Source: an uncultured Bacteroidia bacterium (GTDB lineage Bacteria; Bacteroidota; Bacteroidia; Bacteroidales; UBA932). From it: DNA of 64,000 nucleotides. A program made the position numbers and the translations under genes. The DNA lies in NCBI GenBank assembly GCA_902768665.1, contig CACXMA010000007.1, positions 46,110 to 110,109 on the forward strand, in the 5' to 3' direction. Under the pieces are notes generated by a model that saw nothing but the letters and a program-made list of their open reading frames with translations, made no database searches and was not told where the DNA came from. Of this stretch, positions 1 to 64,000 are shown in pieces (within the stretch, counting starts at the first letter, position 1; each line of letters begins with the position of its first letter).

Positions 1-1
1 G

Positions 2-64
2 GAGACCAAGGGCAAGACGCTGGAGGATATGAACGCCCTTTGGGCGAAGCGGGGGACAAAATAA
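2..64 (+). CDS. 3' end of an upstream CDS, possibly mazG
   Basis: Only the last 20 codons lie in the window, ending in TAA at 62-64. The readable end, with GKTLEDMNALW near the terminus, resembles the C-terminus of MazG-type nucleotide pyrophosphohydrolases, which often end in a GKTL..M..LW-like helix. That resemblance rests on very few residues, so the family call is tentative. The frame is open from the first base and the spacing to the next gene's promoter supports a real gene end. Confidence 0.4.
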   Translation, partial: ETKGKTLEDMNALWAKRGTK

Positions 65-77
65 GAGTTTTTTTTCT

Positions 78-85
78 TATCTTTG
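78..85 (+). promoter_or_regulatory. -7 box TATCTTTG for the RND exporter gene
   Basis: TATCTTTG matches the Bacteroidetes -7 consensus TAnnTTTG and lies 25 nt before the ATG at 111. A T-rich run precedes it; no clear -33 TTTG is seen. Confidence 0.55.
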
Positions 86-110
86 TCTCTCGTACTGAAG
101 CCAACCTGTA

Positions 111-2594
111 ATGCATAAGATATTTGTCCCGCTGTACCGCTTCTTCGAGCGCCACCGGATCCTGATGTTCCTGACCATCGCCGTTACCTCGCTGGTATTC
201 ATTTGGTTCGGTCTCAAGGTGCGTCTGGAGGAGGATATCACCAAACTGATTCCCTCGACGGGCTCTTCTGAAAAGGGCCTCGCCTTCGGCAGCCTCCGTG
301 TCAAGGACAAGATCTTCGTGCAGGTCGCCGCGAAAGACCGCAAGCAGGGTGTTGAGCTCGACCGCCTCGTCGAGTGCACGGACGAGTTCGCCGAGACGCT
401 CCGCCGGCGGGATTCCCTCGCCCACAACATCGACGGCATGCTCTACAATGCCGAGGATATCGACCTGATGGAGATCAAGGACGCCATCGTCGCGCATCTT
501 CCGACCTTTGTCGACACGAAGGTCTATGCGCAGTTCGATTCCCTGATTACCCCGGAATATGCCCGGGAGCAGATGGCGTGGAACCTGGAGGCGGCGGAGG
601 ATCCGCTGCTCTATGAGGTCGCCGAGACCGACCCGCTGGGGCTCCGCCGGGCCTTTGTCGACGGCATCGCCGCGAACTCGGGCGTCGGTTCCTTCACGCT
701 GATGGACAGCCATCTCGTGTCGACGGACACGACCGTGGCCTATCTCTTCCTCTCCCCGTCCTTTATTTCGACGGATACGGGCGCCGGCTCTGACCTGGTC
801 CGGATGCTTTGGGAGGAGGCGGCCTCCTTCAACGCCTCCCACGACGATGTGGAGGTGTTTTTCCACGGCGCGCCCGTGCGCAGTGTCAACAACTCCACCC
901 GCATCAAGAAGGACCTGCTGCTGACCATCGGCATTTCCCTGCTGGTCATTCTCCTGCTGATTACGCTCTGCTTCAAGGACTGGAAGGTCATCCCGTTCCA
1001 GCTCTTGCCGGTCATCTACGGCAGTTTCTTCGCCCTGGCCTGCGTCTATTGGATCAAGGGCGGATTGTCGCTGCTGGCGATGGGTATCGGCGCCATCATC
1101 CTCGGCGTCGCCCTGAGTTACTGCCTCCACCTGATCACCCATTATAAATATATCGGTGACCCCGAAAAGGTGCTCCAGGACGAGTCTACGCCCGTGACCC
1201 TCGGCGTGCTGACGACGATGGGCGCCTTCTCCGGCCTGATCTTCACGCAGTCGGAGCTGCTGCGCGATTTCGGCATCTTCGCCTCGCTGGCCCTGTTCGG
1301 GAGTACGCTTTTCGCCCTCGTGTTCCTGCCGCATTTCCTGCCGAAGGGCGACACCGGCAAGAATAAGAAGGCCTTCCGCGTGATCGACCGCATCAGCGCC
1401 TACAGCATCGACAAGCGCAAGCTTCCGATGATCATTATCGGCATAGTGACGGTCGTGTGCATCTGCTTCTCCCCGAAGATCAGCTTCGACAAGGACCTGC
1501 GGAATCTCAGCTATTTCGAGGAGGAGACGCTCCGCAGCGAGAAGCTCTATGCCGACATGAACTACAACCGGGACAGCATCAACGCCTATTTCGCCGCCTC
1601 CGCCGCGACGCTCGACGAGGCGCTGGCCTACAACCGGCAGATCATCCGCAAGGTGGATTCCCTCCAGGATCTCGGCATCGTCCACAACTATTCCGGCGTG
1701 ACTTCCAAGATTTTCATTCCGGAGGAGGAGCAGCGAGAACGCATCGCCGCCTGGAACGCCTACTGGACGCCGGAGAAGAAAGGGGAGACCCGGAAGATTC
1801 TCCGGGACGCCGCCCGCGAGGCCGGCTACAACAGCGAGTTCCTCCTGTTCAATGAGCTGCTGGATACCGAGTACGACGCCGACGACACCTTCAACGTCTA
1901 TGAGAGCGGTCTTTTCCCGGAGTCGGTGACGTCCAATTTCATCGAGTATTGCGATGGCCGCTATCTGGTTTTCACGCCCGTCCAGTGCTCGACGATGAAG
2001 GAGAAGGATATCATCAGCGACACCGTGACCGAGAATGGCATGAGCGACCACGCCATCGCCGTCGACCCGATGTACTATATCCGCGACATGGTGGAAATTG
2101 TCCACCGCGACTTCGACCTTGCCGTGGAGATCTCCTCGCTCTTCGTGCTGCTGGTACTGCTGATTTCCTTCAAGAGCATCTGGAGCGCCATCCTGTCCTT
2201 CATTCCGATGGCCCTGAGCTGGTATGTCGTCAAGGGCGCCATGGTGCTGCTGGGGCTGCAGTTCAACCTCATCAACATCGTCATCTCGACCTTCATCTTC
2301 GGTATCGGCGTAGACTACAGCATCTTCGTGATGGAGGGTCTGCTGGCCATCGCCCGTAGCGGCTCCAGCAAGCTCCTGGTCTGGCACAAGAGCGCCATCT
2401 TCTTCTCGGCGGTCGTGCTGCTGATCGTGATGTGTTCGCTGCTTTTCGCCGTCCATCCGTCCATCAGTTCCATCGGCCTGACGGCCCTCATCGGCATGGC
2501 GACGACGGTCATTTTCTCCTACACCATCCAGCCCTGGCTGTTCCGCCAAATGATGAAGGTGCCGTATTTCAAACGTTGTTTCGAGAAACAGTAG
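111..2594 (+). CDS. RND/MMPL-family membrane exporter
   Basis: An 827-residue polytopic inner-membrane protein with the two-fold RND/MMPL layout. It has an N-terminal membrane helix (about residues 17-36), a large extracytoplasmic loop (about 37-270), a bundle of five to six helices (about 272-458), a second large loop (about 460-690) and a second bundle to the C-terminus. The motif GIGVDYS near residue 731 is the GxxxDY signature of the fourth helix, whose Asp usually carries protons; the matching segment in the first half (GIGAIILGVALSY) lacks the Asp. Family members export lipids or hydrophobic compounds using the proton gradient. The substrate cannot be told from context: the next gene, folD, is convergent and unrelated. 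The ATG at 111 is the first one and follows a good -7 box. Confidence 0.85.
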   Translation: MHKIFVPLYRFFERHRILMFLTIAVTSLVFIWFGLKVRLEEDITKLIPSTGSSEKGLAFGSLRVKDKIFVQVAAKDRKQGVELDRLVECTDEFAETLRRRDSLAHNIDGMLYNAEDIDLMEIKDAIVAHLPTFVDTKVYAQFDSLITPEYAREQMAWNLEAAEDPLLYEVAETDPLGLRRAFVDGIAANSGVGSFTLMDSHLVSTDTTVAYLFLSPSFISTDTGAGSDLVRMLWEEAASFNASHDDVEVFFHGAPVRSVNNSTRIKKDLLLTIGISLLVILLLITLCFKDWKVIPFQLLPVIYGSFFALACVYWIKGGLSLLAMGIGAIILGVALSYCLHLITHYKYIGDPEKVLQDESTPVTLGVLTTMGAFSGLIFTQSELLRDFGIFASLALFGSTLFALVFLPHFLPKGDTGKNKKAFRVIDRISAYSIDKRKLPMIIIGIVTVVCICFSPKISFDKDLRNLSYFEEETLRSEKLYADMNYNRDSINAYFAASAATLDEALAYNRQIIRKVDSLQDLGIVHNYSGVTSKIFIPEEEQRERIAAWNAYWTPEKKGETRKILRDAAREAGYNSEFLLFNELLDTEYDADDTFNVYESGLFPESVTSNFIEYCDGRYLVFTPVQCSTMKEKDIISDTVTENGMSDHAIAVDPMYYIRDMVEIVHRDFDLAVEISSLFVLLVLLISFKSIWSAILSFIPMALSWYVVKGAMVLLGLQFNLINIVISTFIFGIGVDYSIFVMEGLLAIARSGSSKLLVWHKSAIFFSAVVLLIVMCSLLFAVHPSISSIGLTALIGMATTVIFSYTIQPWLFRQMMKVPYFKRCFEKQ

Positions 2595-2598
2595 AAAC

Positions 2599-2625
2599 GT
2601 CATTCCCCGGCTTGTCCGGGGAATC
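2599..2625. repeat. Palindromic mini-element copy 1, intergenic
   Basis: GTCATTCCCCGG-CTTGT-CCGGGGAATC: a perfect 9-bp stem (ATTCCCCGG/CCGGGGAAT) around a 5-nt loop. An identical 27-mer occurs at 47977-48003. It fills almost the whole gap between the RND gene and folD. Confidence 0.9.
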
Positions 2626-2633
2626 TTTTTTTT
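2602..2633 (+). terminator. Terminator formed by palindromic element 1
   Basis: The 9-bp G+C-rich stem of the element is followed directly by nine T residues (2625-2633), giving a standard intrinsic terminator for the plus-strand RND gene. The T-run overlaps the folD stop codon. On the minus strand only a short T-run follows, so termination of folD there would be weaker. Confidence 0.75.
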
Positions 2634-3483
2634 AGGCGAACCGCGCCAGGAAGCATTCCACCGTATTTTCCATCAGGCAGGCGATGGTCATGGGACCGAC
2701 GCCGCCGGGGACCGGCGTGATGGCGGCGGCCTTCTTCGACACGGAGTCGAAGTCGACGTCGCCGCAGAGCTTGCCCGTCTCGGGGTCGGTGTCCATGCCG
2801 ACGTCGATGACGACGGCGCCCTCGGAGACCATGTCGGCGGTGATCATCTTTGCCCGCCCGGCGGCCACGACGAGAATCTCGGCCTCACGGGTGACGGAAG
2901 GCATGTCTACGGTCCGGGTGTGGCAGAGGGTGACGGTGGCGTGGCGGTCCAGGAGCATCTTCGCGACCGGCAGGCCGACGATGTTGCTGCGGCCGACGAC
3001 GACGGCGCGCTTGCCCTTCGGATCCACACCGATGGCATCCAGCAGTTTGAGGATGCCGGCAGGGGTGCAGGGGCTCATGTGCGGGGTCTTCTGCCAGAGA
3101 CCGGCGACATTGTACGGGTGGAAACCGTCGACATCCTTCTCCCGGGCGATGGTCTCGATGACCTTGGCCTCGCGGATGTGCTTCGGGAGGGGGAGCTGGA
3201 CGAGGATGCCGTCCACGCTGTCGTCGGCGTTGAGGCCTCGGATGAGCTCCAGGAGGGCCTCCTCGCTGATGCTCTCGTCCTGGACGAGGGTCGTATTGCG
3301 GATGCCCACGGCGTCGCAGGCCCGGGCCTTGTTGCGGACGTAGACGACGCTTGCGGGGTCTTCGCCCACGCGGACGACCACCAGGTGCGGCACCCTGCCG
3401 TATTTTTCCGGGAAGGAAGCGACCTTCTCCGCCAGCGCGGCCTTGAGGTCGGCCGCTATCTTCTTTCCGTCGATCAGTATCAT
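2632..3483 (-). CDS. folD: Methylenetetrahydrofolate dehydrogenase/cyclohydrolase FolD
   Basis: A 283-residue cytoplasmic protein of normal length for FolD, which converts 5,10-methylene-THF to 10-formyl-THF through NADP-dependent oxidation and hydrolysis. The catalytic pair is visible as Tyr48 and Lys52 in VYVRNKARAC. The loop DGILVQLPLPKHI carries the conserved Gln. VVGRSNIVGLPVAKML is the nucleotide-binding signature and PVPGGVGPMTIACLMENT the C-terminal FolD signature. It is a single-gene unit, convergent with the RND gene and divergent from cysS. Its 5' flank holds two palindromic elements instead of ordinary spacer. Confidence 0.98.
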   Translation of the reverse strand: MILIDGKKIAADLKAALAEKVASFPEKYGRVPHLVVVRVGEDPASVVYVRNKARACDAVGIRNTTLVQDESISEEALLELIRGLNADDSVDGILVQLPLPKHIREAKVIETIAREKDVDGFHPYNVAGLWQKTPHMSPCTPAGILKLLDAIGVDPKGKRAVVVGRSNIVGLPVAKMLLDRHATVTLCHTRTVDMPSVTREAEILVVAAGRAKMITADMVSEGAVVIDVGMDTDPETGKLCGDVDFDSVSKKAAAITPVPGGVGPMTIACLMENTVECFLARFA

Positions 3484-3498
3484 ATCTTTCGGTATTAA

Positions 3499-3523
3499 GA
3501 TGCCCGATCAAGTCGGGCATGAC
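3499..3523. repeat. Palindromic mini-element copy 2, intergenic, reverse orientation
   Basis: On the minus strand it reads GTCATGCCCGA-CTTGA-TCGGGCATC, that is GTCAT + stem + CTTGA loop + stem + ATC, as in the other copies. The stem ATGCCCGA/TCGGGCAT is perfect (8 bp). It lies in the folD-cysS divergent gap. Confidence 0.8.
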
Positions 3524-3529
3524 GCTATT

Positions 3530-3554
3530 GTCATTTCGAGCTTGTCGAGAAATC
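3530..3554. repeat. Palindromic mini-element copy 3, intergenic
   Basis: GTCATTTCGAG-CTTGT-CGAGAAATC. The arms pair as ATTTC/GAAAT and then through a GA/GA internal mismatch. It is a relative of the copy at 37284-37309, which has loop CGCAG instead. It sits 6 bp from copy 2, forming a tandem pair upstream of cysS. Confidence 0.75.
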
Positions 3555-3596
3555 TCTACAAAATTAGCAAAAATTGCATAGAATCGAAATAATTCC

Positions 3597-3604
3597 TAAC
3601 TTGC
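3597..3604 (+). promoter_or_regulatory. Probable -7 box TAACTTGC for cysS
   Basis: TAACTTGC is a one-base-shorter variant of TAnnTTTGC, 14 nt before the cysS ATG. The same variant is used before dxs (52259). Confidence 0.45.
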
Positions 3605-3618
3605 GCATCCTTTAAAAG

Positions 3619-5142
3619 ATGACTATGAGACCGCTTTATCTGACCAATACCCTTACCCGCACCAAGGAGCTTTTCAAACCGATCCACGAAGGCCATGTCG
3701 GCATGTACGTCTGCGGCCCGACGGTTTACGGCGACGCCCACCTCGGCCATGCCCGCCCGGGCGTGACCTACGACGTGCTGTTCCGCCTGCTGAAGCACCT
3801 TGGCTACAAGGTCCGCTATGTCCGTAACATCACGGACGTCGGCCACCTCGAGCACGACGCCGACGAAGGGGAGGACAAGATTGCGAAGAAGGCCCGGCTG
3901 GAGGAGCTGGAGCCCATGGAAGTAGTGCAGTTCTATACCGAACGCTACCACGAGGCGATGCGCCTGCTCAATACTGAGTCCCCGTCCATCGAGCCGCGCG
4001 CCTCGGGCCATATCATCGAGCAGATTGAGGTCATCAAGAAGATTCTCGATGCCGGTCTTGCGTATGAATCCAACGGCTCCATCTATTTCGATGTCGCCAA
4101 GTACAACCGCCTCCACCGCTACGGCATACTTTCGGGCCGCAGCCTCGATGCGACGCTCGAAGGGACCCGCGTGCTCGACGGTCAGAGCGACAAACGCGCT
4201 CCCTACGATTTTGCGCTCTGGAAAAAAGCCGAGCCGCAGCACATCATGCGCTGGCCGTCTCCCTGGGGCGACGGTTTCCCGGGCTGGCACCTCGAGTGCT
4301 CGGTGATGGGCGCGAAATATCTCGGCGAGGAGTTCGACATCCACGGCGGCGGCATGGACCTCATGTTCCCGCACCACGAATGCGAGATCGCGCAGAATGT
4401 GGCTTCCCGCGGCACGCAGGGCGTCCATTACTGGGTCCACAACAACATGATCACCATCGACGGCCAGAAGATGGGCAAGTCCTACGGCAACTTCATCACC
4501 CTGCCGCAGCTTTTTGCGGGGGACCACCCGAAGCTTGCGCAGGCCTACAGCCCGATGACGGTCCGTTTCTTCATCCTCCAGGCCCACTACCGCGGCACGC
4601 TCGATTTCTCCAACGAAGCCCTGCAGGGCGCGGAGAAAGGCTACAGGCGCTTGATGCAGGCCTGGCGGGAACTGGACCCCACGAACAAGTCGTGGGGTGA
4701 CGATGGTTCATTCAGCGGCAGTGCCCCGTCATTCCACGGCTTGTCCGTGGAATCTCCTTCCCCGGCTGTCGCGTCCATCATCGAAGCCGTCGAGGAGGCC
4801 CTCTGCGACGATCTCAACACGCCGATCGCCATCGCCCATCTGTTCGACGCTGTGAAGCTCATCCATGCCGGCGGCCTGTCCGAGGCTGACAGGAGCGCCC
4901 TGAAGCAGCTCTTCGACGATGTGGTCGGCGGTGTCCTCGGCCTGCTGGACGAGGAAGCGGTCGGCGGCTCCGGCAAGGCCGAGAAGGCCCTGGAGGGCGT
5001 CATGGAGCTGGTTCTCGAGGACCGCAGGAAGGCCCGCGCCGAAAAGAACTGGGCCGAGAGCGACCGCATCCGCGATCTGCTCGCTTCCTTCGGCATCACG
5101 GTCAAGGACACCAAGGAAGGTGCAACCTGGACGCTGGAATAG
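3619..5142 (+). CDS. cysS: Cysteinyl-tRNA synthetase with an in-frame palindromic insertion
   Basis: A 507-residue class I aminoacyl-tRNA synthetase that charges tRNA-Cys. The HIGH motif is HLGH near residue 41 after the zinc/Cys-binding [17 protein letters not shown] near residue 284 is the KMSKS loop. WHLECSVM and the [14 protein letters not shown] stretch hold the other zinc ligands. In the linker before the anticodon-binding helical domain (about residues 358-384) there is a low-complexity stretch, [20 protein letters not shown]. Its core [10 protein letters not shown] is encoded by a 27-bp palindromic element (4728-4754) also found in batDE. The protein should tolerate it, since both conserved domains are intact. 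An alternative start is the ATG at 3625. The gene ends before a strong terminator. Confidence 0.98.
4728..4754. repeat. Palindromic mini-element copy 4, inside cysS
   Basis: GTCATTCCACGG-CTTGT-CCGTGGAATC, a perfect 9-bp stem with a 5-nt loop. It is 27 bp long, so it keeps frame, and is read as [10 protein letters not shown] (residues about 370-379 of CysRS). It is identical base for base to the copy at 33215-33241 and is in the same reading phase there. Confidence 0.9.
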
Positions 5143-5160
5143 AGCCGAAACAGCGACAAT

Positions 5161-5194
5161 AAAAACGCATGGGTCTTCCCCATGCGTTTTTTTT
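5161..5194 (+). terminator. Intrinsic terminator after cysS
   Basis: ACGCATGGG/CCCATGCGT stem with a short TCTTC loop, an A-run before and eight T residues after. The symmetric A and T runs make it bidirectional, so it also serves the convergent zinc-ribbon gene. Confidence 0.9.
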
Positions 5195-5206
5195 GTGTGG
5201 CTTCTG

Positions 5207-6259
5207 TTATTTTACGGGCGAGCCGCAGTTGCCGCAGAACTTGGCCCCTTCCGGAAGCGGACTGCCGCAGTTCGTACAGAACTTGGGACGGGGTTTCGGC
5301 GCGGGTTCCGGGGTCGGTTCAGGAACGGGTTCCGGTTCGGGCGCCGGCTTGGGGGCCGGTTTCGGTTTCGGCGCAGGAGCCGGTTCGGGTGCGGGTGCGG
5401 GTTCCGGTGCAGGTGCAGGTGCCGGTGCGGGCGCAGGGGCGGGTGCCGGAGCAGGCGCGGGCTGCTGTGCATAGGCCGGCTGAGCGGGTGCCACCTGCGG
5501 GGCCACGGCGGCCGGGGCGCTGGTAATCTGCGTGCCGACCTTCCCCCAGCCCAGCATGGCGATAATCATGGAGACAAGGGAGATAATGGCGCAAATGATG
5601 CCAATAACACCAAGTCCGGCAGAGCCGTACAGGGCAAGCGCCAGGATGATGGCGAGCAGGATGTTGCCGCACAGCAGCAGGTCGGAGGCGAACAGCATGC
5701 CGAATCCGCCGCGGGTATCAGCATGCAGCGTCTGCGCTTCTTTCAGCGTGGCGAAACCGACGATTTCCAGGATGACGCCGCTCAGGAATCCCAGCGCGGG
5801 TATGATCAGCAGTCCCGTCATGTCATCGTGCTCGACGGCGAGGATGACAAAAATGACGGTAAAAACACAGCTGATGATGATGATCCACATGGAGGCGATC
5901 AGGGACGATACACCCCGGGTCACATCATTCCCTTCGACCTGCCTCCGGAAATCGTACAGACGGGTGAAGTAGAGGATAATCAGGACCAGATAGACCAGGA
6001 GGTAGATGATGCTGATGACGGCCATGACGATGCCCAGCGTTTCGATGGTACTTGCATTCGGATTGTAGCTGTAACCATAACCGTAATACGAGTAAGAATA
6101 CACGGCCTCCCTGGACAGGGAATTGACGATGATCCCGATTATCAGGGCGATAACGGAGTAGATGATGGATACCCAGTAGCGGGAGAGGGAAACGCGCGAA
6201 AGACTCTTGACCGCCGTATTGTACACGGGAAGGTCCGGGTGAAGGGAAGAGTGAGACAT
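5207..6259 (-). CDS. Membrane protein with Pro-Ala rod and C-terminal zinc ribbon
   Basis: 350 residues; no family name recognised. The first two thirds hold about five hydrophobic segments (for example VSIIYSVIALIIGIIV, TLGIVMAVISIIYLLVYLVLII, SLIASMWIIIISCVFTVIFVILA and two near residues 195-250). About 50 residues of Pro-Ala, Pro-Glu and Pro-Lys repeats follow. The end is a zinc ribbon with two CxxC pairs (FCTNCGSPLPEG, FCGNCG). The start is the ATG at 6259 (MSHSSLHPD); further upstream the frame would run into the divergent exonuclease gene. A minus-strand TATCTTTG lies 39 nt upstream. A second zinc-ribbon membrane protein is encoded at 45278-45835. The function is unknown; the rod may hold the ribbon away from the membrane. 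Confidence 0.75.
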   Translation of the reverse strand: MSHSSLHPDLPVYNTAVKSLSRVSLSRYWVSIIYSVIALIIGIIVNSLSREAVYSYSYYGYGYSYNPNASTIETLGIVMAVISIIYLLVYLVLIILYFTRLYDFRRQVEGNDVTRGVSSLIASMWIIIISCVFTVIFVILAVEHDDMTGLLIIPALGFLSGVILEIVGFATLKEAQTLHADTRGGFGMLFASDLLLCGNILLAIILALALYGSAGLGVIGIICAIISLVSMIIAMLGWGKVGTQITSAPAAVAPQVAPAQPAYAQQPAPAPAPAPAPAPAPAPAPEPAPAPEPAPAPKPKPAPKPAPEPEPVPEPTPEPAPKPRPKFCTNCGSPLPEGAKFCGNCGSPVK

Positions 6260-6298
6260 ATCAGTAGGTTTAGTGTGATTTCGAGTAGCCGTTTGGGA

Positions 6299-6306
6299 CA
6301 AAGATA
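6299..6306 (-). promoter_or_regulatory. -7 box TATCTTTG for the zinc-ribbon gene
   Basis: Read on the minus strand, CAAAGATA at 6299-6306 gives TATCTTTG, 39 nt from the ATG at 6259. Confidence 0.6.
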
Positions 6307-6328
6307 ATGAAAAACGGTCGAAAAATAC

Positions 6329-6336
6329 TACATTTG
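6329..6336 (+). promoter_or_regulatory. -7 box TACATTTG right before xth
   Basis: TACATTTG fits TAnnTTTG and ends only 4 nt before the ATG at 6341. With the usual spacing the transcript would begin at or next to the start codon, so the mRNA may be leaderless. No -33 TTTG is seen at the expected distance. Confidence 0.5.
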
Positions 6337-6340
6337 CAAC

Positions 6341-7099
6341 ATGAAATTCGTATCGTGGAACGTCAACGGCCTTCGCGCCGTGGCCGGCAAGGGATTTGCC
6401 GACATCTTTACCTCCCTGGACGCCGACTTTGTGTGCCTCCAGGAAACCAAACTGCAGGAAGGTCAGATAGATATGGAATTCCTCGGCTATCAGTCCTACT
6501 GGAATTACGCCGAGAAGAAAGGCTACTCCGGCACGGCCGTCTATACGCGCCATACGCCCCTGTCGGTCCGTTACGGCTTCGGCATTCCCGAGCACGACAC
6601 CGAGGGGCGCGTCATCACACTCGAATACGGGTCCTTCTTCCTTGTCTGCGCCTATGTCCCGAACAGCCAGGACGGCCTGCGGCGGCTGGATTACCGCATG
6701 CAGTGGGAGGATGCCCTCCGGGCCCATCTCACCGCCCTCGACAAGAGCAAGCCTGTCATCTACTGCGGCGACCTCAACGTCGCCCATGAGGAGATCGACC
6801 TGAAAAACCCCGCCACAAACCACCTGAACGCCGGTTTTTCCGACGAGGAGAGGGCCAAGTTCACGGAGCTGCTCGCCGCCGGCTTCACAGACAGCTGGCG
6901 CTATCAGCACCCGGAGGAGGTGAAGTATTCGTGGTGGAGCTATCGGATGAACGCCCGCGAGCGGAATGCCGGCTGGCGCATCGACTACTTTGTCGTTTCC
7001 AACCGCCTCGCCGAAAAAATAGTCGCTACGGATATCCGCAACGACATTTTCGGCTCCGATCACTGTCCCGTGGAGCTGGACGTTACCGTATTGATCTGA
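6341..7099 (+). CDS. xth: Exodeoxyribonuclease III / AP endonuclease
   Basis: A 252-residue Mg-dependent enzyme of the exonuclease III family. It cuts at abasic sites and removes 3'-blocking groups in base-excision repair. All family blocks are present in order: VSWNVNGLRA (first metal Asn), CLQETKLQ (metal Glu), YSGTAVYTR, YCGDLNVAHEEIDLKNP (catalytic Asp and Asn), GFTDSWRYQHP, SWWSYRMNARERNAGWRIDYF and the C-terminal GSDHCPVELD (catalytic Asp-His). The length is normal for the short family members. The -7 box lies 4 nt before the ATG. The last 40 bases overlap the end of the convergent lipoprotein gene. Confidence 0.97.
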   Translation: MKFVSWNVNGLRAVAGKGFADIFTSLDADFVCLQETKLQEGQIDMEFLGYQSYWNYAEKKGYSGTAVYTRHTPLSVRYGFGIPEHDTEGRVITLEYGSFFLVCAYVPNSQDGLRRLDYRMQWEDALRAHLTALDKSKPVIYCGDLNVAHEEIDLKNPATNHLNAGFSDEERAKFTELLAAGFTDSWRYQHPEEVKYSWWSYRMNARERNAGWRIDYFVVSNRLAEKIVATDIRNDIFGSDHCPVELDVTVLI

Positions 7100-7833
7100 T
7101 CTTTGTCGGCGTCGATGACGTAGGCTAGGAAGTGATACTTGCCCGAGGCAGGTATCGCAGCTTTGGCGTCAAAGGATCTCTGGATACTCTGCCCGGCTTC
7201 CAGCAGGCCGAGGTTGTCGCCGTCAACGGATTCGGACAGGACGGCCCGGAGCACATTGTCATGGACATAGTCGGCAGTCCCGCCGGTCTGCGGGGCGACG
7301 ATGCCGTCTTCCAGCAGCAGCACGGCGAGCCGGTAAGTGCCGGCTTCCTTGGCCGTTACGGCGACTTCCAGCGCCCCGCCTTCCCCTTGCGTCAGCGCAA
7401 TGCCGCATGCGGCCTTCCGCCCCTTTGCCGTGGCGTCCAGCCGGGCGAGGAGCAGGTCCTTGGCGGTGGCGGTCATCAGCGAGGAGGCGTCGAGGTTGAC
7501 GATCAGGCTGGGGTAGCTCTGGATCTTGAAGCGGCTGACCAGGGCTTCGCCTTCGTCAATGGACAGCGCGTCGTGGAAGTGGATGCTGACGGGAAAGACC
7601 GTCCCGGGGCGTTCCTGGGCCGCTTCTTCGATGGCCGTGTGCATCCGCGGACAGTTGACGCACCAGGTGGCGGTGAAATCCAGCACGAGTCCCGGTGCTC
7701 CCTCCTCCGTCGTGGCGGGGCCGTTGCCGTTATCGTCGATATCCTCTTCGTCGTCCTTCTGCCCGACGCAGGCGTTGAGGCAGAGCAGGGCGGCGGCAAG
7801 GGTCAGCCAGTGTGGGAATCGTTTCGTCATCAT
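7060..7833 (-). CDS. Lipoprotein with thioredoxin-like fold (Omp28-related)
   Basis: About 257 residues. The start at 7833 (MMTKRFPHW) follows the stop of the preceding gene by one base; an in-frame upstream ATG at 7854 would overlap that gene more. A signal peptide ends in the lipobox LCLNAC, so it should be a lipidated envelope protein. After a short acidic linker comes LDFTATWCVNCPRMHTAIEE, a thioredoxin-like active site with CxxC (CVNC). The C-terminal part is a beta-rich domain with DGIVAPQTGG and DYVHDNVLRAVLS, which matches the similar tail of the Omp28-type protein at 9926-11296. It is the last gene of a four-gene minus-strand operon. A redox or protein-folding role in the periplasm is likely but not shown. 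Confidence 0.8.
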   Translation of the reverse strand: MMTKRFPHWLTLAAALLCLNACVGQKDDEEDIDDNGNGPATTEEGAPGLVLDFTATWCVNCPRMHTAIEEAAQERPGTVFPVSIHFHDALSIDEGEALVSRFKIQSYPSLIVNLDASSLMTATAKDLLLARLDATAKGRKAACGIALTQGEGGALEVAVTAKEAGTYRLAVLLLEDGIVAPQTGGTADYVHDNVLRAVLSESVDGDNLGLLEAGQSIQRSFDAKAAIPASGKYHFLAYVIDADKDQINTVTSSSTGQ

Positions 7834-7834
7834 G

Positions 7835-9439
7835 TCAGAAAGAATATTGTGCACGGATGAACATGCCCTTGTATTCCGGCTGCCAGCGGCACACGCCGCC
7901 CGAGCAGACCATGCCCTCGCGGCTGCGGCCGTAGCCGAGGATGCATTTGAAGGCGTTCCGGGACCAGGAAGCGGAGAGGTTCCAGTAGTGGTCTTTCGTG
8001 CTGCCGTGGTTGTACATATCGCTCAGCGAGAAGCTCCAGTGCGGGGCGATGCCGAGTTCGACAAGGCCGGCGACCCAGTCCCGCTCCCTTTCCTCGGAGT
8101 AGAGATACTGGAGCTCGGCGCGAAGGGAAGTCGCGTCGGAAATCTTGTACTGCCCCTCGAACACGAAGACATTCTGCGCCTCGGTGGCTTTCCGGTTGCC
8201 GTGGGTGGGGGAATTCTCCTGGATGGACACGAAGAGAACAGTCTTCAATCGGCGGTTCCACCGCCGCTCCAGGTCGATGTTGAGGTCGCGGTAGGCGAGC
8301 CGGGAATGGTCCTGCCGCGGCAGCACTTTCCCGAGCGCCTCGATCCAGGAGCCGCCGACATGGAGGGTCATGCCATATTTGCCGCCGAGGGCGGAACCGC
8401 GGCGGAAGCGGTAGTAGAGGTCGCCCCGGAAGCCGGATTCGCCTTCCGCAAAGGTCTCGTAGGGGTTGAGGCCCGCCAGCATGTAGGTCTGCTCCTGGCA
8501 CAGGGCCGGCAGGTAGTTGAGCGTATTGGAAGGGACGAGGGTCCCGAGGGTGCGGCTGGCCCGGAAGGCCATGTTGTCGAGATAGCGCCAACTGGCTGTC
8601 GCCGAGAAACCGCCGCCCTGCCAGGAGGCTTCCGCCGTGAGGGCACGGCCCCGCTGCAGCTCGTAGGTATCGCTGGCGCGGTCGTGACGCACGGGCGTGA
8701 AGTCCCGGCCTTTGCCGACATATTCGAAACTGAAGTGGAAGCTGCCCGGATCGGCCGAGAGCCGGAAAGAATGCAGGAGGACGGAAGAGGGAACTTCCTC
8801 CCCAAGCAGCAGCGTCATATCCGCTTCCGGGGACCATTCGTAGCGATGGACCAGCCCGGTCTCAAAGAGCAGGCCGAGCGGGTCGTCCCAGTCGAAAAGG
8901 CGGCTGGGAAGCAGGCTCAGATTGCCGCCGCTGACGAGGCTGGAGGCATATCCGGAGCGGTTCGCGGCGCTTCTCGGGGCGCCGGAAAGGAGGGTGACGG
9001 ACAGGCCCCTTGCCGGTAGGGAAGCCCGCAGGCGCACGCCGCCGAGCGAGTTGCCAAGGCCGAGGTTCCGGTCCTCCCAGCTGCGAAGGAGAATGCCGCT
9101 GCCAAACTGCTCATAGAAATCGCCGGCGGTGACCGACCAGGCATCCTCTTCCCAGGAAAGGTATTTGACCGGCAGTCCCCATCCCTTCAGCGCCGGGTCG
9201 TAGCCCGGGAGGGGAGAGGGATACCATTCGCCCTGGAGTCCGGCGGCGAAACGGCCCTTGCGGTAGTCGAGTTTGAGATAATTGTTGGAGTGGAAACCCT
9301 TGTAGGGGGAATCCTCCTCGTCGTCATAGAGGCTGCTGCTCTCCAGACTGCCGGACAGATGTCCGTCCGACTGCGCAGTCGCGGCCGGAGACAGCAACAG
9401 GAGCGCTGCCGCGAGACAGAAGAGGTGGCGCAGCTTCAT
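7835..9439 (-). CDS. Outer-membrane barrel protein, DUF6029-like
   Basis: 534 residues with a clear signal peptide (MKLRHLFCLAAALLLLSPA, cleaved near TAQS). The mature protein starts with LSGSLESSSLYDDEED and is rich in alternating aromatic beta strands, ending in FIRAQYSF with the terminal Phe typical of outer-membrane barrels. The opening (L-S-G-S-L-E-S) and length fit the Bacteroidetes DUF6029 family; this is from memory, not a search. Its start overlaps the upstream TlpA gene by 4 bp (ATGA), and the downstream lipoprotein starts one base after its stop, so it is translated with redox proteins on both sides. The substrate or partner is unknown. Confidence 0.7.
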   Translation of the reverse strand: MKLRHLFCLAAALLLLSPAATAQSDGHLSGSLESSSLYDDEEDSPYKGFHSNNYLKLDYRKGRFAAGLQGEWYPSPLPGYDPALKGWGLPVKYLSWEEDAWSVTAGDFYEQFGSGILLRSWEDRNLGLGNSLGGVRLRASLPARGLSVTLLSGAPRSAANRSGYASSLVSGGNLSLLPSRLFDWDDPLGLLFETGLVHRYEWSPEADMTLLLGEEVPSSVLLHSFRLSADPGSFHFSFEYVGKGRDFTPVRHDRASDTYELQRGRALTAEASWQGGGFSATASWRYLDNMAFRASRTLGTLVPSNTLNYLPALCQEQTYMLAGLNPYETFAEGESGFRGDLYYRFRRGSALGGKYGMTLHVGGSWIEALGKVLPRQDHSRLAYRDLNIDLERRWNRRLKTVLFVSIQENSPTHGNRKATEAQNVFVFEGQYKISDATSLRAELQYLYSEERERDWVAGLVELGIAPHWSFSLSDMYNHGSTKDHYWNLSASWSRNAFKCILGYGRSREGMVCSGGVCRWQPEYKGMFIRAQYSF

Positions 9440-9924
9440 CGGGCTTTCAGCAGCTCGGCTACCAGCGTGTTCTCGTCCCCGGGGATGTATCCGACATGGG
9501 ACCAGACCTGGTTGCCGTCCTTGTCAAAGACCAGCACGTGGGGAATGTCGCCGACATGGAGCGCCCGTTTGAACTCCCCGTTGGCGTCATAGAGGATCAC
9601 GGCGGGCCACTCGCTGCCGGCGGCCAGGGCCTTGGCGCGGGCGATGCTGCGGCTGTCGTCCTCGCAGACGGCGTAGATCCGAAGCGGCGTGTCCCAGTCG
9701 GGCGCCTGCTCGGCAAGGGCGTCGAGCTCCTTGCGGCAGAACTTGCACCAGGATGCCCAGAACGTGACGGCAAAAGGGGTCTTGTGGTCCACCAGGGTGG
9801 CGGAGGAGACTGTTTTTCCGCGGGCGTCTTCCAGGTCCCGGACGGGTAGGCGCTGGGCACGGGCCGTCAGGGAGAACAGCAGGGTGAGGGCGGCGACCGC
9901 CGTCAGGATACGAAGTTTCATCAT
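9436..9924 (-). CDS. TlpA-like periplasmic thioredoxin
   Basis: 162 residues. The signal peptide MMKLRILTAVAALTLLFSLTARA is followed by a thioredoxin-like domain. FWASWCKFCRKELDAL holds the CxxC active site (CKFC) and GDIPHVLVFDKDGN carries the cis-Pro. This is the TlpA/ResA family, which reduces or oxidises disulfides of exported proteins. The start at 9924 is one base after the stop of the upstream Omp28-type gene; longer readings of the frame would lie inside that gene. It overlaps the DUF6029 gene by 4 bp. Confidence 0.88.
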   Translation of the reverse strand: MMKLRILTAVAALTLLFSLTARAQRLPVRDLEDARGKTVSSATLVDHKTPFAVTFWASWCKFCRKELDALAEQAPDWDTPLRIYAVCEDDSRSIARAKALAAGSEWPAVILYDANGEFKRALHVGDIPHVLVFDKDGNQVWSHVGYIPGDENTLVAELLKAR

Positions 9925-9925
9925 C

Positions 9926-11296
9926 TTACTGGACAGGAACGATTTCGGCGTTCTGGATATAGTTGTTCGGATATTTGGACTTGGCTTTGTATTTGGCGAG
10001 ATTGCCGTAATCGCGGTAGATGTAGACAAGGACCGAGAGATTGTCGGTGTTCCAGCTACCGTCCAGCTCCGTCGACCAGTCGAGGGTCTTCGTACCGCCG
10101 GCTTCCACCTCGACGTCATCGCCGAGGATACTGCCAGTGAGCAGCTTTCGGGCGACGTTGTCATGTGAGAAATCCGAAAGGGTCTGGGTGCCGCCGGTCG
10201 TCGGGAAGAAGGTCTGGGCCTGGATGATGCCGCTTTCCAGGACGAGGGCTACGACCTTGTAGGTCTCGGCGGTCGTGCTGCGGATTTCGGTGCTGACGCT
10301 GAGCTGGCTGCCGGAAAGGGTAGCGGTGGTGGTACTGGCGGCCGTGCAGAGGAACTTGCCGCTGAAATCGTTCATCACCGAGATGACCTTGTTTGCCGTA
10401 TAGTCGGTATCGGTGTAGTTGTCGACAGGCTTCCAGCCGGCGATGACCCCGGTCGGGTATCCTTCGATGCTATAGGATTTGCAGAGCGTATCGGACGGCT
10501 TGAAATAGAGCGGATATCCTGCGGACGCGTGGAAGGTGACATATACGAAGCGCTCCTGCTGCGCCGCGACCTTGTGGAAAGTTTCGTCCATGTAGGGGCA
10601 GTAGCCGCACCAGGTGGCGGTAAAGCGCATGGCGAGGATATTCGCGCCTGCAATCTGGCCGCTCTGGCTGATCATCACGGGGATGCAGCTGCCGTCCTGC
10701 GTGCAGACGGAAACGACGCCGCTGCGGCCCTGCTCATTCGGGTTGGCTTCTGCGCGGCATTTGACCTTTTCGCCGCTGAAGGGGTTGCCGCTGCGGGACA
10801 CTTCCGTAATCCAGGGGTCTACGATAGTTATTTCGTACGCGCGCTCGTGCGAGACGACGGTGAATTCGAAATCGCCGCCTTCGGGGCCGAGAGCGATACC
10901 GGTCGGTTCGATGGAGAAGATATCCGGATTGAAACGCTGGGCGACAGTGACGGTCAGGGTCAGTCCGTCAGCGGAAACCAGCAGTTTCGCGCTGCGGCCT
11001 TCGGACTCATCCGGAATCTCGGTGACACTGACGGTAAGGGTGCCTTCCCCATTTCCCGAGGCGGGGGAGACGGTGCACCAGCTTTCATCGGTGCTGCTGG
11101 CGGTCCAGCTGCCGGAAGCCGTGACACTCACCTGCTGCGTGCCGCCGGTATGGTCAAACTCGAGGCTGGAAGTATTCAGGGAAAAAACGGAAGTCTGTTC
11201 TTCGGGCTTTTCTTCGGGCTCTTCCTTGTTCTGCTCGGAGCAGGATGCAAACGCTGCCAGGGCCAGAATGACTGTAAAATAGCGGAAAGATTTCAT
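9926..11296 (-). CDS. Omp28-type lipoprotein with BACON domains and CxxC
   Basis: 456 residues. The lipobox is FASCSEQ, so it is a lipoprotein. An acidic linker is followed by a BACON domain (about residues 38-125; FDHTGGTQQVSVTASGSW is characteristic), then a second BACON-like or Ig-like domain (about 130-215; LGPEGGDFEFTVVS). The C-terminal half is the Omp28 thioredoxin-like domain with FTATWCGYCPYMDETF, active site CGYC, and a final beta domain with TTGGTQTLSDFSHDNVARKLL. It is the first gene of the operon, with a minus-strand -7 box 24 nt upstream. It is paralogous in architecture to the last gene of the same operon, which lacks the BACON domains. Confidence 0.88.
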   Translation of the reverse strand: MKSFRYFTVILALAAFASCSEQNKEEPEEKPEEQTSVFSLNTSSLEFDHTGGTQQVSVTASGSWTASSTDESWCTVSPASGNGEGTLTVSVTEIPDESEGRSAKLLVSADGLTLTVTVAQRFNPDIFSIEPTGIALGPEGGDFEFTVVSHERAYEITIVDPWITEVSRSGNPFSGEKVKCRAEANPNEQGRSGVVSVCTQDGSCIPVMISQSGQIAGANILAMRFTATWCGYCPYMDETFHKVAAQQERFVYVTFHASAGYPLYFKPSDTLCKSYSIEGYPTGVIAGWKPVDNYTDTDYTANKVISVMNDFSGKFLCTAASTTTATLSGSQLSVSTEIRSTTAETYKVVALVLESGIIQAQTFFPTTGGTQTLSDFSHDNVARKLLTGSILGDDVEVEAGGTKTLDWSTELDGSWNTDNLSVLVYIYRDYGNLAKYKAKSKYPNNYIQNAEIVPVQ

Positions 11297-11320
11297 GGGG
11301 CGTTAAAGTATTGTCCGCTA

Positions 11321-11328
11321 CAAATTTA
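11321..11328 (-). promoter_or_regulatory. -7 box TAAATTTG for the Omp28-TlpA-DUF6029 operon
   Basis: The minus strand reads TAAATTTG, 24 nt before the ATG at 11296, in an A+T-rich divergent gap. Confidence 0.55.
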
Positions 11329-11362
11329 TAAAAATATTTAAAAAAATTTAAAACTTTATTAT

Positions 11363-11370
11363 TATCTTGC
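11363..11370 (+). promoter_or_regulatory. -7 box TATCTTGC for the repeat lipoprotein
   Basis: TATCTTGC, 24 nt before the ATG at 11395, at the end of an A+T-rich stretch (11327-11360). The same variant is used before nanA and ssb. Confidence 0.5.
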
Positions 11371-11394
11371 GCTCAGAATCAAATCTCAATCAAC

Positions 11395-14055
11395 ATGTTT
11401 GGTAGTAAGAAAGTATGGGCAGCCGCTCTGGTTGCCGTTGCAGGACTCGTTTCCCTGTCCTGTAACAAGGATGAAAAAGATGATGAGAAGGGCGGCGGTG
11501 CCGTCATCAGCATCTTTGCCGAAAATGACACGTTCAATGAAGAGGGCGCCGCTACTGTCAATCTGGCGGTATCCGGCGAGGCGAGCGGGGAAATCGTCGC
11601 CACCATCGCCGTCGGTTCCAAGGCCGAGGAGGGTTTCACGGCCGTTTCCGCCGAGGCGCTTACCCTTGAGAACAGCATCAAGATCGCCAAGGGCACCAAG
11701 AGTGTTTCCCTGGACGTGAAGGTCGACTTCTCCAAGGTCTCCGAAGGACAGGAAGCCGTCATCACCATCGCCTCCGCAACGGGCGCCAAGGTGGACGAGA
11801 CCGCCGGCACGGCCTACATTAAGGTCCCGGCCATCTACAAAGGCGAGACTCCCGTCGAGGGCAGTTCCGACTGGTCCATCATCGGCTCCCTCCTCGGCTC
11901 CAATTGGGACAAGGACTTTGTCGCCGATGAGGTGGAAGGCGTTTTCGTCGTGAAGAATGTCCAGCTGACCGCTGACAGCGAGTTCAAGTTCCGTTTCCAG
12001 AAGGATTGGGCCGTCAATCGCGGCGGCGCGTTCACCGAACTCGGCAAGGGCTTCGCCTGCGCGCAGGACGGTGACAATGTCAAGGTCGGCGCCGAAGGTA
12101 TCTATGATATCTATTACAATCCCGGGGTCGAGCAGATCGGAGTTGTCGCTACGGGCGGTAGCGTCGAGTGGACTTCCAACGCTTCCCAGTCCGGTACGCT
12201 GAACTGGAATATCGAGTACAAGGGCACCCAGTGGGTCCCCGGCTACTACAGCTACGGCGAGCTGGAAGTAATCAGTATCACTGAGACCGGCGGTTCCTTC
12301 TATCACCTGATGCTCGTCGACCTGTCCGATGGAGAGGACTATCTCGAGGCGCTCACCAGCAACCACGAAGAGACCATCGCCGCCATCCAGAACGAAATCG
12401 AGGACGCGATTGCCGACGAGATGGAGTACTATGGTGAAACCCGCGAAGAGGCCATCCCTGAGATCCTCTACAAGGAGGAGAACGACGGATCGGAACTCTA
12501 CTTCTACGGCCAGTCTGCCGGCGAATACCAGTTCGTCATCCTCTCCGCCAATGACAACGCAGAACTTGACGGCGGTTTTGCCGTGGTCAACTTCTCGAAG
12601 ACGACGGATGCGCAGGAGACTTACGACTGGGGCTTCAACCCGACGAAGAACAACGACTGGACGGCCGCCTGGGATGGCTGGTACACCGGCTATGAAGGCA
12701 AATACTACTGGGCTGTGGGTACCGCTACCGGCGTCACCTATATCTATGTGGACACCTATACGGACGAAGAAATCGATGAGTATCTGGACGGTGATATCGT
12801 GAATATGTTCAATTCACTCCAGACCAATATCGCAGATGCACTTGCAGATGGCACAACCGCCGAGGAACTGGCCGAACAGCTCGACGCCGTCGATGAAAGC
12901 GGTAACTTCGAGACCCTGCTCAATACCTATGGCGCTACCGGCGCGACCAATGCCTACATTCTCGGTATCGATGCGGAAGGCAAGGTCCTCAACACCTACG
13001 GCGTGTCCGAAATCGTGATCCCCGAGGTTGAGGTGGTGCCGGTCGAATGGTCCGAGCGTACAGACTGGGCCCTCAATTACGACCCGACCGTGGATACGGA
13101 AGATGACGAGTATAACCAGGCCGTCGTCACTACAGCCTGCGACGCCGAATACTTTGTCACTGCGATCTATGACGCCGGTATCCGGGATGCGTATTCGCTC
13201 GACGAGATCGGCGACGATGCCCTCTATTATGTCAAACTGTATTCCCAGTACGGATATACGGTGGAGGATCTTTGCGGATACGGTCTCGTGCATAAGAGTG
13301 TCCCGGCCGTTGAAGCGTGGAAGGATCTTTCCAACGGAATGGAAGCCTTTATCTTCGGCATCACTGCTGACGGAAAGCTGACCGGCGAGTGGCACAGCGA
13401 GCCCCTGACGGGTATCGAGGAAGTCCCCGGCGAGGAATTCGAGATGGTTCTCCAGAGCAACTGGAGCGTCACCACCGTCGGTTCCGCCTACAAGGAAGGC
13501 GAAGATGATGTCATCGACATCGAGGTCAACTGCCCCGGCATCCTCTGGTACTCCATCGAGGAGAATACCCAGGCCGACCTGGATTATTACTATGGCGGTT
13601 CCATCCAGGGCTTCGCCCAGGCCATCGAAGAAGATCTCGCCGACTATCTGGGTACCTACACGATGGATGAGCTCCTCTACAGCGGCGCCGATCCGATGCC
13701 GAGCATCTATGTCTACAACTTCGACACTCCGACCACGATCTATATCGTCGAGTTTGACGAGAACGGCAAGGCTACCGGTCGCTACGGCGCTACTGCCGTG
13801 ACCATCCCGAGCGGCGACACCGGCGGCCTGGCCGTGGCCAAATCTTCCGTCCGTCATCCGGCGCTTCGCCACAGCGGTCTGCGCATCGGCAAGAACCTGC
13901 AGCAGTCCAAGCCTGAGGCCCGCCGTCCGGTTCTCGGAAAGAAGGTCCGCAAAGCGGTGAACCCGAGTGCACCCAAGCTCGTGAGCCGCAGCAGTGCCGC
14001 CGCCGTCAAGCCCGCTTCCAAAAAGATCGGCCGCAAGGCTGCGATCGTAAAGTAG
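11395..14055 (+). CDS. Large acidic repeat lipoprotein with basic C-terminal tail
   Basis: 886 residues; family not recognised. The lipobox is LVSLSCNK, so it is a lipidated surface or periplasmic protein. Residues about 30-150 look like a Calx-beta-type strand domain (GAATVNLAVSGEASGE). Residues about 160-250 (WSIIGSLLGSNWDKD, FRFQKDWAVNRGG) resemble the carbohydrate-binding modules of SusE/SusF. Four diverged units follow, starting near residues 257, 410, 548 and 681; each opens with a Trp/Tyr-rich strand and closes with a pattern like AYILGIDAEGKVLNTYG. The body is strongly acidic. The last 70 or so residues (from about 816) are very basic (SVRHPALRHSGLRIGK, LGKKVRKAV, KKIGRKAAIVK), which is unusual for a lipoprotein. 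The gene stands alone between its own promoter and terminator. Confidence 0.8.
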   Translation: MFGSKKVWAAALVAVAGLVSLSCNKDEKDDEKGGGAVISIFAENDTFNEEGAATVNLAVSGEASGEIVATIAVGSKAEEGFTAVSAEALTLENSIKIAKGTKSVSLDVKVDFSKVSEGQEAVITIASATGAKVDETAGTAYIKVPAIYKGETPVEGSSDWSIIGSLLGSNWDKDFVADEVEGVFVVKNVQLTADSEFKFRFQKDWAVNRGGAFTELGKGFACAQDGDNVKVGAEGIYDIYYNPGVEQIGVVATGGSVEWTSNASQSGTLNWNIEYKGTQWVPGYYSYGELEVISITETGGSFYHLMLVDLSDGEDYLEALTSNHEETIAAIQNEIEDAIADEMEYYGETREEAIPEILYKEENDGSELYFYGQSAGEYQFVILSANDNAELDGGFAVVNFSKTTDAQETYDWGFNPTKNNDWTAAWDGWYTGYEGKYYWAVGTATGVTYIYVDTYTDEEIDEYLDGDIVNMFNSLQTNIADALADGTTAEELAEQLDAVDESGNFETLLNTYGATGATNAYILGIDAEGKVLNTYGVSEIVIPEVEVVPVEWSERTDWALNYDPTVDTEDDEYNQAVVTTACDAEYFVTAIYDAGIRDAYSLDEIGDDALYYVKLYSQYGYTVEDLCGYGLVHKSVPAVEAWKDLSNGMEAFIFGITADGKLTGEWHSEPLTGIEEVPGEEFEMVLQSNWSVTTVGSAYKEGEDDVIDIEVNCPGILWYSIEENTQADLDYYYGGSIQGFAQAIEEDLADYLGTYTMDELLYSGADPMPSIYVYNFDTPTTIYIVEFDENGKATGRYGATAVTIPSGDTGGLAVAKSSVRHPALRHSGLRIGKNLQQSKPEARRPVLGKKVRKAVNPSAPKLVSRSSAAAVKPASKKIGRKAAIVK

Positions 14056-14077
14056 GCGGTCTGACCGATACAAAGAG

Positions 14078-14109
14078 AAAGGGCGTCCCAATGGCGGGGC
14101 GCCCTTTTT
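14078..14109 (+). terminator. Bidirectional terminator after the repeat lipoprotein
   Basis: AAAGGGCGTCCC pairs with GGGGCGCCCTTT across a short loop, followed by five T residues. The A-run on the left lets it also end the convergent epimerase transcript. Confidence 0.85.
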
Positions 14110-14128
14110 GCTGTCGTTGCATCCGGAA

Positions 14129-15307
14129 TTATCCCAGGATCTCGGTGTAGAGCTCCGCGGTCTTGAGCATCATGCGGGGGATGTGGAAAGGTCCCTTGAA
14201 GAGATTGCCCTTGGCCGGCTGGGCGACAGTGCCGTCGCGGTGGAGGTAGCCGTACCACTCGCCGTAGCTGATGTCCGGGAATACGCGGTAGGCATAGTCG
14301 AAGGCCTTCCGGTGCATGTCGAGATACTTTTCCTTCCCCGTCGCCTGGTAGGCATAGAGGGCGGCGATGATGGTCTCGCACTGCGGCCACCAGAACTTCA
14401 TGTCCTGCGAGTAGTCCTGCGGCGGGAAGTTCTTGCAGTCGCGGAAATTGATCATGCCGCCGCCGCACTCCTCGTCCCAGCCCCACTGCCAGGCCCAGTC
14501 GATGATCGTGGTGCCGATGCGGACGAGACGCTCGTCCCAGCCGCGCTGCTTGGCGATGTCGAGGATGAACCAGCCCGTCTCCATGCAGTGGCCGGGGTTG
14601 ATGGTCCTTCCGGCGCAGGTGTCGATGAATTCGCCTTCCGGGCCGACCATTTCGAGGATGGTCTTGAACTCCGGCTTCATGAAATACCGCTCCAGCTCGT
14701 TGATGGAGCGGTCGATCTGCTCCTCCAGGACCGGGTCGTCGGAGACCTGGGCGATGACGTTCGCGACGTTGATGAGCATCATGGTGATGCTGTGGCCACG
14801 GGCCTCGAAGTTGTACTTCGCCGGCAGGAAACCGGGGGTGCCGATCATCTTGAGAATGCGTTTGAACAGCTCGACGGCCTTGTCGGCGTAGGACGGATCA
14901 TCCGCGGCGAGGCTGTACTCGGCGAAGGCGATGGCGGCAAAGCACTCGGAGAAGACATAGCGGCGCTTCTGCACGGGCTTGCCGTCCTCGGTGACGGAGA
15001 AGAACATGTGGCCGTCGGTGTCGAAGCAGTGGGCCTCGATGAAGTCGATGCAGGACTTCGAGGCGGCGAGGTATTCGTCGTTCCCATGCACGAGGGCGGC
15101 AAGGGCGGCGACATAGCCGAAGCGGCCCTGGAACCAGACGGACTTGGTCGTGTCCATCAGGGCGCCGTCTCGGTCGAGGCAGGTGTAGACGCCGCCGTTG
15201 ACGGGGTCGAGGCCGTTCTCAAGCCAGAAGGGAAGGATGTCGGTGATGAGGTCGGACTGCACGTGGACACGGCATTCAGACAGGTATTGCATCTGCTCTT
15301 TTGTCAT
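14129..15307 (-). CDS. N-acylglucosamine 2-epimerase family protein (AGE/RenBP)
   Basis: 392 residues, the usual size of the AGE family, which folds as an (alpha/alpha)6 barrel and interconverts N-acetylglucosamine and N-acetylmannosamine. Visible blocks are DPVNGGVYTCLDRDG, KSVWFQGRFGYVAALAAL, INPGHCMETGWF (with a conserved active-site His) and a final DGTVAQPAKGNLFKGPFH. It starts 3 bases after the stop of nanA, so the pair is one unit. Together they fit sialic acid breakdown: the lyase makes N-acetylmannosamine and pyruvate, and the epimerase passes the sugar on to N-acetylglucosamine. Some family members act on other sugars such as cellobiose, but the neighbour makes the amino-sugar role most likely. 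Confidence 0.9.
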   Translation of the reverse strand: MTKEQMQYLSECRVHVQSDLITDILPFWLENGLDPVNGGVYTCLDRDGALMDTTKSVWFQGRFGYVAALAALVHGNDEYLAASKSCIDFIEAHCFDTDGHMFFSVTEDGKPVQKRRYVFSECFAAIAFAEYSLAADDPSYADKAVELFKRILKMIGTPGFLPAKYNFEARGHSITMMLINVANVIAQVSDDPVLEEQIDRSINELERYFMKPEFKTILEMVGPEGEFIDTCAGRTINPGHCMETGWFILDIAKQRGWDERLVRIGTTIIDWAWQWGWDEECGGGMINFRDCKNFPPQDYSQDMKFWWPQCETIIAALYAYQATGKEKYLDMHRKAFDYAYRVFPDISYGEWYGYLHRDGTVAQPAKGNLFKGPFHIPRMMLKTAELYTEILG

Positions 15308-15310
15308 GGA

Positions 15311-16228
15311 TCAGAAGATGTTGCAGTGGTTGAAGAAATCGATTTCCTCGAGCTGGGCCTTCAGGGCGGCCTCCTCGTCGGGGGTAATGTTGCGCCAGGG
15401 GGTGCGGTTCGGGCCGAGATCCAGTCCAATCAGCTTCATGATGCGCTTGCCGCCGACGATGTTGCCGCGGAAGTTGCAGATGACGTTGATGACCGCCTGG
15501 GAGTAGTCCTGGAGCTCGCGGGCCTTCTCGAGGTCTCCGGCGGCCCAGGCCTCGCCGATGGCGACCTGGACGCGGCCGTTGTAGTTCGTGGTGCCGCAGA
15601 TGCCGCCCTGTGCGCCGCCCTGGGCGAGGGACGGCAGATAGGTCTCGTCCTGGCCGTGGAGCATGTCGAACTTGCCGCCTTTGTAGAGCCGGCACTGGTT
15701 GTATTCATAGAGGCTCTCGAAGGTGTACTTGATGCCCGCGAAGTTGGGGATGCGGCCGTCGACGGCCTTCAGCAGATCCAGCATCGGCAGGAAGCAGCCG
15801 TTGAAGGCGGGGATATGGTAGAAGTAGAACGGAAGCTCCGGCGCGGCGGCGGCGATCGTCTCGCAGTACTGCACGAGCTCCTCGATGCGGCCGATCTTCG
15901 GGAACGGCGGGGCCATGGCACCGATGCCCCAGGCACCGATCGCGGCGGCGTGGCGTGCCAGAGCGGCGGACTCCCGGAGGCAGCAGCTGCCGACATGGAC
16001 GATGACCTTGAAGCCCTTGGGGGCCGCCTTCATCCAGGCCTCGGCCAGGGTCTTGCGTTCCTCGGTGGTCAGCATATAGCCCTCGCCGGAGGAACCGTTG
16101 ATGAAAACGCCCTTGAGGCCGTTTTTCGCCAGCATCGCGGCATAGGCGGGAATGGGCTCGGTGTTGATATCGCCGTTGGGACGCATCGGGGTAAAGGGTG
16201 CGTCGATAAGACCGATGATTTTTTCCAT
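15311..16228 (-). CDS. nanA: N-acetylneuraminate lyase
   Basis: 305 residues from the ATG at 16228 (MEKIIGLIDAPFTP), which matches the normal length; an in-frame upstream ATG would add ten residues with no family support and would reach past the promoter. It is a class I aldolase of the NanA/DapA family that splits sialic acid into N-acetylmannosamine and pyruvate. VFINGSSGEGYML holds the GSSGEG carboxylate-binding loop typical of NanA rather than DapA. FYFYHIPA has the catalytic Tyr, and FAGIKYT the Schiff-base Lys. It is followed directly by the AGE-family epimerase. A TATCTTGC box lies 26 nt upstream. Confidence 0.95.
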   Translation of the reverse strand: MEKIIGLIDAPFTPMRPNGDINTEPIPAYAAMLAKNGLKGVFINGSSGEGYMLTTEERKTLAEAWMKAAPKGFKVIVHVGSCCLRESAALARHAAAIGAWGIGAMAPPFPKIGRIEELVQYCETIAAAAPELPFYFYHIPAFNGCFLPMLDLLKAVDGRIPNFAGIKYTFESLYEYNQCRLYKGGKFDMLHGQDETYLPSLAQGGAQGGICGTTNYNGRVQVAIGEAWAAGDLEKARELQDYSQAVINVICNFRGNIVGGKRIMKLIGLDLGPNRTPWRNITPDEEAALKAQLEEIDFFNHCNIF

Positions 16229-16254
16229 GATAGCTAGTAGTTTCAGTGTGTCCT

Positions 16255-16262
16255 GCAAGATA
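16255..16262 (-). promoter_or_regulatory. -7 box TATCTTGC for nanA-epimerase
   Basis: The minus strand reads TATCTTGC 26 nt before the nanA ATG, in the short gap after the flippase-like gene. Confidence 0.55.
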
Positions 16263-16287
16263 CGAAAAAATCCGGAATAATGCTATT

Positions 16288-17346
16288 TTATCTCCGGAAG
16301 CTCTCGTGCAGGAAAGAGCCCGTGCCGAAAAGCACCTGCGTGAGGAGCTGGGACTCGTGGGAAAGCGTAGCGAAGAGAATGCCGAAGGCGGCGAAATCGG
16401 CGTAGGGGAGGCCGCAGACGGCGGAAAGGGTCAGGGCGACGGCGGCATGGTATGTGCCGAAAGCGCCGGGGACCGGGATGATGGCGACGAGCGAGCCGAC
16501 GAGCATCAGCAGGAGCGTGTCCATGGGCCCGATGCCATCGAGGGCCGCCACCGAAGGCGCCAGGGAAGGTGACAGCGCGGCGGCGTCAATGCCGCGAAGG
16601 GCCAGCACGATGCAGGAAATCATGCCCCAGTAAAGCGCCCAGATGGCGGCGGTCAGCGCGAAGAACTTCCAGGCGCCTTTCATCCGCAGGCAGGCCTTGA
16701 AGCCCTCCAGCATCCCCGCGACAAAGCCCCAGAGCTTGCCGCAGAGGCGCGAGCGGTCGCGGTAGCGCCAGACCAGCCAGCAGGCAAGGACGGCGAGCGC
16801 GAACAGCCCGAGCAGCAGGGCCCATACCACTAGCGAAGAACCCGTCTCGCCGAAAAGTGTCTCGCCGAGCATGCGTCCGTAACGCTTCCAGAGCAGGGCC
16901 AGCATGACGCCAAGCAGCAGGAATAGTGTCAGCGCATCCCACACCCGGTCCACGACCACCGTGCCGAGCACGCGGTCGAAGGAGGCCCTTCGGCGGCCGT
17001 CTTCGCCCCGGGCGGAATGCCGGACGACGTAGCCGCAGCGCACCAGCTCGCTCAGGCGCGACAGGACGTTGCCGACCAGATAGCCGATATTGATGGCGAT
17101 GAAGCAGGTCACCCTCGAGGTCGTTCCGTCCAGCGGCAGGAGCATCATGCGCCAGCGCAGCGCCCGCAGCCAGAAGACGACGGCGCCGAGTCCCATGGAC
17201 AGCAGCACCCACTCCCAGCGGCACACGGCGACGATCTCACGCACTTGCGCCCAGGAGACCTGCGAGAAGCAGATCCACAGCATCAGGACGGCGACGGCGA
17301 CACTGACCAGGTACCGGAGGATTTTGGAAACATCCGCTTTCATCAT
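16288..17346 (-). CDS. Flippase-like membrane protein (UPF0104/LPG synthase TM type)
   Basis: 352 residues with about eight membrane helices and no large soluble domain. The order of segments and the conserved stretch INIGYLVGNVLSRLSELVRCGY (first 18 residues are the key part), followed by DRVLGTVVVDRVWD, fit the lysylphosphatidylglycerol-synthase transmembrane family (UPF0104, AglD/YbhN-like). Stand-alone members have no aminoacyl-transferase domain and are thought to move lipid-linked molecules. Start: two Met codons at 17346 and 17343; a TATATTTG box ends 2 nt before the first, so the transcript probably begins at the start codon itself. It is upstream of nanA but nanA has its own promoter. 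Confidence 0.82.
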   Translation of the reverse strand: MMKADVSKILRYLVSVAVAVLMLWICFSQVSWAQVREIVAVCRWEWVLLSMGLGAVVFWLRALRWRMMLLPLDGTTSRVTCFIAINIGYLVGNVLSRLSELVRCGYVVRHSARGEDGRRRASFDRVLGTVVVDRVWDALTLFLLLGVMLALLWKRYGRMLGETLFGETGSSLVVWALLLGLFALAVLACWLVWRYRDRSRLCGKLWGFVAGMLEGFKACLRMKGAWKFFALTAAIWALYWGMISCIVLALRGIDAAALSPSLAPSVAALDGIGPMDTLLLMLVGSLVAIIPVPGAFGTYHAAVALTLSAVCGLPYADFAAFGILFATLSHESQLLTQVLFGTGSFLHESFRR

Positions 17347-17348
17347 GA

Positions 17349-17356
17349 CAAATATA
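17349..17356 (-). promoter_or_regulatory. -7 box TATATTTG touching the flippase-like gene start
   Basis: The minus strand reads TATATTTG, then TC, then ATGATG. A TTTG at 17379-17382 lies 22 nt upstream as a possible -33. The spacing implies an mRNA with almost no leader. Confidence 0.55.
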
Positions 17357-17388
17357 GCGAATTCGGCGGATATCCCGACAAAAATTTA

Positions 17389-17396
17389 TATATTTG
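17389..17396 (+). promoter_or_regulatory. -7 box TATATTTG for the PfkB kinase
   Basis: TATATTTG, 25 nt before the ATG at 17422, in the divergent gap with the flippase-like gene. Confidence 0.55.
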
Positions 17397-17421
17397 TAAG
17401 TTTGAAAAACCGCCCTTGACT

Positions 17422-18417
17422 ATGAAATCCATCCTCGGTATCGGCAATGCCCTGACAGATGTCCTCGCCGTCCTTCCGGACGACACGCTCCTCAAGAAGT
17501 ACCATCTCCCCAAGGGAAGCATGCAGCACGTCGACATGGAGACGGGCGACCGCATCTGGGAGGCCCTCAAGGAATACGGCGTCAAGTATGTCCCCGGCGG
17601 CAGCGCAGCCAACACGCTGACCTGCACGGCCATCTTCGGGATGCCTTCCGGCTTTATCGGCAAGATCGGCAACGACGACCTCGGCAACCTCTTCAAGAGC
17701 ACGATGGAGCAGTACGGCGTCAAGGCCCAGATGCTCTACAGCCGCAAGTCCAGCGGCCGCTGCATGGTCTTCATCACCGGCGCGAATGCCGAACGGACCT
17801 TCGCCGACTACATGGGCGCAACCCTCGAGCTCGGCCCCGACGACCTCTCCATCGAGCAGTTCCAGGGCTACGATTATTTCCACATCGAGGGCTATCTCGT
17901 CCAGAACCAGGACCTGATCTCAAAAGCCGCCCGCCTCGCCAAGCAGGCCGGCTGCACGATCTCCATCGACATGGCCTCCTACAATGTCGTGGAGTCCAAT
18001 GACGCTTTCTTCCATAACCTCGTGGAGAATTACGTCGACATCGTCTTCGCCAACGAGTCCGAGGCCCGCGCCTTCACGAAGAAGGAGCCGCGCGAGGCCA
18101 TCGACGAGCTGGCCCGCCTGTGCGACATCGCCGTCGTCAAGGTCGGCAAGGACGGCTCCATGGTCAAGCAGGGCGACGAGTACCACTACATCCCCGCCTG
18201 GCCCGCGGCGACCATCGACGCGACCGGCGCCGGCGACACCTATGCGGCCGGTTTCCTCTATGCCCATTCCCTCGGCATGCCGCTGAAGGTCTGCGGCGAG
18301 ATCGGCTCGGTCATCGCCGCCAAGGTCGTCGAGGTGATCGGCACCAAGATCGACGTCCCCCGCTGGAAAGCCGCCAAGAAGGAAATCCGCGAGTTGATCG
18401 CCGCCAATTCTAAGTAG
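17422..18417 (+). CDS. PfkB-family carbohydrate/nucleoside kinase
   Basis: 331 residues from the ATG at 17422 (MKSILGIGNALTD); the frame is open far upstream but that part lies inside the divergent gene and its promoter. Ribokinase fold: the N-terminal GGSAANTLTCTAIFG (substrate and lid region), IGKIGNDDLGN, IFANE-type segment DIVFANESEARAF, VVKVGKDGS, and the C-terminal catalytic signature IDATGAGDTYAAGFL with its anion hole and general-base Asp. This subgroup in Bacteroidetes is usually annotated as adenosine kinase; ribokinase or another sugar kinase is possible. It is the first gene of a run with the DUF6913-like and small export genes. Confidence 0.9.
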   Translation: MKSILGIGNALTDVLAVLPDDTLLKKYHLPKGSMQHVDMETGDRIWEALKEYGVKYVPGGSAANTLTCTAIFGMPSGFIGKIGNDDLGNLFKSTMEQYGVKAQMLYSRKSSGRCMVFITGANAERTFADYMGATLELGPDDLSIEQFQGYDYFHIEGYLVQNQDLISKAARLAKQAGCTISIDMASYNVVESNDAFFHNLVENYVDIVFANESEARAFTKKEPREAIDELARLCDIAVVKVGKDGSMVKQGDEYHYIPAWPAATIDATGAGDTYAAGFLYAHSLGMPLKVCGEIGSVIAAKVVEVIGTKIDVPRWKAAKKEIRELIAANSK

Positions 18418-18419
18418 CC

Positions 18420-18962
18420 ATGGCCAATCCCGTCGAAACAGCCATCGGCATCGTCCAGCGCCGGAGTCTCCGCCGCAATACCAGCAAGGTCCCGACCGGC
18501 ATTCTGCCGCTGTCGCAGGTCCGCCGGGCCGTCGCGCTCATCGACGTGGAAGACACTTCCTTCGACCACTGCAAGAACATCATCCTGACCTTCTTCCGTC
18601 GCCATGGCATCCATATCGAGATTTTCTATCTCGACTTCCGCCGCCTTGGGGAAGGGGAACGACTGATCACGAGCATCAACGGGACCATCCTCAAGAAGGA
18701 CCTCAACTGGTTCGGCCGTCCCAGCGACGAGAAGCTCCGTCTGCTGGAGATGAGTGAGCCCGACCTGCTGATTTCCGCGATCCGCGAGAAGGATTTTGCC
18801 TATCAGTATATCGTGGCCTCTTCGCCGGCGCGCTTCAAGGTGGGCCGCAAGCAGCTGCCCGGCAATCTTTTTGACATCGTGCTGAGCGAGCCCGACGACA
18901 AGGTCCTCTCGGAAGCCGATGCCTTTGCAAACATGGCCCAACTCCTCGAAAAAATACGCTGA
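18420..18962 (+). CDS. Conserved Bacteroidetes protein, DUF6913-like
   Basis: 180 residues, soluble, with no signal peptide. A basic N-terminus (VQRRSLRRNT) leads into an alpha/beta domain with AVALIDVEDTSFDHCKNI and IHIEIFYLDFRR, then INGTILKKDLNWFGRPS, DLLISAIREKDFAYQYIVASS and the end AFANMAQLLEKIR. The overall pattern fits the small Bacteroidetes family DUF6913, of unknown function; this is from memory. It begins 2 nt after the kinase stop, and its TGA shares a base with the ATG of the next gene, so the three are one operon. Confidence 0.7.
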   Translation: MANPVETAIGIVQRRSLRRNTSKVPTGILPLSQVRRAVALIDVEDTSFDHCKNIILTFFRRHGIHIEIFYLDFRRLGEGERLITSINGTILKKDLNWFGRPSDEKLRLLEMSEPDLLISAIREKDFAYQYIVASSPARFKVGRKQLPGNLFDIVLSEPDDKVLSEADAFANMAQLLEKIR

Positions 18963-19438
18963 TGCTGCTGAAGTACCTCTACGCTTTCCTGATTTCCATG
19001 ACCCCGATCATCGAACTGCGCGGGGCCATTCCTGTCGCCATCGGTATGGGACTGGATCCGATTCCGACCCTGCTTGTGTGCATCGTCGGGAACATGGTCC
19101 CCGTTCCTTTCATCTTCTTCTTCGGCCATAAACTGCTGCTCTGGGGAAGCCGGAAGGAGAATGCCATCGGCCGTTTCTGCAACTGGTGCCTCTCCCGCGG
19201 ACAAAAGGGCAGCGAGCAGCTCAAAGCCAAGGGCCGGAACGGGCTCTATATCGCGCTGCTGCTGTTTGTCGGCATCCCGATTCCCGGCACGGGAGCCTGG
19301 ATGGGTACTTTTGCCGCCAGCCTCCTCAATATGAATTTCAAGAAGAGTTTCTTCTATGTGCTTGTCGGCGATGCCCTGGCCGGCGTGATGGTCCTGCTGG
19401 CCTCCATGGGCGTTTTCGGCGCCATCGCACTCGTATAA
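18962..19438 (+). CDS. Small multidrug export family membrane protein (COG2426)
   Basis: 158 residues with about four hydrophobic segments. ELRGAIPVAIGMGLDP near residue 19 and VGIPIPGTGAWMGTFAAS near residue 103 are the two signature loops of the COG2426/Sm_multidrug_ex family. Despite the name, no transport substrate has been firmly established, and the two symmetrical loops recall DedA-type membrane proteins. The start codon overlaps the previous stop by one base (TGATG). Confidence 0.82.
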   Translation: MLLKYLYAFLISMTPIIELRGAIPVAIGMGLDPIPTLLVCIVGNMVPVPFIFFFGHKLLLWGSRKENAIGRFCNWCLSRGQKGSEQLKAKGRNGLYIALLLFVGIPIPGTGAWMGTFAASLLNMNFKKSFFYVLVGDALAGVMVLLASMGVFGAIALV

Positions 19439-19478
19439 AAAAAACGCAATCCGCCCGCAACGGCCTAACCACACCGCT

Positions 19479-20723
19479 ATGAGCACTGCAACTGCAAAGA
19501 AAACCAATATTTATCCCTGGGTAGTTGTCGGCCTTCTTTCTGTCGTCGCCTTCCTCAACTATCTCGACCGCCAGATGCTTGCGACCATGCAGGTCGCCAT
19601 CGGTGCGGACATCGCCGAGCTCCAACTTTCGCAGAACTTCGGCCGCCTGATGGCCATTTTCCTCTGGATCTACGCCGTCGTGAGTCCCTTTGCCGGCTCG
19701 GTGGCGGACCGTCTCAGCCGCAAGTGGCTCATCGTCGGCTCCCTCGGCGTCTGGTCCACGGTGACCCTGCTGATGGGTCTTTGCACGAGCTTTACGCAGA
19801 TGTACGTTCTCCGCGGCCTGATGGGCATCAGCGAGGCGCTTTATATCCCCTCCAGCCTCTCGCTCATCGCGGATTACCACGAAGGGAAGAACCGGTCGCT
19901 CGCCATCGGCCTCCACATGACCGGCCTCTATCTCGGCCAGGCGGTGGGCGGTTTCGGCGCCATCTTCTCCAGCGCCCTCTCCTGGCGCTGGACCTTCTCC
20001 GGCTTCGGCATCATCGGCATCCTCTATGCCTTCGTGCTGATGGTCTTCCTGAAGGAAAAAAGAGATTCCTCTGACGGGGCGGTATCGTCATCCCACGGCT
20101 CGTCCGTGGGATCCAAAGCGTCGCTCCTCAAATCCTTCGGCCTCATCTTCTCGAACATCGCCTTCTGGGCCATCCTCTTCTTCTTCGCCTCGACGTCCCT
20201 TCCGGGCTGGGCAACGAAAAACTGGCTCCCGACGCTGTTCGCCGGCACCCTCTCCAACCCGCTGTGGGCCGGTCCGGTCGCCACGATTACCATCGCCCTG
20301 TCGTCTTTTATCGGCGTGATGCTGGGCGGTCCGCTCTCTGACCGCTGGGTCCGGAAAAACCTCAAGGGACGCATCTACACGAGCGCCATCGGCCTCGGTC
20401 TCATGATCCCGGCACTGGTGCTGATGGGCCTCGGCCACGGTCTTGTCGCGGCCGTCGCCTCCGGCCTCATCTTCGGCCTCGGCTACGGCATGTTCGACAC
20501 CAACAATATGCCCATCCTCTGCCAGTTCGTCCCGTCCCGCCTGCGTGCGACCGCTTATGGTTTCATGAACATGGTCGGCGTAGCGATGGGCGCCCTGGTG
20601 ACGACGCTCCTCGGCCGCGTGGGCAATCTCGGCGTCGCCTTCGCCATCCTCGGCGGCGTGACCTTCCTCGCCCTTGCCGTCCAGCTCCTGGTCCTCCATC
20701 CGACGACGGACAATATGGAATAA
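19479..20723 (+). CDS. MFS transporter with an in-frame palindromic insertion
   Basis: 414 residues with 12 predicted membrane helices. NYLDRQMLATMQ in helix 1 and the loop 2-3 motif GSVADRLSRKWLIVGS place it in the major facilitator superfamily, near the anion:cation symporter type. The cytoplasmic loop between helices 6 and 7 contains SSHGSSVGS, coded by a 27-bp palindromic element (20087-20113) in the same phase as in cysS. Substrate unknown; the next gene is a Dcu-type transporter. Sialic acid is possible given nanA 3 kb away, but the genes are on opposite strands and nothing in the sequence supports it directly. Confidence 0.88.
   Translation: MSTATAKKTNIYPWVVVGLLSVVAFLNYLDRQMLATMQVAIGADIAELQLSQNFGRLMAIFLWIYAVVSPFAGSVADRLSRKWLIVGSLGVWSTVTLLMGLCTSFTQMYVLRGLMGISEALYIPSSLSLIADYHEGKNRSLAIGLHMTGLYLGQAVGGFGAIFSSALSWRWTFSGFGIIGILYAFVLMVFLKEKRDSSDGAVSSSHGSSVGSKASLLKSFGLIFSNIAFWAILFFFASTSLPGWATKNWLPTLFAGTLSNPLWAGPVATITIALSSFIGVMLGGPLSDRWVRKNLKGRIYTSAIGLGLMIPALVLMGLGHGLVAAVASGLIFGLGYGMFDTNNMPILCQFVPSRLRATAYGFMNMVGVAMGALVTTLLGRVGNLGVAFAILGGVTFLALAVQLLVLHPTTDNME
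20087..20113. repeat. Palindromic mini-element copy 5, inside the MFS gene
   Basis: GTCATCCCACGG-CTCGT-CCGTGGGATC, a perfect 9-bp stem (ATCCCACGG/CCGTGGGAT) with a 5-nt loop; 27 bp, frame-neutral. It differs from copies 4 and 6 by a compensated stem pair and one loop base, and is read in the same phase (TCA TCC CAC GGC ...). Confidence 0.88.
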
Positions 20724-20737
20724 TAACCCAAAACGAT

Positions 20738-22138
20738 ATGACCTTCTTGATGATTATCCAGCTGCTGATTGTTCTTGCAGCGCTTTACGTGGGCTCCCGC
20801 TACGGCAGCCTCGCCCTCGGTGCCATCTCCGGCATCGGTCTCGCCATTCTTGTGTTCGGCTTCGGACTCAAGCCCGGTACGCCCCCGACGGACGTCATCT
20901 ACATCATCATCGCCGCCGTGACCTGTGCCGGTACCCTCCAGGCATCGGGCGGTATGGACTGGATGATCCAGATCGCGGAAAAGATGCTCCGCCGGCATCC
21001 GAACAACATCACCTTCCTCGGCCCGCTCGTGACCTTCTTCCTGACGGTCCTCGTCGGCACCGGCCACGTGGTGTACACGATCATGCCGATCATCTGCGAC
21101 ATCTCGCTCAAGAAGGGCATCCGCCCCGAGCGTCCCTGCGGCGTGGCCTCCATCGCTTCGCAGGTCGGCATCACCTGCTCGCCGATCGCCGCGGCGGTGG
21201 TCGCCTTCATGACGATTTCCCATCAGTACGGCTACATGGTTTCCATTCCGCAGATCCTGATGGTGACGATTCCGGCCTGCGTCATCGGCCTGATGTGCGC
21301 CGCCATGGCCTCCTACAAGAGAGGCAAGGATCTCGACAAGGATCCGGAGTTCCTGGCCCGCAAGAACGATCCGGAACTCTATCAGTATATGTACGGCAAT
21401 TCCGCCACCTCCCTCGACAAGGTCATCACCCCGAAGGCCAAGGCTTCCGTCTTTATCTTCCTCGGTGCGCTGCTGATCATCGTCGGCTTCGCCTTCTGCC
21501 AGATGTTCCATGTCACAACGATGGTTGACGGTGCACTGGAGGAAGTGTCCGTGGCTGAGTACATCAAACTGCCGAAGATGAACATCTGTATCCAGATCAT
21601 CATGCTCGTGGCCGCCGCCGTCAACATCATGTTCTGCAAGGCCGAACCGAAAAAGGCCGTGGCGGGTGCCGTCTGGCAGTCCGGCATGGTCGCCGTCGTT
21701 GCCATCTACGGCATTGCCTGGCTGGCCGATACTTATTTCGGCAACTACTCGGAGCAGATGAAACTCATGATGGGCGATCTGGTCTCGGCCTATCCCTGGT
21801 CCATCGCGCTGGTTTTCTTCCTGGTCTCCGTGCTGATCAACAGCCAGGGCGCCGTGGTGCTCGCCATGCTGCCGCTGGCCTACCAGCTCGGCATTGCCGG
21901 TCCGGTGCTGCTGGGTGTCCTTCCGAGCGTCTACGGCTACTTCTTCATCCCGAACTATCCGTCCGATATCGCCACGGTGAACTTCGACCGAAGCGGCACC
22001 ACGAAGATCGGCAAGTACCTGCTGAACCACAGCTTCATGATGCCGGGCCTGATCAGCGTCATCGTATCGACCGTCATGGGTTACCTGATCACCAACGTAT
22101 TCTTTGCAGATTATTTCGCTTCTTTCATCGATAAATAG
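20738..22138 (+). CDS. Anaerobic C4-dicarboxylate transporter (DcuA/DcuB family)
   Basis: 466 residues, about 11-12 membrane helices, starting MTFLMIIQLLIVLAALYVGSRYG. LVGTGHVVYTIMPIICDIS and RPERPCGVASIASQVGITCSP are the family's most conserved blocks, with NSQGAVVLAMLPLAYQLGI later on and IGKYLLNHSFMMPGL near the end. Dcu carriers take up or exchange aspartate, malate, fumarate and succinate. That suits fumarate respiration and succinate export in an anaerobic Bacteroidales cell. It begins 14 nt after the MFS gene and probably shares its transcript. Confidence 0.94.
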   Translation: MTFLMIIQLLIVLAALYVGSRYGSLALGAISGIGLAILVFGFGLKPGTPPTDVIYIIIAAVTCAGTLQASGGMDWMIQIAEKMLRRHPNNITFLGPLVTFFLTVLVGTGHVVYTIMPIICDISLKKGIRPERPCGVASIASQVGITCSPIAAAVVAFMTISHQYGYMVSIPQILMVTIPACVIGLMCAAMASYKRGKDLDKDPEFLARKNDPELYQYMYGNSATSLDKVITPKAKASVFIFLGALLIIVGFAFCQMFHVTTMVDGALEEVSVAEYIKLPKMNICIQIIMLVAAAVNIMFCKAEPKKAVAGAVWQSGMVAVVAIYGIAWLADTYFGNYSEQMKLMMGDLVSAYPWSIALVFFLVSVLINSQGAVVLAMLPLAYQLGIAGPVLLGVLPSVYGYFFIPNYPSDIATVNFDRSGTTKIGKYLLNHSFMMPGLISVIVSTVMGYLITNVFFADYFASFIDK

Positions 22139-22139
22139 C

Positions 22140-23342
22140 ATGAAGAGATTCTTCCGCGTCCTTCTTGTCTTCCTGCTGGCGCTGGGTTTCAGCGCGCAGG
22201 TTGACGCCAAGTGCCCGCCGAGGCGCTATGTCATCGTGGTCTCGCTGGATGGCTTCCGCTGGGACTATCCCCAGATGTATGACGCCCCGAATATCGATGC
22301 CATCGCTGCGAACGGTGTCTCGACGGCCATGTGGGCCTCCTATCCCGCCTCGACCTTCCCGAACCATTACGCCATTGCGACGGGCCTCGTCCCGGACCAT
22401 AACGGCCTTGTGAACAACAGTTTCTGGGCGCCGGACATGGACGGCTACTACTCCATCGGCGGCCCGAACAAGGCCGTGCCGGGCTATTATCTCGGCGAGC
22501 CGGTGTGGCTGACCGCCATGCGCCAGGGCGTCAAGGCGGCGACCGTCTACTGGGTCGGTTCGGATGTGGCCGTCCAGGGGAAGTATCCGACCTACTGGCG
22601 GAACTACAGCGACCGTCCGCTGCTCGAATACGAAGAGCGTATCGACGAGGTGCTCGGCTTCCTCGAGATGCCGAAGAAAGAGCGCCCGCACCTGATTATG
22701 GTCTATTTCGACGAGCCCGACCACAGCGGGCACAGCTACGGCCCCCGCAGCGAGGAGGTCCGCTCCGCTGTCAAAAAGGTCGACGAGATGATCGGCCGTC
22801 TCCGGGAAGGCATCGCGAAGTCCAGGCTCGCCTCGCAGATCGACCTTATCGTCCTCTCTGACCACGGCATGACCGACATCAGCTACGAGCGCTGCATCAA
22901 CCCTTATGAGTTTATTAAAAAGGAGTGGTGCGAACGGATCCTGATGGGGACGCCGACCTCCATCTTCACGAAGCCGGAGTTCCGCGACTCGGTCTACAAC
23001 GCCCTCCAGGGTGTGGAGCACATCTCCGTGTGGAAGAAGGAAGAGATCCCTTCCGAGCTCAACTACGGCACTTCCTGCCGCATCGGCGACATCGTCGTGG
23101 CCCCGGACCTCGGCTGGCAGGTCATCGAACGCCCCCGTTCTCATCCCGGCGCCCATGGATACAGCCCCTATGAGCCCGACATGCAGCCGATTTTCCGCGC
23201 GGAAGGGCCGGATTTCCGGAAGGGATTCGTCGCGGCCTCGTTCCGCAACGTGTCGGTCTATGCGCTGGTATGCCACCTGCTCGGCATCGAGCCGGCCCCG
23301 AACGACGGCTCGCTGGATGAAGTCAAACAATTGCTGAAATAA
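22140..23342 (+). CDS. Exported type I phosphodiesterase/nucleotide pyrophosphatase
   Basis: 400 residues. The start is the ATG at 22140, right after the transporter stop; it gives a signal peptide (MKRFFRVLLVFLLALGFSAQVDA). The mature protein belongs to the alkaline-phosphatase superfamily of NPP type: VVSLDGFRWDY (first metal Asp), ASYPASTFPNHYAIATG with the nucleophilic Thr/Ser region, YFDEPDHSGHSYGP (metal Asp and His) and VLSDHGMTDI, then HPGAHGYSP with the last metal His. All six zinc-ligand positions appear present. Such enzymes cut nucleotide or phosphodiester substrates in the periplasm. Confidence 0.92.
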   Translation: MKRFFRVLLVFLLALGFSAQVDAKCPPRRYVIVVSLDGFRWDYPQMYDAPNIDAIAANGVSTAMWASYPASTFPNHYAIATGLVPDHNGLVNNSFWAPDMDGYYSIGGPNKAVPGYYLGEPVWLTAMRQGVKAATVYWVGSDVAVQGKYPTYWRNYSDRPLLEYEERIDEVLGFLEMPKKERPHLIMVYFDEPDHSGHSYGPRSEEVRSAVKKVDEMIGRLREGIAKSRLASQIDLIVLSDHGMTDISYERCINPYEFIKKEWCERILMGTPTSIFTKPEFRDSVYNALQGVEHISVWKKEEIPSELNYGTSCRIGDIVVAPDLGWQVIERPRSHPGAHGYSPYEPDMQPIFRAEGPDFRKGFVAASFRNVSVYALVCHLLGIEPAPNDGSLDEVKQLLK

Positions 23343-23347
23343 GGAAT

Positions 23348-23773
23348 ATGTATACCTATAAAGAAGTCGGTGGCGGCCGCTATGTGCTGAGCATCGACAA
23401 CCACGAGGAAATTTCGGCCGCCCTGGCCGCCTTCTGCGGGGAAAAGGGCATTCTCGCCGGCACCGTTTACGGTATCGGCGCCGTTAATAAGGCGACCTTC
23501 CGGTATCTCAATCCCGAGACGATGCGCTATGTGGACAAGACCTTCGAAGAGCAGATGGAAATCACCAACCTGACGGGCAACATTTCCGAGAGGGACGGGA
23601 AGGTCTGGCTCCACCTCCACATCACTGCGAGCCGCAGCGACTACAGCTGCATCGGCGGCCATCTGCTGACCGCCTGGATCAGCGGTGCCTGTGAGCTCGT
23701 TGTCGAGGCGTTCGACGTCCCGCTCGGCCGCCGCCTCGATCCGGATCTCGGCATTACCCTCTACGACCTGTAG
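23348..23773 (+). CDS. PPC/DUF296-domain protein
   Basis: 141 residues, a single PPC (plant and prokaryote conserved, DUF296) domain. GILAGTVYGIGAVNKATFRYL is the hallmark; the first part (GTVYGIGAV) and the HLHIT and GGHLL stretches later are conserved, and the spaced His residues could bind a metal. In plants the domain accompanies AT-hooks. Stand-alone bacterial members have no hook and their role is not settled, so DNA binding should not be assumed. It starts 5 nt after the phosphodiesterase stop and ends the operon before a terminator. Confidence 0.88.
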   Translation: MYTYKEVGGGRYVLSIDNHEEISAALAAFCGEKGILAGTVYGIGAVNKATFRYLNPETMRYVDKTFEEQMEITNLTGNISERDGKVWLHLHITASRSDYSCIGGHLLTAWISGACELVVEAFDVPLGRRLDPDLGITLYDL

Positions 23774-23824
23774 TGTTCCTCCCCAGCTATCCTATAAGAA
23801 ACATACAATTCTTATAAGAAAGAG

Positions 23825-23855
23825 AAAAATCTGCTCCTCGGGGGCGGATTTTTTA
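23825..23855 (+). terminator. Intrinsic terminator after the PPC gene
   Basis: AAATCTGCTCC pairs with GGGGCGGATTT through 11 pairs including three G-U, with a two-base turn, followed by a T-run. Just upstream (23785-23815) is a TATAAGAAA direct repeat of unknown meaning. Confidence 0.8.
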
Positions 23856-23934
23856 TTGTTCCTTCGAAGGGATTGCCTATCTTGCAGCTGCCGGACGGGA
23901 GTTCGTGATGAATGAGAATTATTGTATTTATAAT

Positions 23935-23965
23935 TTTGTTATATATTTTATAATTTCTATCTTTG
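23935..23965 (+). promoter_or_regulatory. Full Bacteroidetes promoter of higBA
   Basis: TTTG at 23935-23938, a 19-nt spacer, then TATCTTTG at 23958-23965. It is the best promoter match in the window apart from the tRNA one. It ends 4 nt before the higB ATG, so the toxin mRNA may be leaderless. Surrounding DNA (23920-23960) is very A+T-rich. Confidence 0.75.
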
Positions 23966-23969
23966 TGCC

Positions 23970-24263
23970 ATGAGAGTTATTTCCATATCGACGCTCCGGG
24001 ATTACTGGGAGGTCCATCCGGAGACAAGAATTGCACTGAGTGAATGGTATGTGAAGGTTTGTGATGCCGATTGGAAGTCTTTCGCTGACATCCGACAGGA
24101 TTTCAATGCTGTCGATTATGTGGGAAACCAGCGGTATGTATTCAACATTAAGGGGAATCATTTCCGATTGGTTGTCGCCATCAAGTTTACGCCGCAGGTC
24201 GTCTATATCCGCTTTGTCGGGACGCACGCGGAATATGACAGGATAGATGTATCAACTATTTAA
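23970..24263 (+). CDS. higB: HigB-type mRNA interferase toxin
   Basis: 97 residues of the HigB toxin family (RelE-like fold), which cuts mRNA on the ribosome. The diagnostic second half reads YVGNQRYVFNIKGNHFRLVV, then the end YIRFVGTHAEYDRID, with the basic Arg and Lys residues expected at the active site. It is followed after 10 nt by the antitoxin. Toxin before antitoxin is the usual HigBA order. The pair is visibly poorer in G+C than its neighbours (about 45% for 24001-24060 by hand count), which suggests it was acquired. Confidence 0.93.
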   Translation: MRVISISTLRDYWEVHPETRIALSEWYVKVCDADWKSFADIRQDFNAVDYVGNQRYVFNIKGNHFRLVVAIKFTPQVVYIRFVGTHAEYDRIDVSTI

Positions 24264-24273
24264 ATGATAGGCC

Positions 24274-24639
24274 ATGGCACAGATTCAGAGTGAAAAGCAG
24301 TACAACGCCCTTCTTGCGCGCATCGACCGTCTTTTTTTCGAGACGGATGAGAAAACGCCGGCGGATGACCCCCGCTTGCTGGAATTGGATGTTCTTACCA
24401 CTCTGGTCGAAGAATATGAAAAGGAGCATTTCCCGATCAAGGCTCCTACCCTGGCGGAAGTCATCGCCGATCGTCTGGCCGAGTCTGGTATGAATCAAAA
24501 GGAAGCGGCTGTCCTTCTCGGGATGTCAGCGCCCAGGCTGTGCGACATCATGAGCGGGAAAACGCTCCCGACTTATGAGCAAGCGCGTTCTATTTCCGTA
24601 AAGCTGAATATTCCGGCATCGATTGTCCTTGCCGTCTAG
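24274..24639 (+). CDS. higA: HigA-type antitoxin with HTH
   Basis: 121 residues. The N-terminal part is an alpha-helical region rich in acidic residues (about 1-60) that should wrap the toxin. APTLAEVIADRLAESGMNQK starts the XRE-type helix-turn-helix, with AAVLLGMSAPRLCDIMSGKT as recognition part. HigA normally binds its own promoter and represses the pair, so an operator is expected around 23935-23970. Its stop codon TAG lies in the sequence CTAG, whose other strand is the stop of truA: the two genes end in a 4-base overlap. Confidence 0.93.
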   Translation: MAQIQSEKQYNALLARIDRLFFETDEKTPADDPRLLELDVLTTLVEEYEKEHFPIKAPTLAEVIADRLAESGMNQKEAAVLLGMSAPRLCDIMSGKTLPTYEQARSISVKLNIPASIVLAV

Positions 24640-25421
24640 TCGTCAGGATAGCCGACGCGCGACAGGAAGAGGGCGTGGCCGGGGACGGACTCGCCGGCGT
24701 CGGAGCGGGATCCGCCGCCATCCAGCAGGGACAGGATCCATTCCGGCGGCTGCTTTCCGCGGCCGACCTCCAGCAGCGACCCGACGATGGCGCGGACCAT
24801 GTTCCGAAGAAAGCGGTTCGCACTCACGCGAAACATCAGGTAATCGCCCTCCTTCGCCGGATAATGGAGCAGGGAGACGTGCGTGGGCGTGTAGGCGGAC
24901 CACTGCGCGAAAGTCACCGTGCAGACGGGTGACACGTTGTCGCTGCCCGTTTTTTCGAAACAGGAGAAATCATGCGTTCCGAGCAGATACTGCGCGGCGG
25001 CGTTCATCTTCTCCACGTCCAGCGGAATCCTGAGGTAATAGGAATGGTCGGCCACGAACGGGTCTTGCCGCCGGTGGAGAAAATAGGTGTATTCCCGCTC
25101 GTTCGCCGTGAAGCGCGCATGGAAGTCGGAAGGGGCTTCGCAAAGCGAATGAATCACGATCTGAGGGGGCGTGATGGCATTTAATTTGTAGAGTAAATCG
25201 CCGGCTCCCATCGGTAGGGGCGCGGCCGTGTCGAAGTGGGCGACATACCCTATGGCATTGACCCCGGCATCGGTCCGGCCCGCACCCGTGACACCGATTT
25301 CCTCCCGCAGGAGGGTCTTCAGGGCAGCTTCCAGAAAGCCCTGGACCGTCTTGTCGGCCGGTTGGATTTGCCAGCCGCTGAGACCGGTGCCGTCGTAGGA
25401 GAGCTCGAGACGATAACGCAT
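24636..25421 (-). CDS. truA: tRNA pseudouridine synthase A
   Basis: 261 residues from the ATG at 25421 (MRYRLELSYDGTGLSGWQIQ), the normal TruA size. It changes uridines 38-40 of the tRNA anticodon stem to pseudouridine. GAGRTDAGVNAIGYVAHF holds the catalytic Asp. FHARFTANEREYTYFLHR and FRVSANRFLRNMVRAIVGSL are the other family blocks. A far longer reading of the frame exists upstream but would lie antisense inside moxR. A minus-strand TATTTTTG lies 16 nt before the start. Confidence 0.97.
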   Translation of the reverse strand: MRYRLELSYDGTGLSGWQIQPADKTVQGFLEAALKTLLREEIGVTGAGRTDAGVNAIGYVAHFDTAAPLPMGAGDLLYKLNAITPPQIVIHSLCEAPSDFHARFTANEREYTYFLHRRQDPFVADHSYYLRIPLDVEKMNAAAQYLLGTHDFSCFEKTGSDNVSPVCTVTFAQWSAYTPTHVSLLHYPAKEGDYLMFRVSANRFLRNMVRAIVGSLLEVGRGKQPPEWILSLLDGGGSRSDAGESVPGHALFLSRVGYPDD

Positions 25422-25437
25422 AACCAAGGATTTGATG

Positions 25438-25445
25438 CAAAAATA
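25438..25445 (-). promoter_or_regulatory. -7 box TATTTTTG for truA
   Basis: The minus strand reads TATTTTTG, 16 nt before the truA ATG, in the 33-bp divergent gap with moxR. No clean plus-strand box is seen in so short a gap. Confidence 0.5.
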
Positions 25446-25454
25446 ACAATAAAA

Positions 25455-26447
25455 ATGGAGAATGTAAACATTAAGGAACTCAACGACAGGATCCAGAAAG
25501 AAAGCGCCTTCACGGACCTTCTCACGCTCGAAATGGGCAAGGTCATCGTGGGCCAGAAGCACCTCGTGGACAATCTCCTGATCGGTCTGCTCTCCGGCGG
25601 ACACATCCTTCTCGAAGGCGTCCCGGGTCTTGCCAAGACCCTCGCCATCAACACCCTCTCCCAGGCAGTCAACGCGAAGTTCAGCCGCATCCAGTTTACC
25701 CCGGACCTTCTCCCTGCGGACGTGATCGGTACCATGATCTACTCCCAGAAGAGCGAGTCCTTCCAGGTACACAAGGGCCCTGTCTTCGCGAATTTCGTCC
25801 TGGCCGATGAAATCAACCGAAGCCCTGCCAAGGTCCAGAGCGCCCTGCTCGAGGCCATGCAGGAGCACCAGGTCACCATCGGCGACCAGACTTTCGCCCT
25901 GCCGGAGCCCTTCCTCGTGATGGCGACGCAGAACCCGATCGAGCAGGAAGGCACCTATCCGCTTCCCGAAGCGCAGGTGGATCGTTTCATGCTCAAGGTC
26001 GTGGTCAGCTATCCCGAGAAGGAAGAGGAGCGCCAGATCATCCGCATGAACAATCTCGGCGAGTTCCCGAAGGCATCCCCGGTCGTCAGTCCCGAGGACA
26101 TCGTCCGCGCCCGCAGCGTCGTGAAGGACGTCTACATGGACGAAAAGATCGAGCGCTACATCGTCGACCTCGTCTATGCGACCCGCACCCCGGAAGCGTA
26201 CGGGCTGGAGAAGGCCAAAAGCCTCATCGCCTACGGCGCCTCCCCGCGTGCCAGCATCTCCCTCTCCCTCGCCGCGAAAGCCTATGCCTTCATCAAGCGC
26301 CGCGGCTATGTCATCCCCGAGGATGTCCGCGCCGTGCTGCCGGAGGTGATGCGCCACCGCATCGGGCTGACCTATGAGGCCGAGGCCGAGAACGTCACGA
26401 CCGAAGAGCTCATCAGCGATATCGTCAACGCCGTCATCGTTCCGTAA
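25455..26447 (+). CDS. moxR: MoxR-family AAA+ ATPase of the bat operon
   Basis: 330 residues from the ATG at 25455 (MENVNIKELND). AAA+ ATPase of the MoxR class: Walker A GVPGLAKT near residue 56, Walker B VLADEINRSPAK near residue 116, sensor 1 MATQNPIEQEGTYPLPEAQ near residue 156, and sensor 2 GASPRASISL near residue 261. MoxR proteins act as chaperones that insert cofactors or mature complexes together with vWA-domain partners. Here the DUF58 gene and two vWA genes (batA, batB) follow directly, the standard Bacteroides aerotolerance layout. Confidence 0.96.
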   Translation: MENVNIKELNDRIQKESAFTDLLTLEMGKVIVGQKHLVDNLLIGLLSGGHILLEGVPGLAKTLAINTLSQAVNAKFSRIQFTPDLLPADVIGTMIYSQKSESFQVHKGPVFANFVLADEINRSPAKVQSALLEAMQEHQVTIGDQTFALPEPFLVMATQNPIEQEGTYPLPEAQVDRFMLKVVVSYPEKEEERQIIRMNNLGEFPKASPVVSPEDIVRARSVVKDVYMDEKIERYIVDLVYATRTPEAYGLEKAKSLIAYGASPRASISLSLAAKAYAFIKRRGYVIPEDVRAVLPEVMRHRIGLTYEAEAENVTTEELISDIVNAVIVP

Positions 26448-26453
26448 CGCATT

Positions 26454-27347
26454 ATGGCATCTTCCCTTACACAGAGCGAACTGCTTGCGAAAGTCCGCAA
26501 GATAGAGATCCGGACAAAGGCTCTCTCCCATCAGATTTTCGCCGGAGAGTACCATTCCGCCTTCAAGGGGCGGGGCATGGCCTTCAGCGAGGTCCGGGAG
26601 TACCGCTACGGGGATGATGTCCGCCTGATGGACTGGAACGTGTCGGCGCGCATGAGCGCCCCGTACGTCAAGGTCTTCGAGGAGGAGCGCGAACTGACGC
26701 TGATGCTCCTTGTCGATGTGAGCCGCAGCGGCCTGTTCGGGACGGCGACCCGCACCAAGCGGGACCTGATAGCCGAAGTGGCCGCCGTGCTGGCCTTTTC
26801 CGCCATCCTCAACAACGACAAGGTCGGCGCCATCTTCTTCAGCGACCGCATCGAGAAGTTCATCCCTCCGAAGAAGGGCCGTACGCACCTGCTGCACATC
26901 ATCCGCGAGATCATCACCCTCGAGCCCGCCTCCGACGGCACTTCCATCGGGACGGCGCTGGAGTACCTCACCGGCGTGATGAAGCAGAAGGGAACGGCCT
27001 TCGTGCTGTCGGACATGCTCGATGTCGACGAGGCCGGAAAGCCGAAGTACGAGGACGCGCTGAAGGTCGCCGCCATGCGTCACGACCTGTCCGTGATCCG
27101 GGTCCATGACCCCCGCGAAGAGACCCTCCCTGCTGTCGGCCCGGTCCATATCAAAGACGCCGAGACGGGTGCGGCCCGCTGGATCAACACCGACTCCCGC
27201 CGGGTCCGGAGGGAGTATGAGGAGTGGTTCCGGACAGTCGGCGCCGAGGCGGAGAAGCTCCTGCGCAAGTATCAGGTGGGCAGTGTCGACATCCGCACGG
27301 ACGAAGACTATGTAAGGAGCCTTCGCGGACTGTTTGAAAAGATATAG
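26454..27347 (+). CDS. DUF58-domain protein (vWA-like)
   Basis: 297 residues, cytoplasmic. GRGMAFSEVREYRYGDDVRL (first Arg-Tyr part) and DWNVSARMSAPYVKVFEEE are the DUF58 core. The following LMLLVDVSRSGLFGT is a vWA-like strand with a MIDAS-type DVSRS. DUF58 genes follow moxR in the bat operon of Bacteroides and in many other genomes, and the product is thought to work with the ATPase. It starts 6 nt after moxR. Confidence 0.93.
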   Translation: MASSLTQSELLAKVRKIEIRTKALSHQIFAGEYHSAFKGRGMAFSEVREYRYGDDVRLMDWNVSARMSAPYVKVFEEERELTLMLLVDVSRSGLFGTATRTKRDLIAEVAAVLAFSAILNNDKVGAIFFSDRIEKFIPPKKGRTHLLHIIREIITLEPASDGTSIGTALEYLTGVMKQKGTAFVLSDMLDVDEAGKPKYEDALKVAAMRHDLSVIRVHDPREETLPAVGPVHIKDAETGAARWINTDSRRVRREYEEWFRTVGAEAEKLLRKYQVGSVDIRTDEDYVRSLRGLFEKI

Positions 27348-27353
27348 AAAGTG

Positions 27354-28397
27354 ATGAAAGTCAAAAACATAGCGCTTTTCCTGATCCTTGGCGCCGCGGC
27401 CTTTTCCGGCTGCGGAAAGAAGGATGCGCCGGTGCCGGTCCTGCCGGAGCCGGAGCCCGGGGAGAGCTACCTGATCCAGCTACAGACGCGGGATTCCGTG
27501 TTGATTGCGGACCAGCTCCGCTATGGCTTCCGGGTGGAGGGCATCATCGACGGCAATCCGTTTCAGCCCCTGCCCGAAAAGCCCGCCCTGCCCGGTGTCC
27601 GCTTCCTCGGCGAGTGGCAGGTCGACACGCTGGAAACCCGCAGCGAAGGCGGTCTGGAGGTCCATGACCTCGATGTCCATCTCCGGCTGACCAGTTTCGA
27701 CGAAGGCTCCTACGAGCTGCCGGAACTCGGCGCCGTCGTCGGCTGTTATGACGGCGGCAGCGACACGCTCCGCTTCGGAAGCCGGACGCTCGAGGTGCGG
27801 AACTGTCCCGTGGATACGGCGAAATTCGCCCCGGACGTGCTGGACATCCCCTCGACGGCGCTGATCCGCTATCCCTGGACGAAAAAGGAAATCTGGACAG
27901 TCACTGGCCTGTCGGCCGGCGGACTTGTCCTTCTGGCCCTTCTCGTGCTGCTGGTTCTCTGGCTGATCCGGCGCTACCGTCGCAAACTCCTTCCTCCGGT
28001 GCAGGAGCCGGCCCATATCCGGGCGCTCCGCAAGATCGACGCCTATCGCGACAGTGCCTGGTGGAAGCCCGAGCGTCAGAAAGGATTCTATTCCGGCATC
28101 ACGGATTCCCTCAAGGAATACATCGGCGACCGCTATGGCTTCGATGCGCCGGAAATGACCTCCGGCGAGGTCCTGCACCATCTCAAGACGCGCACAGACC
28201 TCGACAAGGACCTCCGCGCGGGCCTTGGCCATCTGTTTGAAGTCGCGGACTTTGTGAAGTTCGCCAAGCACACGGTCGATGACGCCGAGAACGCATCCGT
28301 CGTGCCATTCGCCACGAATTTCGTGACGGCGACCTGGCAGCAGGCGATCGAGGCCGAGGCCGAGGCCGAGAATAAAAAGAAGGAGGCGGGACAATGA
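27354..28397 (+). CDS. Bat-operon lipoprotein with one membrane anchor
   Basis: 347 residues from the ATG at 27354; a GTG three bases earlier is in frame. A lipoprotein-type signal (lipobox FSGCGKK) leads into a beta-rich extracytoplasmic domain (about 25-180). A strong membrane helix lies near residues 186-208 (LVLLALLVLLVLWLI), then RRYRRK and a cytoplasmic helical domain with DSAWWKPERQKGFYSGIT and LKEYIGDRYGFDAPEMTSGE. In Bacteroides a gene of this kind sits between the DUF58 gene and batA; its role is not known. Having both a lipid anchor and a transmembrane helix is odd. Its 3' end overlaps batA by 4 bp and carries the Shine-Dalgarno site for it. Confidence 0.8.
   Translation: MKVKNIALFLILGAAAFSGCGKKDAPVPVLPEPEPGESYLIQLQTRDSVLIADQLRYGFRVEGIIDGNPFQPLPEKPALPGVRFLGEWQVDTLETRSEGGLEVHDLDVHLRLTSFDEGSYELPELGAVVGCYDGGSDTLRFGSRTLEVRNCPVDTAKFAPDVLDIPSTALIRYPWTKKEIWTVTGLSAGGLVLLALLVLLVLWLIRRYRRKLLPPVQEPAHIRALRKIDAYRDSAWWKPERQKGFYSGITDSLKEYIGDRYGFDAPEMTSGEVLHHLKTRTDLDKDLRAGLGHLFEVADFVKFAKHTVDDAENASVVPFATNFVTATWQQAIEAEAEAENKKKEAGQ
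28380..28386 (+). promoter_or_regulatory. Strong Shine-Dalgarno site for batA
   Basis: AAGGAGG, 7 nt before the batA ATG at 28394, inside the end of the preceding gene. Such sites are rare in Bacteroidetes, whose ribosomes hide the anti-SD. Confidence 0.6.
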
Positions 28398-29371
28398 TCG
28401 GCGCATATTCTTTCCTCCATCCGAGGCTGCTGTGGCTTCTCGTCATTCCGCTGCTGCTGATTGCCCTCTATCTGTATAGGGAGCTGCGCGACCGGAAGCC
28501 GCACCTTCGCGTCTCGACGGCCCTTCCGCTTCGCAGCCGCTTCTCGCTGCTGGGGATTCTCCGGCATGTTCCGTTTGCGCTCCGCATCCTCGCGCTTTGC
28601 TGCATCATTCTCGCTCTGGCGCGTCCGCGGACGGCTTCCGTGAGCGAGTGGACGAGCACGGAGGGCATCGACATCATGATGGCCCTCGACGTGTCCGGCA
28701 GTATGGACACGCGCGATTTCGACGGCGGCATGAGCCGTATCGACGCCATGAAGGTGACCGCGGCGCAGTTTGTCGACGGGCGCCCGGCGGACCGGCTCGG
28801 ACTGGTCCTGTTCGGGGCGGAGAGCTATACGCTCTGCCCGCTGACGGGAGACAAGAACGTGCTGGTGGACCTTCTCGGCGGCATCCAGATCGGTTTTGTC
28901 GACGAGAACGGCACCGCCATCGGCGAGGGTCTTGCCACGGCCGTGTCCCGCATCCGCGACTCCGAGGCCAAGAGCAAGGTCGTCATCCTGCTGACCGACG
29001 GCGTCAACAACACCGGCGGCGTGTCACCGGCCAACGCGGCGGATCTCGCCGTCAGCGCCGGCGTCAAGGTCTACACCATCGGCATGGCCGGGGATTTCCG
29101 TCCTTGGGGCAGCCAGGTGGAATATGAGGACACCTTCGACGAGAAGCTCCTCCAGGAGATCGCCGACAAAACTGGCGGCCGCTATTTCAAGGCCACGAAC
29201 AATACCAAATTTGCTGAAATCTACGCCGAAATCAACGAGCTTGACAAGACCGAGCTCCAGGTTTCGAGCCGGACGCACTATGACGAGCTCTTCCCGACGC
29301 TGGGCCTGCTGGCCCTCGTCTGTCTGCTCGCCGAGGCGCTGCTCCGGCTGTTGATGCGGCGTTTGCCATAG
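28394..29371 (+). CDS. batA: BatA, vWA-domain membrane protein
   Basis: 325 residues. Two membrane helices at the N-terminus (LLWLLVIPLLLIALYLY and HVPFALRILALCCIILAL) flank a short basic loop. A von Willebrand factor A domain follows with the MIDAS site DVSGSMD near residue 99, then VILLTDGVNNTGG, and a final membrane helix (LGLLALVCLLAEALLRLL). In Bacteroides fragilis the batA-E genes support aerotolerance. It overlaps the lipoprotein gene by 4 bp and is preceded by AAGGAGG at ideal spacing. Confidence 0.95.
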   Translation: MIGAYSFLHPRLLWLLVIPLLLIALYLYRELRDRKPHLRVSTALPLRSRFSLLGILRHVPFALRILALCCIILALARPRTASVSEWTSTEGIDIMMALDVSGSMDTRDFDGGMSRIDAMKVTAAQFVDGRPADRLGLVLFGAESYTLCPLTGDKNVLVDLLGGIQIGFVDENGTAIGEGLATAVSRIRDSEAKSKVVILLTDGVNNTGGVSPANAADLAVSAGVKVYTIGMAGDFRPWGSQVEYEDTFDEKLLQEIADKTGGRYFKATNNTKFAEIYAEINELDKTELQVSSRTHYDELFPTLGLLALVCLLAEALLRLLMRRLP

Positions 29372-29377
29372 GGAGGA
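29371..29377 (+). promoter_or_regulatory. Strong Shine-Dalgarno site for batB
   Basis: GGGAGGA, about 8 nt before the ATG at 29385. It decides that ATG over the in-frame GTG at 29382, though the two differ by one codon. Confidence 0.55.
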
Positions 29378-29384
29378 CGATGTG

Positions 29385-30413
29385 ATGAACGAAACGACCA
29401 TACTCTGGGTCCATCCCGAATATCTGTGGCTTCTCGTGCTGGTGCCGCTGCTGCCGGTGGCCTATGCCGTGAAGGAATCCCTTCGCCGGCGCCGTCTGCG
29501 CCGGTTCGGCGACGAGGAGCTGGTCCGCGAGCTGATGCCGTCCTGGAACCCGGCCATAGGTTGGGTGCGGGTGGTGCTTTTCGCGCTGGCCCTCGGCCTT
29601 TTCACCGTCGGTCTCGCCCGGCCCCGTACCGGGTCGAAATATGCCGAGAAGACCGTCAGCGGCTCCCATATCGTCATTGCGCTCGACGTGTCGAACTCGA
29701 TGCTCGCGCAGGATTATTCCCCGAACCGGCTCGAGCGGGCGAAATACGCCATCCGCCGGCTGACCCGAAGCCTGGAAGGCGGCGGCCGCAGGGCCGACCG
29801 CATCGGCCTGGTGGTCTTCGCCGGGGACGCCTATGTACAGCTGCCGGTGACGGCCGACTATGCCTCGGCTGACCTTTTCCTCGACGGCATTTCCACCGGT
29901 TCCGTCGCCATCCAGGGCACGGACATCGCGAAGGCGCTGACCGTCGCTTCCCGCTGCCTGATGGACGAGAGCGATGCCGGCAAGGCCATCGTGCTGATTT
30001 CCGACGGCGAGAGCCATGAAGACGATCCGGTGCCGGTCGCGGAGTCGATCCACGCCAACGGCATCGACATCTACACGATCGGTGTCGGCGACACCCGCGG
30101 GACTCCCATCATCATCGACGGCGTCGCCATGAAGGACGACGATGACAAGATCGTCACGACCCGGCTCGATGAGAAAGTCCTCGGGGACATCGCCGCGGCG
30201 GGCGGGGGAGCGTACCTCCATGCCACCGACCGGGATTTCGGCCTCGAGAGCGTCGTGTCGGCGCTGAAGGAGCTCAAGGCCTCGGCCTACGACACGCCCG
30301 TATTCGACGACTACGAGGAGCATTACATCTACTTTTACTGGGCTGCGCTCGCGCTGCTGGTGCTGGGACTCCTGCCCGGCGAGCGTCGGCCGAAAAGGAG
30401 GCTGTTCCGATGA
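29385..30413 (+). CDS. batB: BatB, vWA-domain membrane protein
   Basis: 342 residues with the same plan as BatA: two N-terminal helices (LWLLVLVPLLPVAYAV, VRVVLFALALGLFTVG), then a vWA domain with MIDAS ALDVSNSMLAQDYSPNR and AIVLISDGESHEDD, and a C-terminal helix (YIYFYWAALALLVLGLL). BatA and BatB probably pair as membrane-bound metal-dependent adhesion proteins served by MoxR. The gene ends in an ATGA overlap with batC. A 13-nt gap separates it from batA. Confidence 0.95.
   Translation: MNETTILWVHPEYLWLLVLVPLLPVAYAVKESLRRRRLRRFGDEELVRELMPSWNPAIGWVRVVLFALALGLFTVGLARPRTGSKYAEKTVSGSHIVIALDVSNSMLAQDYSPNRLERAKYAIRRLTRSLEGGGRRADRIGLVVFAGDAYVQLPVTADYASADLFLDGISTGSVAIQGTDIAKALTVASRCLMDESDAGKAIVLISDGESHEDDPVPVAESIHANGIDIYTIGVGDTRGTPIIIDGVAMKDDDDKIVTTRLDEKVLGDIAAAGGGAYLHATDRDFGLESVVSALKELKASAYDTPVFDDYEEHYIYFYWAALALLVLGLLPGERRPKRRLFR
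30395..30401 (+). promoter_or_regulatory. Strong Shine-Dalgarno site for batC
   Basis: AAGGAGG, 8 nt before the batC ATG at 30410, within the last codons of batB. Confidence 0.6.
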
Positions 30414-31240
30414 GAAAGATTGTGAATATCATATTGGTGGCCAGCGTATTGGCGCTTGCCTCGTGCTCGCGGGATCCTTTTGTGAGGACCATGCGGGAAG
30501 GTGCAAGGGCCTACGATGAAGGTGACTATACCCGTGCCGCCGGCCTGTTCAAGGAGACACTGGAGGATACGACCTTCGCCGGCCTCTACAATTACGCGCT
30601 GGCAAGCCACGAGGCCGAGGATGACATCGAGGCCATCCGCGCGCTGGATACGCTCCGCAAGCAGGAGCTGGTGCCCGAGGACTATGCCGTCCCGGCGGTG
30701 CTGAACCTGGCGAACGCCTGCCTGACCGAGGCCGTCCGCGAGGAAGCGAAGGAAAACAGCCAGGAGCAGCCTGCGGCTCCGGAGCAGGGGGCGGTGCAGC
30801 AGGGTCAGAAAGCCTCCACGGGCCTTTATCAGCAGGCCATGCAGGCCTATGAGGAGTATCTGCTGGAGGTGCCGGAGGATATGGACGCCAAGGAGCGCTA
30901 CCTCTTCTGCAAGAGCAAGATGCCGCCGCAGGACGGCGGCGGTGGCGGCGGAAGCGACCAGAATCAGGACCAGCAGGATCAGCAGGACCAGGATCAGAAC
31001 CAGGATCAGCAGAACCAAGACCAGAATCAGGACCAGAATCAGGATCAGGATCAGAACGATCAGCAGGATCAAAACCAGGATCAGCAGCAGCAACAGCAAC
31101 AGCCGCAGGATCAGGACCGGCTGAACGAAGAGCAGATCTACAAGATGCTGGAAGCCAAGGAGAAAGAGACCCGCGACAAGCTCGATGAGAAAAAGGCCCG
31201 GGCCATCCAGCTGCGGCAAAAGGACAGGAAAAAATGGTAA
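30410..31240 (+). CDS. batC: BatC, TPR lipoprotein with Asp/Gln/Asn-rich linker
   Basis: 276 residues. The lipobox is LASCSRD. TPR-like helices cover about residues 25-75 (GARAYDEGDYTRAAGLFKE) and 140-175. Then comes a run of about 53 residues (about 182-235) made of D, Q and N only, with DQNQDQQ-type units, encoded by 12-15-bp imperfect DNA repeats (30955-31113). A final charged coiled helix (YKMLEAKEKETRDKLDEKK) closes the protein. BatC with a low-complexity linker is known in Bacteroides. The repeat region is prone to length change by slippage. Confidence 0.9.
   Translation: MRKIVNIILVASVLALASCSRDPFVRTMREGARAYDEGDYTRAAGLFKETLEDTTFAGLYNYALASHEAEDDIEAIRALDTLRKQELVPEDYAVPAVLNLANACLTEAVREEAKENSQEQPAAPEQGAVQQGQKASTGLYQQAMQAYEEYLLEVPEDMDAKERYLFCKSKMPPQDGGGGGGSDQNQDQQDQQDQDQNQDQQNQDQNQDQNQDQDQNDQQDQNQDQQQQQQQPQDQDRLNEEQIYKMLEAKEKETRDKLDEKKARAIQLRQKDRKKW
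30955..31113 (+). repeat. Coding minisatellite (CAGGAT/CAGAAC units) in batC
   Basis: Imperfect repeats of CAGGATCAG and CAGAACCAG, ending in a run of CAG/CAA codons. It stays in frame and encodes the D/Q/N linker. Confidence 0.85.
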
Positions 31241-31241
31241 G

Positions 31242-33944
31242 ATGATGAAAGCAAGCACGATATTTCAGCGGATGGCGGCCGCCCTGGCCCTCCTTCTTCT
31301 GACGGCGGGCGCCTCGCTGGCGCAGAACCGCATCAAGGTGGAGGTGCGCCCGGACGCCCTGGTGAGCCTGGACGAGAACTTCCAGGTCACCTTTACGATC
31401 GAGGGAGCCAGCCTTGTGCGGGACTTCCAGTGGGAGCCCGGTGACGATTTCCATCTCGTCTGGGGGCCGGCGCGTTCGTCCAGCACCTCGACGACCATCG
31501 TGAACGGCCGGCGCGAGATGACCTCCCGCCAGTCCTATACCTATACGCTGAAGCCGCTGCGGGTCGGTACTTTCCCGGTTGCGCAGGCCAGCGCCAATGT
31601 CGACGGCAACACCATCCTGTCGGAACTCGCCAGCGTGACCGTCATCGCAGGGGAGGACGGCAGCACGGAGGCGGCAGCAGCGGCTCCATCTTCATCTTCA
31701 TCCTCATCCTCTTCCGGTGCCGCCGCGGTGGCCTCCAGGGGCGAGGACATCTTCATCCGCATGGTCCCGTCCAAGCGCCGCGTCATCGTCGGCGAGCCTT
31801 TCCGCTTCGAAATCAAGCTCTATACGAAACTCGATGTCAGCGGCCTGACGAGCGCCAAGTTCCCGTCCTTCGACAACTTCTCCAAGCGGGATGACGACAT
31901 CGGCGAGATCCAGTTCCACCGCGAGGATGTCGGCGGGACCATCTACTATGTCGCCACGGTCGCGAGCTACACGCTGACCCCGCTGAAGGCCGGCACCATC
32001 CCCATCGAGGCGGCCGAACTCGGCTGTACCTACATGGTCCGCAACGCCCCGACCGGCGATCCGCTGGAGGACTTCTTCGGGACGGGCAGCCGCCAGATGC
32101 GCCGGACCCTGCGCGCTCCGGGCGTCGACATCGAGGTCTCGCGTCTTCCCGGGGGCGCTCCGGCTTCCTTTACCGGCGCCGTGGGCAGCTATAAGATGGA
32201 GGCGTCGCTCTCCTCGGACCATATCCGCGAGAACGAGGCCGGCAGCCTGCATGTCCGCATCAGCGGCACCGGCAACATCGCCATGGTGACGGCCCCGGAC
32301 GTGCCGCTGCCGCAGGGCTTCGACACCTACGGGACCGAGTCGAAATTCGATTCCCGCGGCTCCGTCTCCGGCACACAAAGCTTTGATTATCCCTTCATTC
32401 CCCGCACCGACGGAAGCTTCCGGGTCGGGCCGGTGGAATTCAGCTACTTCGACACCGATTCCCGCAGTTACAAGACGCTCAGGGCCGGTCCGTTTACGCT
32501 GACGGTGGACCGTGACTCGACGGGCGTTGCCGCTGTGGCAAGCGTTCCGGGCGCTCCCCGCATCGGCGGTACCCGCGTCGAGGCCAAGGCCGAAAGCATC
32601 CGCTATATCCGCACCCGCGTGCCCTCCGACCTCGGCCGGACACGCAGTTTCTGGGTCGCCAGGCCGCTCTACTGGGCCGTTCTGGGCGCGCTGCTGCTGG
32701 CCCTGCTGATCTATCTGCCGGCTTCCGCGGCCATTTACCGCCGCCGGGCCGACCTCTCCGGGACCAAGAACCGCCGGGCCGCCAAGCTCGCCTCATCCCG
32801 GCTCAAGACCGCCCGCGTCTACCTCAAGAAGAATCTCCATACGGCCTTCTACGAGGAGCTCCACCGGGCCATGCTCGGCTATGCCTCCGACAAACTGCTG
32901 CTCGACGTGACGCAGCTGAGCCGCGACGGAATGCGCGCGGCGCTGCTCGATGGCGGTGCCCGGCCCGAGGCCGTGGACGGCTTCCTCGCCCAGCTCGATG
33001 CCTGTGAATATGCCCGTTACGCGCCGGGCGGCGACACTTCCGTTTCCATGCGGGAGCAGTACGAAGCCACCGTCCGCGCCCTGTCCGATATCGACGCTAC
33101 CGTGAAAAAACCCGTGAAATCCTCCGGCCGGACGGCCCTGACCGCCGTCCTGCTCCTCCTGACCCTCCCGACGGGCCTGCAGGCCCAATCCCTGTCAATG
33201 CCCGGCCCGGATCCGTCATTCCACGGCTTGTCCGTGGAATCTGTCCGCGATTCCCTCTGGAGCGCCGGCGTCGAGGCCTATGCCGACGGCCGTTATGCCG
33301 ACGCCGCCCGCGACTGGACAGCCCTTGCGGCCGATTCGCCCGAGAGTGCGGACCTATGGTACAATATCGGCAATGCATCCTACCAGATCGGTGATTATGC
33401 CCATGCCGTGCTCGGTTATGAGCGCGCCCTGCGGCTGGATCCCTCCTTCGACGACGCCCGTTACAACCTCGAGCGCGTGGCCGAGCACCTCGACAAGATC
33501 GACGCCGTGCCGGAGTCACCGCTCCGCCGCGCCGCCCGGTCGGTGAGTTACTGGCTCCCGGCGAATGTCTGGGCCCTTCTTGCCGCCGTCTTCTTTGCCG
33601 GCGCGATGGTTCTCGCCCTGGCCTTTTTCCGCAGCGGCCGCCGCGGCTGGCGCATCGCCGGGTTCTACGGCGGAATCGCCGCCCTGCTGCTGTTTGCCGG
33701 GTCCCTCTGGATGAGCGTGCGGCAGTACCGCGAGTACCAGGCGAAGGATCAGCGCTACGGTGTCGTCATGCTTTCGCGAACGAGCGTCCGCAATGCTCCT
33801 TCCGGCAGCGGCAGCATCGAACTCTTTGAGCTCCACGCCGGTACGAAGGTCGAAATGCTTGATGCGATGAACGGCTGGACGGAAGTGCGCATCGCCGACG
33901 GCAACCGCGGCTGGCTCCGCACGGCGGACATCGAGGAGATTTAG
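31242..33944 (+). CDS. batD/batE: BatD-BatE fusion protein with internal signal-like segment
   Basis: 900 residues in one open frame from the ATG pair at 31242. Part 1 is BatD: signal peptide (MAAALALLLLTAGASLAQ), beta-sandwich BatD domains with a poly-Ser linker near residue 150, a membrane helix near residues 480-500 (WAVLGALLLALLIYLP) and a helical cytoplasmic tail to about residue 618. Part 2, from the in-frame GTG at 33102 (residue 621), reads KKPVKSSGRTALTAVLLLLT then LPTGLQAQ, a typical signal peptide, then BatE: TPR helices (LWYNIGNASYQIGDYAHAV), two membrane helices and a C-terminal SH3-like domain (MLSRTSVRNAPSGSGS). In Bacteroides BatD and BatE are usually two proteins. A palindromic element (33215-33241) sits just after the internal signal and codes [10 protein letters not shown]. 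Either the genes are fused or BatE is started internally at the GTG. Confidence 0.9.
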   Translation: MMKASTIFQRMAAALALLLLTAGASLAQNRIKVEVRPDALVSLDENFQVTFTIEGASLVRDFQWEPGDDFHLVWGPARSSSTSTTIVNGRREMTSRQSYTYTLKPLRVGTFPVAQASANVDGNTILSELASVTVIAGEDGSTEAAAAAPSSSSSSSSSGAAAVASRGEDIFIRMVPSKRRVIVGEPFRFEIKLYTKLDVSGLTSAKFPSFDNFSKRDDDIGEIQFHREDVGGTIYYVATVASYTLTPLKAGTIPIEAAELGCTYMVRNAPTGDPLEDFFGTGSRQMRRTLRAPGVDIEVSRLPGGAPASFTGAVGSYKMEASLSSDHIRENEAGSLHVRISGTGNIAMVTAPDVPLPQGFDTYGTESKFDSRGSVSGTQSFDYPFIPRTDGSFRVGPVEFSYFDTDSRSYKTLRAGPFTLTVDRDSTGVAAVASVPGAPRIGGTRVEAKAESIRYIRTRVPSDLGRTRSFWVARPLYWAVLGALLLALLIYLPASAAIYRRRADLSGTKNRRAAKLASSRLKTARVYLKKNLHTAFYEELHRAMLGYASDKLLLDVTQLSRDGMRAALLDGGARPEAVDGFLAQLDACEYARYAPGGDTSVSMREQYEATVRALSDIDATVKKPVKSSGRTALTAVLLLLTLPTGLQAQSLSMPGPDPSFHGLSVESVRDSLWSAGVEAYADGRYADAARDWTALAADSPESADLWYNIGNASYQIGDYAHAVLGYERALRLDPSFDDARYNLERVAEHLDKIDAVPESPLRRAARSVSYWLPANVWALLAAVFFAGAMVLALAFFRSGRRGWRIAGFYGGIAALLLFAGSLWMSVRQYREYQAKDQRYGVVMLSRTSVRNAPSGSGSIELFELHAGTKVEMLDAMNGWTEVRIADGNRGWLRTADIEEI
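33215..33241. repeat. Palindromic mini-element copy 6, inside batDE
   Basis: GTCATTCCACGG-CTTGT-CCGTGGAATC, identical to the copy in cysS (4728-4754) and in the same phase, coding [10 protein letters not shown] (about residues 657-667). It lies between the internal BatE signal peptide and the TPR part. Confidence 0.92.
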
Positions 33945-33969
33945 ATTTTGAAATCTGCCGTTTTTGCAG

Positions 33970-33977
33970 TAATTTTG
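33970..33977 (+). promoter_or_regulatory. -7 box TAATTTTG for exbB
   Basis: TAATTTTG, 63 nt before the exbB ATG. It gives exbBD-tonB a promoter of its own after the bat operon. Confidence 0.55.
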
Positions 33978-33987
33978 CAGGTTGGAC

Positions 33988-34009
33988 GCGTCCGCGCCTG
34001 CGCGGATGC
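33988..34009 (+). promoter_or_regulatory. Hairpin in the exbB 5' leader
   Basis: GCGTCCGCG pairs with CGCGGATGC through nine pairs (one G-U) around the loop CCTG. No T-run follows, so it is not a terminator. It lies in the untranslated leader, 31 nt before the ATG. Confidence 0.5.
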
Positions 34010-34040
34010 CCGTATATGCTAACAAAACGATAACAAAGAT

Positions 34041-34796
34041 ATGCTTTTCAATCTCCTCCAAGCCGGTGCCGCAGCTGCTGCTGACTCGCTCACAGCTGCC
34101 GCCCAGGCCGCTCCCGCCGCCGAACCGGTGGCCGCTCCCCAATCGACCGAAATGACCTTCACCCTTTTCGAACTCTTCGGAAAGGGCGGTGCCATCATGT
34201 GGGTCCTGCTCGCCCTGTCGATCGTTGCGATCTACATCATCGGCAAGAAATGGTGGGTCCTCCACCGCGCGTCGAAGATCGACAACAACTTCATGAACGA
34301 CATCCGCGACTATGTCCAGAACGGCAAGTTCAAATCCGCCGTTTCCCTCTGCCAGCAGTACGACTCTCCGGTCGCCCGCATGGTCGAGGAGGGCATCCAC
34401 CGCATCGGCCGTCCGATGAGCGACATCCAGACCGCCATCGAGAACGCCGGCAACGTCGAGGTCGGCCGTCTCGAGAAGGGTCTCCCGGTGCTCGCCTCCA
34501 TCGCCGGCGGCGCTCCGATGATCGGTTTCCTCGGCACCGTCTGGGGTATGATCCAGGCCTTCTTCAACATGTCCAGCGCGGGTAACAACATCGACATCAC
34601 GCTCCTCAGCGGCGGTATCTACACCGCCATGATCACGACCGTCGGCGGTCTGATCGTCGGTATCGTGGCCTACTTCGGCTACAACTGGCTGACTGCGATG
34701 GTCTCGAACCTCGTCAACAAGATGGAGAGCTCGACGATGGACTTCGTCGACATCGTCCTCCACGAACCGGAAGAAGAAACCGCCAAAGCAGAATAA
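34041..34796 (+). CDS. exbB: ExbB/TolQ-family proton channel subunit
   Basis: 251 residues. After a Pro/Ala-rich N-terminus comes the first helix (GGAIMWVLLALSIVAIYIIG). The MotA/TolQ/ExbB domain has GLPVLASIAGGAPMIGFLGT-type block (LASIAGGAPMIGFLGTVWGM) and the third helix IYTAMITTVGGLIVGIVAYF. It forms the proton-conducting ring that powers TonB-dependent outer-membrane transport. It is followed after 3 nt by exbD and then tonB. Confidence 0.95.
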   Translation: MLFNLLQAGAAAAADSLTAAAQAAPAAEPVAAPQSTEMTFTLFELFGKGGAIMWVLLALSIVAIYIIGKKWWVLHRASKIDNNFMNDIRDYVQNGKFKSAVSLCQQYDSPVARMVEEGIHRIGRPMSDIQTAIENAGNVEVGRLEKGLPVLASIAGGAPMIGFLGTVWGMIQAFFNMSSAGNNIDITLLSGGIYTAMITTVGGLIVGIVAYFGYNWLTAMVSNLVNKMESSTMDFVDIVLHEPEEETAKAE

Positions 34797-34799
34797 GAC

Positions 34800-35216
34800 A
34801 TGGCACTCAAGAGAACAACCAGGACGGACGCGGCGTTCTCGATGTCCTCGATGACGGACATCGTGTTCCTGCTGCTGCTGTTCTTCCTTGTGACCTCGAC
34901 GCTGATCAACCCGAACGCGCTGAAGCTCCTGCTCCCCAAGAGCACCGGACAGGTCAACGCCAAGCCGATGGTCTCGGTGTCGCTGGTCCCCCGCGAGGGC
35001 ACGGACAGCTATGTCTACTGCATCAACGGCGACGAGGAGAACATGATTAATTACGACGAGCTCGCTCCGGCGCTGCAGGAGCTGATCGGCAGCGAGGAAG
35101 ACCCGACCTTCTCGATCTATACCGACGAGAAGACCCCGGTCGGCGAGGTCGTGGCCGTGATGAATGTCGGCAAGAAACTCGACTATAAGGTAATTTTGGC
35201 GACCAGACCCGAATGA
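34800..35216 (+). CDS. exbD: ExbD/TolR-family protein
   Basis: 138 residues. A short cytoplasmic N-terminus (KRTTRTDAAFSMSSMTDIVF) leads into a single helix (LLLLFFLVTSTLI) with the conserved Asp at its start (SMTDIV), the proton-carrying residue of ExbD. The periplasmic domain follows (VSLVPREGTDSYVYC, TPVGEVVAVMN). It overlaps tonB by 4 bp. Confidence 0.95.
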   Translation: MALKRTTRTDAAFSMSSMTDIVFLLLLFFLVTSTLINPNALKLLLPKSTGQVNAKPMVSVSLVPREGTDSYVYCINGDEENMINYDELAPALQELIGSEEDPTFSIYTDEKTPVGEVVAVMNVGKKLDYKVILATRPE

Positions 35217-35983
35217 AAGGCTATTTAAGGGACAGACAGGCACAGGAAAAGGTCTCCCGCTGGACGGGAGTCGGACTGACGGTGGCGGTGCACGTCATCG
35301 TCGTCCTCTGCTTTGTCTTCTCCGGTTTCCGCTACGTATGGCCGCCGCCGCAGGAAAAGATTCTCATCGCTTTCGAGGATATCGACGACCTTGAACTGGA
35401 GGAAGTTCCGCCTGAAATGAGAGGGCAGACGGCTGCCGATATCGTCGATCCTGAAAAAGAGATCGAGGAGGTCAGGAAGGCAGAGTCTCCACTTCACTCG
35501 AACACGAAGAACAATGCGACGGCCTCGACCCCGACTCCGAGCGGAGACGTGGAAATCCCTGCGACGCAGGAGACTGCGTTGGATCCCAAGGCTATCTTCC
35601 CTGGCCACAGCAAGCGGGATACGACCCATACTTCCCAGGGATCCACCTCTCCTACCGGCAACTTGACGCCCGGTCAGGTGAATGGTGGTCCGGACGGGAC
35701 ACTGGACGGCTCTGCAAATGCCAAAGTTGAGGGCCGTAGTGTAACCAAAAAGGGAACATTGCGTCCTACTGTAAACAAGAAAGGCCTTGTAGTCATCGAT
35801 ATATATGTCAATCCTCAGGGGAAGGTGATAGAGGCTTATTTCAATGCCAGTAAATCTGATACAAGCGACAAAGAATTGATCGATAAGGCTATCGAGGCAG
35901 CGTATGGCTTTGTATTCAGTGTCAAGTCGGATGATGTGAAGAGAAGACAAGGCACTGTGACTTGTAAATTCAATTTGAAATAG
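35213..35983 (+). CDS. tonB: TonB-like energy transducer
   Basis: 256 residues. One N-terminal membrane helix (VGLTVAVHVIVVLCFVFSG) contains the His of the SxxxH motif seen in TonB. A long acidic and Ser/Thr-rich periplasmic linker (about 45-165) follows, then a TonB C-terminal-like domain (TVNKKGLVVIDIYVNPQGKV, start part; AIEAAYGFVFS later). It takes the place of TonB after ExbB and ExbD, so coupling the proton gradient to outer-membrane receptors is the likely job. The last 250 bases are poorer in G+C than the rest. It ends in a hairpin terminator. Confidence 0.88.
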   Translation: MKGYLRDRQAQEKVSRWTGVGLTVAVHVIVVLCFVFSGFRYVWPPPQEKILIAFEDIDDLELEEVPPEMRGQTAADIVDPEKEIEEVRKAESPLHSNTKNNATASTPTPSGDVEIPATQETALDPKAIFPGHSKRDTTHTSQGSTSPTGNLTPGQVNGGPDGTLDGSANAKVEGRSVTKKGTLRPTVNKKGLVVIDIYVNPQGKVIEAYFNASKSDTSDKELIDKAIEAAYGFVFSVKSDDVKRRQGTVTCKFNLK

Positions 35984-35994
35984 ATTATTTCACA

Positions 35995-36018
35995 GATGAC
36001 GTGAGTCATCGCTTTTTT
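35995..36018 (+). terminator. Intrinsic terminator after tonB
   Basis: GATGAC-GTGA-GTCATC hairpin followed by GC and six T residues. Confidence 0.8.
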
Positions 36019-36025
36019 ATATTTT

Positions 36026-36033
36026 TAGATTGC
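36026..36033 (+). promoter_or_regulatory. Probable -7 box TAGATTGC for the rluB-era-parC run
   Basis: TAGATTGC, 18 nt before the ATG at 36052 and just after the tonB terminator. Confidence 0.4.
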
Positions 36034-36051
36034 CCGTGAAGGGTACAAACA

Positions 36052-37281
36052 ATGGAAAACAACAAGAAAGGCGGCTTCAAGAGCCGCGAAGGCCGTAGTG
36101 AGTACGGCAGCAACAGAACAGGCGGTCCCCGCAAAAGCACAACCAGCGGCCGCAACCACTTTACCACCCGTCGTCCCGCCGGTGCTACCCGTAGCGCCGA
36201 GCGTGTCAATTTCAGCGACGCAGACCTCGAGAACCGCAGCTTCGGCAGCTTCTCCGAGCATGAAGGCGGCCGTGGTCCCCGCAAAAGCTACGGCGACCGC
36301 AAACCTGCTTTCGGCGACCGCAAGCCCGCTTTCGGCGAGCGTAAGAGCTCCTATGGCGAGCACAAGAGTTCCTATGGCGACCGCAAGCCGGCATTCGGCG
36401 AGCGCAAGTCCCGCAGCTACGGCGACAAGCCCGCGGCGTACGGCACCCGCAAGCCCTATTCCAAATTCCCGAAGAAAGAAGACGGCATTTCCCGCATGAT
36501 CGGCCGCAAGGCCGCCGCGGCGTCCGAGCTTTCCGATAACGATTATGTAGCCGCCCCCATCAAGGACGTCGTCCGCCTCAACAAGTTCATCGCCAACTCC
36601 GGCGTATGTTCCCGCCGCGAGGCCGATGAGCTGATCCAGGCCGGTGTCGTCACCGTCAACGGCGAGGTCGTCACCGAGCTGGGCGTCAAGGTCAACATCC
36701 AGACCGACGACATCCGCTTCAACGGCGAGCGTCTCAAGGGTGAGGCCAAGACCTACATCCTCATGAACAAGCCGAAAGGCTACGTCACCACCGCCGGCGA
36801 CCCCCACGCCGAGAAGACCGTCATGAGCCTGATCAAGGGCGTTCCCGTGCGCGTCTTCCCCGTCGGCCGCCTCGACAAGAACACGACCGGCGTGCTGATG
36901 TTCACCAACGACGGCGAGATGGCCGAGAAACTGACCCACCCTTCCTTCAACAAGAAGAAAATCTACCAGGTCATCCTCGACAGCCCGCTGAAGGAAGAGG
37001 ACCGCGAGCAGATCCTTTCCGGCATCGAGCTGAGCGACGGCATGATCAACGCCGACGAGCTCGAGTATGTCGACGCCGTCGACCGCAAGAAACTCGGCAT
37101 CGAGATCCATTCCGGCAAGAACCGCATCGTCCGCCGCATCTTCGAGTCGCTGGGCTATGAGGTCCGTGCGCTCGACCGCGTCTATTTCGCCGGCCTTACG
37201 AAGAAGGGCCTCAAGAAGGGCGAGTGGCGCTATCTGACCGAGGGTGAGGTCAACATCCTCCGCATGGGCGCCTACGTTTAA
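36052..37281 (+). CDS. rluB: RluB/RsuA-family rRNA pseudouridine synthase
   Basis: 409 residues. The first 165 or so are a basic, disordered extension with tandem motifs such as FGDRKPAFGERKSSYGEHKS (about residues 77-125). Then an S4 RNA-binding domain (VRLNKFIANSGVCSRREADE) and the RsuA/RluB catalytic domain: LMNKPKGYVTT, VFPVGRLDKNTTGVLMFTND (with the catalytic Asp in GRLDKNT) and IHSGKNRIVRRIFESLGYEV. It makes pseudouridine in 23S or 16S rRNA; which one cannot be told. The RGG-like basic N-terminus is common in Bacteroidetes members and likely binds RNA. Confidence 0.92.
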   Translation: MENNKKGGFKSREGRSEYGSNRTGGPRKSTTSGRNHFTTRRPAGATRSAERVNFSDADLENRSFGSFSEHEGGRGPRKSYGDRKPAFGDRKPAFGERKSSYGEHKSSYGDRKPAFGERKSRSYGDKPAAYGTRKPYSKFPKKEDGISRMIGRKAAAASELSDNDYVAAPIKDVVRLNKFIANSGVCSRREADELIQAGVVTVNGEVVTELGVKVNIQTDDIRFNGERLKGEAKTYILMNKPKGYVTTAGDPHAEKTVMSLIKGVPVRVFPVGRLDKNTTGVLMFTNDGEMAEKLTHPSFNKKKIYQVILDSPLKEEDREQILSGIELSDGMINADELEYVDAVDRKKLGIEIHSGKNRIVRRIFESLGYEVRALDRVYFAGLTKKGLKKGEWRYLTEGEVNILRMGAYV

Positions 37282-37283
37282 TT

Positions 37284-37309
37284 GTCATTTCGAGCGCAGT
37301 CGAGAAATC
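37284..37309. repeat. Palindromic mini-element copy 7, between rluB and era
   Basis: GTCATTTCGAG-CGCAG-TCGAGAAATC. It starts 2 bp after the rluB stop and ends 1 bp before the era ATG, so it is nearly the entire intergenic region. A sister of copy 3. Confidence 0.85.
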
Positions 37310-37310
37310 T

Positions 37311-38192
37311 ATGGCACACAGAGCAGGCTTTGTCAATATCATCGGCAACCCGAACGTCGGGAAATCGACGCTGATGAACGCCCTTGTGGGCGAGAAACTT
37401 TCGATCGTGACGGCGAAGGCCCAGACGACGCGCCACCGCATCATGGGCATCGTCAGCGGCGAGGACTATCAGATCGTCTATTCCGACACCCCCGGCATCC
37501 TGAAGCCGAATTACCGGCTCCAGCAGAACATGATGAACTTCGTGGACGCCGCCATCGGCGACGCGGACATCATCCTCTATGTGACCGATACGGTCGAGAA
37601 AGGGGACAAGAACGCCGATTACATCGCCAAACTCCGGACGGTCGACTGCCCGGTCGTGGTGTGCCTCAACAAGATCGACATTTCCTCGCAGGAAAAGGTC
37701 GTCGAGCTGATGCAGTGGTGGAAGGAGCAGCTTCCCGGGGCCGAGATCATCCCGGTCTCCGCGAAGGAGAATTTCAATCTCCAGAGCGTGCTGGAGGCCG
37801 TTTCCTCCCGCCTTCCCGAGGCACCGGCCTGGTTCGACAAGGACCAGTTCACGGACCGCAACCTCCGCTTCTTCGCCTCGGAAATCCTCCGGGAGAAGAT
37901 CCTCGAGAACTACTCCGAGGAGATTCCCTACAGCTGCCAGGTCGAGATTGAGCAGTTCAAGGAAGGGGAGGAGCGCTACGACATCAGCGCCGTCATCTAC
38001 GTGATGCGCGACAGCCAGAAGGGCATCATCATCGGCAAGCGCGGTGAGATGCTCAAGAAAGTCGGGACCGAGGCCCGGCTGGAGATGGAGGATTTCTTCC
38101 AGAAGAAGGTCTTCCTCTCCACATTTGTGAAGGTGGACCCGGACTGGCGCACGAGCCGTCGGGAGCTCCGCCGGTTCGGATATGAAGAATAA
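37311..38192 (+). CDS. era: GTPase Era
   Basis: 293 residues. GTPase domain with G1 GNPNVGKST near residue 13, G3 DTPG near 61, G4 NKID near 120 and G5 VSAKE near 149. The C-terminal KH domain has IIIGKRGEMLKKVG near residue 240. Era binds the 3' end of 16S rRNA and helps assemble the 30S subunit. The start ATG follows directly after a palindromic element that replaces any leader from rluB. The gene end overlaps the first possible parC start by 11 bp. Confidence 0.97.
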   Translation: MAHRAGFVNIIGNPNVGKSTLMNALVGEKLSIVTAKAQTTRHRIMGIVSGEDYQIVYSDTPGILKPNYRLQQNMMNFVDAAIGDADIILYVTDTVEKGDKNADYIAKLRTVDCPVVVCLNKIDISSQEKVVELMQWWKEQLPGAEIIPVSAKENFNLQSVLEAVSSRLPEAPAWFDKDQFTDRNLRFFASEILREKILENYSEEIPYSCQVEIEQFKEGEERYDISAVIYVMRDSQKGIIIGKRGEMLKKVGTEARLEMEDFFQKKVFLSTFVKVDPDWRTSRRELRRFGYEE

Positions 38193-38208
38193 AAAGGAGA
38201 ACAGAGAT

Positions 38209-40971
38209 ATGAGTCAGGAGTGGGATAACATTCCCCAGGAAGAGGAAAACGAAGAAGGGATGCCCGTTGAGGAGGAGATGCCCCTGGACGAGGGTGCGGC
38301 CGTCCCCAGCGGAAAGTTCGCCAAGCTGCTGAGCAGCGACAGCCGGAAGTACAAGCTCTCCGGCATGTTCAAGGACTGGTTCCTGGATTACTCTTCCTAC
38401 GTCATCCTCTACCGTGCGGTGCCGCACATCGTGGACGGCCTCAAGCCGGTCCAGCGCCGCGTGCTGCACGCCATGTACAAGATGGACGACGGCAACTACA
38501 CCAAGGTCGCGAACATCGTCGGCCAGGCGATGCAGTACCACCCCCACGGCGACGCCTCCATCCTCGGCGCCCTCGTCACCATCGGCCAGAAGGGCCTCCT
38601 GGTGGACTGCCAGGGTAACTGGGGTAACATCCTGACCGGCGACTCCAACGCCGCCCCGCGTTACATCGAGGCCCGCCTGTCGAAATTCGCCAAGGAAGTG
38701 GTCTTCGACCCGAAGGTCACCAGCTGGATGACCTCCTACGACGGCCGCAACCAGGAGCCGACCGAGCTCCCGGTGCGTTTCCCGCTCCTGCTCGCGCAGG
38801 GCACGGAAGGCATCGCCGTCGGTATGGCTTCCAAGATTCTCCCGCACAACTTCAACGAGCTTCTCGACGCCTCCATCGCCATCCTGCGGGAGCAGCCCTA
38901 CGAGCTCTATCCCGACTTCCCGACCGGCGGCTACGCCGACTGCAGCAAGTACAACGCCGGCAAGCGCGGCGGCATCGTCAAGGTCCGCGCCAAGATCGAG
39001 AAGGTCGACAAGAACACGATCAACATCACGGAAATCCCTTACGGAAAGACCTCCCACATGCTGATCGACTCCATCCTGAAGGCCCGCGAAAAGGGCAAGA
39101 TCAAGATCAAGAAGATCGAGGACATGACCACGGAGAAGGTCGAGATCGTGATCCACCTCCCCAACGACGTATCCCCGGACAAGACCATCGACGCCCTCTA
39201 CGCCTTCACGGACTGCGAGACCACCATCGCCCCGAACGCCTGCGTCATCAAGGACGGCAAGCCGCAGTTCCTCTCCGTGAACGACATCCTCGAGTACGAC
39301 ACCTACCACACCCGCGACATCCTGCGCCGCGAGCTCGAAATCAAGCTCGGCGAGTTGGAGGACGAGTGGCACTGGGATTCGCTCGAGCGCATCTTCTTCG
39401 AGAACCGCATCTACAAGGTCCTCGAGCAGAACCAGCGCACCTGGGAGCAGCAGCTCGACGACATCTTCTCGCAGATGAAGCAGTACGAGGACCTGCTGCA
39501 CCGCCCGATCACGATGGACGACATCAACCGCCTCGTGGAGAAGCCGGTCCGCAAGATCTCCAAGTTCGACACCAAGGCCCTCGACGAGAAGATTTACGCC
39601 ATCGAGGCCCAGATGAAGACCATCCGGGACCAGCTGGACCACATCACCGACTACACCGTCGAGTGGTTCAAGGCCCTGAAGAAGAAATACGGCAAGGAAT
39701 TCCCGCGCCAGACCGAAATCACCTCCCTCGAGACCATCGCCGCGACAAAGGTGGTCAACAACAACGCCAAGCTCTACGCCAACATGGAGGAGGGCTTTGT
39801 CGGCATCGGCCTGAAGGCATCCGACGGCGGCGTGCTCATCGGCGAATGCTCCGACCTCTCCGAGATCATCGTCATCGGCAAGAACGGCAAGTACCGCATC
39901 ACCAAGGTCAGCGACAAGGCCTTCTTCGGCCCGAACCTCCTGTATGTGGGCGTGTTCAACCGCGGCGACGAGCGGACCATCTACAACGTCATCTACCGCG
40001 ACGGCAAGAGCCCGGTCTACTACGCCAAGCGCTTCGCCATCACCTCCGTGACCCGCGACAAGGAGTACGACATCACGACCGGCACGCCCGGCTCCGCCAT
40101 CCTCTGGTTCACCGTCAACCACAACGGCGAGGCCGAGACCGTCCGCATCTACCTCCGCCCGAAGCCGAAGCTCAAGAAGACGCAGCTCGAGTACGATTTC
40201 TCGACCCTCGCCATCAAGGGCAAGACGACCCGCGGCAACCTCGTGTCGAAGAATTCCATCCAGAAGATCGTCATGAAGTCCAAGGGCATCTCCACCATCG
40301 GCGGCAAGGACATCTGGTACGACCCGGACATCCAGCGCCTCAACGAGGACGGCCGCGGCGAACACCTCGGCCAGTTCAGCGGCGACGACAAGGTCCTTGC
40401 GGTCTTCAAGGACGGTACCTACTACACGACGAGCTACGACGTGGTCAACAAATACCAGGGCGACGTCCTCCTCATCGAGAAGCTCGACACGGACAAGACC
40501 TTCACGGCCCTCTACTGGGATGCCGGTGTCAAGGCCTTCTATGTCAAGCGTTTCAGCTTTACCGAGAGCGACAATACGCCCGTTCTCTTCATCGCCGAGG
40601 GACGCGGCTCCCGCCTTGTCGGCCTGTCGGAGGATGTCTATCCCCGCTTCGAGGTGGTCTTCGGCGGCAAGTACGCCCACCGCGAGCCCGAGGTCATCGA
40701 GGCCGAGCCGTTCATCGCCAAGAAGGGCCTCTCCGCCAAGGGCAAGAAGTGCCACGCCTACGACCTCAAGGACGTGCGCTTCGTCGAGCCTGACGTCGAC
40801 ATTCCCGACACTGTCATTCCGAGCGAAGCGAAGGAATCTCCCGACGAGGAACCCATCGACATCCTCTCCGTCCCCGCGGCCCCGCAGGGCGGCGAAGCGG
40901 CGCAGATGCTCCAGGATGCCCCTAAGGACACCCCTTCCGACGAAGAGCCCACTGAGTGGACGCTGTTCTAA
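38209..40971 (+). CDS. parC: DNA topoisomerase IV subunit A (ParC)
   Basis: 920 residues from the ATG at 38209, which has AAGGAG nine bases upstream; an in-frame ATG at 38182 would add nine residues and overlap era. Type IIA topoisomerase A subunit: GLKPVQRRVLHAMYKM near residue 75, the quinolone-region block YHPHGDASILG, and the active-site Tyr at about 152 in RYIEARL. The C-terminal part has the beta-pinwheel strands expected for ParC. The acidic tail (about 865-920) contains VIPSEAKES, coded by a palindromic element (40813-40839). GyrA remains possible, but no GyrA-box is seen. The end overlaps the convergent Sel1 gene by 4 bp. Confidence 0.93.
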   Translation: MSQEWDNIPQEEENEEGMPVEEEMPLDEGAAVPSGKFAKLLSSDSRKYKLSGMFKDWFLDYSSYVILYRAVPHIVDGLKPVQRRVLHAMYKMDDGNYTKVANIVGQAMQYHPHGDASILGALVTIGQKGLLVDCQGNWGNILTGDSNAAPRYIEARLSKFAKEVVFDPKVTSWMTSYDGRNQEPTELPVRFPLLLAQGTEGIAVGMASKILPHNFNELLDASIAILREQPYELYPDFPTGGYADCSKYNAGKRGGIVKVRAKIEKVDKNTINITEIPYGKTSHMLIDSILKAREKGKIKIKKIEDMTTEKVEIVIHLPNDVSPDKTIDALYAFTDCETTIAPNACVIKDGKPQFLSVNDILEYDTYHTRDILRRELEIKLGELEDEWHWDSLERIFFENRIYKVLEQNQRTWEQQLDDIFSQMKQYEDLLHRPITMDDINRLVEKPVRKISKFDTKALDEKIYAIEAQMKTIRDQLDHITDYTVEWFKALKKKYGKEFPRQTEITSLETIAATKVVNNNAKLYANMEEGFVGIGLKASDGGVLIGECSDLSEIIVIGKNGKYRITKVSDKAFFGPNLLYVGVFNRGDERTIYNVIYRDGKSPVYYAKRFAITSVTRDKEYDITTGTPGSAILWFTVNHNGEAETVRIYLRPKPKLKKTQLEYDFSTLAIKGKTTRGNLVSKNSIQKIVMKSKGISTIGGKDIWYDPDIQRLNEDGRGEHLGQFSGDDKVLAVFKDGTYYTTSYDVVNKYQGDVLLIEKLDTDKTFTALYWDAGVKAFYVKRFSFTESDNTPVLFIAEGRGSRLVGLSEDVYPRFEVVFGGKYAHREPEVIEAEPFIAKKGLSAKGKKCHAYDLKDVRFVEPDVDIPDTVIPSEAKESPDEEPIDILSVPAAPQGGEAAQMLQDAPKDTPSDEEPTEWTLF
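40813..40839. repeat. Palindromic mini-element copy 8, inside parC
   Basis: GTCATTCCGAGCGAAGCGAA-GGAATCT. The ends (GTCATTCC/GGAATC) match the family while the centre (GAGCGAAGCGAA) is a distinct sub-type. It is read as VIPSEAKES, a different phase from copies 4-6, in the disordered C-terminal tail. Confidence 0.75.
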
Positions 40972-42239
40972 CCTAGTTTTTTCAGGATTTCTACGGCTTT
41001 CGGGCTGCCGGCTTCGGCGGCCCGGGAGAACCAGATTCTGGCCATTACGCGATCCGGCCGGAAGATCTCTTTCCGGCCGTAGCCGTCTCCGATCAGATAG
41101 CGGTTGCCGAGACTGAGCATGGCGGGGATGTATCCGGCCTCAGCGGCCTTCTGGATGAGCCTATGCCCCTCCAGGGCGCAGTTCTTCCGATCCTCGTTTT
41201 TGTATAGTCGTGTCCCCGGAATGACGGGCTGGCAGGATTTGCCCGTTTCGGGATGGATGCAGAGGACCTGGCTGTAGGTGCCGAGGTTGTACAGGGCCGG
41301 GGCATAGCCGGCATTCGCGGCTTTCCGGAGCCATTCCATGCCGTCGGTGCGGCGCTGGCGGAGGCTGTCGCCGGCCTGACCCTCCATGTAGAGGGTGCCG
41401 AGCTCGAACTGCGCGGGGACATAGCCGGCCTGGGCGGCCCGCCGTAGGGAAGGGACGCCGGCCCGGAGGCCCCGTCCGTTGTGGCAGCAGCGCATGTATC
41501 CCTCATACTCCATCCGGGCGGTTTTGTCCGCCCCATGCTCCAGGAACCATTCCAGCTCCATGATATTGGCCATGGCTGACTCGTTCCCGGCCAGATAGCT
41601 CTGCCAATACAGTTCCCGGGCCTTTTCCGGATCGGGGTCCGTGCACCAGCCGAATTCTACCATGGCGGCATGGCCGATGCTAAAGAACGGACTTCTGGCG
41701 GCCAGCGCTTCGAATTCGCGGAAAGCATCCCTGTCTTTGCCTCCCCGGAAATGGCAGAGCGCCAGCCTGTGCTGGAGGTAGAGCTCGTTTTCACTGTCCG
41801 GCACGGCCGTCCTCAGGGCCCTTTGGTAGAAGCTTTCCGCGCCCCGGCTATCCTCCCGCGCAAAGCGGAGATCGCCGGCATAGCGGCAGGCTTCCGCCTC
41901 CAGTTCGGGATGCTTCTCAGCCCAGTGCAGCAGCGATTCCTCCACCTTACCGGCCTCCTCGTCGTTGAAGGTTTTCTTCCCGTCCTGTACCCGGCGCACT
42001 GTCCATATCAGGCGGGAGAAGCCGCCGTAATCATGCTGGATATACGTCACCAGCAGCCGCACCAGCAGGTAAATCCCGCAGATACCCACAATCGTCGCCG
42101 TGACCGCAATCAGCCAGTAGGGGACTGCCAGGAACAGGCAGGCCGCAATGATGCCGCCGGTCAGCACCACCACAAACAGCGTGACAATCCAGGGAAACAC
42201 TTTTTTCATAAGGGACGTAACTGCTTTTATCAACGGCAA
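40968..42239 (-). CDS. Sel1-repeat membrane protein
   Basis: 423 residues from the ATG at 42239; a later ATG at 42206 (MKKVFPWIVT) would also give a good start. Two helices at the N-terminus (IVTLFVVVLTGGIIAACLFL, LIAVTATIVGICGIYLLVRLL) anchor the protein. The rest is helical repeats: TPR-like to about residue 250, then Sel1 repeats with AAQAGYVPAQFELGTLYMEG, AANAGYAPALYNLG, AAEAGYIPAMLSLGNRYL and AAEAGSPKAVEILKK. Between the second and third units is a longer insertion (residues about 340-375). Such proteins hold partners together; no specific role is evident. Confidence 0.85.
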   Translation of the reverse strand: MPLIKAVTSLMKKVFPWIVTLFVVVLTGGIIAACLFLAVPYWLIAVTATIVGICGIYLLVRLLVTYIQHDYGGFSRLIWTVRRVQDGKKTFNDEEAGKVEESLLHWAEKHPELEAEACRYAGDLRFAREDSRGAESFYQRALRTAVPDSENELYLQHRLALCHFRGGKDRDAFREFEALAARSPFFSIGHAAMVEFGWCTDPDPEKARELYWQSYLAGNESAMANIMELEWFLEHGADKTARMEYEGYMRCCHNGRGLRAGVPSLRRAAQAGYVPAQFELGTLYMEGQAGDSLRQRRTDGMEWLRKAANAGYAPALYNLGTYSQVLCIHPETGKSCQPVIPGTRLYKNEDRKNCALEGHRLIQKAAEAGYIPAMLSLGNRYLIGDGYGRKEIFRPDRVMARIWFSRAAEAGSPKAVEILKKLG

Positions 42240-42270
42240 AATGCCGCGGGGACAGTTCTGGAGTAGAAAG

Positions 42271-44007
42271 CTAGATCATGTCCTCCCGCTCGCGCATGTC
42301 CTTGAGGCGGAGCTGGATGGTGGAAGAGCCGCGGTAGAAGTTCTCGACGACGCTGTAGCAGACGTCGATCGGGTTGCCGGCCTTGATGTAGTCGTAGTTG
42401 TCGGCCATGTTGAAGCCGATGGCGGCAATCTGGTGGTACGGGTGCGTCTCCTGCATGAGGTCGAGCTTGAGGTGGACGCCGCCGGCACCGACCTTGCGGC
42501 CGCCGCCCGCGTCATAGACATCCTCGGTCAGGAACACCGGATTGGCGTTGCCGGGACCGAAAGGCTGGAACTGCTTGAGGATGCGGAGGAACTTCGGGGT
42601 AATCTGCGCGAAATCGAGGCGGGAGTCGATCTCCACAATCGGCGTCAGCATCTCGGGGGTGATCTTCCCGGCGACGAACGCGTTCATCCGCTTGCAGAAC
42701 TCCGGCAGGTTCTCCTCCTTCAGCGTCAGGCCGGCGGCGTAGACATGGCCGCCGAAGTTCTCCATCAGGTCGGCGCAGTTCTCGATAGCGCCGTAAAGGT
42801 CGAATCCATGGACGCTGCGGGCCGATCCCGTGACGAAACCGTTGGACTTGGTCAGCACCACCGTCGGCTTGTAGTAGGCCTCGACCAGACGCGAAGCGAC
42901 GATGCCGACGACGCCCTTGTTCCAGGTCGGGTTGTAGACGATCGTCACGTTCTCCGTCTCGAGCGCCCGGCCGTCCAGGACCATCTCGATGGCCTCCTGC
43001 GTGATCTCGCGGTCGATATTCTTGCGCTCGTTGTTGTTGTCGTTGATCTTGTTGCCCATCTCGAGGGCCTTCTTGTCGTCGGTCGCGGTCAGCAGCTCGA
43101 CGGCCAGACGGCCGCTTTCCATACGCCCGGCGGCGTTGATGCGGGGACCGATCTTGAAGACGATGTCGTCGATGGTGAGGTGTCCCGGGTCGAGCTTGGC
43201 GAGGTTGATCATCGCCAGCAGGCCCTTGCGGGGGTTCTCATTGAGGCGCTTGAGGCCGTAGTGCGCAAGGATGCGGTTCTCGCCGACCATGCTCACGAGG
43301 TCCGAGGCGATGCTGACGACCTGCAGGTCCAGCAGCGGCTCCAGCTCCTCGAACGGAATGCCGTACTGCTGGGCGTATGCCTGCACGAGCTTGAAGCCCA
43401 CGCCGCAGCCGCACAGATCGTCGAACGGATAGTGGCAGTCCTCCCGTTTCGGGTCCAGCACCGCGACGGCCTCGGGGAGCGTCTCCTCGGGGAGGTGGTG
43501 GTCGCAGATGATGACGTCGATGCCCTTGCCGGCGGCATACTTGACCTTGTCGATGGCCTTGATGCCGCAGTCGAGCGTGATCAGAAGGTTGTAGCCGTTG
43601 TCAGAGGCCCAGTCGATGCCCTTGTAGGACACGCCGTAGCCCTCGTCATAGCGGTCGGGGATATAGTAGCCGACCTGCGTCGTAAAGCGGCGGACGAAGG
43701 AATAGACCAGCGCCACGGCCGTCGTCCCGTCGACATCGTAGTCGCCGTAGACGAGGATCTTCTCGCCGTCTTCGATGGCCTTGTGCAGCCTTTCAACGGC
43801 CTTATCCATGTCCTTCATCAGGAAGGGATCGTGGAGCTGCTGGAGCGTCGGGCGGAAGAAAGCCCGGGCGTCCTCGAAAGTCTCGACACCGCGCTTGACA
43901 AGGAGATCCGCGAGCACCCGGTCAATGCCGAGCTCGACGGCCAGGCGGCCGACCTTTTCCTGGTCGGCGGCTTCCTTGACAATCCATTTGCGGTCAGACA
44001 CGGTCAT
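42271..44007 (-). CDS. recJ: Single-stranded-DNA exonuclease RecJ
   Basis: 578 residues from the ATG at 44007 (MTVSDRKWIVKEAADQ); an in-frame TTG three codons earlier is less likely. DHH-family nuclease: motif I ILVYGDYDVDGTTAVAL near residue 80, DEGYGVSYKGID, motif II LLITLDCG, motif III VIICDHHLPEE, then GAGVGFKL-like GCGVGFKLVQA. The DHHA1 part has GHVYAAGLTL and the C-terminal OB-fold LKLDLMQETHPYHQIAAIGF. It is a 5'-3' ssDNA exonuclease of repair and recombination. The minus-strand box TATATTTG ends 6 nt before the ATG, with TTG 20 nt further upstream. Confidence 0.96.
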   Translation of the reverse strand: MTVSDRKWIVKEAADQEKVGRLAVELGIDRVLADLLVKRGVETFEDARAFFRPTLQQLHDPFLMKDMDKAVERLHKAIEDGEKILVYGDYDVDGTTAVALVYSFVRRFTTQVGYYIPDRYDEGYGVSYKGIDWASDNGYNLLITLDCGIKAIDKVKYAAGKGIDVIICDHHLPEETLPEAVAVLDPKREDCHYPFDDLCGCGVGFKLVQAYAQQYGIPFEELEPLLDLQVVSIASDLVSMVGENRILAHYGLKRLNENPRKGLLAMINLAKLDPGHLTIDDIVFKIGPRINAAGRMESGRLAVELLTATDDKKALEMGNKINDNNNERKNIDREITQEAIEMVLDGRALETENVTIVYNPTWNKGVVGIVASRLVEAYYKPTVVLTKSNGFVTGSARSVHGFDLYGAIENCADLMENFGGHVYAAGLTLKEENLPEFCKRMNAFVAGKITPEMLTPIVEIDSRLDFAQITPKFLRILKQFQPFGPGNANPVFLTEDVYDAGGGRKVGAGGVHLKLDLMQETHPYHQIAAIGFNMADNYDYIKAGNPIDVCYSVVENFYRGSSTIQLRLKDMREREDMI

Positions 44008-44013
44008 AGCATA

Positions 44014-44021
44014 CAAATATA
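44014..44021 (-). promoter_or_regulatory. -7 box TATATTTG close to the recJ start
   Basis: The minus strand reads TATATTTG, six bases, then ATG. A -33 TTG lies at 44042-44044 with a 20-nt spacer. The leader would be only a few bases at most. Confidence 0.55.
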
Positions 44022-44118
44022 AGAAAAAGAATCCGGAATTGCAATCGATTTCCTATAAGATTCCTTGAAGAATGATACTTTTTTAGCTTGAATGATAACT
44101 ACTTCCACATAAAAAACA

Positions 44119-44126
44119 TATCTTTG
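44119..44126 (+). promoter_or_regulatory. -7 box TATCTTTG for the acyltransferase gene
   Basis: TATCTTTG, 19 nt before the ATG at 44146. Confidence 0.6.
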
Positions 44127-44145
44127 CACAAACGAACTGAAACCG

Positions 44146-45156
44146 ATGGAAAAGATCATTGATCCCGTGGCGGTAGAACTGATTGAGGCAGAACTGACCC
44201 CAGCCCGCAAACTGATGGACACCAATAAAGGCGGCAACGAACTCTATGTAGTCGACTGCCACAACGCGCCGAACACCCTCCGGGAAATCGGCCGCCTGCG
44301 GGAGACCGCCTACCGCGAAGCCGGCGGATGCTCCGGGAACGCGCTCGACCTCGACGAATACGATACCATGGACAAGCCGTACTCCCAGCTCATCGTCTGG
44401 GACCCCGACGCCCATGCTATCATCGGCGGCTACCGTTTCATTTTGGGCAAGGACGTCTCATTCCGGGAAGATGGCCAGCCCAACGTCACCGCTTCCCACC
44501 TCTACCGGTTCTCACCGAAGTTCATCCGCGACTATCTCCCCAAATCCATGGAACTCGGCCGCTCCTTCGTGGCGCCTGAGTACCAGAGCTCCAAGGCGGG
44601 CGCCAAGGCGCTTTTTACCATGGACAACCTCTGGGACGGCATTGCCGGGGTTCTGCTCAGTCATCCCGGTACGGAATACTTCTTCGGGAAAATGACTATC
44701 TACCGGTCCTACGACCATGCCGCCCGCGAGCTCATCCTCCACTTTCTGCAGAAGCATTTCCCCGACCGGGACGAACTCGTACGCCCGTACAAACCCATTT
44801 CCCCGGCCAGTGATCCGCGGCTCATTGACCTGATCCTGTGCGAAGACGGCCTGAAGCAGGACCTCCGCTGCCTGAAAGACGCCCTGCGCAAGCTCGGAAC
44901 GGGTATTCCGCCCCTCGTCAATTCCTACATCAACACCTCTTCATCGATGAAGATCTTCGGATCGGCCATCAACGACGAACTGTCCGATGCCATCGAAACC
45001 GGCCTCATGATCGGTTTCAACGACATCTATGACGAGAAGAAGGAGCGCCACATCCAAACCTTCCTGGAAAAACGAGCTCCTCGCCTGCGCCGCATCCGGA
45101 TATCCTTCCGCCGCAAGTCTTCCAAGGAAAACTCCCCGGAAATCGAATTCAAATAA
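44146..45156 (+). CDS. GNAT-fold N-acyltransferase, OlsB/GlsB-like
   Basis: 336 residues, no signal peptide. The pattern LREIGRLRETAYREAGGC near residue 46, then WDPDAHAIIGGYRFILG, HLYRFSPKF, SMELGRSFVAPEYQ and YFFGKMTIYRSYDHAARELI fits the Acetyltransf_5 (hemolysin/OlsB) family. These enzymes put a 3-hydroxy fatty acid on the amino group of ornithine or glycine. In Bacteroides thetaiotaomicron the related GlsB makes glycine lipids together with the O-acyltransferase GlsA. No GlsA-like gene is nearby, so the product is uncertain. The C-terminal region past about residue 290 is basic (RAPRLRRIRISFRRKSSK) and may bind the membrane surface. Confidence 0.75.
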   Translation: MEKIIDPVAVELIEAELTPARKLMDTNKGGNELYVVDCHNAPNTLREIGRLRETAYREAGGCSGNALDLDEYDTMDKPYSQLIVWDPDAHAIIGGYRFILGKDVSFREDGQPNVTASHLYRFSPKFIRDYLPKSMELGRSFVAPEYQSSKAGAKALFTMDNLWDGIAGVLLSHPGTEYFFGKMTIYRSYDHAARELILHFLQKHFPDRDELVRPYKPISPASDPRLIDLILCEDGLKQDLRCLKDALRKLGTGIPPLVNSYINTSSSMKIFGSAINDELSDAIETGLMIGFNDIYDEKKERHIQTFLEKRAPRLRRIRISFRRKSSKENSPEIEFK

Positions 45157-45160
45157 GGAT

Positions 45161-45276
45161 TTACAGAATAGAAATAATGATTTCGTCGGCGAGGGTTTCC
45201 GGCGAGGCGCCAGGGTCTCCAAGCTAGCTTTGAGATAGATGCAGAGGGTTTTCTCCTGCAGGAGCGCCGGCGTGGG
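45161..45276 (-). pseudogene. Remnant of a second shikimate kinase gene
   Basis: On the minus strand two pieces match the intact AroK encoded at 45917-46408. Piece one reads ALLQEKTLCIYLKASLETLA, against KLLQEQTTCVWLQVSEAEAL in the intact protein. Piece two, in another frame, reads GASPETLADEIIISIL then stop, against GAAPEALADEIIISVL then stop. About 35 codons between them are missing and the junction is frameshifted; the first 100 codons are absent and replaced by the zinc-ribbon gene. The pieces agree at protein level more than at DNA level, so it is an old or foreign paralogue rather than a recent copy. Confidence 0.8.
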
Positions 45277-45277
45277 G

Positions 45278-45835
45278 TTAAGTAGTTTGCTTGTTTTGCT
45301 TCTCTTTCTTGTTGATGGAGTAGAGGCTGACGGCGGCGCCGCTTACCAGCATCGTTGACAGGGCTATGAAAATCCAGACCTTTGATTTATACTTTGCCTC
45401 GCATTTCGCGGTTAAGTATAGGTCGCTATCTCCGTCATGGAAGTATATCTTCTCTGAATATATACCCATCATTTCGTCCGTCGTGGTGACGTTCGAACCA
45501 ATATCATGATAGGTGTGCCAAACGCTGGTATAATAGATTCCCGTTGCCAGTAACGAATAAATCATGACTGTACCTCCCAGGAGGATCAGTACTTTCAGAA
45601 AATTCTTAATGCCTTTCTTGGAAGAAGTGACGGATGCTGTCGCCGAGGCAGATTGTGGCTGCTGCTGCGGTGCTGGTGCAGTGGCTCCGATGGGGCTGCC
45701 GCAAACGTTGCAGAAACGGGAGCCTTCGGGATTGACGTGGCCGTTGGGGCAGACGCTGGGTTGCGGAATCGGAGCTCCGCAGATGTTGCAGAAACGGGAT
45801 CCGTCCGCAACTTCGTGACCATTAGGACATTTCAT
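45278..45835 (-). CDS. Double zinc-ribbon membrane protein
   Basis: 185 residues from the ATG at 45835 (MKCPNGHEVADGSRFC). Two zinc ribbons in a row: CPNGHEVADGSRFCNICG and CPNGHVNPEGSRFCNVCG, each with paired Cys. A Gln/Ala/Ser linker follows, then a membrane helix (FLKVLILLGGTVMIYSLLA), a loop of about 60 residues (IYFHDGDSDLYLTAKCEAKY) and a second helix (VWIFIALSTMLVSGAAVSLY). Function unknown. It has the same kind of ribbon as the protein at 5207-6259, there at the C-terminus. An upstream in-frame ATG (45871) is possible. A TATCTTTA lies at 45853-45860 as a weak -7 box. Confidence 0.75.
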   Translation of the reverse strand: MKCPNGHEVADGSRFCNICGAPIPQPSVCPNGHVNPEGSRFCNVCGSPIGATAPAPQQQPQSASATASVTSSKKGIKNFLKVLILLGGTVMIYSLLATGIYYTSVWHTYHDIGSNVTTTDEMMGIYSEKIYFHDGDSDLYLTAKCEAKYKSKVWIFIALSTMLVSGAAVSLYSINKKEKQNKQTT

Positions 45836-45890
45836 GGCAGAATATTTTTTTGTAAAGATAGGCATTTGCATTGATATCGCAAAAAGTATG

Positions 45891-45898
45891 TATCTTTG
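45891..45898 (+). promoter_or_regulatory. -7 box TATCTTTG for aroK
   Basis: TATCTTTG, 18 nt before the ATG at 45917. Confidence 0.6.
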
Positions 45899-45916
45899 TG
45901 TCTAACGGAAAAACAG

Positions 45917-46408
45917 ATGATACTCGCGCTGACAGGAATGATGGGAAGCGGCAAGACGACGGTCGGCCGCCTGGTAGCGGATGCCTTCGGGTGTCCGTTT
46001 CTTGATTTGGATGAACTCATCGCCCGGAAGGCGGGGAAGGGGATTCCCGAGATCTTTGCCACCGAAGGGGAAGCGGCGTTCCGCCTGCTGGAGGGGAAGG
46101 TGCTGAAGGAGACCGTGAAGAAATATGCGCAGACGACGGCTGTGCTGGCCCTCGGCGGCGGTACGGTAACCGTCCCCGGTGCCGTGAAGCTGCTGCAGGA
46201 GCAGACGACCTGTGTCTGGCTGCAAGTCTCTGAGGCTGAGGCGCTGGCACGTCTGTCGGGTGCCAAGGACCGTCCGCTGGCCGGAGACTGGGCCGCCTTG
46301 CTGGAAGCGCGAGCATCGCTCTATGCCGCCGCGGCCCACGTCACCCTCGACACGGACGGCGCCGCACCGGAAGCCCTCGCCGACGAAATCATTATTTCCG
46401 TCCTCTGA
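45917..46408 (+). CDS. aroK: Shikimate kinase
   Basis: 163 residues from the ATG at 45917 (MILALTGMMGSGKTTVGRL); upstream in-frame TTG lies in the promoter. P-loop GMMGSGKTT near residue 7, shikimate-binding FLDLDELIARKAGKGIPEIF with the conserved Asp, and ALGGGTVTVPG near residue 83. The lid segment is KDRPLAG. It phosphorylates shikimate in the route to chorismate; aroE lies 2.5 kb further on. A fragment of a second copy lies inverted at 45161-45276. Confidence 0.95.
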   Translation: MILALTGMMGSGKTTVGRLVADAFGCPFLDLDELIARKAGKGIPEIFATEGEAAFRLLEGKVLKETVKKYAQTTAVLALGGGTVTVPGAVKLLQEQTTCVWLQVSEAEALARLSGAKDRPLAGDWAALLEARASLYAAAAHVTLDTDGAAPEALADEIIISVL

Positions 46409-46417
46409 TTTTTTTCG

Positions 46418-46425
46418 TATCTTTG
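46418..46425 (+). promoter_or_regulatory. -7 box TATCTTTG for lysS
   Basis: TATCTTTG, 26 nt before the lysS ATG, just after the aroK stop and a seven-base T-run. Confidence 0.6.
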
Positions 46426-46451
46426 CACGCTTTTAAGAAGAATAACGATAT

Positions 46452-47969
46452 ATGGCAAACGTCAATGAACTGAACGAGCAGGAGCTCGGTAGAAGAGAAT
46501 CGCTGAACAAGCTGCGCGAACTGGGCATCAATCCCTATCCGGCACCGCTGTATCCGGTCAATACCGATACGGCCGAGATCGCCGCGGGCTTCGACCCGGA
46601 GAAGGGCAATTTCGCGGATGTGTGCATCGCCGGCCGCATCATGAGCCGCCGCATCATGGGCGCCGCCTCCTTCATGGAGCTGCAGGACGCCAAGGGCCGC
46701 ATCCAGGTCTACGTCAAGCGCGACGAGATCTGCCCCGACGAGGACAAGACGATGTACAACACCGTCTTCAAGAAACTCCTCGACATCGGCGACATCATCG
46801 GTATCAAGGGCTTTGCCTTCATCACCCAGACGGGCCAGCTGTCGGTCCACGCCAAGGAACTGACCGTCCTCAGCAAGTCCCTCCGCGTGCTCCCGATCGT
46901 CAAGACCGACGCCGACGGCACCGTCCACGACAGCTTCGAGGACCCGGAGCTCCGCTACCGCCAGCGCTATGTCGACCTCATCGTCAACCCGCAGGTCAAG
47001 GAGACCTTCATCAAGCGCGCGAAGATCATCGCCACGATGCGCGAATACTTCAACGCCGCCGGCTGCCTCGAGGTTGAGACTCCGATCCTCCAGCCCATCC
47101 CGGGCGGCGCGACGGCCCGTCCGTTCATCACGCACCACAACGCCCTCGATGTCGACATGTACATGCGTATCGCCAACGAACTCTACCTCAAGCGCCTGAT
47201 TGTGGGCGGCTACGACGGGGTCTACGAGTTCGCCAAGAACTTCCGCAACGAGGGCATGGACCGCACCCACAACCCCGAATTTACCTGCGTCGAGCTCTAT
47301 GCCGCCTACAAGGACTACTTCTGGATGATGGATTTCACCGAGAAGATGCTCGAGAAGGTGGCCGAGGCGACCGGCGGCCTCGTGAAGACCATCGGCGGCA
47401 ACGAGATCTCCTTCAAGGGCCCCTACCGCCGTCTGCCGATCCTCGAGGCCATCAAGGAATACGCCGGCGTGGATGTCAAGGGCATGGGCGAGGACGAGCT
47501 GCGCGAGACCTGCAAGAAGCTGAACGTCGAGGTCGACAAGACCATGGGCGTCGGCAAGCTCATCGACGCCATCTTCGGCGAATACTGCGAGAAGAACCTC
47601 ATCCAGCCGACCTTCATCATCGACTATCCCGTCGAGATGTCCCCGCTGACCAAGCGCTGCCGCTACGACGACACGCTGACCGAGCGTTTCGAGCTCTTCG
47701 TCAACGGCAAGGAGCTGGCGAACGCCTATTCCGAGCTGAACGACCCGATCGACCAGCTGGCGCGTTTCGAGGAGCAGGCCGCCCTCAAGTCGAAGGGCGA
47801 CGACGAGGCGATGTACATCGACTACGACTTCGTCCGCGCCCTCGAGTACGGCATGCCGCCGACCTCCGGCATCGGCATCGGCATCGACCGCCTCACCATG
47901 TTCATGACCGGTCAGGAGACCATCCAGGATGTGCTCTTCTTCCCGACCATGCGTCCCGAGAAATTCTGA
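46452..47969 (+). CDS. lysS: Lysyl-tRNA synthetase, class II
   Basis: 505 residues. N-terminal OB-fold anticodon-binding domain (about 60-170; [20 protein letters not shown]), then the class II core. Motif 1 is near [16 protein letters not shown], motif 2 is [19 protein letters not shown] near residue 260, and motif 3 is [18 protein letters not shown] near residue 470. The length matches bacterial LysRS. It is followed by a palindromic element and then the SpoU methyltransferase gene. Confidence 0.97.
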
Positions 47970-47976
47970 TCCAAAC

Positions 47977-48003
47977 GTCATTCCCCGGCTTGTCCGGGGA
48001 ATC
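47977..48003. repeat. Palindromic mini-element copy 9, between lysS and the SpoU gene
   Basis: GTCATTCCCCGG-CTTGT-CCGGGGAATC, identical to copy 1 at 2599-2625. No T-run follows, so termination is unlikely here. It ends 4 bp before the next start codon. Confidence 0.92.
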
Positions 48004-48007
48004 TGTT

Positions 48008-48901
48008 ATGCATTTCGAGTCCATTACATCGGCCCAGAACCCGAAGATCCGGAATCTGCTCCTTCTCCAGGAAAAGTCCAAGGCGAGAAAGGAGCAGGGC
48101 CTTTTCGTGGTCGAAGGCCGTCGTGAGCTCGAGCACTGCATCGAGGCCGGTTTCGACATCCACACCGTCTTCGTCTGCCCGGAAGTTGCCTCCAGCCTCT
48201 ATGGCGATGCTGCCTCCAGCCTCCGGGCAGAGGCACCCAAAAGCCCGATCGATTTGCCGGGGCAAATCGGTCCTCGGCGGACGGCAGGGCTTTTGGGTAC
48301 CTCTGCCACTCCGGCTTGCGGCAGCGCCAACGTCATCGAGGTACCGCTGGCGCTGTATGAGAAGATTGCGGTGCGGGGGAGTACGGAGGGCATTGTCGCG
48401 GAGGTTCGGGTGAAGGAGCGCCGGCTCGGGGAGCTGGAGCTGCCGGACAATCCGCTCATCGTGGTGCTGGAGTCGGTCGAGAAGCCGGGGAATCTCGGCG
48501 CGGTGCTGCGCAGCGCCGATGCGGCCGGGGCCGATGCGGTCATCGTCTGCGATCCGCTGACGGATCTGTGGAATCCCAATCTGATCCGCGCCTCCATCGG
48601 CGCCGTCTTTACGGTTCCGACCATTGCCGCCCCTTCCGCCGAGGTCATTCCCTGGCTCAAGACGCGCGGCATCCGCATCCTGACGGCGCAGCTGCAGGAC
48701 AGCGAGTGGTACTATGAAACGCCCATGACCGGCCCCACCGCCCTCGTGATGGGGACCGAATCGACGGGCCTCACGCAGGCTTGGCGCATCGCCGCCGACG
48801 CCCATATCCGCATCCCGATGCTCGGCCGCCTCGACAGCCTCAATGTCTCCGTGTCGGCAGCCATCCTCCTTTTTGAAGCCGTCCGCCAGCGCCATGCCTA
48901 G
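48008..48901 (+). CDS. SpoU/TrmH-family RNA 2'-O-methyltransferase with palindromic insertion
   Basis: 297 residues from the ATG at 48008 (MHFESITSAQNPKIRNL); an in-frame TTG at 47990 lies inside the palindromic element and is rejected. N-terminal substrate-binding domain (EQGLFVVEGRRELEHCIEAG), then the SPOUT methylase with knot motifs NPLIVVLESVEKPGNLGAVL, FTVPTI, LVMGTESTGL and IPMLGRLDSLNVSVSAAILL. It methylates a ribose in rRNA or tRNA. Between FVCPEVA and NVIEVPLALYEK (residues about 60-105) it carries a 45-residue low-complexity insert, coded by an 82-bp palindrome and flanking direct repeats. Related proteins normally run straight through this point. It overlaps aroE by 8 bp. Confidence 0.92.
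   Translation: MHFESITSAQNPKIRNLLLLQEKSKARKEQGLFVVEGRRELEHCIEAGFDIHTVFVCPEVASSLYGDAASSLRAEAPKSPIDLPGQIGPRRTAGLLGTSATPACGSANVIEVPLALYEKIAVRGSTEGIVAEVRVKERRLGELELPDNPLIVVLESVEKPGNLGAVLRSADAAGADAVIVCDPLTDLWNPNLIRASIGAVFTVPTIAAPSAEVIPWLKTRGIRILTAQLQDSEWYYETPMTGPTALVMGTESTGLTQAWRIAADAHIRIPMLGRLDSLNVSVSAAILLFEAVRQRHA
48226..48307. repeat. 82-bp palindrome inside the SpoU gene
   Basis: The outer arms 48226-48246 and 48287-48307 are 21 bp each with one mismatch (core CACCCAAAAGCCC/GGGCTTTTGGGTA). Inside lies a second hairpin, CGATTTGCC/GGCAAATCG near 48249-48270. To the left is a 13-bp direct repeat, TGCCTCCAGCCTC, at 48187-48199 and 48211-48223. The frame stays open. It is unrelated in sequence to the 27-bp elements. 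Confidence 0.85.
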
Positions 48902-49799
48902 ATTCGGACTCATCGGCTGCCCCCTGCAGGGCTCCCGCAGCCCCCGCCTTTTCACCGCGGCCTATAACGGCAAGTATGCCTACGACCTTCTCGAGGAGGC
49001 CGATTTCGAAGTGGCGTGGAACCGATTTCTCAGTGAAGACTACCGTGCCATCAACGTCACCGCTCCCTTCAAGCAGCTCGCTTATGAGCGGGTGCTCGCC
49101 TCCGGCGGCGCCATCGACGGGCCCGTGCTCAGAATCGGCGCGACGAATCTCATCGTCAAGACCCCCGAAGGCCTGTCGGCCCATAACAGCGATTTCAGCG
49201 GCGTAATCCTGAGCGTCGCGGAAGGCTATTTCCCGGGCGTTGTCGCCGCCTGCTACCGCGAATTCGGTTCCCGGGCCCATATCAAGGTCCACCAGTTCGT
49301 CCGGCAGAACCTCCGCGAACTGTTCCCCGACGCGCCGCAGGCCCTCGTGGTCGGCTGCGGGGGAGCGGGCCGGGCCGCCGCCGTCGCCGCCGCGGAGATG
49401 GGCTTCGAGACCGCGCTGATGAACCGCACGCCCGAAAAGGCGCAGGCCTTTGCCGACGGCCTTCCCGAATACGGCTTCCTCTGCGTCCCTTTCTCCGACC
49501 TGAAGGCCTCCCTTCGCGAATGCGACCTCGTCATCTGGACCATTCCGGAGCCGATCCCGGCCCTCGACACCCTCTGTGCGGACGATTTCGCCGGCGAGAA
49601 TCCCGGCGGGTGGCCGGACAAACTCCTCGTAGAGGCCTCCTACAAGAACCCTTCCTTTACCGGCAGCTATCTGGCGATGGTGGAAAACGGCGGCGCCCGC
49701 TATATCCCCGGTACGCGCTGGCACCTCTTCCAAGCGGCCGCGGGCTACAGTCTCATGACCGGCGAACCCTGCGACCTCGAGGCCCTGGCGAAGGCCTGA
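48894..49799 (+). CDS. aroE: Shikimate dehydrogenase
   Basis: 301 residues, slightly longer than usual. N-terminal substrate domain with SRSP near residue 14 and NVTAPFKQ (catalytic Lys) near residue 53, then GATNLIV and HNSDFSG (catalytic Asp). The NADP domain has VVGCGGAGRAAAVAAAEMG near residue 155 and MNRTPEKA. Between the two domains is an extension of about 30 residues (YFPGVVAACYREFGSRAHIK), not usual in short AroE proteins. It reduces 3-dehydroshikimate and so works one step before AroK. The start overlaps the SpoU gene by 8 bp. Confidence 0.93.
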   Translation: MPRFGLIGCPLQGSRSPRLFTAAYNGKYAYDLLEEADFEVAWNRFLSEDYRAINVTAPFKQLAYERVLASGGAIDGPVLRIGATNLIVKTPEGLSAHNSDFSGVILSVAEGYFPGVVAACYREFGSRAHIKVHQFVRQNLRELFPDAPQALVVGCGGAGRAAAVAAAEMGFETALMNRTPEKAQAFADGLPEYGFLCVPFSDLKASLRECDLVIWTIPEPIPALDTLCADDFAGENPGGWPDKLLVEASYKNPSFTGSYLAMVENGGARYIPGTRWHLFQAAAGYSLMTGEPCDLEALAKA

Positions 49800-49830
49800 A
49801 AGTTTTCTTCGCGGTTTCCGAAAAATTCCG

Positions 49831-49838
49831 TATCTTGC
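49831..49838 (+). promoter_or_regulatory. -7 box TATCTTGC for ssb
   Basis: TATCTTGC, 27 nt before the ssb ATG. Confidence 0.5.
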
Positions 49839-49865
49839 GGAACGATCTTTTAATAACCAAACGCT

Positions 49866-50372
49866 ATGTCCCTCAACAAAGTCATGCTTATCGGTAACGT
49901 TGGCAAAGACCCCGAAGTACGTTACCTTGATCAGAATCCCCAGAATCCTGCCAACGCCGCGAAGGTCGCGACCTTCCCCCTGGCGACGTCCGAGCGCTAC
50001 ACCGACCGCGCCGGCAACCGGCAGGAGAACACCGAATGGCACAACATCGTCGCCTGGCGCGGCAACGCCGACGTCATCGAACGTTTTGTCAAGAAAGGCA
50101 CGCAGCTCTATATCGAGGGCCGTCTCCGCACCCGCAACTGGACGGACCAGAGCGGCAACAAACGCTACACGACCGAGGTGATCGTGGACAACTTCCAGCT
50201 CCTCGGCAAGCGCACGGACAACCCCGGCCAGGAAGGCGCTCCGGCTCCGCAGGCTTATCAGCCGCAGCCGGCCCAGCCCGTCCAGGGCGCCGGCTATCCC
50301 GCCCCGCAGGGCGGTTTCAGCCCGTCCGCTCCCGCCGCCCAGCAGGGCCCCGAGGACGACTTTCCGTTCTAG
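49866..50372 (+). CDS. ssb: Single-stranded DNA-binding protein
   Basis: 168 residues. An OB-fold covers about residues 1-112 (MSLNKVMLIGNVGKDPEVRY, TEWHNIVAWRGNADVIERFV). A flexible Pro/Gln/Ala-rich linker follows, then the acidic tip EDDFPF that binds partner proteins. It coats single-stranded DNA in replication and repair. Stand-alone gene followed by two hairpins. Confidence 0.97.
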   Translation: MSLNKVMLIGNVGKDPEVRYLDQNPQNPANAAKVATFPLATSERYTDRAGNRQENTEWHNIVAWRGNADVIERFVKKGTQLYIEGRLRTRNWTDQSGNKRYTTEVIVDNFQLLGKRTDNPGQEGAPAPQAYQPQPAQPVQGAGYPAPQGGFSPSAPAAQQGPEDDFPF

Positions 50373-50386
50373 TAGCTGTTACAAAA

Positions 50387-50425
50387 AACTCGTGAACAAA
50401 AAGCACCTGTTTTTGTTCACGAGTT
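50387..50425. terminator. Hairpin 1 of a tandem pair between ssb and an MFS gene
   Basis: AACTCGTGAACAAAAA pairs perfectly with TTTTTGTTCACGAGTT (16 bp) around a 7-nt loop. It lies between convergent genes and can fold on either strand. No long T-run follows, but the stem itself ends in a T-run toward the loop. Confidence 0.65.
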
Positions 50426-50438
50426 ATCCGTTTTGACC

Positions 50439-50477
50439 AATCCGTGAACAAAAAGCAGCACTTTTTGTTCACGGATT
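50439..50477. terminator. Hairpin 2 of the tandem pair
   Basis: AATCCGTGAACAAAAAG pairs perfectly with CTTTTTGTTCACGGATT (17 bp) around a 5-nt loop. It shares the core CGTGAACAAAAAGCA with hairpin 1, so the two are a direct repeat of palindromes. A GTTTTATT follows. Confidence 0.65.
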
Positions 50478-50483
50478 ATCGTT

Positions 50484-52163
50484 TTATTCGGCCGCGGCTG
50501 CAGCAGCGTCTTCGTTGAACGGCTTCTCGAGACCGAGGTTTTTCTTGCCGTCCACGATCCGGAGGTAGAGGCCGACGAGGAGGGCGCAGACGCCGAGCGA
50601 AGCCAGCATCACGAGGGCCCAGGTGTAGTCGTAGGATACGGCGGCCACTTCCTCGGACATCTCACCGGCGCCGACCTTGGCGATGACGTCGCCGTTGGTG
50701 GCGTCCAGCACCTTGCCGATCATCAGCGGGAAGAGCCACAGGCCGATGTTCTGGATCCAGAAGATCAGGGCGTAGGCGGAACCGATCACTTTCTGGTTGA
50801 CCAACTTCGGGACGCTCGGCCACAGGGCGGCGGGCACCAGCGAGAAGGAAGCGCCCAGCACGAGGATGGTCAGGTAAGCGACAAATACGCCACCGACTGT
50901 GTTGCCCTTGAACAGCGGCAGGACGAAGGCGAAGGTGAGGTGGCAGGCGATCAGGAGGAGGGAGCCGAGCACCAGCATGCTGGCGGCCTTGCCCTTGTTG
51001 CCCACATAGTTGCCGAGGATCGGGGTGATACCGACGGCCAGCAGCGGGAACACGGCGAAGATGGCCTCGGCGGACTGGCGCATGTAGCCCATCACGCAGT
51101 AGGAGACGAGGGCTACGATGGCGGTGGCGAGAAGGCCGATCTTGAGGCTCTTGTTCTTGACGAAGTTGCTGGCGAAGGCGCTGCCGGCGACGATGAGCAT
51201 GATCACGTACTGGATGGCGGTGACGCCCGTACCGGCCCAGAAGGAACCGGCCTGAGGCGCCGTTAGGGTGAGGTTGCACTGGATCATGTTGACCGCATAC
51301 TTCTGGAACGGGAAGATGGCGGAATAGTAGAGCACGCAGAGGATGGCGACCAGCCAGAATCCCTGGTCCTTGAGGATGCTGCCGATATCGGAGATCTTGA
51401 AGGGATCGTCTTTCTCCTCTGCCTCGCCGGTCTGCTCGTCGAGCTTCTTGTCCATGAAGAAGTAGATGATGAACATGATCAGGGCGATGGCAAGAAGGAC
51501 GACGCCGAAGGCGACCGAACGGGAGACGTCCACCACGCCGCCCATCTTGGCGAACATGGGCGAGAAGAGCATGCAGGTCGCGACGCCGAGGCGGGCAAGG
51601 GCCATTTCGGAGCCCATGGCGAGGGCCGTGTCCTTCCCCTTGAACCACTTGACGATACCGCGGCTGACCGTGATGCCGGCCATTTCCGCGCCGCAGCCGA
51701 AGATCATGAAGCCGAGGGCGGCGAGCTTGGCCGAAGCGGGCATGCCCCGCGTGAACGGCGCCACACCGATCTCCTCGAATCCCGGGATATAATTAAGGTT
51801 GTCGGTGAACCACTGCTCCAGGCCGCTGCCCACGAAGGACGCGGAAACGGCGTACCATTTGATCAGGGCGCCGACGAGCATGACCCCGCCGGAGAGGACG
51901 GCCGTGAAGCGGACGCCCATCTTGTCGAGGATGATGCCGGCGAAAATCAGGAAGAAGATGAAGACATTGAGGAAGGTCTCCGATCCCTGCATGGCGCCGA
52001 AGTGGGTCTTGGTCCATCCGAGCTGGGACTGAACCATGTCCTGTACCGGCGAAAGGATGTCCATGAAAATGTAAGCGCAGAACATCGCCAGGGCGAGCAG
52101 CAGGAGGGCTGTCCATCGCATTCCGGCGGAATCTCTAAGCGTTTTTTTTGTTAAATCTGCCAT
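50484..52163 (-). CDS. MFS transporter, long form
   Basis: 559 residues with 12 predicted membrane helices. The first helix is WTALLLLALAMFCAYIFMDI. IILDKMGVRFTAVLSGGVML is a variant of the loop 2-3 motif (D-K-M-G-R). The cytoplasmic loop 6-7 is acidic and charged (KKLDEQTGEAEEKDDPFK). The C-terminus is an Ala-rich acidic tail. Substrate unknown; by pattern it is nearest to the MFSD1-like or nitrate/sugar symporter-type members seen in Bacteroidetes. It converges on ssb and diverges from dxs. Confidence 0.85.
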   Translation of the reverse strand: MADLTKKTLRDSAGMRWTALLLLALAMFCAYIFMDILSPVQDMVQSQLGWTKTHFGAMQGSETFLNVFIFFLIFAGIILDKMGVRFTAVLSGGVMLVGALIKWYAVSASFVGSGLEQWFTDNLNYIPGFEEIGVAPFTRGMPASAKLAALGFMIFGCGAEMAGITVSRGIVKWFKGKDTALAMGSEMALARLGVATCMLFSPMFAKMGGVVDVSRSVAFGVVLLAIALIMFIIYFFMDKKLDEQTGEAEEKDDPFKISDIGSILKDQGFWLVAILCVLYYSAIFPFQKYAVNMIQCNLTLTAPQAGSFWAGTGVTAIQYVIMLIVAGSAFASNFVKNKSLKIGLLATAIVALVSYCVMGYMRQSAEAIFAVFPLLAVGITPILGNYVGNKGKAASMLVLGSLLLIACHLTFAFVLPLFKGNTVGGVFVAYLTILVLGASFSLVPAALWPSVPKLVNQKVIGSAYALIFWIQNIGLWLFPLMIGKVLDATNGDVIAKVGAGEMSEEVAAVSYDYTWALVMLASLGVCALLVGLYLRIVDGKKNLGLEKPFNEDAAAAAAE

Positions 52164-52258
52164 ATGACTGTTGTTTTATGATTGTCAAACGGAATGGCTA
52201 AATTAGTAAAAACCTCCGACAAAGCCACAAATTTTTCACATTTTCGCGGAAAAAGTAG

Positions 52259-52266
52259 TAACTTGC
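52259..52266 (+). promoter_or_regulatory. Probable -7 box TAACTTGC for dxs
   Basis: TAACTTGC, 20 nt before the dxs ATG. Same form as the cysS box. Confidence 0.5.
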
Positions 52267-52286
52267 AAAGCTATTTTGACAGGAGA

Positions 52287-54137
52287 ATGTACAAACTGCT
52301 CGACAAGATCCAGACTCCGGATGACCTTCGCGCCCTGCCCGCCAGCGACCTGGCGGAGCTCTGCGCGGAAATCCGCGACTACATGGTCCACTGCTGCGCG
52401 GAGAACCCGGGACACCTGGGCTCCAGCCTCGGCGCCGTCGAGCTCATCGTCGGCCTACATTATATATATAATACGCCCGCGGACAAGATTGTCTTCGACG
52501 TCGGGCACCAGGCCTACGCCCACAAGATCCTGACCGGCCGCAAGGATGCTTTCCGGACCCAGCGCACGGAAGGCGGCATCAGCGGCTTCCCGCGCCGGGA
52601 CGAGAGCCCCTACGACGCTTTCGGCGTCGGCCACAGCTCGACCTCCATCTCCGCCGCCCTGGGCCTTGCCGTGAGCGCCCGGATGCAGGGCCGGCAGGAC
52701 AAGGCCGTGGCCGTGATCGGCGACGGTGCCATGACCGGCGGCCTGGCCTGGGAAGGCCTCAACAACGCCGGCTCCGGCAACGCCGACATCCTCGTCATCC
52801 TCAACGACAACAACATCTCCATCGACAGGAACCTCGGCGCCGTCCACAACTACCTGCTGCGGATTACGACGAGCCGGACCTACAACCGCGTCAAGCACAA
52901 GGTCTGGAACGTCATGGGCGAAAGCCGCCTGCGCAGCTGGATCCAGCGAAAGGTCCGGGGCACGAAATCGAATCTCGTCCGCCGCTCGGGCGGTTCGGTC
53001 TTCGAGTCGCTCGGCTTCCGCTACTTCGGTCCCGTCGACGGCAACAATGTCCAGGAAGTCATCCGGACCCTCCGCTCTCTCCACGACCTCAAAGGCCCCC
53101 GCATCCTCCATGTCATCACCCAGAAGGGCATGGGTTACGGGCCCGCGATGGAGAATCCGACCGTCTGGCACGCCCCGGGCCGTTTCAACCCCGAGACGGG
53201 CGAGCGCATCAGCGGCGCCCACAAGGCAGACCGCTATCAGGACGTCTTCGGCGAGGTCCTCGTCGACCTGGCCCGCCGCGACGAAAAGCTCGTCGGCATC
53301 ACGCCCGCGATGGCGACCGGCTGCGGCATGAACCGCCTGGCCGAGGCGATGCCCGAGCGCTTTTTCGACGTCGGCATCGAGGAGGAGCACGCCGTGACCT
53401 TCGCGGCAGGCCTGGCCGCCGGCGGCATGAAACCGTTCTGCAACATCTACTCCGCCTTTTCCCAGCGCGCATACGACCAGATCATCCACGACGTCGCCCT
53501 GCAGCACCTTCCCGTCGTCCTTTGCTTCGACCGGGCCGGTCTTGTCGGGGAGGACGGCGCGACGCACCACGGCAGTTTCGACCTCGCTGCCTACCGCAGC
53601 ATCCCGAACGCCGTCGTCGCCGCTCCGCGAAACGAGCTGGAACTGAAAAACCTCATGTACACGGCGCTCCATGCCGAAAGCGGTCCCTTCATCATCCGCT
53701 ATCCGCGCGGCTGCGGGGAGGGAGTGGCCTGGAAGGACGAACCCTATGCCCTGCTGCCGCAGGGAAGGGGAGAGAAGCTCCTGGACGGAAAGCGCCTGGC
53801 CGTGCTGGCCCTCGGTCCGTGCGCCAACGCGGCGGTCGAGGCGGCAAGGTCCCTTGGCGCGGCCGTATGGGATGTCCGCTACCTCAAACCGCTGGATCCG
53901 GCGATGCTCGCGGAGGCGGCTTCCTTCGAGGCGGTGCTGACCGTGGAGGACGGCTGCCTTGCCGGCGGACTTTACGGCGCGGTCGCCGAGGCGATCGGCC
54001 GGCAGGTCCCCGTCCACGGGCTCGGCATTCCGGACCGTTTCATCGAAGCGGCCCCCCAGAGCCGTCAGCGCGCCGTCTGCGGAATAGACAGGGAAGGGAT
54101 TGAAAGGAAAATTGAAGATATTCTTAAAAATCGATAA
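52287..54137 (+). CDS. dxs: 1-deoxy-D-xylulose-5-phosphate synthase
   Basis: 616 residues from the ATG at 52287 (MYKLLDKIQTPDDLRALPAS); longer in-frame starts would lie before the promoter. Thiamine-diphosphate enzyme joining pyruvate and glyceraldehyde-3-phosphate, the first step of the MEP isoprenoid route. GHLGSSLGAVEL, VFDVGHQAYAHKILTGR, the GDG motif GDGAMTGGLAWEGLNNAG near residue 145, and ITPAMATGCGMN, then YSAFSQRAYDQIIHDVALQ, are all present. AGGAG lies two bases before the ATG, too close for normal use. Confidence 0.97.
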   Translation: MYKLLDKIQTPDDLRALPASDLAELCAEIRDYMVHCCAENPGHLGSSLGAVELIVGLHYIYNTPADKIVFDVGHQAYAHKILTGRKDAFRTQRTEGGISGFPRRDESPYDAFGVGHSSTSISAALGLAVSARMQGRQDKAVAVIGDGAMTGGLAWEGLNNAGSGNADILVILNDNNISIDRNLGAVHNYLLRITTSRTYNRVKHKVWNVMGESRLRSWIQRKVRGTKSNLVRRSGGSVFESLGFRYFGPVDGNNVQEVIRTLRSLHDLKGPRILHVITQKGMGYGPAMENPTVWHAPGRFNPETGERISGAHKADRYQDVFGEVLVDLARRDEKLVGITPAMATGCGMNRLAEAMPERFFDVGIEEEHAVTFAAGLAAGGMKPFCNIYSAFSQRAYDQIIHDVALQHLPVVLCFDRAGLVGEDGATHHGSFDLAAYRSIPNAVVAAPRNELELKNLMYTALHAESGPFIIRYPRGCGEGVAWKDEPYALLPQGRGEKLLDGKRLAVLALGPCANAAVEAARSLGAAVWDVRYLKPLDPAMLAEAASFEAVLTVEDGCLAGGLYGAVAEAIGRQVPVHGLGIPDRFIEAAPQSRQRAVCGIDREGIERKIEDILKNR

Positions 54138-54143
54138 AAAAGT

Positions 54144-54174
54144 TTTGGTGATTCCGAAATAATACCTAACTTTG
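54144..54174 (+). promoter_or_regulatory. Promoter of the tRNA-tuf cluster
   Basis: TTTG at 54144-54147, a 19-nt spacer and TAACTTTG at 54167-54174: the full Bacteroidetes housekeeping form. It lies 35 nt before the first tRNA. Confidence 0.75.
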
Positions 54175-54209
54175 CAGTCCTTTTTGAGGAAAAGCTCTTT
54201 TGAAATACC

Positions 54210-54283
54210 GCCGATATAGCTCAGTTGGCCAGAGCACGTGATTTGTAATCTCGGGGTCGTGGGTTCGAATCCCTCTATCGGCT
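54210..54283 (+). tRNA. tRNA-Thr (TGT)
   Basis: 74 nt, acceptor GCCGATA/TATCGGC, D-arm with AGCTCAGTTGG, anticodon TGT in the loop TTTGTAA, T-arm GGTTCGAATCC. No CCA encoded. First of four tRNAs before tuf. Confidence 0.93.
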
Positions 54284-54315
54284 CGACTGATTTTCGGCGC
54301 AAGAGTTTAACGCTT

Positions 54316-54400
54316 GGGGAGATACCAAAGTGGCCAACTGGGGCAGACTGTAAATCTGCTGGCGATGCCTTCGTAGGTTCGAATCCTGCTCTCCCCACCA
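54316..54400 (+). tRNA. tRNA-Tyr (GTA)
   Basis: 85 nt including an encoded CCA. Acceptor GGGGAGA/TCTCCCC, anticodon stem GCAGA/TCTGC with anticodon GTA, and a long class II variable arm. Confidence 0.93.
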
Positions 54401-54406
54401 AGATTT

Positions 54407-54479
54407 GCGGAAGTAGCTCAGTTGGTAGAGCATCAGCCTTCCAAGCTGAGGGTCGCGAGTTCGAACCTCGTTTTCCGCT
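54407..54479 (+). tRNA. tRNA-Gly (TCC)
   Basis: 73 nt. Acceptor GCGGAAG/TTTCCGC with one G-U pair, anticodon TCC in the loop CTTCCAA closed by TCAGC/GCTGA. No CCA encoded. Confidence 0.93.
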
Positions 54480-54492
54480 CCGAACATAAAAA

Positions 54493-54564
<72 letters not shown>

Positions 54565-54614
54565 CAATTTTTAGTGTAAAGACAATAAGTTAACACTTTA
54601 ACAAACATAATATT

Positions 54615-55808
54615 ATGGCAAAAGAAACATTCCAGAGAACCAAGCCGCATGTCAACATCGGTACTATCGGCCATGTTGACCACGGTAAGACCACCCTCAC
54701 CGCTGCGATCACGAAGGTGCTCGCCGAGAGAGTTTCCGGTAACGCCGACAAGATCAAGTCCTTTGACCAGATCGACAACGCCCCGGAAGAGAAGGAGCGT
54801 GGTATCACCATCAACACCGCTCACGTTGAGTACGAGACCGAGACCCGCCACTATGCGCACGTGGACTGCCCCGGTCACGCTGACTACGTGAAGAACATGG
54901 TTACCGGTGCTGCCCAGATGGACGGTGCTATCCTTGTCGTCGCTGCCACCGACGGTCCGATGCCCCAGACCCGTGAGCACATCCTGCTCGCCCGTCAGGT
55001 CAACGTTCCGAAGATCCTCGTTTTCATGAACAAGGTTGACCTTGTTGATGATGAGGAAATGCTCGACCTCGTCGAGATGGAAATCCGCGACCTCCTCGCT
55101 TTCTACAAGTTCGATGAGGACTGCCCGATCATCCGTGGCTCCGCCCTTGGCGCCCTCAACGGTGAGAAGCAGTGGGAAGACAAGGTCATGGATCTCATGA
55201 ATGCAGTTGACGAGTACATTCCGCTTCCGGAGCGTCTTGTTGACAAGGACTTCCTGATGCCTATCGAGGACATCTTCTCCATCACTGGTCGTGGTACCGT
55301 CGTTACCGGCCGTATCGAGTCCGGTACCATCCACGTCAACGACCCGGTCGAGCTCGTCGGTTTCGGCGATGAACCTCGCACCTCCGTCGTTACCGGTGTC
55401 GAGATGTTCCGCAAGCTCCTCCCTCAGGGTGAGGCTGGTGACAACGTCGGTCTCCTCCTCCGTGGTGTCGACAAGAAGGAAGTCAAGCGTGGTGAGGTCG
55501 TCGCCAAGCCGAAGTCCATCACTCCGCACACCGAGTTCAAGGCTCAGATCTACGTCCTCAAGAAAGAGGAAGGCGGTCGTCACACCCCGTTCCACAACCA
55601 CTATCGTCCGCAGTTCTTCATCCGCACCCTGGATGTTACCGGTGAGATCATGCTCCCGGACGGCGTCGAGATGGTTATGCCTGGTGACAACGTCGAGATC
55701 ACTGTGAAGCTCATCACTCCGGTCGCTATGAACGAAGGTCTCCAGTTCGCTATCCGCGAAGGTGGCCGTACGGTCGGTGCCGGTCAGGTGATCAAGGTCA
55801 TCGAGTAA
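54615..55808 (+). CDS. tuf: Elongation factor Tu
   Basis: 397 residues. GTPase domain with [19 protein letters not shown] near residue 19, the switch motif [23 protein letters not shown] and NKVDLVDD, then domains 2 and 3 ([25 protein letters not shown]). It brings aminoacyl-tRNA to the ribosome. The codon use differs from most neighbours (many GGT, CGT, GCT), as expected for a very highly expressed gene. It lies between tRNA genes, the standard Bacteroidetes order. Confidence 0.98.
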
Positions 55809-55826
55809 GAGAACTCGTAAAGCCAA

Positions 55827-55862
55827 TAGCAGGGTCGCTTCCCTCCGGGGAAAGGCCCTGCT
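55827..55862 (+). other. Structured spacer between tuf and tRNA-Trp
   Basis: AGCAGGG at the left pairs with CCCTGCT at the right, with an inner TTCCC/GGGAA stem. No T-run follows. It could be a processing site or a partial attenuator between tuf and the tRNA-secE transcript. Confidence 0.45.
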
Positions 55863-55866
55863 TCAC

Positions 55867-55940
55867 AGGGGAATAGAACAAGGGTAGTTCAGCGGTCTCC
55901 AAAACCGTCGATGTGGGTTCGAATCCTGCTTCCCCTGCCA
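55867..55940 (+). tRNA. tRNA-Trp (CCA)
   Basis: 74 nt including an encoded CCA. Acceptor AGGGGAA/TTCCCCT, D-stem GAAC/GTTC, anticodon CCA in CTCCAAA closed by CGGT/ACCG. It sits just before secE, as in most bacteria. Confidence 0.93.
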
Positions 55941-56031
55941 ATATCAAAGGTTACGATTTGGTTACGATTTGGTAAAAGTTTAACAGACAACGGAACTGCT
56001 TCCAATTATCCGATGTCCATTAAAAGAAAAG

Positions 56032-56226
56032 ATGAGAAAGTTCGTAAACTATCTTAAGGAGTGTGCAGTTGAGCTGACGCAGAAGACCACCTGGCCGACT
56101 TGGCAGAAGCTCCAGGCATCCGCCCTGCTCGTTTTGGGTACGACGGTCGCCCTGGCAGCCGTGATCTTCGGCGTTGACTGGGTCTTCCAGACTATCATGA
56201 AGGCCGTTTACAGCTTAAAACACTAG
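56032..56226 (+). CDS. secE: Preprotein translocase subunit SecE
   Basis: 64 residues, the short form with a single membrane helix (LLVLGTTVALAAVIFGVDWV) preceded by the amphipathic segment ELTQKTTWPTWQKLQ, whose WPTW stretch is typical. It clamps the SecY channel. It is followed 9 nt later by nusG. Confidence 0.95.
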   Translation: MRKFVNYLKECAVELTQKTTWPTWQKLQASALLVLGTTVALAAVIFGVDWVFQTIMKAVYSLKH

Positions 56227-56235
56227 TTTTTTTCT

Positions 56236-56799
56236 ATGGGCGACAAGAAGTGGTATGTCCTCAGGACGGCCGGAAGCAAGGAAAAGAAAGCGAAAGAATA
56301 TCTGGATAAAGAGGTCGAGCGCAGCGCTGACCTCCAGGCTATCGTCGATCAGGTCCTTGTCCCGGTAAAGAAAGAAATCGTTACGAAGAATGGCAAGAGA
56401 AAGGAAGTTGACAGACTTCTTTTCCCGGGCTATGTCTTCATTCACGCGGAGCTTTCCCCTGAACTGGAATACATCATCCGCAACAACATCCCGAACGTAT
56501 CCGGATTCCTGACGGAAAAGACCGGCGCCAATGCAACCGAGCGTATCCCTGTGCCGATTCGTGACGAAGAGGCGCAGCGCATCCTCGGCCAGCAGGACGA
56601 GAACGCGGTCCGCGCCGCCGACGTCGAAGTCAACTTCGAGATCGGCGAGTCCGTCAAGATTACCGACGGTCCGTTCAGCGGATTCAGCGGCAATGTCGAA
56701 GAAATCATAGAAGACCGCAGCAAACTCAAGGTGGTAGTTGTGATCTTTGGCAGGAAGACCCTGCTCGAACTCAGCTTTACACAAGTAACTAAAGAATAG
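56236..56799 (+). CDS. nusG: Transcription termination/antitermination factor NusG
   Basis: 187 residues. NGN domain from KKWYVLRTAGSKEKKAKEYL (first part) to LFPGYVFIHAEL, and a C-terminal KOW domain (ESVKITDGPFSGFSGNVEEI). It binds RNA polymerase and couples it to ribosomes or Rho. Standard place between secE and rplK. Confidence 0.96.
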   Translation: MGDKKWYVLRTAGSKEKKAKEYLDKEVERSADLQAIVDQVLVPVKKEIVTKNGKRKEVDRLLFPGYVFIHAELSPELEYIIRNNIPNVSGFLTEKTGANATERIPVPIRDEEAQRILGQQDENAVRAADVEVNFEIGESVKITDGPFSGFSGNVEEIIEDRSKLKVVVVIFGRKTLLELSFTQVTKE

Positions 56800-56808
56800 G
56801 TATTTATT

Positions 56809-57252
56809 ATGGCAAAAGAAGTTACCGGGTTTATCAAGCTCCAAATCAAGGGCGGAGCTGCCAATCCCGCACCTCCGGTGGGACCGGCTCTCGGTTCCAA
56901 GGGCCTCAACATCATGGACTTCTGCAAGCAGTTCAATGCTCGCACGCAGGACCAGGCCGGGAAAGTCCTTCCCGTCGTCATCACGGTCTTCAGCGACAAG
57001 TCCTTCTCGTTCGAGGTCAAGCAGCCGCCGGTGGCCGTCTCCCTGAAGGAGGCTGCCAAGATCAGCAAGGCTTCCGGAGAACCCAACCGCAAGAAAGTCG
57101 CCAGCGTCACCTGGGATCAGGTCAAGGAGATCGCCCAGTCCAAGATGCCGGACCTCAACGCTTTCACCCTGCGTTCCGCTATGACCATGGTCGCAGGTAC
57201 CGCTAGAAGTATGGGTATCAAAGTTGAGGGTACCTTCCCTGAGAACCTTTAA
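56809..57252 (+). CDS. rplK: 50S ribosomal protein L11
   Basis: 147 residues. [20 protein letters not shown] is the L11 N-terminal signature; the C-terminal RNA-binding domain has [20 protein letters not shown]. Part of the GTPase-associated centre of 23S rRNA. Confidence 0.98.
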
Positions 57253-57266
57253 AATTCACAACCGAT

Positions 57267-57974
57267 ATGAGCAAATTGACCAAAAATCAGAAGGCCGTCG
57301 AGGCGAAGTACGATTCGACCAAGGCTTATGGGCTCGCAGAGGCTTGCGAACTTTTGAAGGACATCACCTATACCAAGTTTGACGCTTCCGTCGAACTCCA
57401 CACCAACCTCGGTGTCGACCCCCGTAAGGCCAACCAGATGATCCGTGGCGTTGTCACCCTTCCGAACGGAACGGGTAAAGTGACCCGCGTCCTCGTGCTC
57501 TGCACCCCGGACAAGGAGAACGAAGCCAAGGAAGCCGGTGCCGACTACGTCGGTCTCGACAACTACATCGACCAGATCAAGAACGGCTGGACGGATGTTG
57601 ATGTCATCATCTGTACTCCTTCCGTCATGGCCAAGGTCGGTGCCATCGGCCGTATCCTCGGTCCCCGCGGTCTCATGCCGAACCCCAAGACCGGCACCGT
57701 GACCATGGAGATCGGCAACGCCGTCAAGGAAGTCAAGGCCGGTAAGATCGACTTCAAGGTCGACAAGACCGGTATCATCCACGCCGCCATCGGCAAGGTC
57801 TCCTTCACTCCGGAGCAGATCGCCGAGAACGCCCGTGCTATGATGAGCGCCATCCTTAAACTCAAACCTCAGGCTCTCAAGGGTACCTACCTCAAGGGCG
57901 CGCACATCTGCACGACCATGAGCCCGAGCATCAAACTGGACATCAAGGCATTCACCACCGGTGCTGAGAAATAA
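57267..57974 (+). CDS. rplA: 50S ribosomal protein L1
   Basis: 235 residues. [20 protein letters not shown] opens domain I, and [15 protein letters not shown] near residue 130 is the L1 signature. L1 forms the mobile stalk of the 50S subunit and in many bacteria represses its own operon by binding the rplK-rplA leader; no such leader structure was recognised here. Confidence 0.98.
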
Positions 57975-57987
57975 TACGTGAAAGATC

Positions 57988-58515
57988 ATGAAGAAGGAAC
58001 TGAAAACTCAGGTCATCGAGACCATCTCAGCCCAGCTCGAGAAGTACCCCAACTTCTACATCACCGATATCGCCGGTCTGAACGCTGAAGATACGTATGC
58101 TCTCCGCAAGGAGTGCTTCCAGGAGAACATCAAGCTTACCGTCGTCAAGAACACCCTCTTCAAGAAGGTCCTCGCCGACAAGGGCAACGCCGAGCTTGAA
58201 CTCCTTTTCCCTACGCTTGAAGGCAACACTGCCATCATGTACTGCGAGTCCCCGAACGCGCCCGCCAAGTTGATCAAGAAGTTCAACAAGGCCGGCAGCG
58301 AGAAGCCGGCTCTCAAGGGCGCCTACGTACAGGAATGCGCCTTCGTCGGTGGCGACAAGCTTGACGAGCTCGTCCACATCAAGTCCCGTGAGGAACTCAT
58401 CGGTGACATCATCGCTCTCCTCCAGAGCCCGATGCGCAATGTCATCTCCGCTCTCCAGAACGGCGGTCCTCAGACTGTTGCAGGCCTCGTGAAAGCCATC
58501 GAAGAAAAGAAATAA
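57988..58515 (+). CDS. rplJ: 50S ribosomal protein L10
   Basis: 175 residues, starting 13 nt after rplA. The pattern NFYITDIAGLNAEDTYALRK, then KLTVVKNTLFKKVLADKG fits L10, the base of the L7/L12 stalk. The gap before it is too short for a classical L10 leader. Confidence 0.97.
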   Translation: MKKELKTQVIETISAQLEKYPNFYITDIAGLNAEDTYALRKECFQENIKLTVVKNTLFKKVLADKGNAELELLFPTLEGNTAIMYCESPNAPAKLIKKFNKAGSEKPALKGAYVQECAFVGGDKLDELVHIKSREELIGDIIALLQSPMRNVISALQNGGPQTVAGLVKAIEEKK

Positions 58516-58554
58516 GAAAAACAAACAATAACAATTTAAAAAATAAACACTATT

Positions 58555-58932
58555 ATGGCAGACATCAAGAAACTCGCAGAAGAGTTGGTTAACCTTACTG
58601 TGAAAGACGTTCAGGAACTCGCTCAGGTCCTCAAGGAAGAATACGGTATCGAGCCCGCCGCCGCTGCTGTCGCAGTCGCTGCTGCTCCCGCCGAGGGTGG
58701 CGCCGCCGCTGCCGCCGAGCAGACCGAATTCGACGTTATGCTGACCAGCGCCGGTCAGGCTAAGCTCCAGGTCATCAAGGCCGTCAAGGAGAATGCCGGT
58801 CTCGGCCTGAAGGAGGCTAAGGAGCTTGTTGACAAGGCCCCTGTCGCCGTCAAGGAGAAGGTTTCCAAGGCCGAGGCTGAAGCCCTCAAGGCCGCTCTCG
58901 AGGAAGCCGGCGCCGAGGTTGAGATTAAGTAA
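58555..58932 (+). CDS. rplL: 50S ribosomal protein L7/L12
   Basis: 125 residues. N-terminal dimer domain ([20 protein letters not shown]), an Ala-rich hinge ([15 protein letters not shown]) and the globular C-terminal domain ([20 protein letters not shown]). It recruits translation factors. A strong hairpin follows. Confidence 0.98.
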
Positions 58933-58964
58933 CTCCGCCGCTTCCCCTGGAAGGGGACAAATTC

Positions 58965-59002
58965 AGGTTTAGAGCCGGGATAATAGGCTCTAAACCTTTT
59001 TT
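58965..59002 (+). terminator. Attenuator hairpin between rplL and rpoB
   Basis: AGGTTTAGAGCC pairs perfectly with GGCTCTAAACCT (12 bp) around a 9-nt loop, followed by six T residues. A partial terminator here would lower rpoBC relative to the ribosomal proteins, as known at the same position in Escherichia coli. Confidence 0.85.
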
Positions 59003-59037
59003 CCGTCTTAAAAATTTTCTCCATTTCAAGGCAGAAT

Positions 59038-62000
59038 ATGTCAAACAAAACCAATAAGCGAATCAACTTCGCAACCTCCAAAATTCTGGACTATCCTGAC
59101 CTTCTCGAGGTGCAGATCAAGTCGTTCAAGGACTTCTTCCAGCTCGAAACGACGCCCGACAGCCGACGCAATGAGGGCCTCTACCAGGTATTCCAGGAGA
59201 TATTCCCGATCGAGGATACGCGGAACAGCTACAAGCTGGAGTTCATCGATTACTTCATCGACCCGCCGCAGTATTCCATCGAGGAGTGTCTGGACAGGGG
59301 ACTGACATACAATGTCCCGCTGAAGGCGAAACTCCGCCTTTCGTGCACCGACCCGGAGCACGAGGATTTTGACACGAGAGTGCAGGACGTGTACCTCGGC
59401 AATATCCCTTACATGACGCCTGCCGGCACCTTCGTCATCAACGGTTCCGAGCGCATCATCGTCTCCCAGCTGCATCGCTCCCCGGGCGTTTTCTTCGACC
59501 AGAGCATGCACTCGAACGGCACGAAACTTTACTCTGCCCGCATTATCCCGTTCAAGGGATCCTGGATCGAGTTCGCGACTGACATCAACAACGTCATGTA
59601 CGCCTACATCGACCGCAAGAAGAAACTGCCTGTCACCACGCTGCTCCGTGCCATCGGATACAACAGTGACAAGGATATCATCGACATCTTCGGTCTCGCC
59701 GACGAGATTCCCGCCACCGAGGAGGCCCTGAAGGCCAACGAGGGACGCAAGCTCGCCGCCAAGGTTCTCCAGACCTGGACGGAAGACTTCGAGGACGAGG
59801 ACACCGGCGAGGTCATCCCCGTCGAGCGTTCCCGCTCCATCGTCGACCGTGGCGACATCCTGAATGAGGACACCATCGCCCGCATTCTGGACACCGACGC
59901 GAAGACCATTCTCCTGCAGAAGGATGAGACCGGTTCCAAGGAATACGCCATCATCTACAACTCCCTGCAGAAGGACCCGACCAATACGGAAATCGAGGCT
60001 GTCAACCACATCTACAAGCAGCTCCGCAATTCCGAACCGCCGGATGAGACGACCGCCCGCGACGTTATCGACAAGCTCTTCTTCTCCGAGAAGCGCTACG
60101 ACCTTGGTATCGTGGGCCGCTACCGTCTCAACAAGAAGCTCGGACTCTCCACGAGCCCGGACATCCGCGTTCTGACGAACACCGACATCATCGAGATCAT
60201 CAAGTACCTGATCCAGCTGATCAACTCCCGCGCCACGGTCGACGATATCGACCACCTCTCCAACCGCCGTGTCCGCACGGTCGGCGAGCAGCTCGCAAAC
60301 CAGTTCAGCGTGGGTCTGAGCCGTATGGCGAGAACCATCCGCGAGCGGATGAACGTCCGCGACAGCGAGCAGTTCAACCCGATCGACCTGATCAACGCCA
60401 AGACGCTCAGCTCGGTGATCAATTCCTTCTTCGGCACGAGCCAGCTATCCCAGTTCATGGACCAGACGAACCCGCTCGCCGAAATCACCCACAAGCGCCG
60501 TCTCTCCGCCCTCGGCCCCGGCGGTCTTTCCCGTGACCGTGCCGGCTTCGAGGTCCGCGACGTCCACTACACGCACTACGGCCGTCTCTGCCCGATCGAG
60601 TCTCCGGAAGGCCCGAACATCGGTCTGATCAGCTCCCTGTGCGTCTATGCCCGCATCAACGGCCTCGGTTTCATCGAGACCCCGTACCGCGAGGTGCATG
60701 AGGGCAAGGTGGATCTCAGCGACAAGGGCTGGAAGTACATGAGCGCCGAGGAGGAGGAAAGCAAGAAGGTTTCCCTCGCCAACGTCCGTCTCTCCGACGA
60801 CGGCACCATCGAGGAAGACCGCATCCAGTGCCGCCTCGAGGCCGACTTCCCGGTCGTTACGAAGGAAGAGGTCGACTACATGGACGTCGCCCCGAACCAG
60901 ATGGCTTCCGTGGCCGCGTCCCTGATCCCGTTCCTCGAGCACGACGACGCCCACCGCGCCCTCATGGGTGCGAACATGATGCGCCAGGCCGTTCCGCTGC
61001 TGAGCCCCGAGGCTCCGATCGTCGGTACCGGTCTGGAAGAGCGCGTCTGCATCGACTCCCGTACGCAGATCATCGCTGACCGCGCGGGTGAGGTCGTCTA
61101 TGTCGACGCCAACGAGATTCATGTCAGATACAACCGCACCGAAGACGAGAAGTTCGTCAGCTTCGAGCCGGACGTGACCGTCTACAAGCTCCCGAACTAC
61201 CGCCGCACCAACCAGAGCACGACCGTGATGCTCAAGCCTATCGTCCGCAAGGGCGACAAGGTCTCCAAGGGCCAGGTGCTGACCCAGGGCTACGCCACCG
61301 AAGGCGGCGAACTCGCCCTCGGCCGCAACCTCATGGTCGCGTTCATGCCTTGGAAGGGTTACAACTACGAGGATGCCATCGTCCTCAGCGAGGAGATGGT
61401 CAAGTGGGACATCCTGACCTCCGTCCATGTCGACGAGTACCTCACCGAGGTCCGCGAAACCAAGCGCGGTCCCGAGGAGCTCACCTCCGATATCCCGAAC
61501 GTCAGCGAGGATGCGACCCGCGACCTCGACAAGGAAGGTATCATCCGCATCGGCGCCCACATCGAGCCCGGTGACATCATGATCGGTAAGATCACCCCGA
61601 AGGGCGAGAGCGATCCTTCTCCGGAAGAGAAGCTCCTCAAGGCCATCTTCGGCGACAAGGCCGGCGATGTCAAGGACGCCTCCCTCAAGGCCAACCCGTC
61701 CCTGAGCGGTACCGTCATCAAGACCGCCCTCTATTCCAAGGCCGTCAAGGACAACCACAAGAGCGCCAAGACCGACCTCAAGGCCCGCATCGAAAAGAAG
61801 CAGGAAGAGTTCGACCGCTACGCCGAGAAGCTCAAGGCTGAGTTCATCGGCAAGCTGACGACCCTGCTGGAGGGCAAGAAGAGCGCCGGTATCAGCGACC
61901 TCTACGGTGTCGAGATCATCGCCAAGGGCAAGGCCTTCGATCCGGAGGTCCTCCGCGGCATCGAGTATCCCAACATCAACACCGCCAAGTGGACGTCCGA

Positions 62001-62850
62001 CAAGAAGACCAACGAGATGGTCCGCGACCTGATCGGCAACTACTGCATCACGCTGAAGGAAGCCGAGACCCGCAACCGTCGCGAGCAGGATCTGATCAAG
62101 GTCGGTGACGAGCTGCCGAACGGCGTCATGAAGATCGCCAAGGTCTACATCGCCAAGAAGCGCAAGATCACTGTCGGTGACAAGATGGCCGGCCGCCACG
62201 GTAACAAGGGTATCGTCGCGAAGATCGTCCGCCAGGAAGACATGCCGTTCCTCGAGGACGGTACGCCGGTGGACATCGTGCTGAACCCGCTGGGTGTGCC
62301 TTCCCGTATGAACCTCGGCCAGATCTACGAGACCGTGCTCGGTTGGGCCGGTGCCCGCCTCGGCCTGAAGTTCTCCACGCCGATTTTCGACGGTGCCTCC
62401 ATCGACGAGATCTGCGCCTATACCGACAAGGCCGGTGTGCCCCGTTTCGGTAAGACGCGCCTTCGCGACGGCGGCACGGGTGAATGGTTCGACCAGCCCG
62501 CCACCGTGGGTGTCATCTACATGATCAAGCTCGGCCACATGGTCGACGATAAGATGCACGCCCGTTCGATCGGTCCCTACTCCCTCATCACCCAGCAGCC
62601 GCTCGGCGGTAAGGCCCAGTTCGGTGGCCAGCGTTTCGGTGAGATGGAAGTCTGGGCCCTCGAGGCCTTCGGTGCCGCGAACGTGCTCCAGGAAATCCTG
62701 ACCGTCAAGTCCGATGACGTCGCCGGACGCTCCAAGACCTACGAGGCCATCGTCAAGGGTGACCCGATGCCGACCCCCGGCATTCCGGAATCCCTCAACG
62801 TCCTCCTCCACGAGCTCCGCGGCCTCGGCCTCAAAGTCACTTTGGATTAA
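59038..62850 (+). CDS. rpoB: RNA polymerase subunit beta
   Basis: 1270 residues, full length for Bacteroidetes. Visible blocks are [19 protein letters not shown], the rifampicin region around [20 protein letters not shown] and [35 protein letters not shown], and the C-terminal [12 protein letters not shown] and [20 protein letters not shown]. In the rifampicin cluster the usual Asp, His (as HKRR) and Ser positions read as wild type by eye. It forms the core enzyme with RpoC. Confidence 0.98.
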
Positions 62851-62878
62851 TTCATAGACCCTATCGAAAGTTAAGCAT

Positions 62879-64000
<1,122 letters not shown>

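Follow-up and report, generated by a model that had tools for sequence, protein, structure and literature searches.

Short palindromes recur throughout the window, the 64-kb stretch of a Bacteroidales genome analysed here, and raise the question of what they are, whether they have spread and by what means. All nine palindromes of the original prediction were found at the positions it gave, and a covariance-model scan added a tenth, degenerate copy that it had missed. A strict scan (GTCAT, a perfect stem of at least four further pairs, and ATC) gave six matches in the window, whereas 100 first-order Markov resamplings averaged 0.26 and reached at most 2. An Rfam search of the window at the gathering threshold returned tRNAs and nothing else.

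The palindromes of the window and the genome

The copy at 2599..2625 (plus strand, 46.8 bits), of the CCCCGG form, fills the gap between the convergent ORFs 111-2594(+) and 2632-3483(-) and is followed by a run of T. As had been claimed, it is identical to the last copy (47977..48003, plus strand, 46.8 bits), which follows the end of ORF 46452-47969 and precedes an ATG at 48008. A 25-nt copy of the GCCCGA form (3499..3523, minus strand, 31.2 bits) has its unpaired tag towards the copy at 3530..3554 (plus strand, GTCATTTCGAGC...GAGAAATC, 16.6 bits), with which it forms a tag-to-tag pair. The tenth copy (GTCACCCCACGACTTGTTCGTGGGGTC, 4675..4701, minus strand, 38.4 bits) is likewise tag-to-tag with an exact main-type copy at 4728..4754 (plus strand), both within cysS (ORF 3619-5142), where the latter reads SFHGLSVES and occupies a low-confidence loop of the AlphaFold model. 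A second exact main-type copy (33215..33241, plus strand), its identity with the 4728 copy again as claimed, reads SFHGLSVES in the gene of a BatD/TPR protein (ORF 31185-33944), and a CCCACGG-form copy (20087..20113, plus strand) reads SSHGSSVGS in an MFS transporter gene (ORF 19479-20723). The copy at 37284..37309 (plus strand, GTCATTTCGAGCGCAGTCGAGAAATC, 12.3 bits with the main-type model), an exact match to its subtype pattern, fills the space separating ORF 36052-37281 from ORF 37311-38192, while that at 40813..40839 (plus strand, GTCATTCCGAGCGAAGCGAAGGAATC, 17 bits) lies in frame close to the 3' end of ORF 38182-40971, a topoisomerase IV/gyrase A gene, and reads VIPSEAKES. The copies at 3530, 37284 and 40813 scored weakly with the main-type model (12-17 bits, E 0.13-1.3 for the window) and are sister subtypes with imperfect stems. 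Half of the ten copies (4675, 4728, 20087, 33215 and 40813) are thus intragenic, which the original prediction had overlooked.

Across the 2.03-Mb genome the covariance model gave 125 matches at E<=0.5, and the 115 at E<0.01 form the set studied here. The CCACGG form alone had 83 matches with up to three mismatches, 43 of them exact, and the GTCATTTCGAGC subtype (copies 3530 and 37284) had 43 at the same tolerance; reversed and corresponding control patterns, respectively, gave none. In sequence terms this is a 115-copy family tagged C-GTC, with a stem of 9 bp and a loop of mostly 5 nt. The unpaired GTC was present in 113 of the 115 copies, preceded by C in 95% and by T in 4%, and T followed the element in 86%; GTCAT was found in 106 and GTCAC in 7. 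Ninety copies are 27-mers with a 9-bp stem and 5-nt loop, and 19 are 28-mers with a 6-nt loop. The proposed compensated changes in the stem were borne out among the 115 copies by the pairs TCCACGG/CCGTGGA, GCCACGG/CCGTGGC, CCCACGG/CCGTGGG and TCCATGG/CCATGGA.

Residence in genes and empty sites in relatives

Thirty-one of the 115 copies reside in open frames within 26 genes, including cysS, metS, rimM and rsmE, the host genes being mutually unrelated in domain scans. Just the five stop-free frames are in use (18, 6, 3, 3 and 1 copies), the stop-bearing frame holding none, and the distribution departs from equal use of the five (chi-square p=5e-6). For cysS, whose product was the one protein modelled, the insert is predicted as coil (pLDDT<50) and is flanked by two confident helices. 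At the gene level the intragenic copies therefore appear to be insertions of the Rickettsia palindromic element (RPE) type, in frame, in unrelated proteins and at tolerant sites. All are 27-mers (31 of 90, against none of the 25 copies of other lengths; Fisher p=2e-4), a test weakened in that 19 of those 25 are 28-mers, none intragenic and several within an intergenic composite repeat. A general rule that only 27-mers enter genes was rejected, since in relatives 15 of 41 25- and 26-mers of other families were intragenic, as were 12 of 59 27-mers. Element-oriented GC skew over about 3 kb around each copy was positive for 9 of 31 intragenic and 36 of 84 other copies, from which nothing was concluded because the intragenic lean is inseparable from gene orientation.

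The earlier inference of spread was upheld by the 43 identical copies, by a patchy presence and by empty sites in relatives; many copies together with empty sites indicate that the elements have spread. At the cation-ATPase gene 26 of 27 relative loci were without the insert, a net difference of 30 nt, and the thiamin pyrophosphokinase gene had an empty site in six of seven genomes (12 of 14 loci). Alignment with the relative G086 revealed gaps in the DNA at element sites with 83-97% flank identity, and an ogt-like gene and the gap upstream of it were both empty there at 95-97% DNA identity. The sites at C1:85076 and C16:2648 are occupied in both genomes, so not every copy is recent. A pattern of 28 nt representing the 27-mer class matched 15 of 121 genomes of the genus, the present one included, three of which (G075, G078 and G079) had matches that were not palindromes by eye. 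The CCACGG form was present in three other genomes of the genus (G040, G082 and G086) and, among 393 genomes across the order, in its own alone. A target-site duplication was sought around the insertions, and none was definable because the loops around them vary. MITEs, which are small non-autonomous repeats as these elements are, differ in this respect.

Judged by eye, a relative had another CGTC family in the same protein loop in the cases of cysS, a uxaA-like gene, rsmE and a gltD-like gene. Such sites may alternatively reflect one old insertion that has since diverged, the view favoured in the available parts of a study of Rickettsia (PMC3767692).

A one-sided arrangement of neighbours

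Many copies are accompanied by incomplete 5' half-units, confined to the tag side: 40 against none on the far side in this genome, and 17 against none around 101 palindromes with various stems in relatives. Two of the 40 fall merely 2-3 nt short of full length. The half-units stop at or near the loop, and at several loci include a few bases of upstream flank. Their periods were divisible by three in all seven intragenic cases and in 7 of 37 others. Eighteen of 44 tag-side cases have a period of 38-41 and resemble one composite repeat that spread, and are therefore not independent. Direct neighbours are common in this genome, and inverted neighbours are always tag-to-tag, with 24 pairs here, 12 in relatives and none with tags outside. 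Since 17 of the 24 combine different stem families, these are not simple fold-back copies. The tag may be the point at which new DNA is joined.

Neither tag-side half-units nor exclusive tag-to-tag pairing was found reported in the literature, including the accessible portions of Di Nocera et al. 2013 (PMC3733652). This polarity is apparently unpublished, and the orientation of the inverted pairs is opposite to that published for CGTC REPs.

Relation to known repeats and means of movement

To judge from their sequences, the elements fit the CGTC-tagged REP superfamily and not the GTAG/RAYT type, so that the earlier description of them as REP-like stands in general and fails as to type. As far as the available text of PMC3733652 describes them, CGTC REPs share with the present elements the tag (here CGTC or TGTC), a stem of 8-9 bp starting with AT, a loop of 4-5 nt, paired stem changes, some intragenic copies and the want of a dedicated transposase (here, among the Y1 transposases tested); Bacteroidetes are among their carriers. 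They differ in that HH dimers, with tags outside, predominate, TT dimers being rare, HT negligible and clusters rare, whereas here inverted pairs are tag-inside only (TT 24 and, in relatives, 12; HH 0) and direct neighbours and tag-side half-units are common. Their 3-nt tail mostly fits CCA, which the C and 86% T of the present tail do not; as the CCA tail holds for most and not all CGTC REPs, it describes a common tendency and does not define the group. The 2013 study (PMC3733652) did not settle the mechanism by which CGTC REPs move.

Among known systems RPE-4/6/7 of Rickettsia work most alike. In the parts of PMC3767692 available, these carry the motif ATGAC, the complement of GTCAT, insert into solvent-exposed areas of unrelated proteins and at the same locus in rickettsial orthologues (a common origin being favoured), are represented in orthologues by different RPE groups at about the same position, and have extended regions with extra ATGAC motifs. 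The present elements differ in their Bacteroidales host and in their empty sites in relatives, and a one-sided rule was not found described for RPE-4/6/7 in those parts.

The elements are thus probably CGTC-tagged REP palindromes that are mobile and behave as the protein-coding RPE-4/6/7 do. A lone 27-mer would enter as about 30 extra bases, and a copy in a gene would survive if it kept the reading frame and the loop that received it was tolerant. In the least certain part of the scheme, a putative trans-acting single-strand activity would read tag and hairpin and join new DNA to a resident element immediately 5' of its tag; residents would then act as landing pads, giving rise to tag-to-tag pairs and to strings of half-units ending near the loop. 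Intergenic copies may also serve as terminators. Counting against this reading, no enzyme was found in the search among RAYT-like and Y1 genes.

Movement of the elements in trans by a RAYT/TnpA-REP (Y1 HUH) enzyme of this genome, as with GTAG REPs, is rather unlikely. TnpA-REP enzymes are described as using a 5' tetranucleotide and a hairpin (PMC8266576, in part), and the GTAG REPs that RAYTs move or possibly move are likewise many short hairpins with a 5' tag (PMC8266576, PMC6006769, available sections); they differ in tag sequence and in that no RAYT-like gene was found here between element copies. As the original prediction stated, no transposase was present among the genes of the window that were translated or scanned; two RAYT-like genes lie elsewhere in the genome. 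Pfam found nothing in their products at E<=1e-4, and NCBIfam REP_Tyr_transpos scored 37 and 34 bits, under its cut-off of 80. Homologues at E<=1e-30 occur in 69 of 121 genomes of the genus, in 10 of 12 element-bearing genomes and 59 of 109 others, a weak association (p=0.067) in which element-bearing means a match to the single 27-mer-class pattern, so that genomes with other subtypes are counted as without. G051 (8 pattern matches) and G118 (2) had no homologue at E<=1e-30, an absence that is not firm because some genomes are incomplete. CGTC copies flanked both sides of the Y1 gene in none of 47 loci (2 own and 45 from relatives, with surrounding stretches; some share a gene, and of the own genes one is at a contig end), and the C5 RAYT-like gene sits between GTAG-bearing palindromes of a different kind. 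Movement by a RAYT, as earlier suggested, was therefore unsupported, and no linked transposase or parent transposon was found among the Y1 genes.

Template switching is a familiar event at palindromes, and half-units that end near the loop, several with upstream flank, resemble tandem duplications. An enzyme-free origin, in which slippage of replication at hairpins yields the half-units and selection or chance the tag-to-tag pairs, is nevertheless doubtful, as slippage should affect either side of a nearly symmetrical hairpin whereas the incomplete units are wholly one-sided, and dispersal to new sites and 36 tag-to-tag pairs against no tag-outside pair are left unexplained. Slippage could be biased somewhat in the main family, where the TCCGT of the loop/right-arm junction recurs at the flank/tag. 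That the elements are old, vertically inherited and dying out, with deletions mimicking empty sites, is very unlikely. The two sites occupied in G086, the suggestion that CGTC families may be heading to extinction (PMC3733652, in part) and the old insertion favoured for RPE-4/6/7 (PMC3767692, in part) accord with it; the 43 exact copies of 27 nt, the insert missing from nearly all ATPase loci and the sites at the ogt-like gene empty in so similar a genome argue against it. Selected function as terminators, mRNA hairpins or protein tags instead of mobility would accord with the several window copies that fill tight intergenic gaps, one with its T run, but is highly improbable, given the unrelated host genes, variable presence in relatives and five frames in use.

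A further proposal, tentatively held and as yet short of an even chance, is that the CGTC tag is an address, at which a putative tag-reading single-strand enzyme joins incoming palindromes, or a half copied to the loop, to any resident CGTC element immediately 5' of its tag, whatever the stem family. Existing elements, intragenic ones included, would then be preferred landing pads, which would explain the tag-to-tag pairs, the one-sided half-unit ladders, the occupation of one gene loop by different families in different species, and the richness in ATGAC of extended RPE regions in Rickettsia.

The sharp one-sided rule, the identical copies and the empty sites together are a signature that any proposed CGTC mobiliser must explain, and the genus offers many species genomes for this question. 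In the Bacteroidales, as well as in Rickettsia, core enzymes appear to have gained new peptide segments repeatedly by palindrome insertion.

Abundance and anatomy of the elements

All nine palindromes of the original prediction were found in the window, each in its place, and a tenth, degenerate copy lies at 4675-4701 on the minus strand. Their density was above chance: the window contains six instances of the strict frame, where 100 resamplings averaged 0.26. In the organism's own assembly (2.03 Mb, 26 contigs, 88% complete), where the window spans C7:46110-110109, the main form, a 27-mer with a CCACGG stem (GTCATTCCACGGCTTGTCCGTGGAATC), yielded 83 matches at ≤3 mismatches, 43 of them exact, and a sister subtype (GTCATTTCGAGCGNAGTCGAGAAATC) yielded 43 further matches at ≤3 mismatches; both controls gave 0. 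The genome-wide count proposed earlier was made with a covariance model built from 14 variants and returned 125 matches at E≤0.5, of which the 115 copies at E<0.01 constitute the study set.

The unit consists of a C-GTC tag, a 9-base left arm starting AT, a 5-base loop (CTTGT plus variants), a 9-base right arm and C-T. Among the 115 copies, 113 start with GTC, and the flanks carry C at -1 (95%), C or T at -2 (87%), T at +1 (86%) and T at +3 (63%). Lengths were 27 (n=90), 28 (n=19), 25 (n=4) and 26 (n=2) bases. Compensated stem changes, already noted in the window copies, were seen in many of these copies.

The window holds other repeats. A short-repeat run coding D, Q and N (30956-31146) lies within or at the end of an ORF at 30410-31240, and a GDRKPAF-like repeat occurs seven times, mostly 21 bp apart, at 36267-36474 in the N-terminal part of an ORF at 36052-37281. 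An open frame of 900 codons at 38053-40755, antisense to a topoisomerase/gyrase A gene, is probably a codon-usage shadow.

Residence in genes and empty sites in relatives

Copies were assigned to genes by a codon-usage classifier trained with 15 window genes, requiring both flanks to exceed 8 bits within a single open frame. By this measure 31 copies lie in genes and 30 at edges or between genes; for the other 54, neither flank gives a coding signal. The 31 represent 26 distinct genes (27 translations, two from the same ABC-F gene), and Pfam matches support ordinary host proteins as their carriers: RimM, an RsmE-type RNA methyltransferase, ABC-F, a family-4 glycosyltransferase, a HAD phosphatase, CysS, BatD/TPR, a GltD-like oxidoreductase, a DNA alkylation repair protein, 4-alpha-glucanotransferase, transglutaminase, MetRS, a U32 peptidase, a TonB receptor, an amidohydrolase, GH92, a methylguanine-DNA-methyltransferase type, a solute-binding protein, an altronate-dehydratase type, a cation ATPase, MFS, RsmF, SDH_alpha, thiamin pyrophosphokinase, DJ-1 and a formyltransferase in frame continuing from LptF/LptG.

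All 31 in-gene copies are 27-mers, and none of the 25 copies of other lengths lies in a gene (p=2e-4); this test is weakened because 28-mers make up 19 of the 25, a number of them within an intergenic composite repeat, and because genes of relatives do harbour 25- and 26-mers from other families (15/41, against 12/59 for 27-mers). The main form has a stop in one of its six frames and in-gene copies use the other five, with 18 in the SFHGLSVES frame and 6, 3, 3 and 1 in the remainder (chi-square against equal use, p=5e-6). CysS was examined in its AlphaFold model (mean pLDDT 66): the inserts occupy residues 353-379, in a coil whose pLDDT stays below 50 from 356 to 376 and which is bounded by helices 332-351 and 382-395. 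Among the CysS relatives that the search turned up, the nearest (≤85% identity) carry the names of Bacteroidales or Bacteroidia MAGs, and record titles place many of them in ruminants.

Empty sites, whose existence had been put forward as a check on spread, were found. The insert of the cation ATPase is missing from 26/26 aligned relatives, with a net insertion of 30 nt at 26/27 loci and 27 nt at the remaining one. For thiamin pyrophosphokinase the net figure was 30 nt in 6/7 genomes (12/14 loci, with every genome represented twice); in G086, the nearest among the relatives encountered, it was 33. Net sizes in other genes were larger, smaller or unclear because of pairs, ladders or variable loops; cysS in particular does not lend itself to this reading. 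DNA alignment with G086 revealed empty sites at C3:3926 (net 66, a tag-to-tag pair), C3:4248 (net 41), C1:63510 (net 42), C1:64204 (net 33) and C20:8257 (net 75), with flank identities of 83-97%, and common sites at C1:85076 and C16:2648, counts that are not a rate, the loci having been chosen partly for holding elements. Dropped from this comparison were C16:22629, C16:23769, C16:24916 and C9:69489, whose alignments were too untidy, and C3:43646, where matches hit the repeat itself.

Some sites hold different families in different genomes. By eye, G086 carries another CGTC family at the same place in rsmE and the gltD-like gene. In cysS, 3/80 relatives (L041, L045, L057) carry strict palindromes from other families in the linker that holds the inserts here. 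In the uxaA-like gene, the site is occupied in locus L249 by a different CGTC-type palindrome; L229 and L235 bear other insertions, longer and containing inverted repeats, in the same protein loop.

Tag-side polarity of neighbouring copies

Inverted neighbours within 70 nt formed 24 distinct pairs in the own genome and 12 in relatives, all with their tags inside; tag-outside pairs within this distance numbered 0 in both. Different stem families are joined in 17 of the 24. With all subtypes counted over own stretches plus the window (0.36 Mb, stretches selected around main-type copies), 23 pairs were tag-inside, 0 tag-outside and 36 direct, the 23 omitting one overlapping stretch included in the 24.

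Half-units were sought up to 90 nt away as like-oriented matches (≤1 mismatch) to the 12-base left half. They adjoin the tag side of 44/115 copies and the far side of 5/115, all five being complete copies. The upstream units of the 44 comprise 4 complete copies, 3 at 49-88 nt, 19 with a period of 18-30 nt (two just 2-3 nt short of complete) and 18 with a period of 38-41 nt. The last belong to a 67-nt intergenic composite of half-unit, spacer like AGCGCCCGCGGCAATTGAACC and full element (18 loci, e.g. C13:17651-17717 and C9:133523-133589), which is probably one event that spread. The period was divisible by 3 in 7/7 cases in genes versus 7/37 elsewhere. Among 101 palindromes at 70 loci of relatives, a few of which may be chance palindromes, 17 had tag-side half-units within 60 nt, with 0 far-side half-units and 0 right-half repeats on either side.

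Two loci show further arrangements. Directly upstream of a CGTC element in L306, a CCACGG-type left half is joined to a TTTCGAG-type right half, an apparent chimera that suggests a template switch at the loop. In L321 an 18-nt unit, GTCATTCGCCGAATCCTC, forms a ladder of repeats on the tag side; this unit is an element having lost the top of its hairpin.

Transposase genes, mechanism and known systems

The original prediction looked to a RAYT flanked by the same palindrome; CGTC palindromes stood on both sides of 0/47 Y1 loci (some covering the same gene), and 9/47 had some palindrome-like match within the stretch. The own genome has two Y1/RAYT-like genes. That on C5 (L113:8300-9650, about 20.3-21.6 kb of the contig) is flanked by GTAG-containing palindromes of another kind, of the type gtggctaccctcc...ggagggtagccac; these palindromes may form a distinct REP family served by this RAYT. 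Sequence similar to these also adjoins the CGTC copy at C9:86707. The second gene starts at the edge of its contig; 0.5 kb downstream of it, the following gene contains CGTC elements. Y1 genes occur in 89/121 genus genomes, and homologues of the C5 protein (E≤1e-30) in 69/121 and in 10/12 element-bearing genomes (p=0.067), the 12 being 15 pattern matches minus non-palindromes in G075, G078 and G079.

We favour the reading that the elements are mobile DNA whose tag would be read by a trans-acting activity. New insertion would take place beside resident tags, and selection would then keep in-frame copies in tolerant loops. Genome comparison argues for spread and in-frame residence; our inferences extend to an enzyme, a single-strand step and a rule by which resident elements would serve as landing pads.

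The elements share their anatomy with the CGTC REPs defined by Di Nocera et al. 2013 (PMC3733652), although their dimer order is opposite to the one described there. That paper lists Bacteroidetes among carriers, places rickettsial RPE-4/6 within the group, describes intragenic copies and says that these REPs have no transposase dedicated to them. In Rickettsia japonica, according to sections of PMC3767692, different RPE groups lie near the same place in orthologues, for which one old common insertion is favoured and hotspots are named as an alternative. The ATGAC reported there to recur in extended RPE regions is the complement of the GTCAT of the present elements, and tag-side half-units would explain these extra rickettsial motifs.
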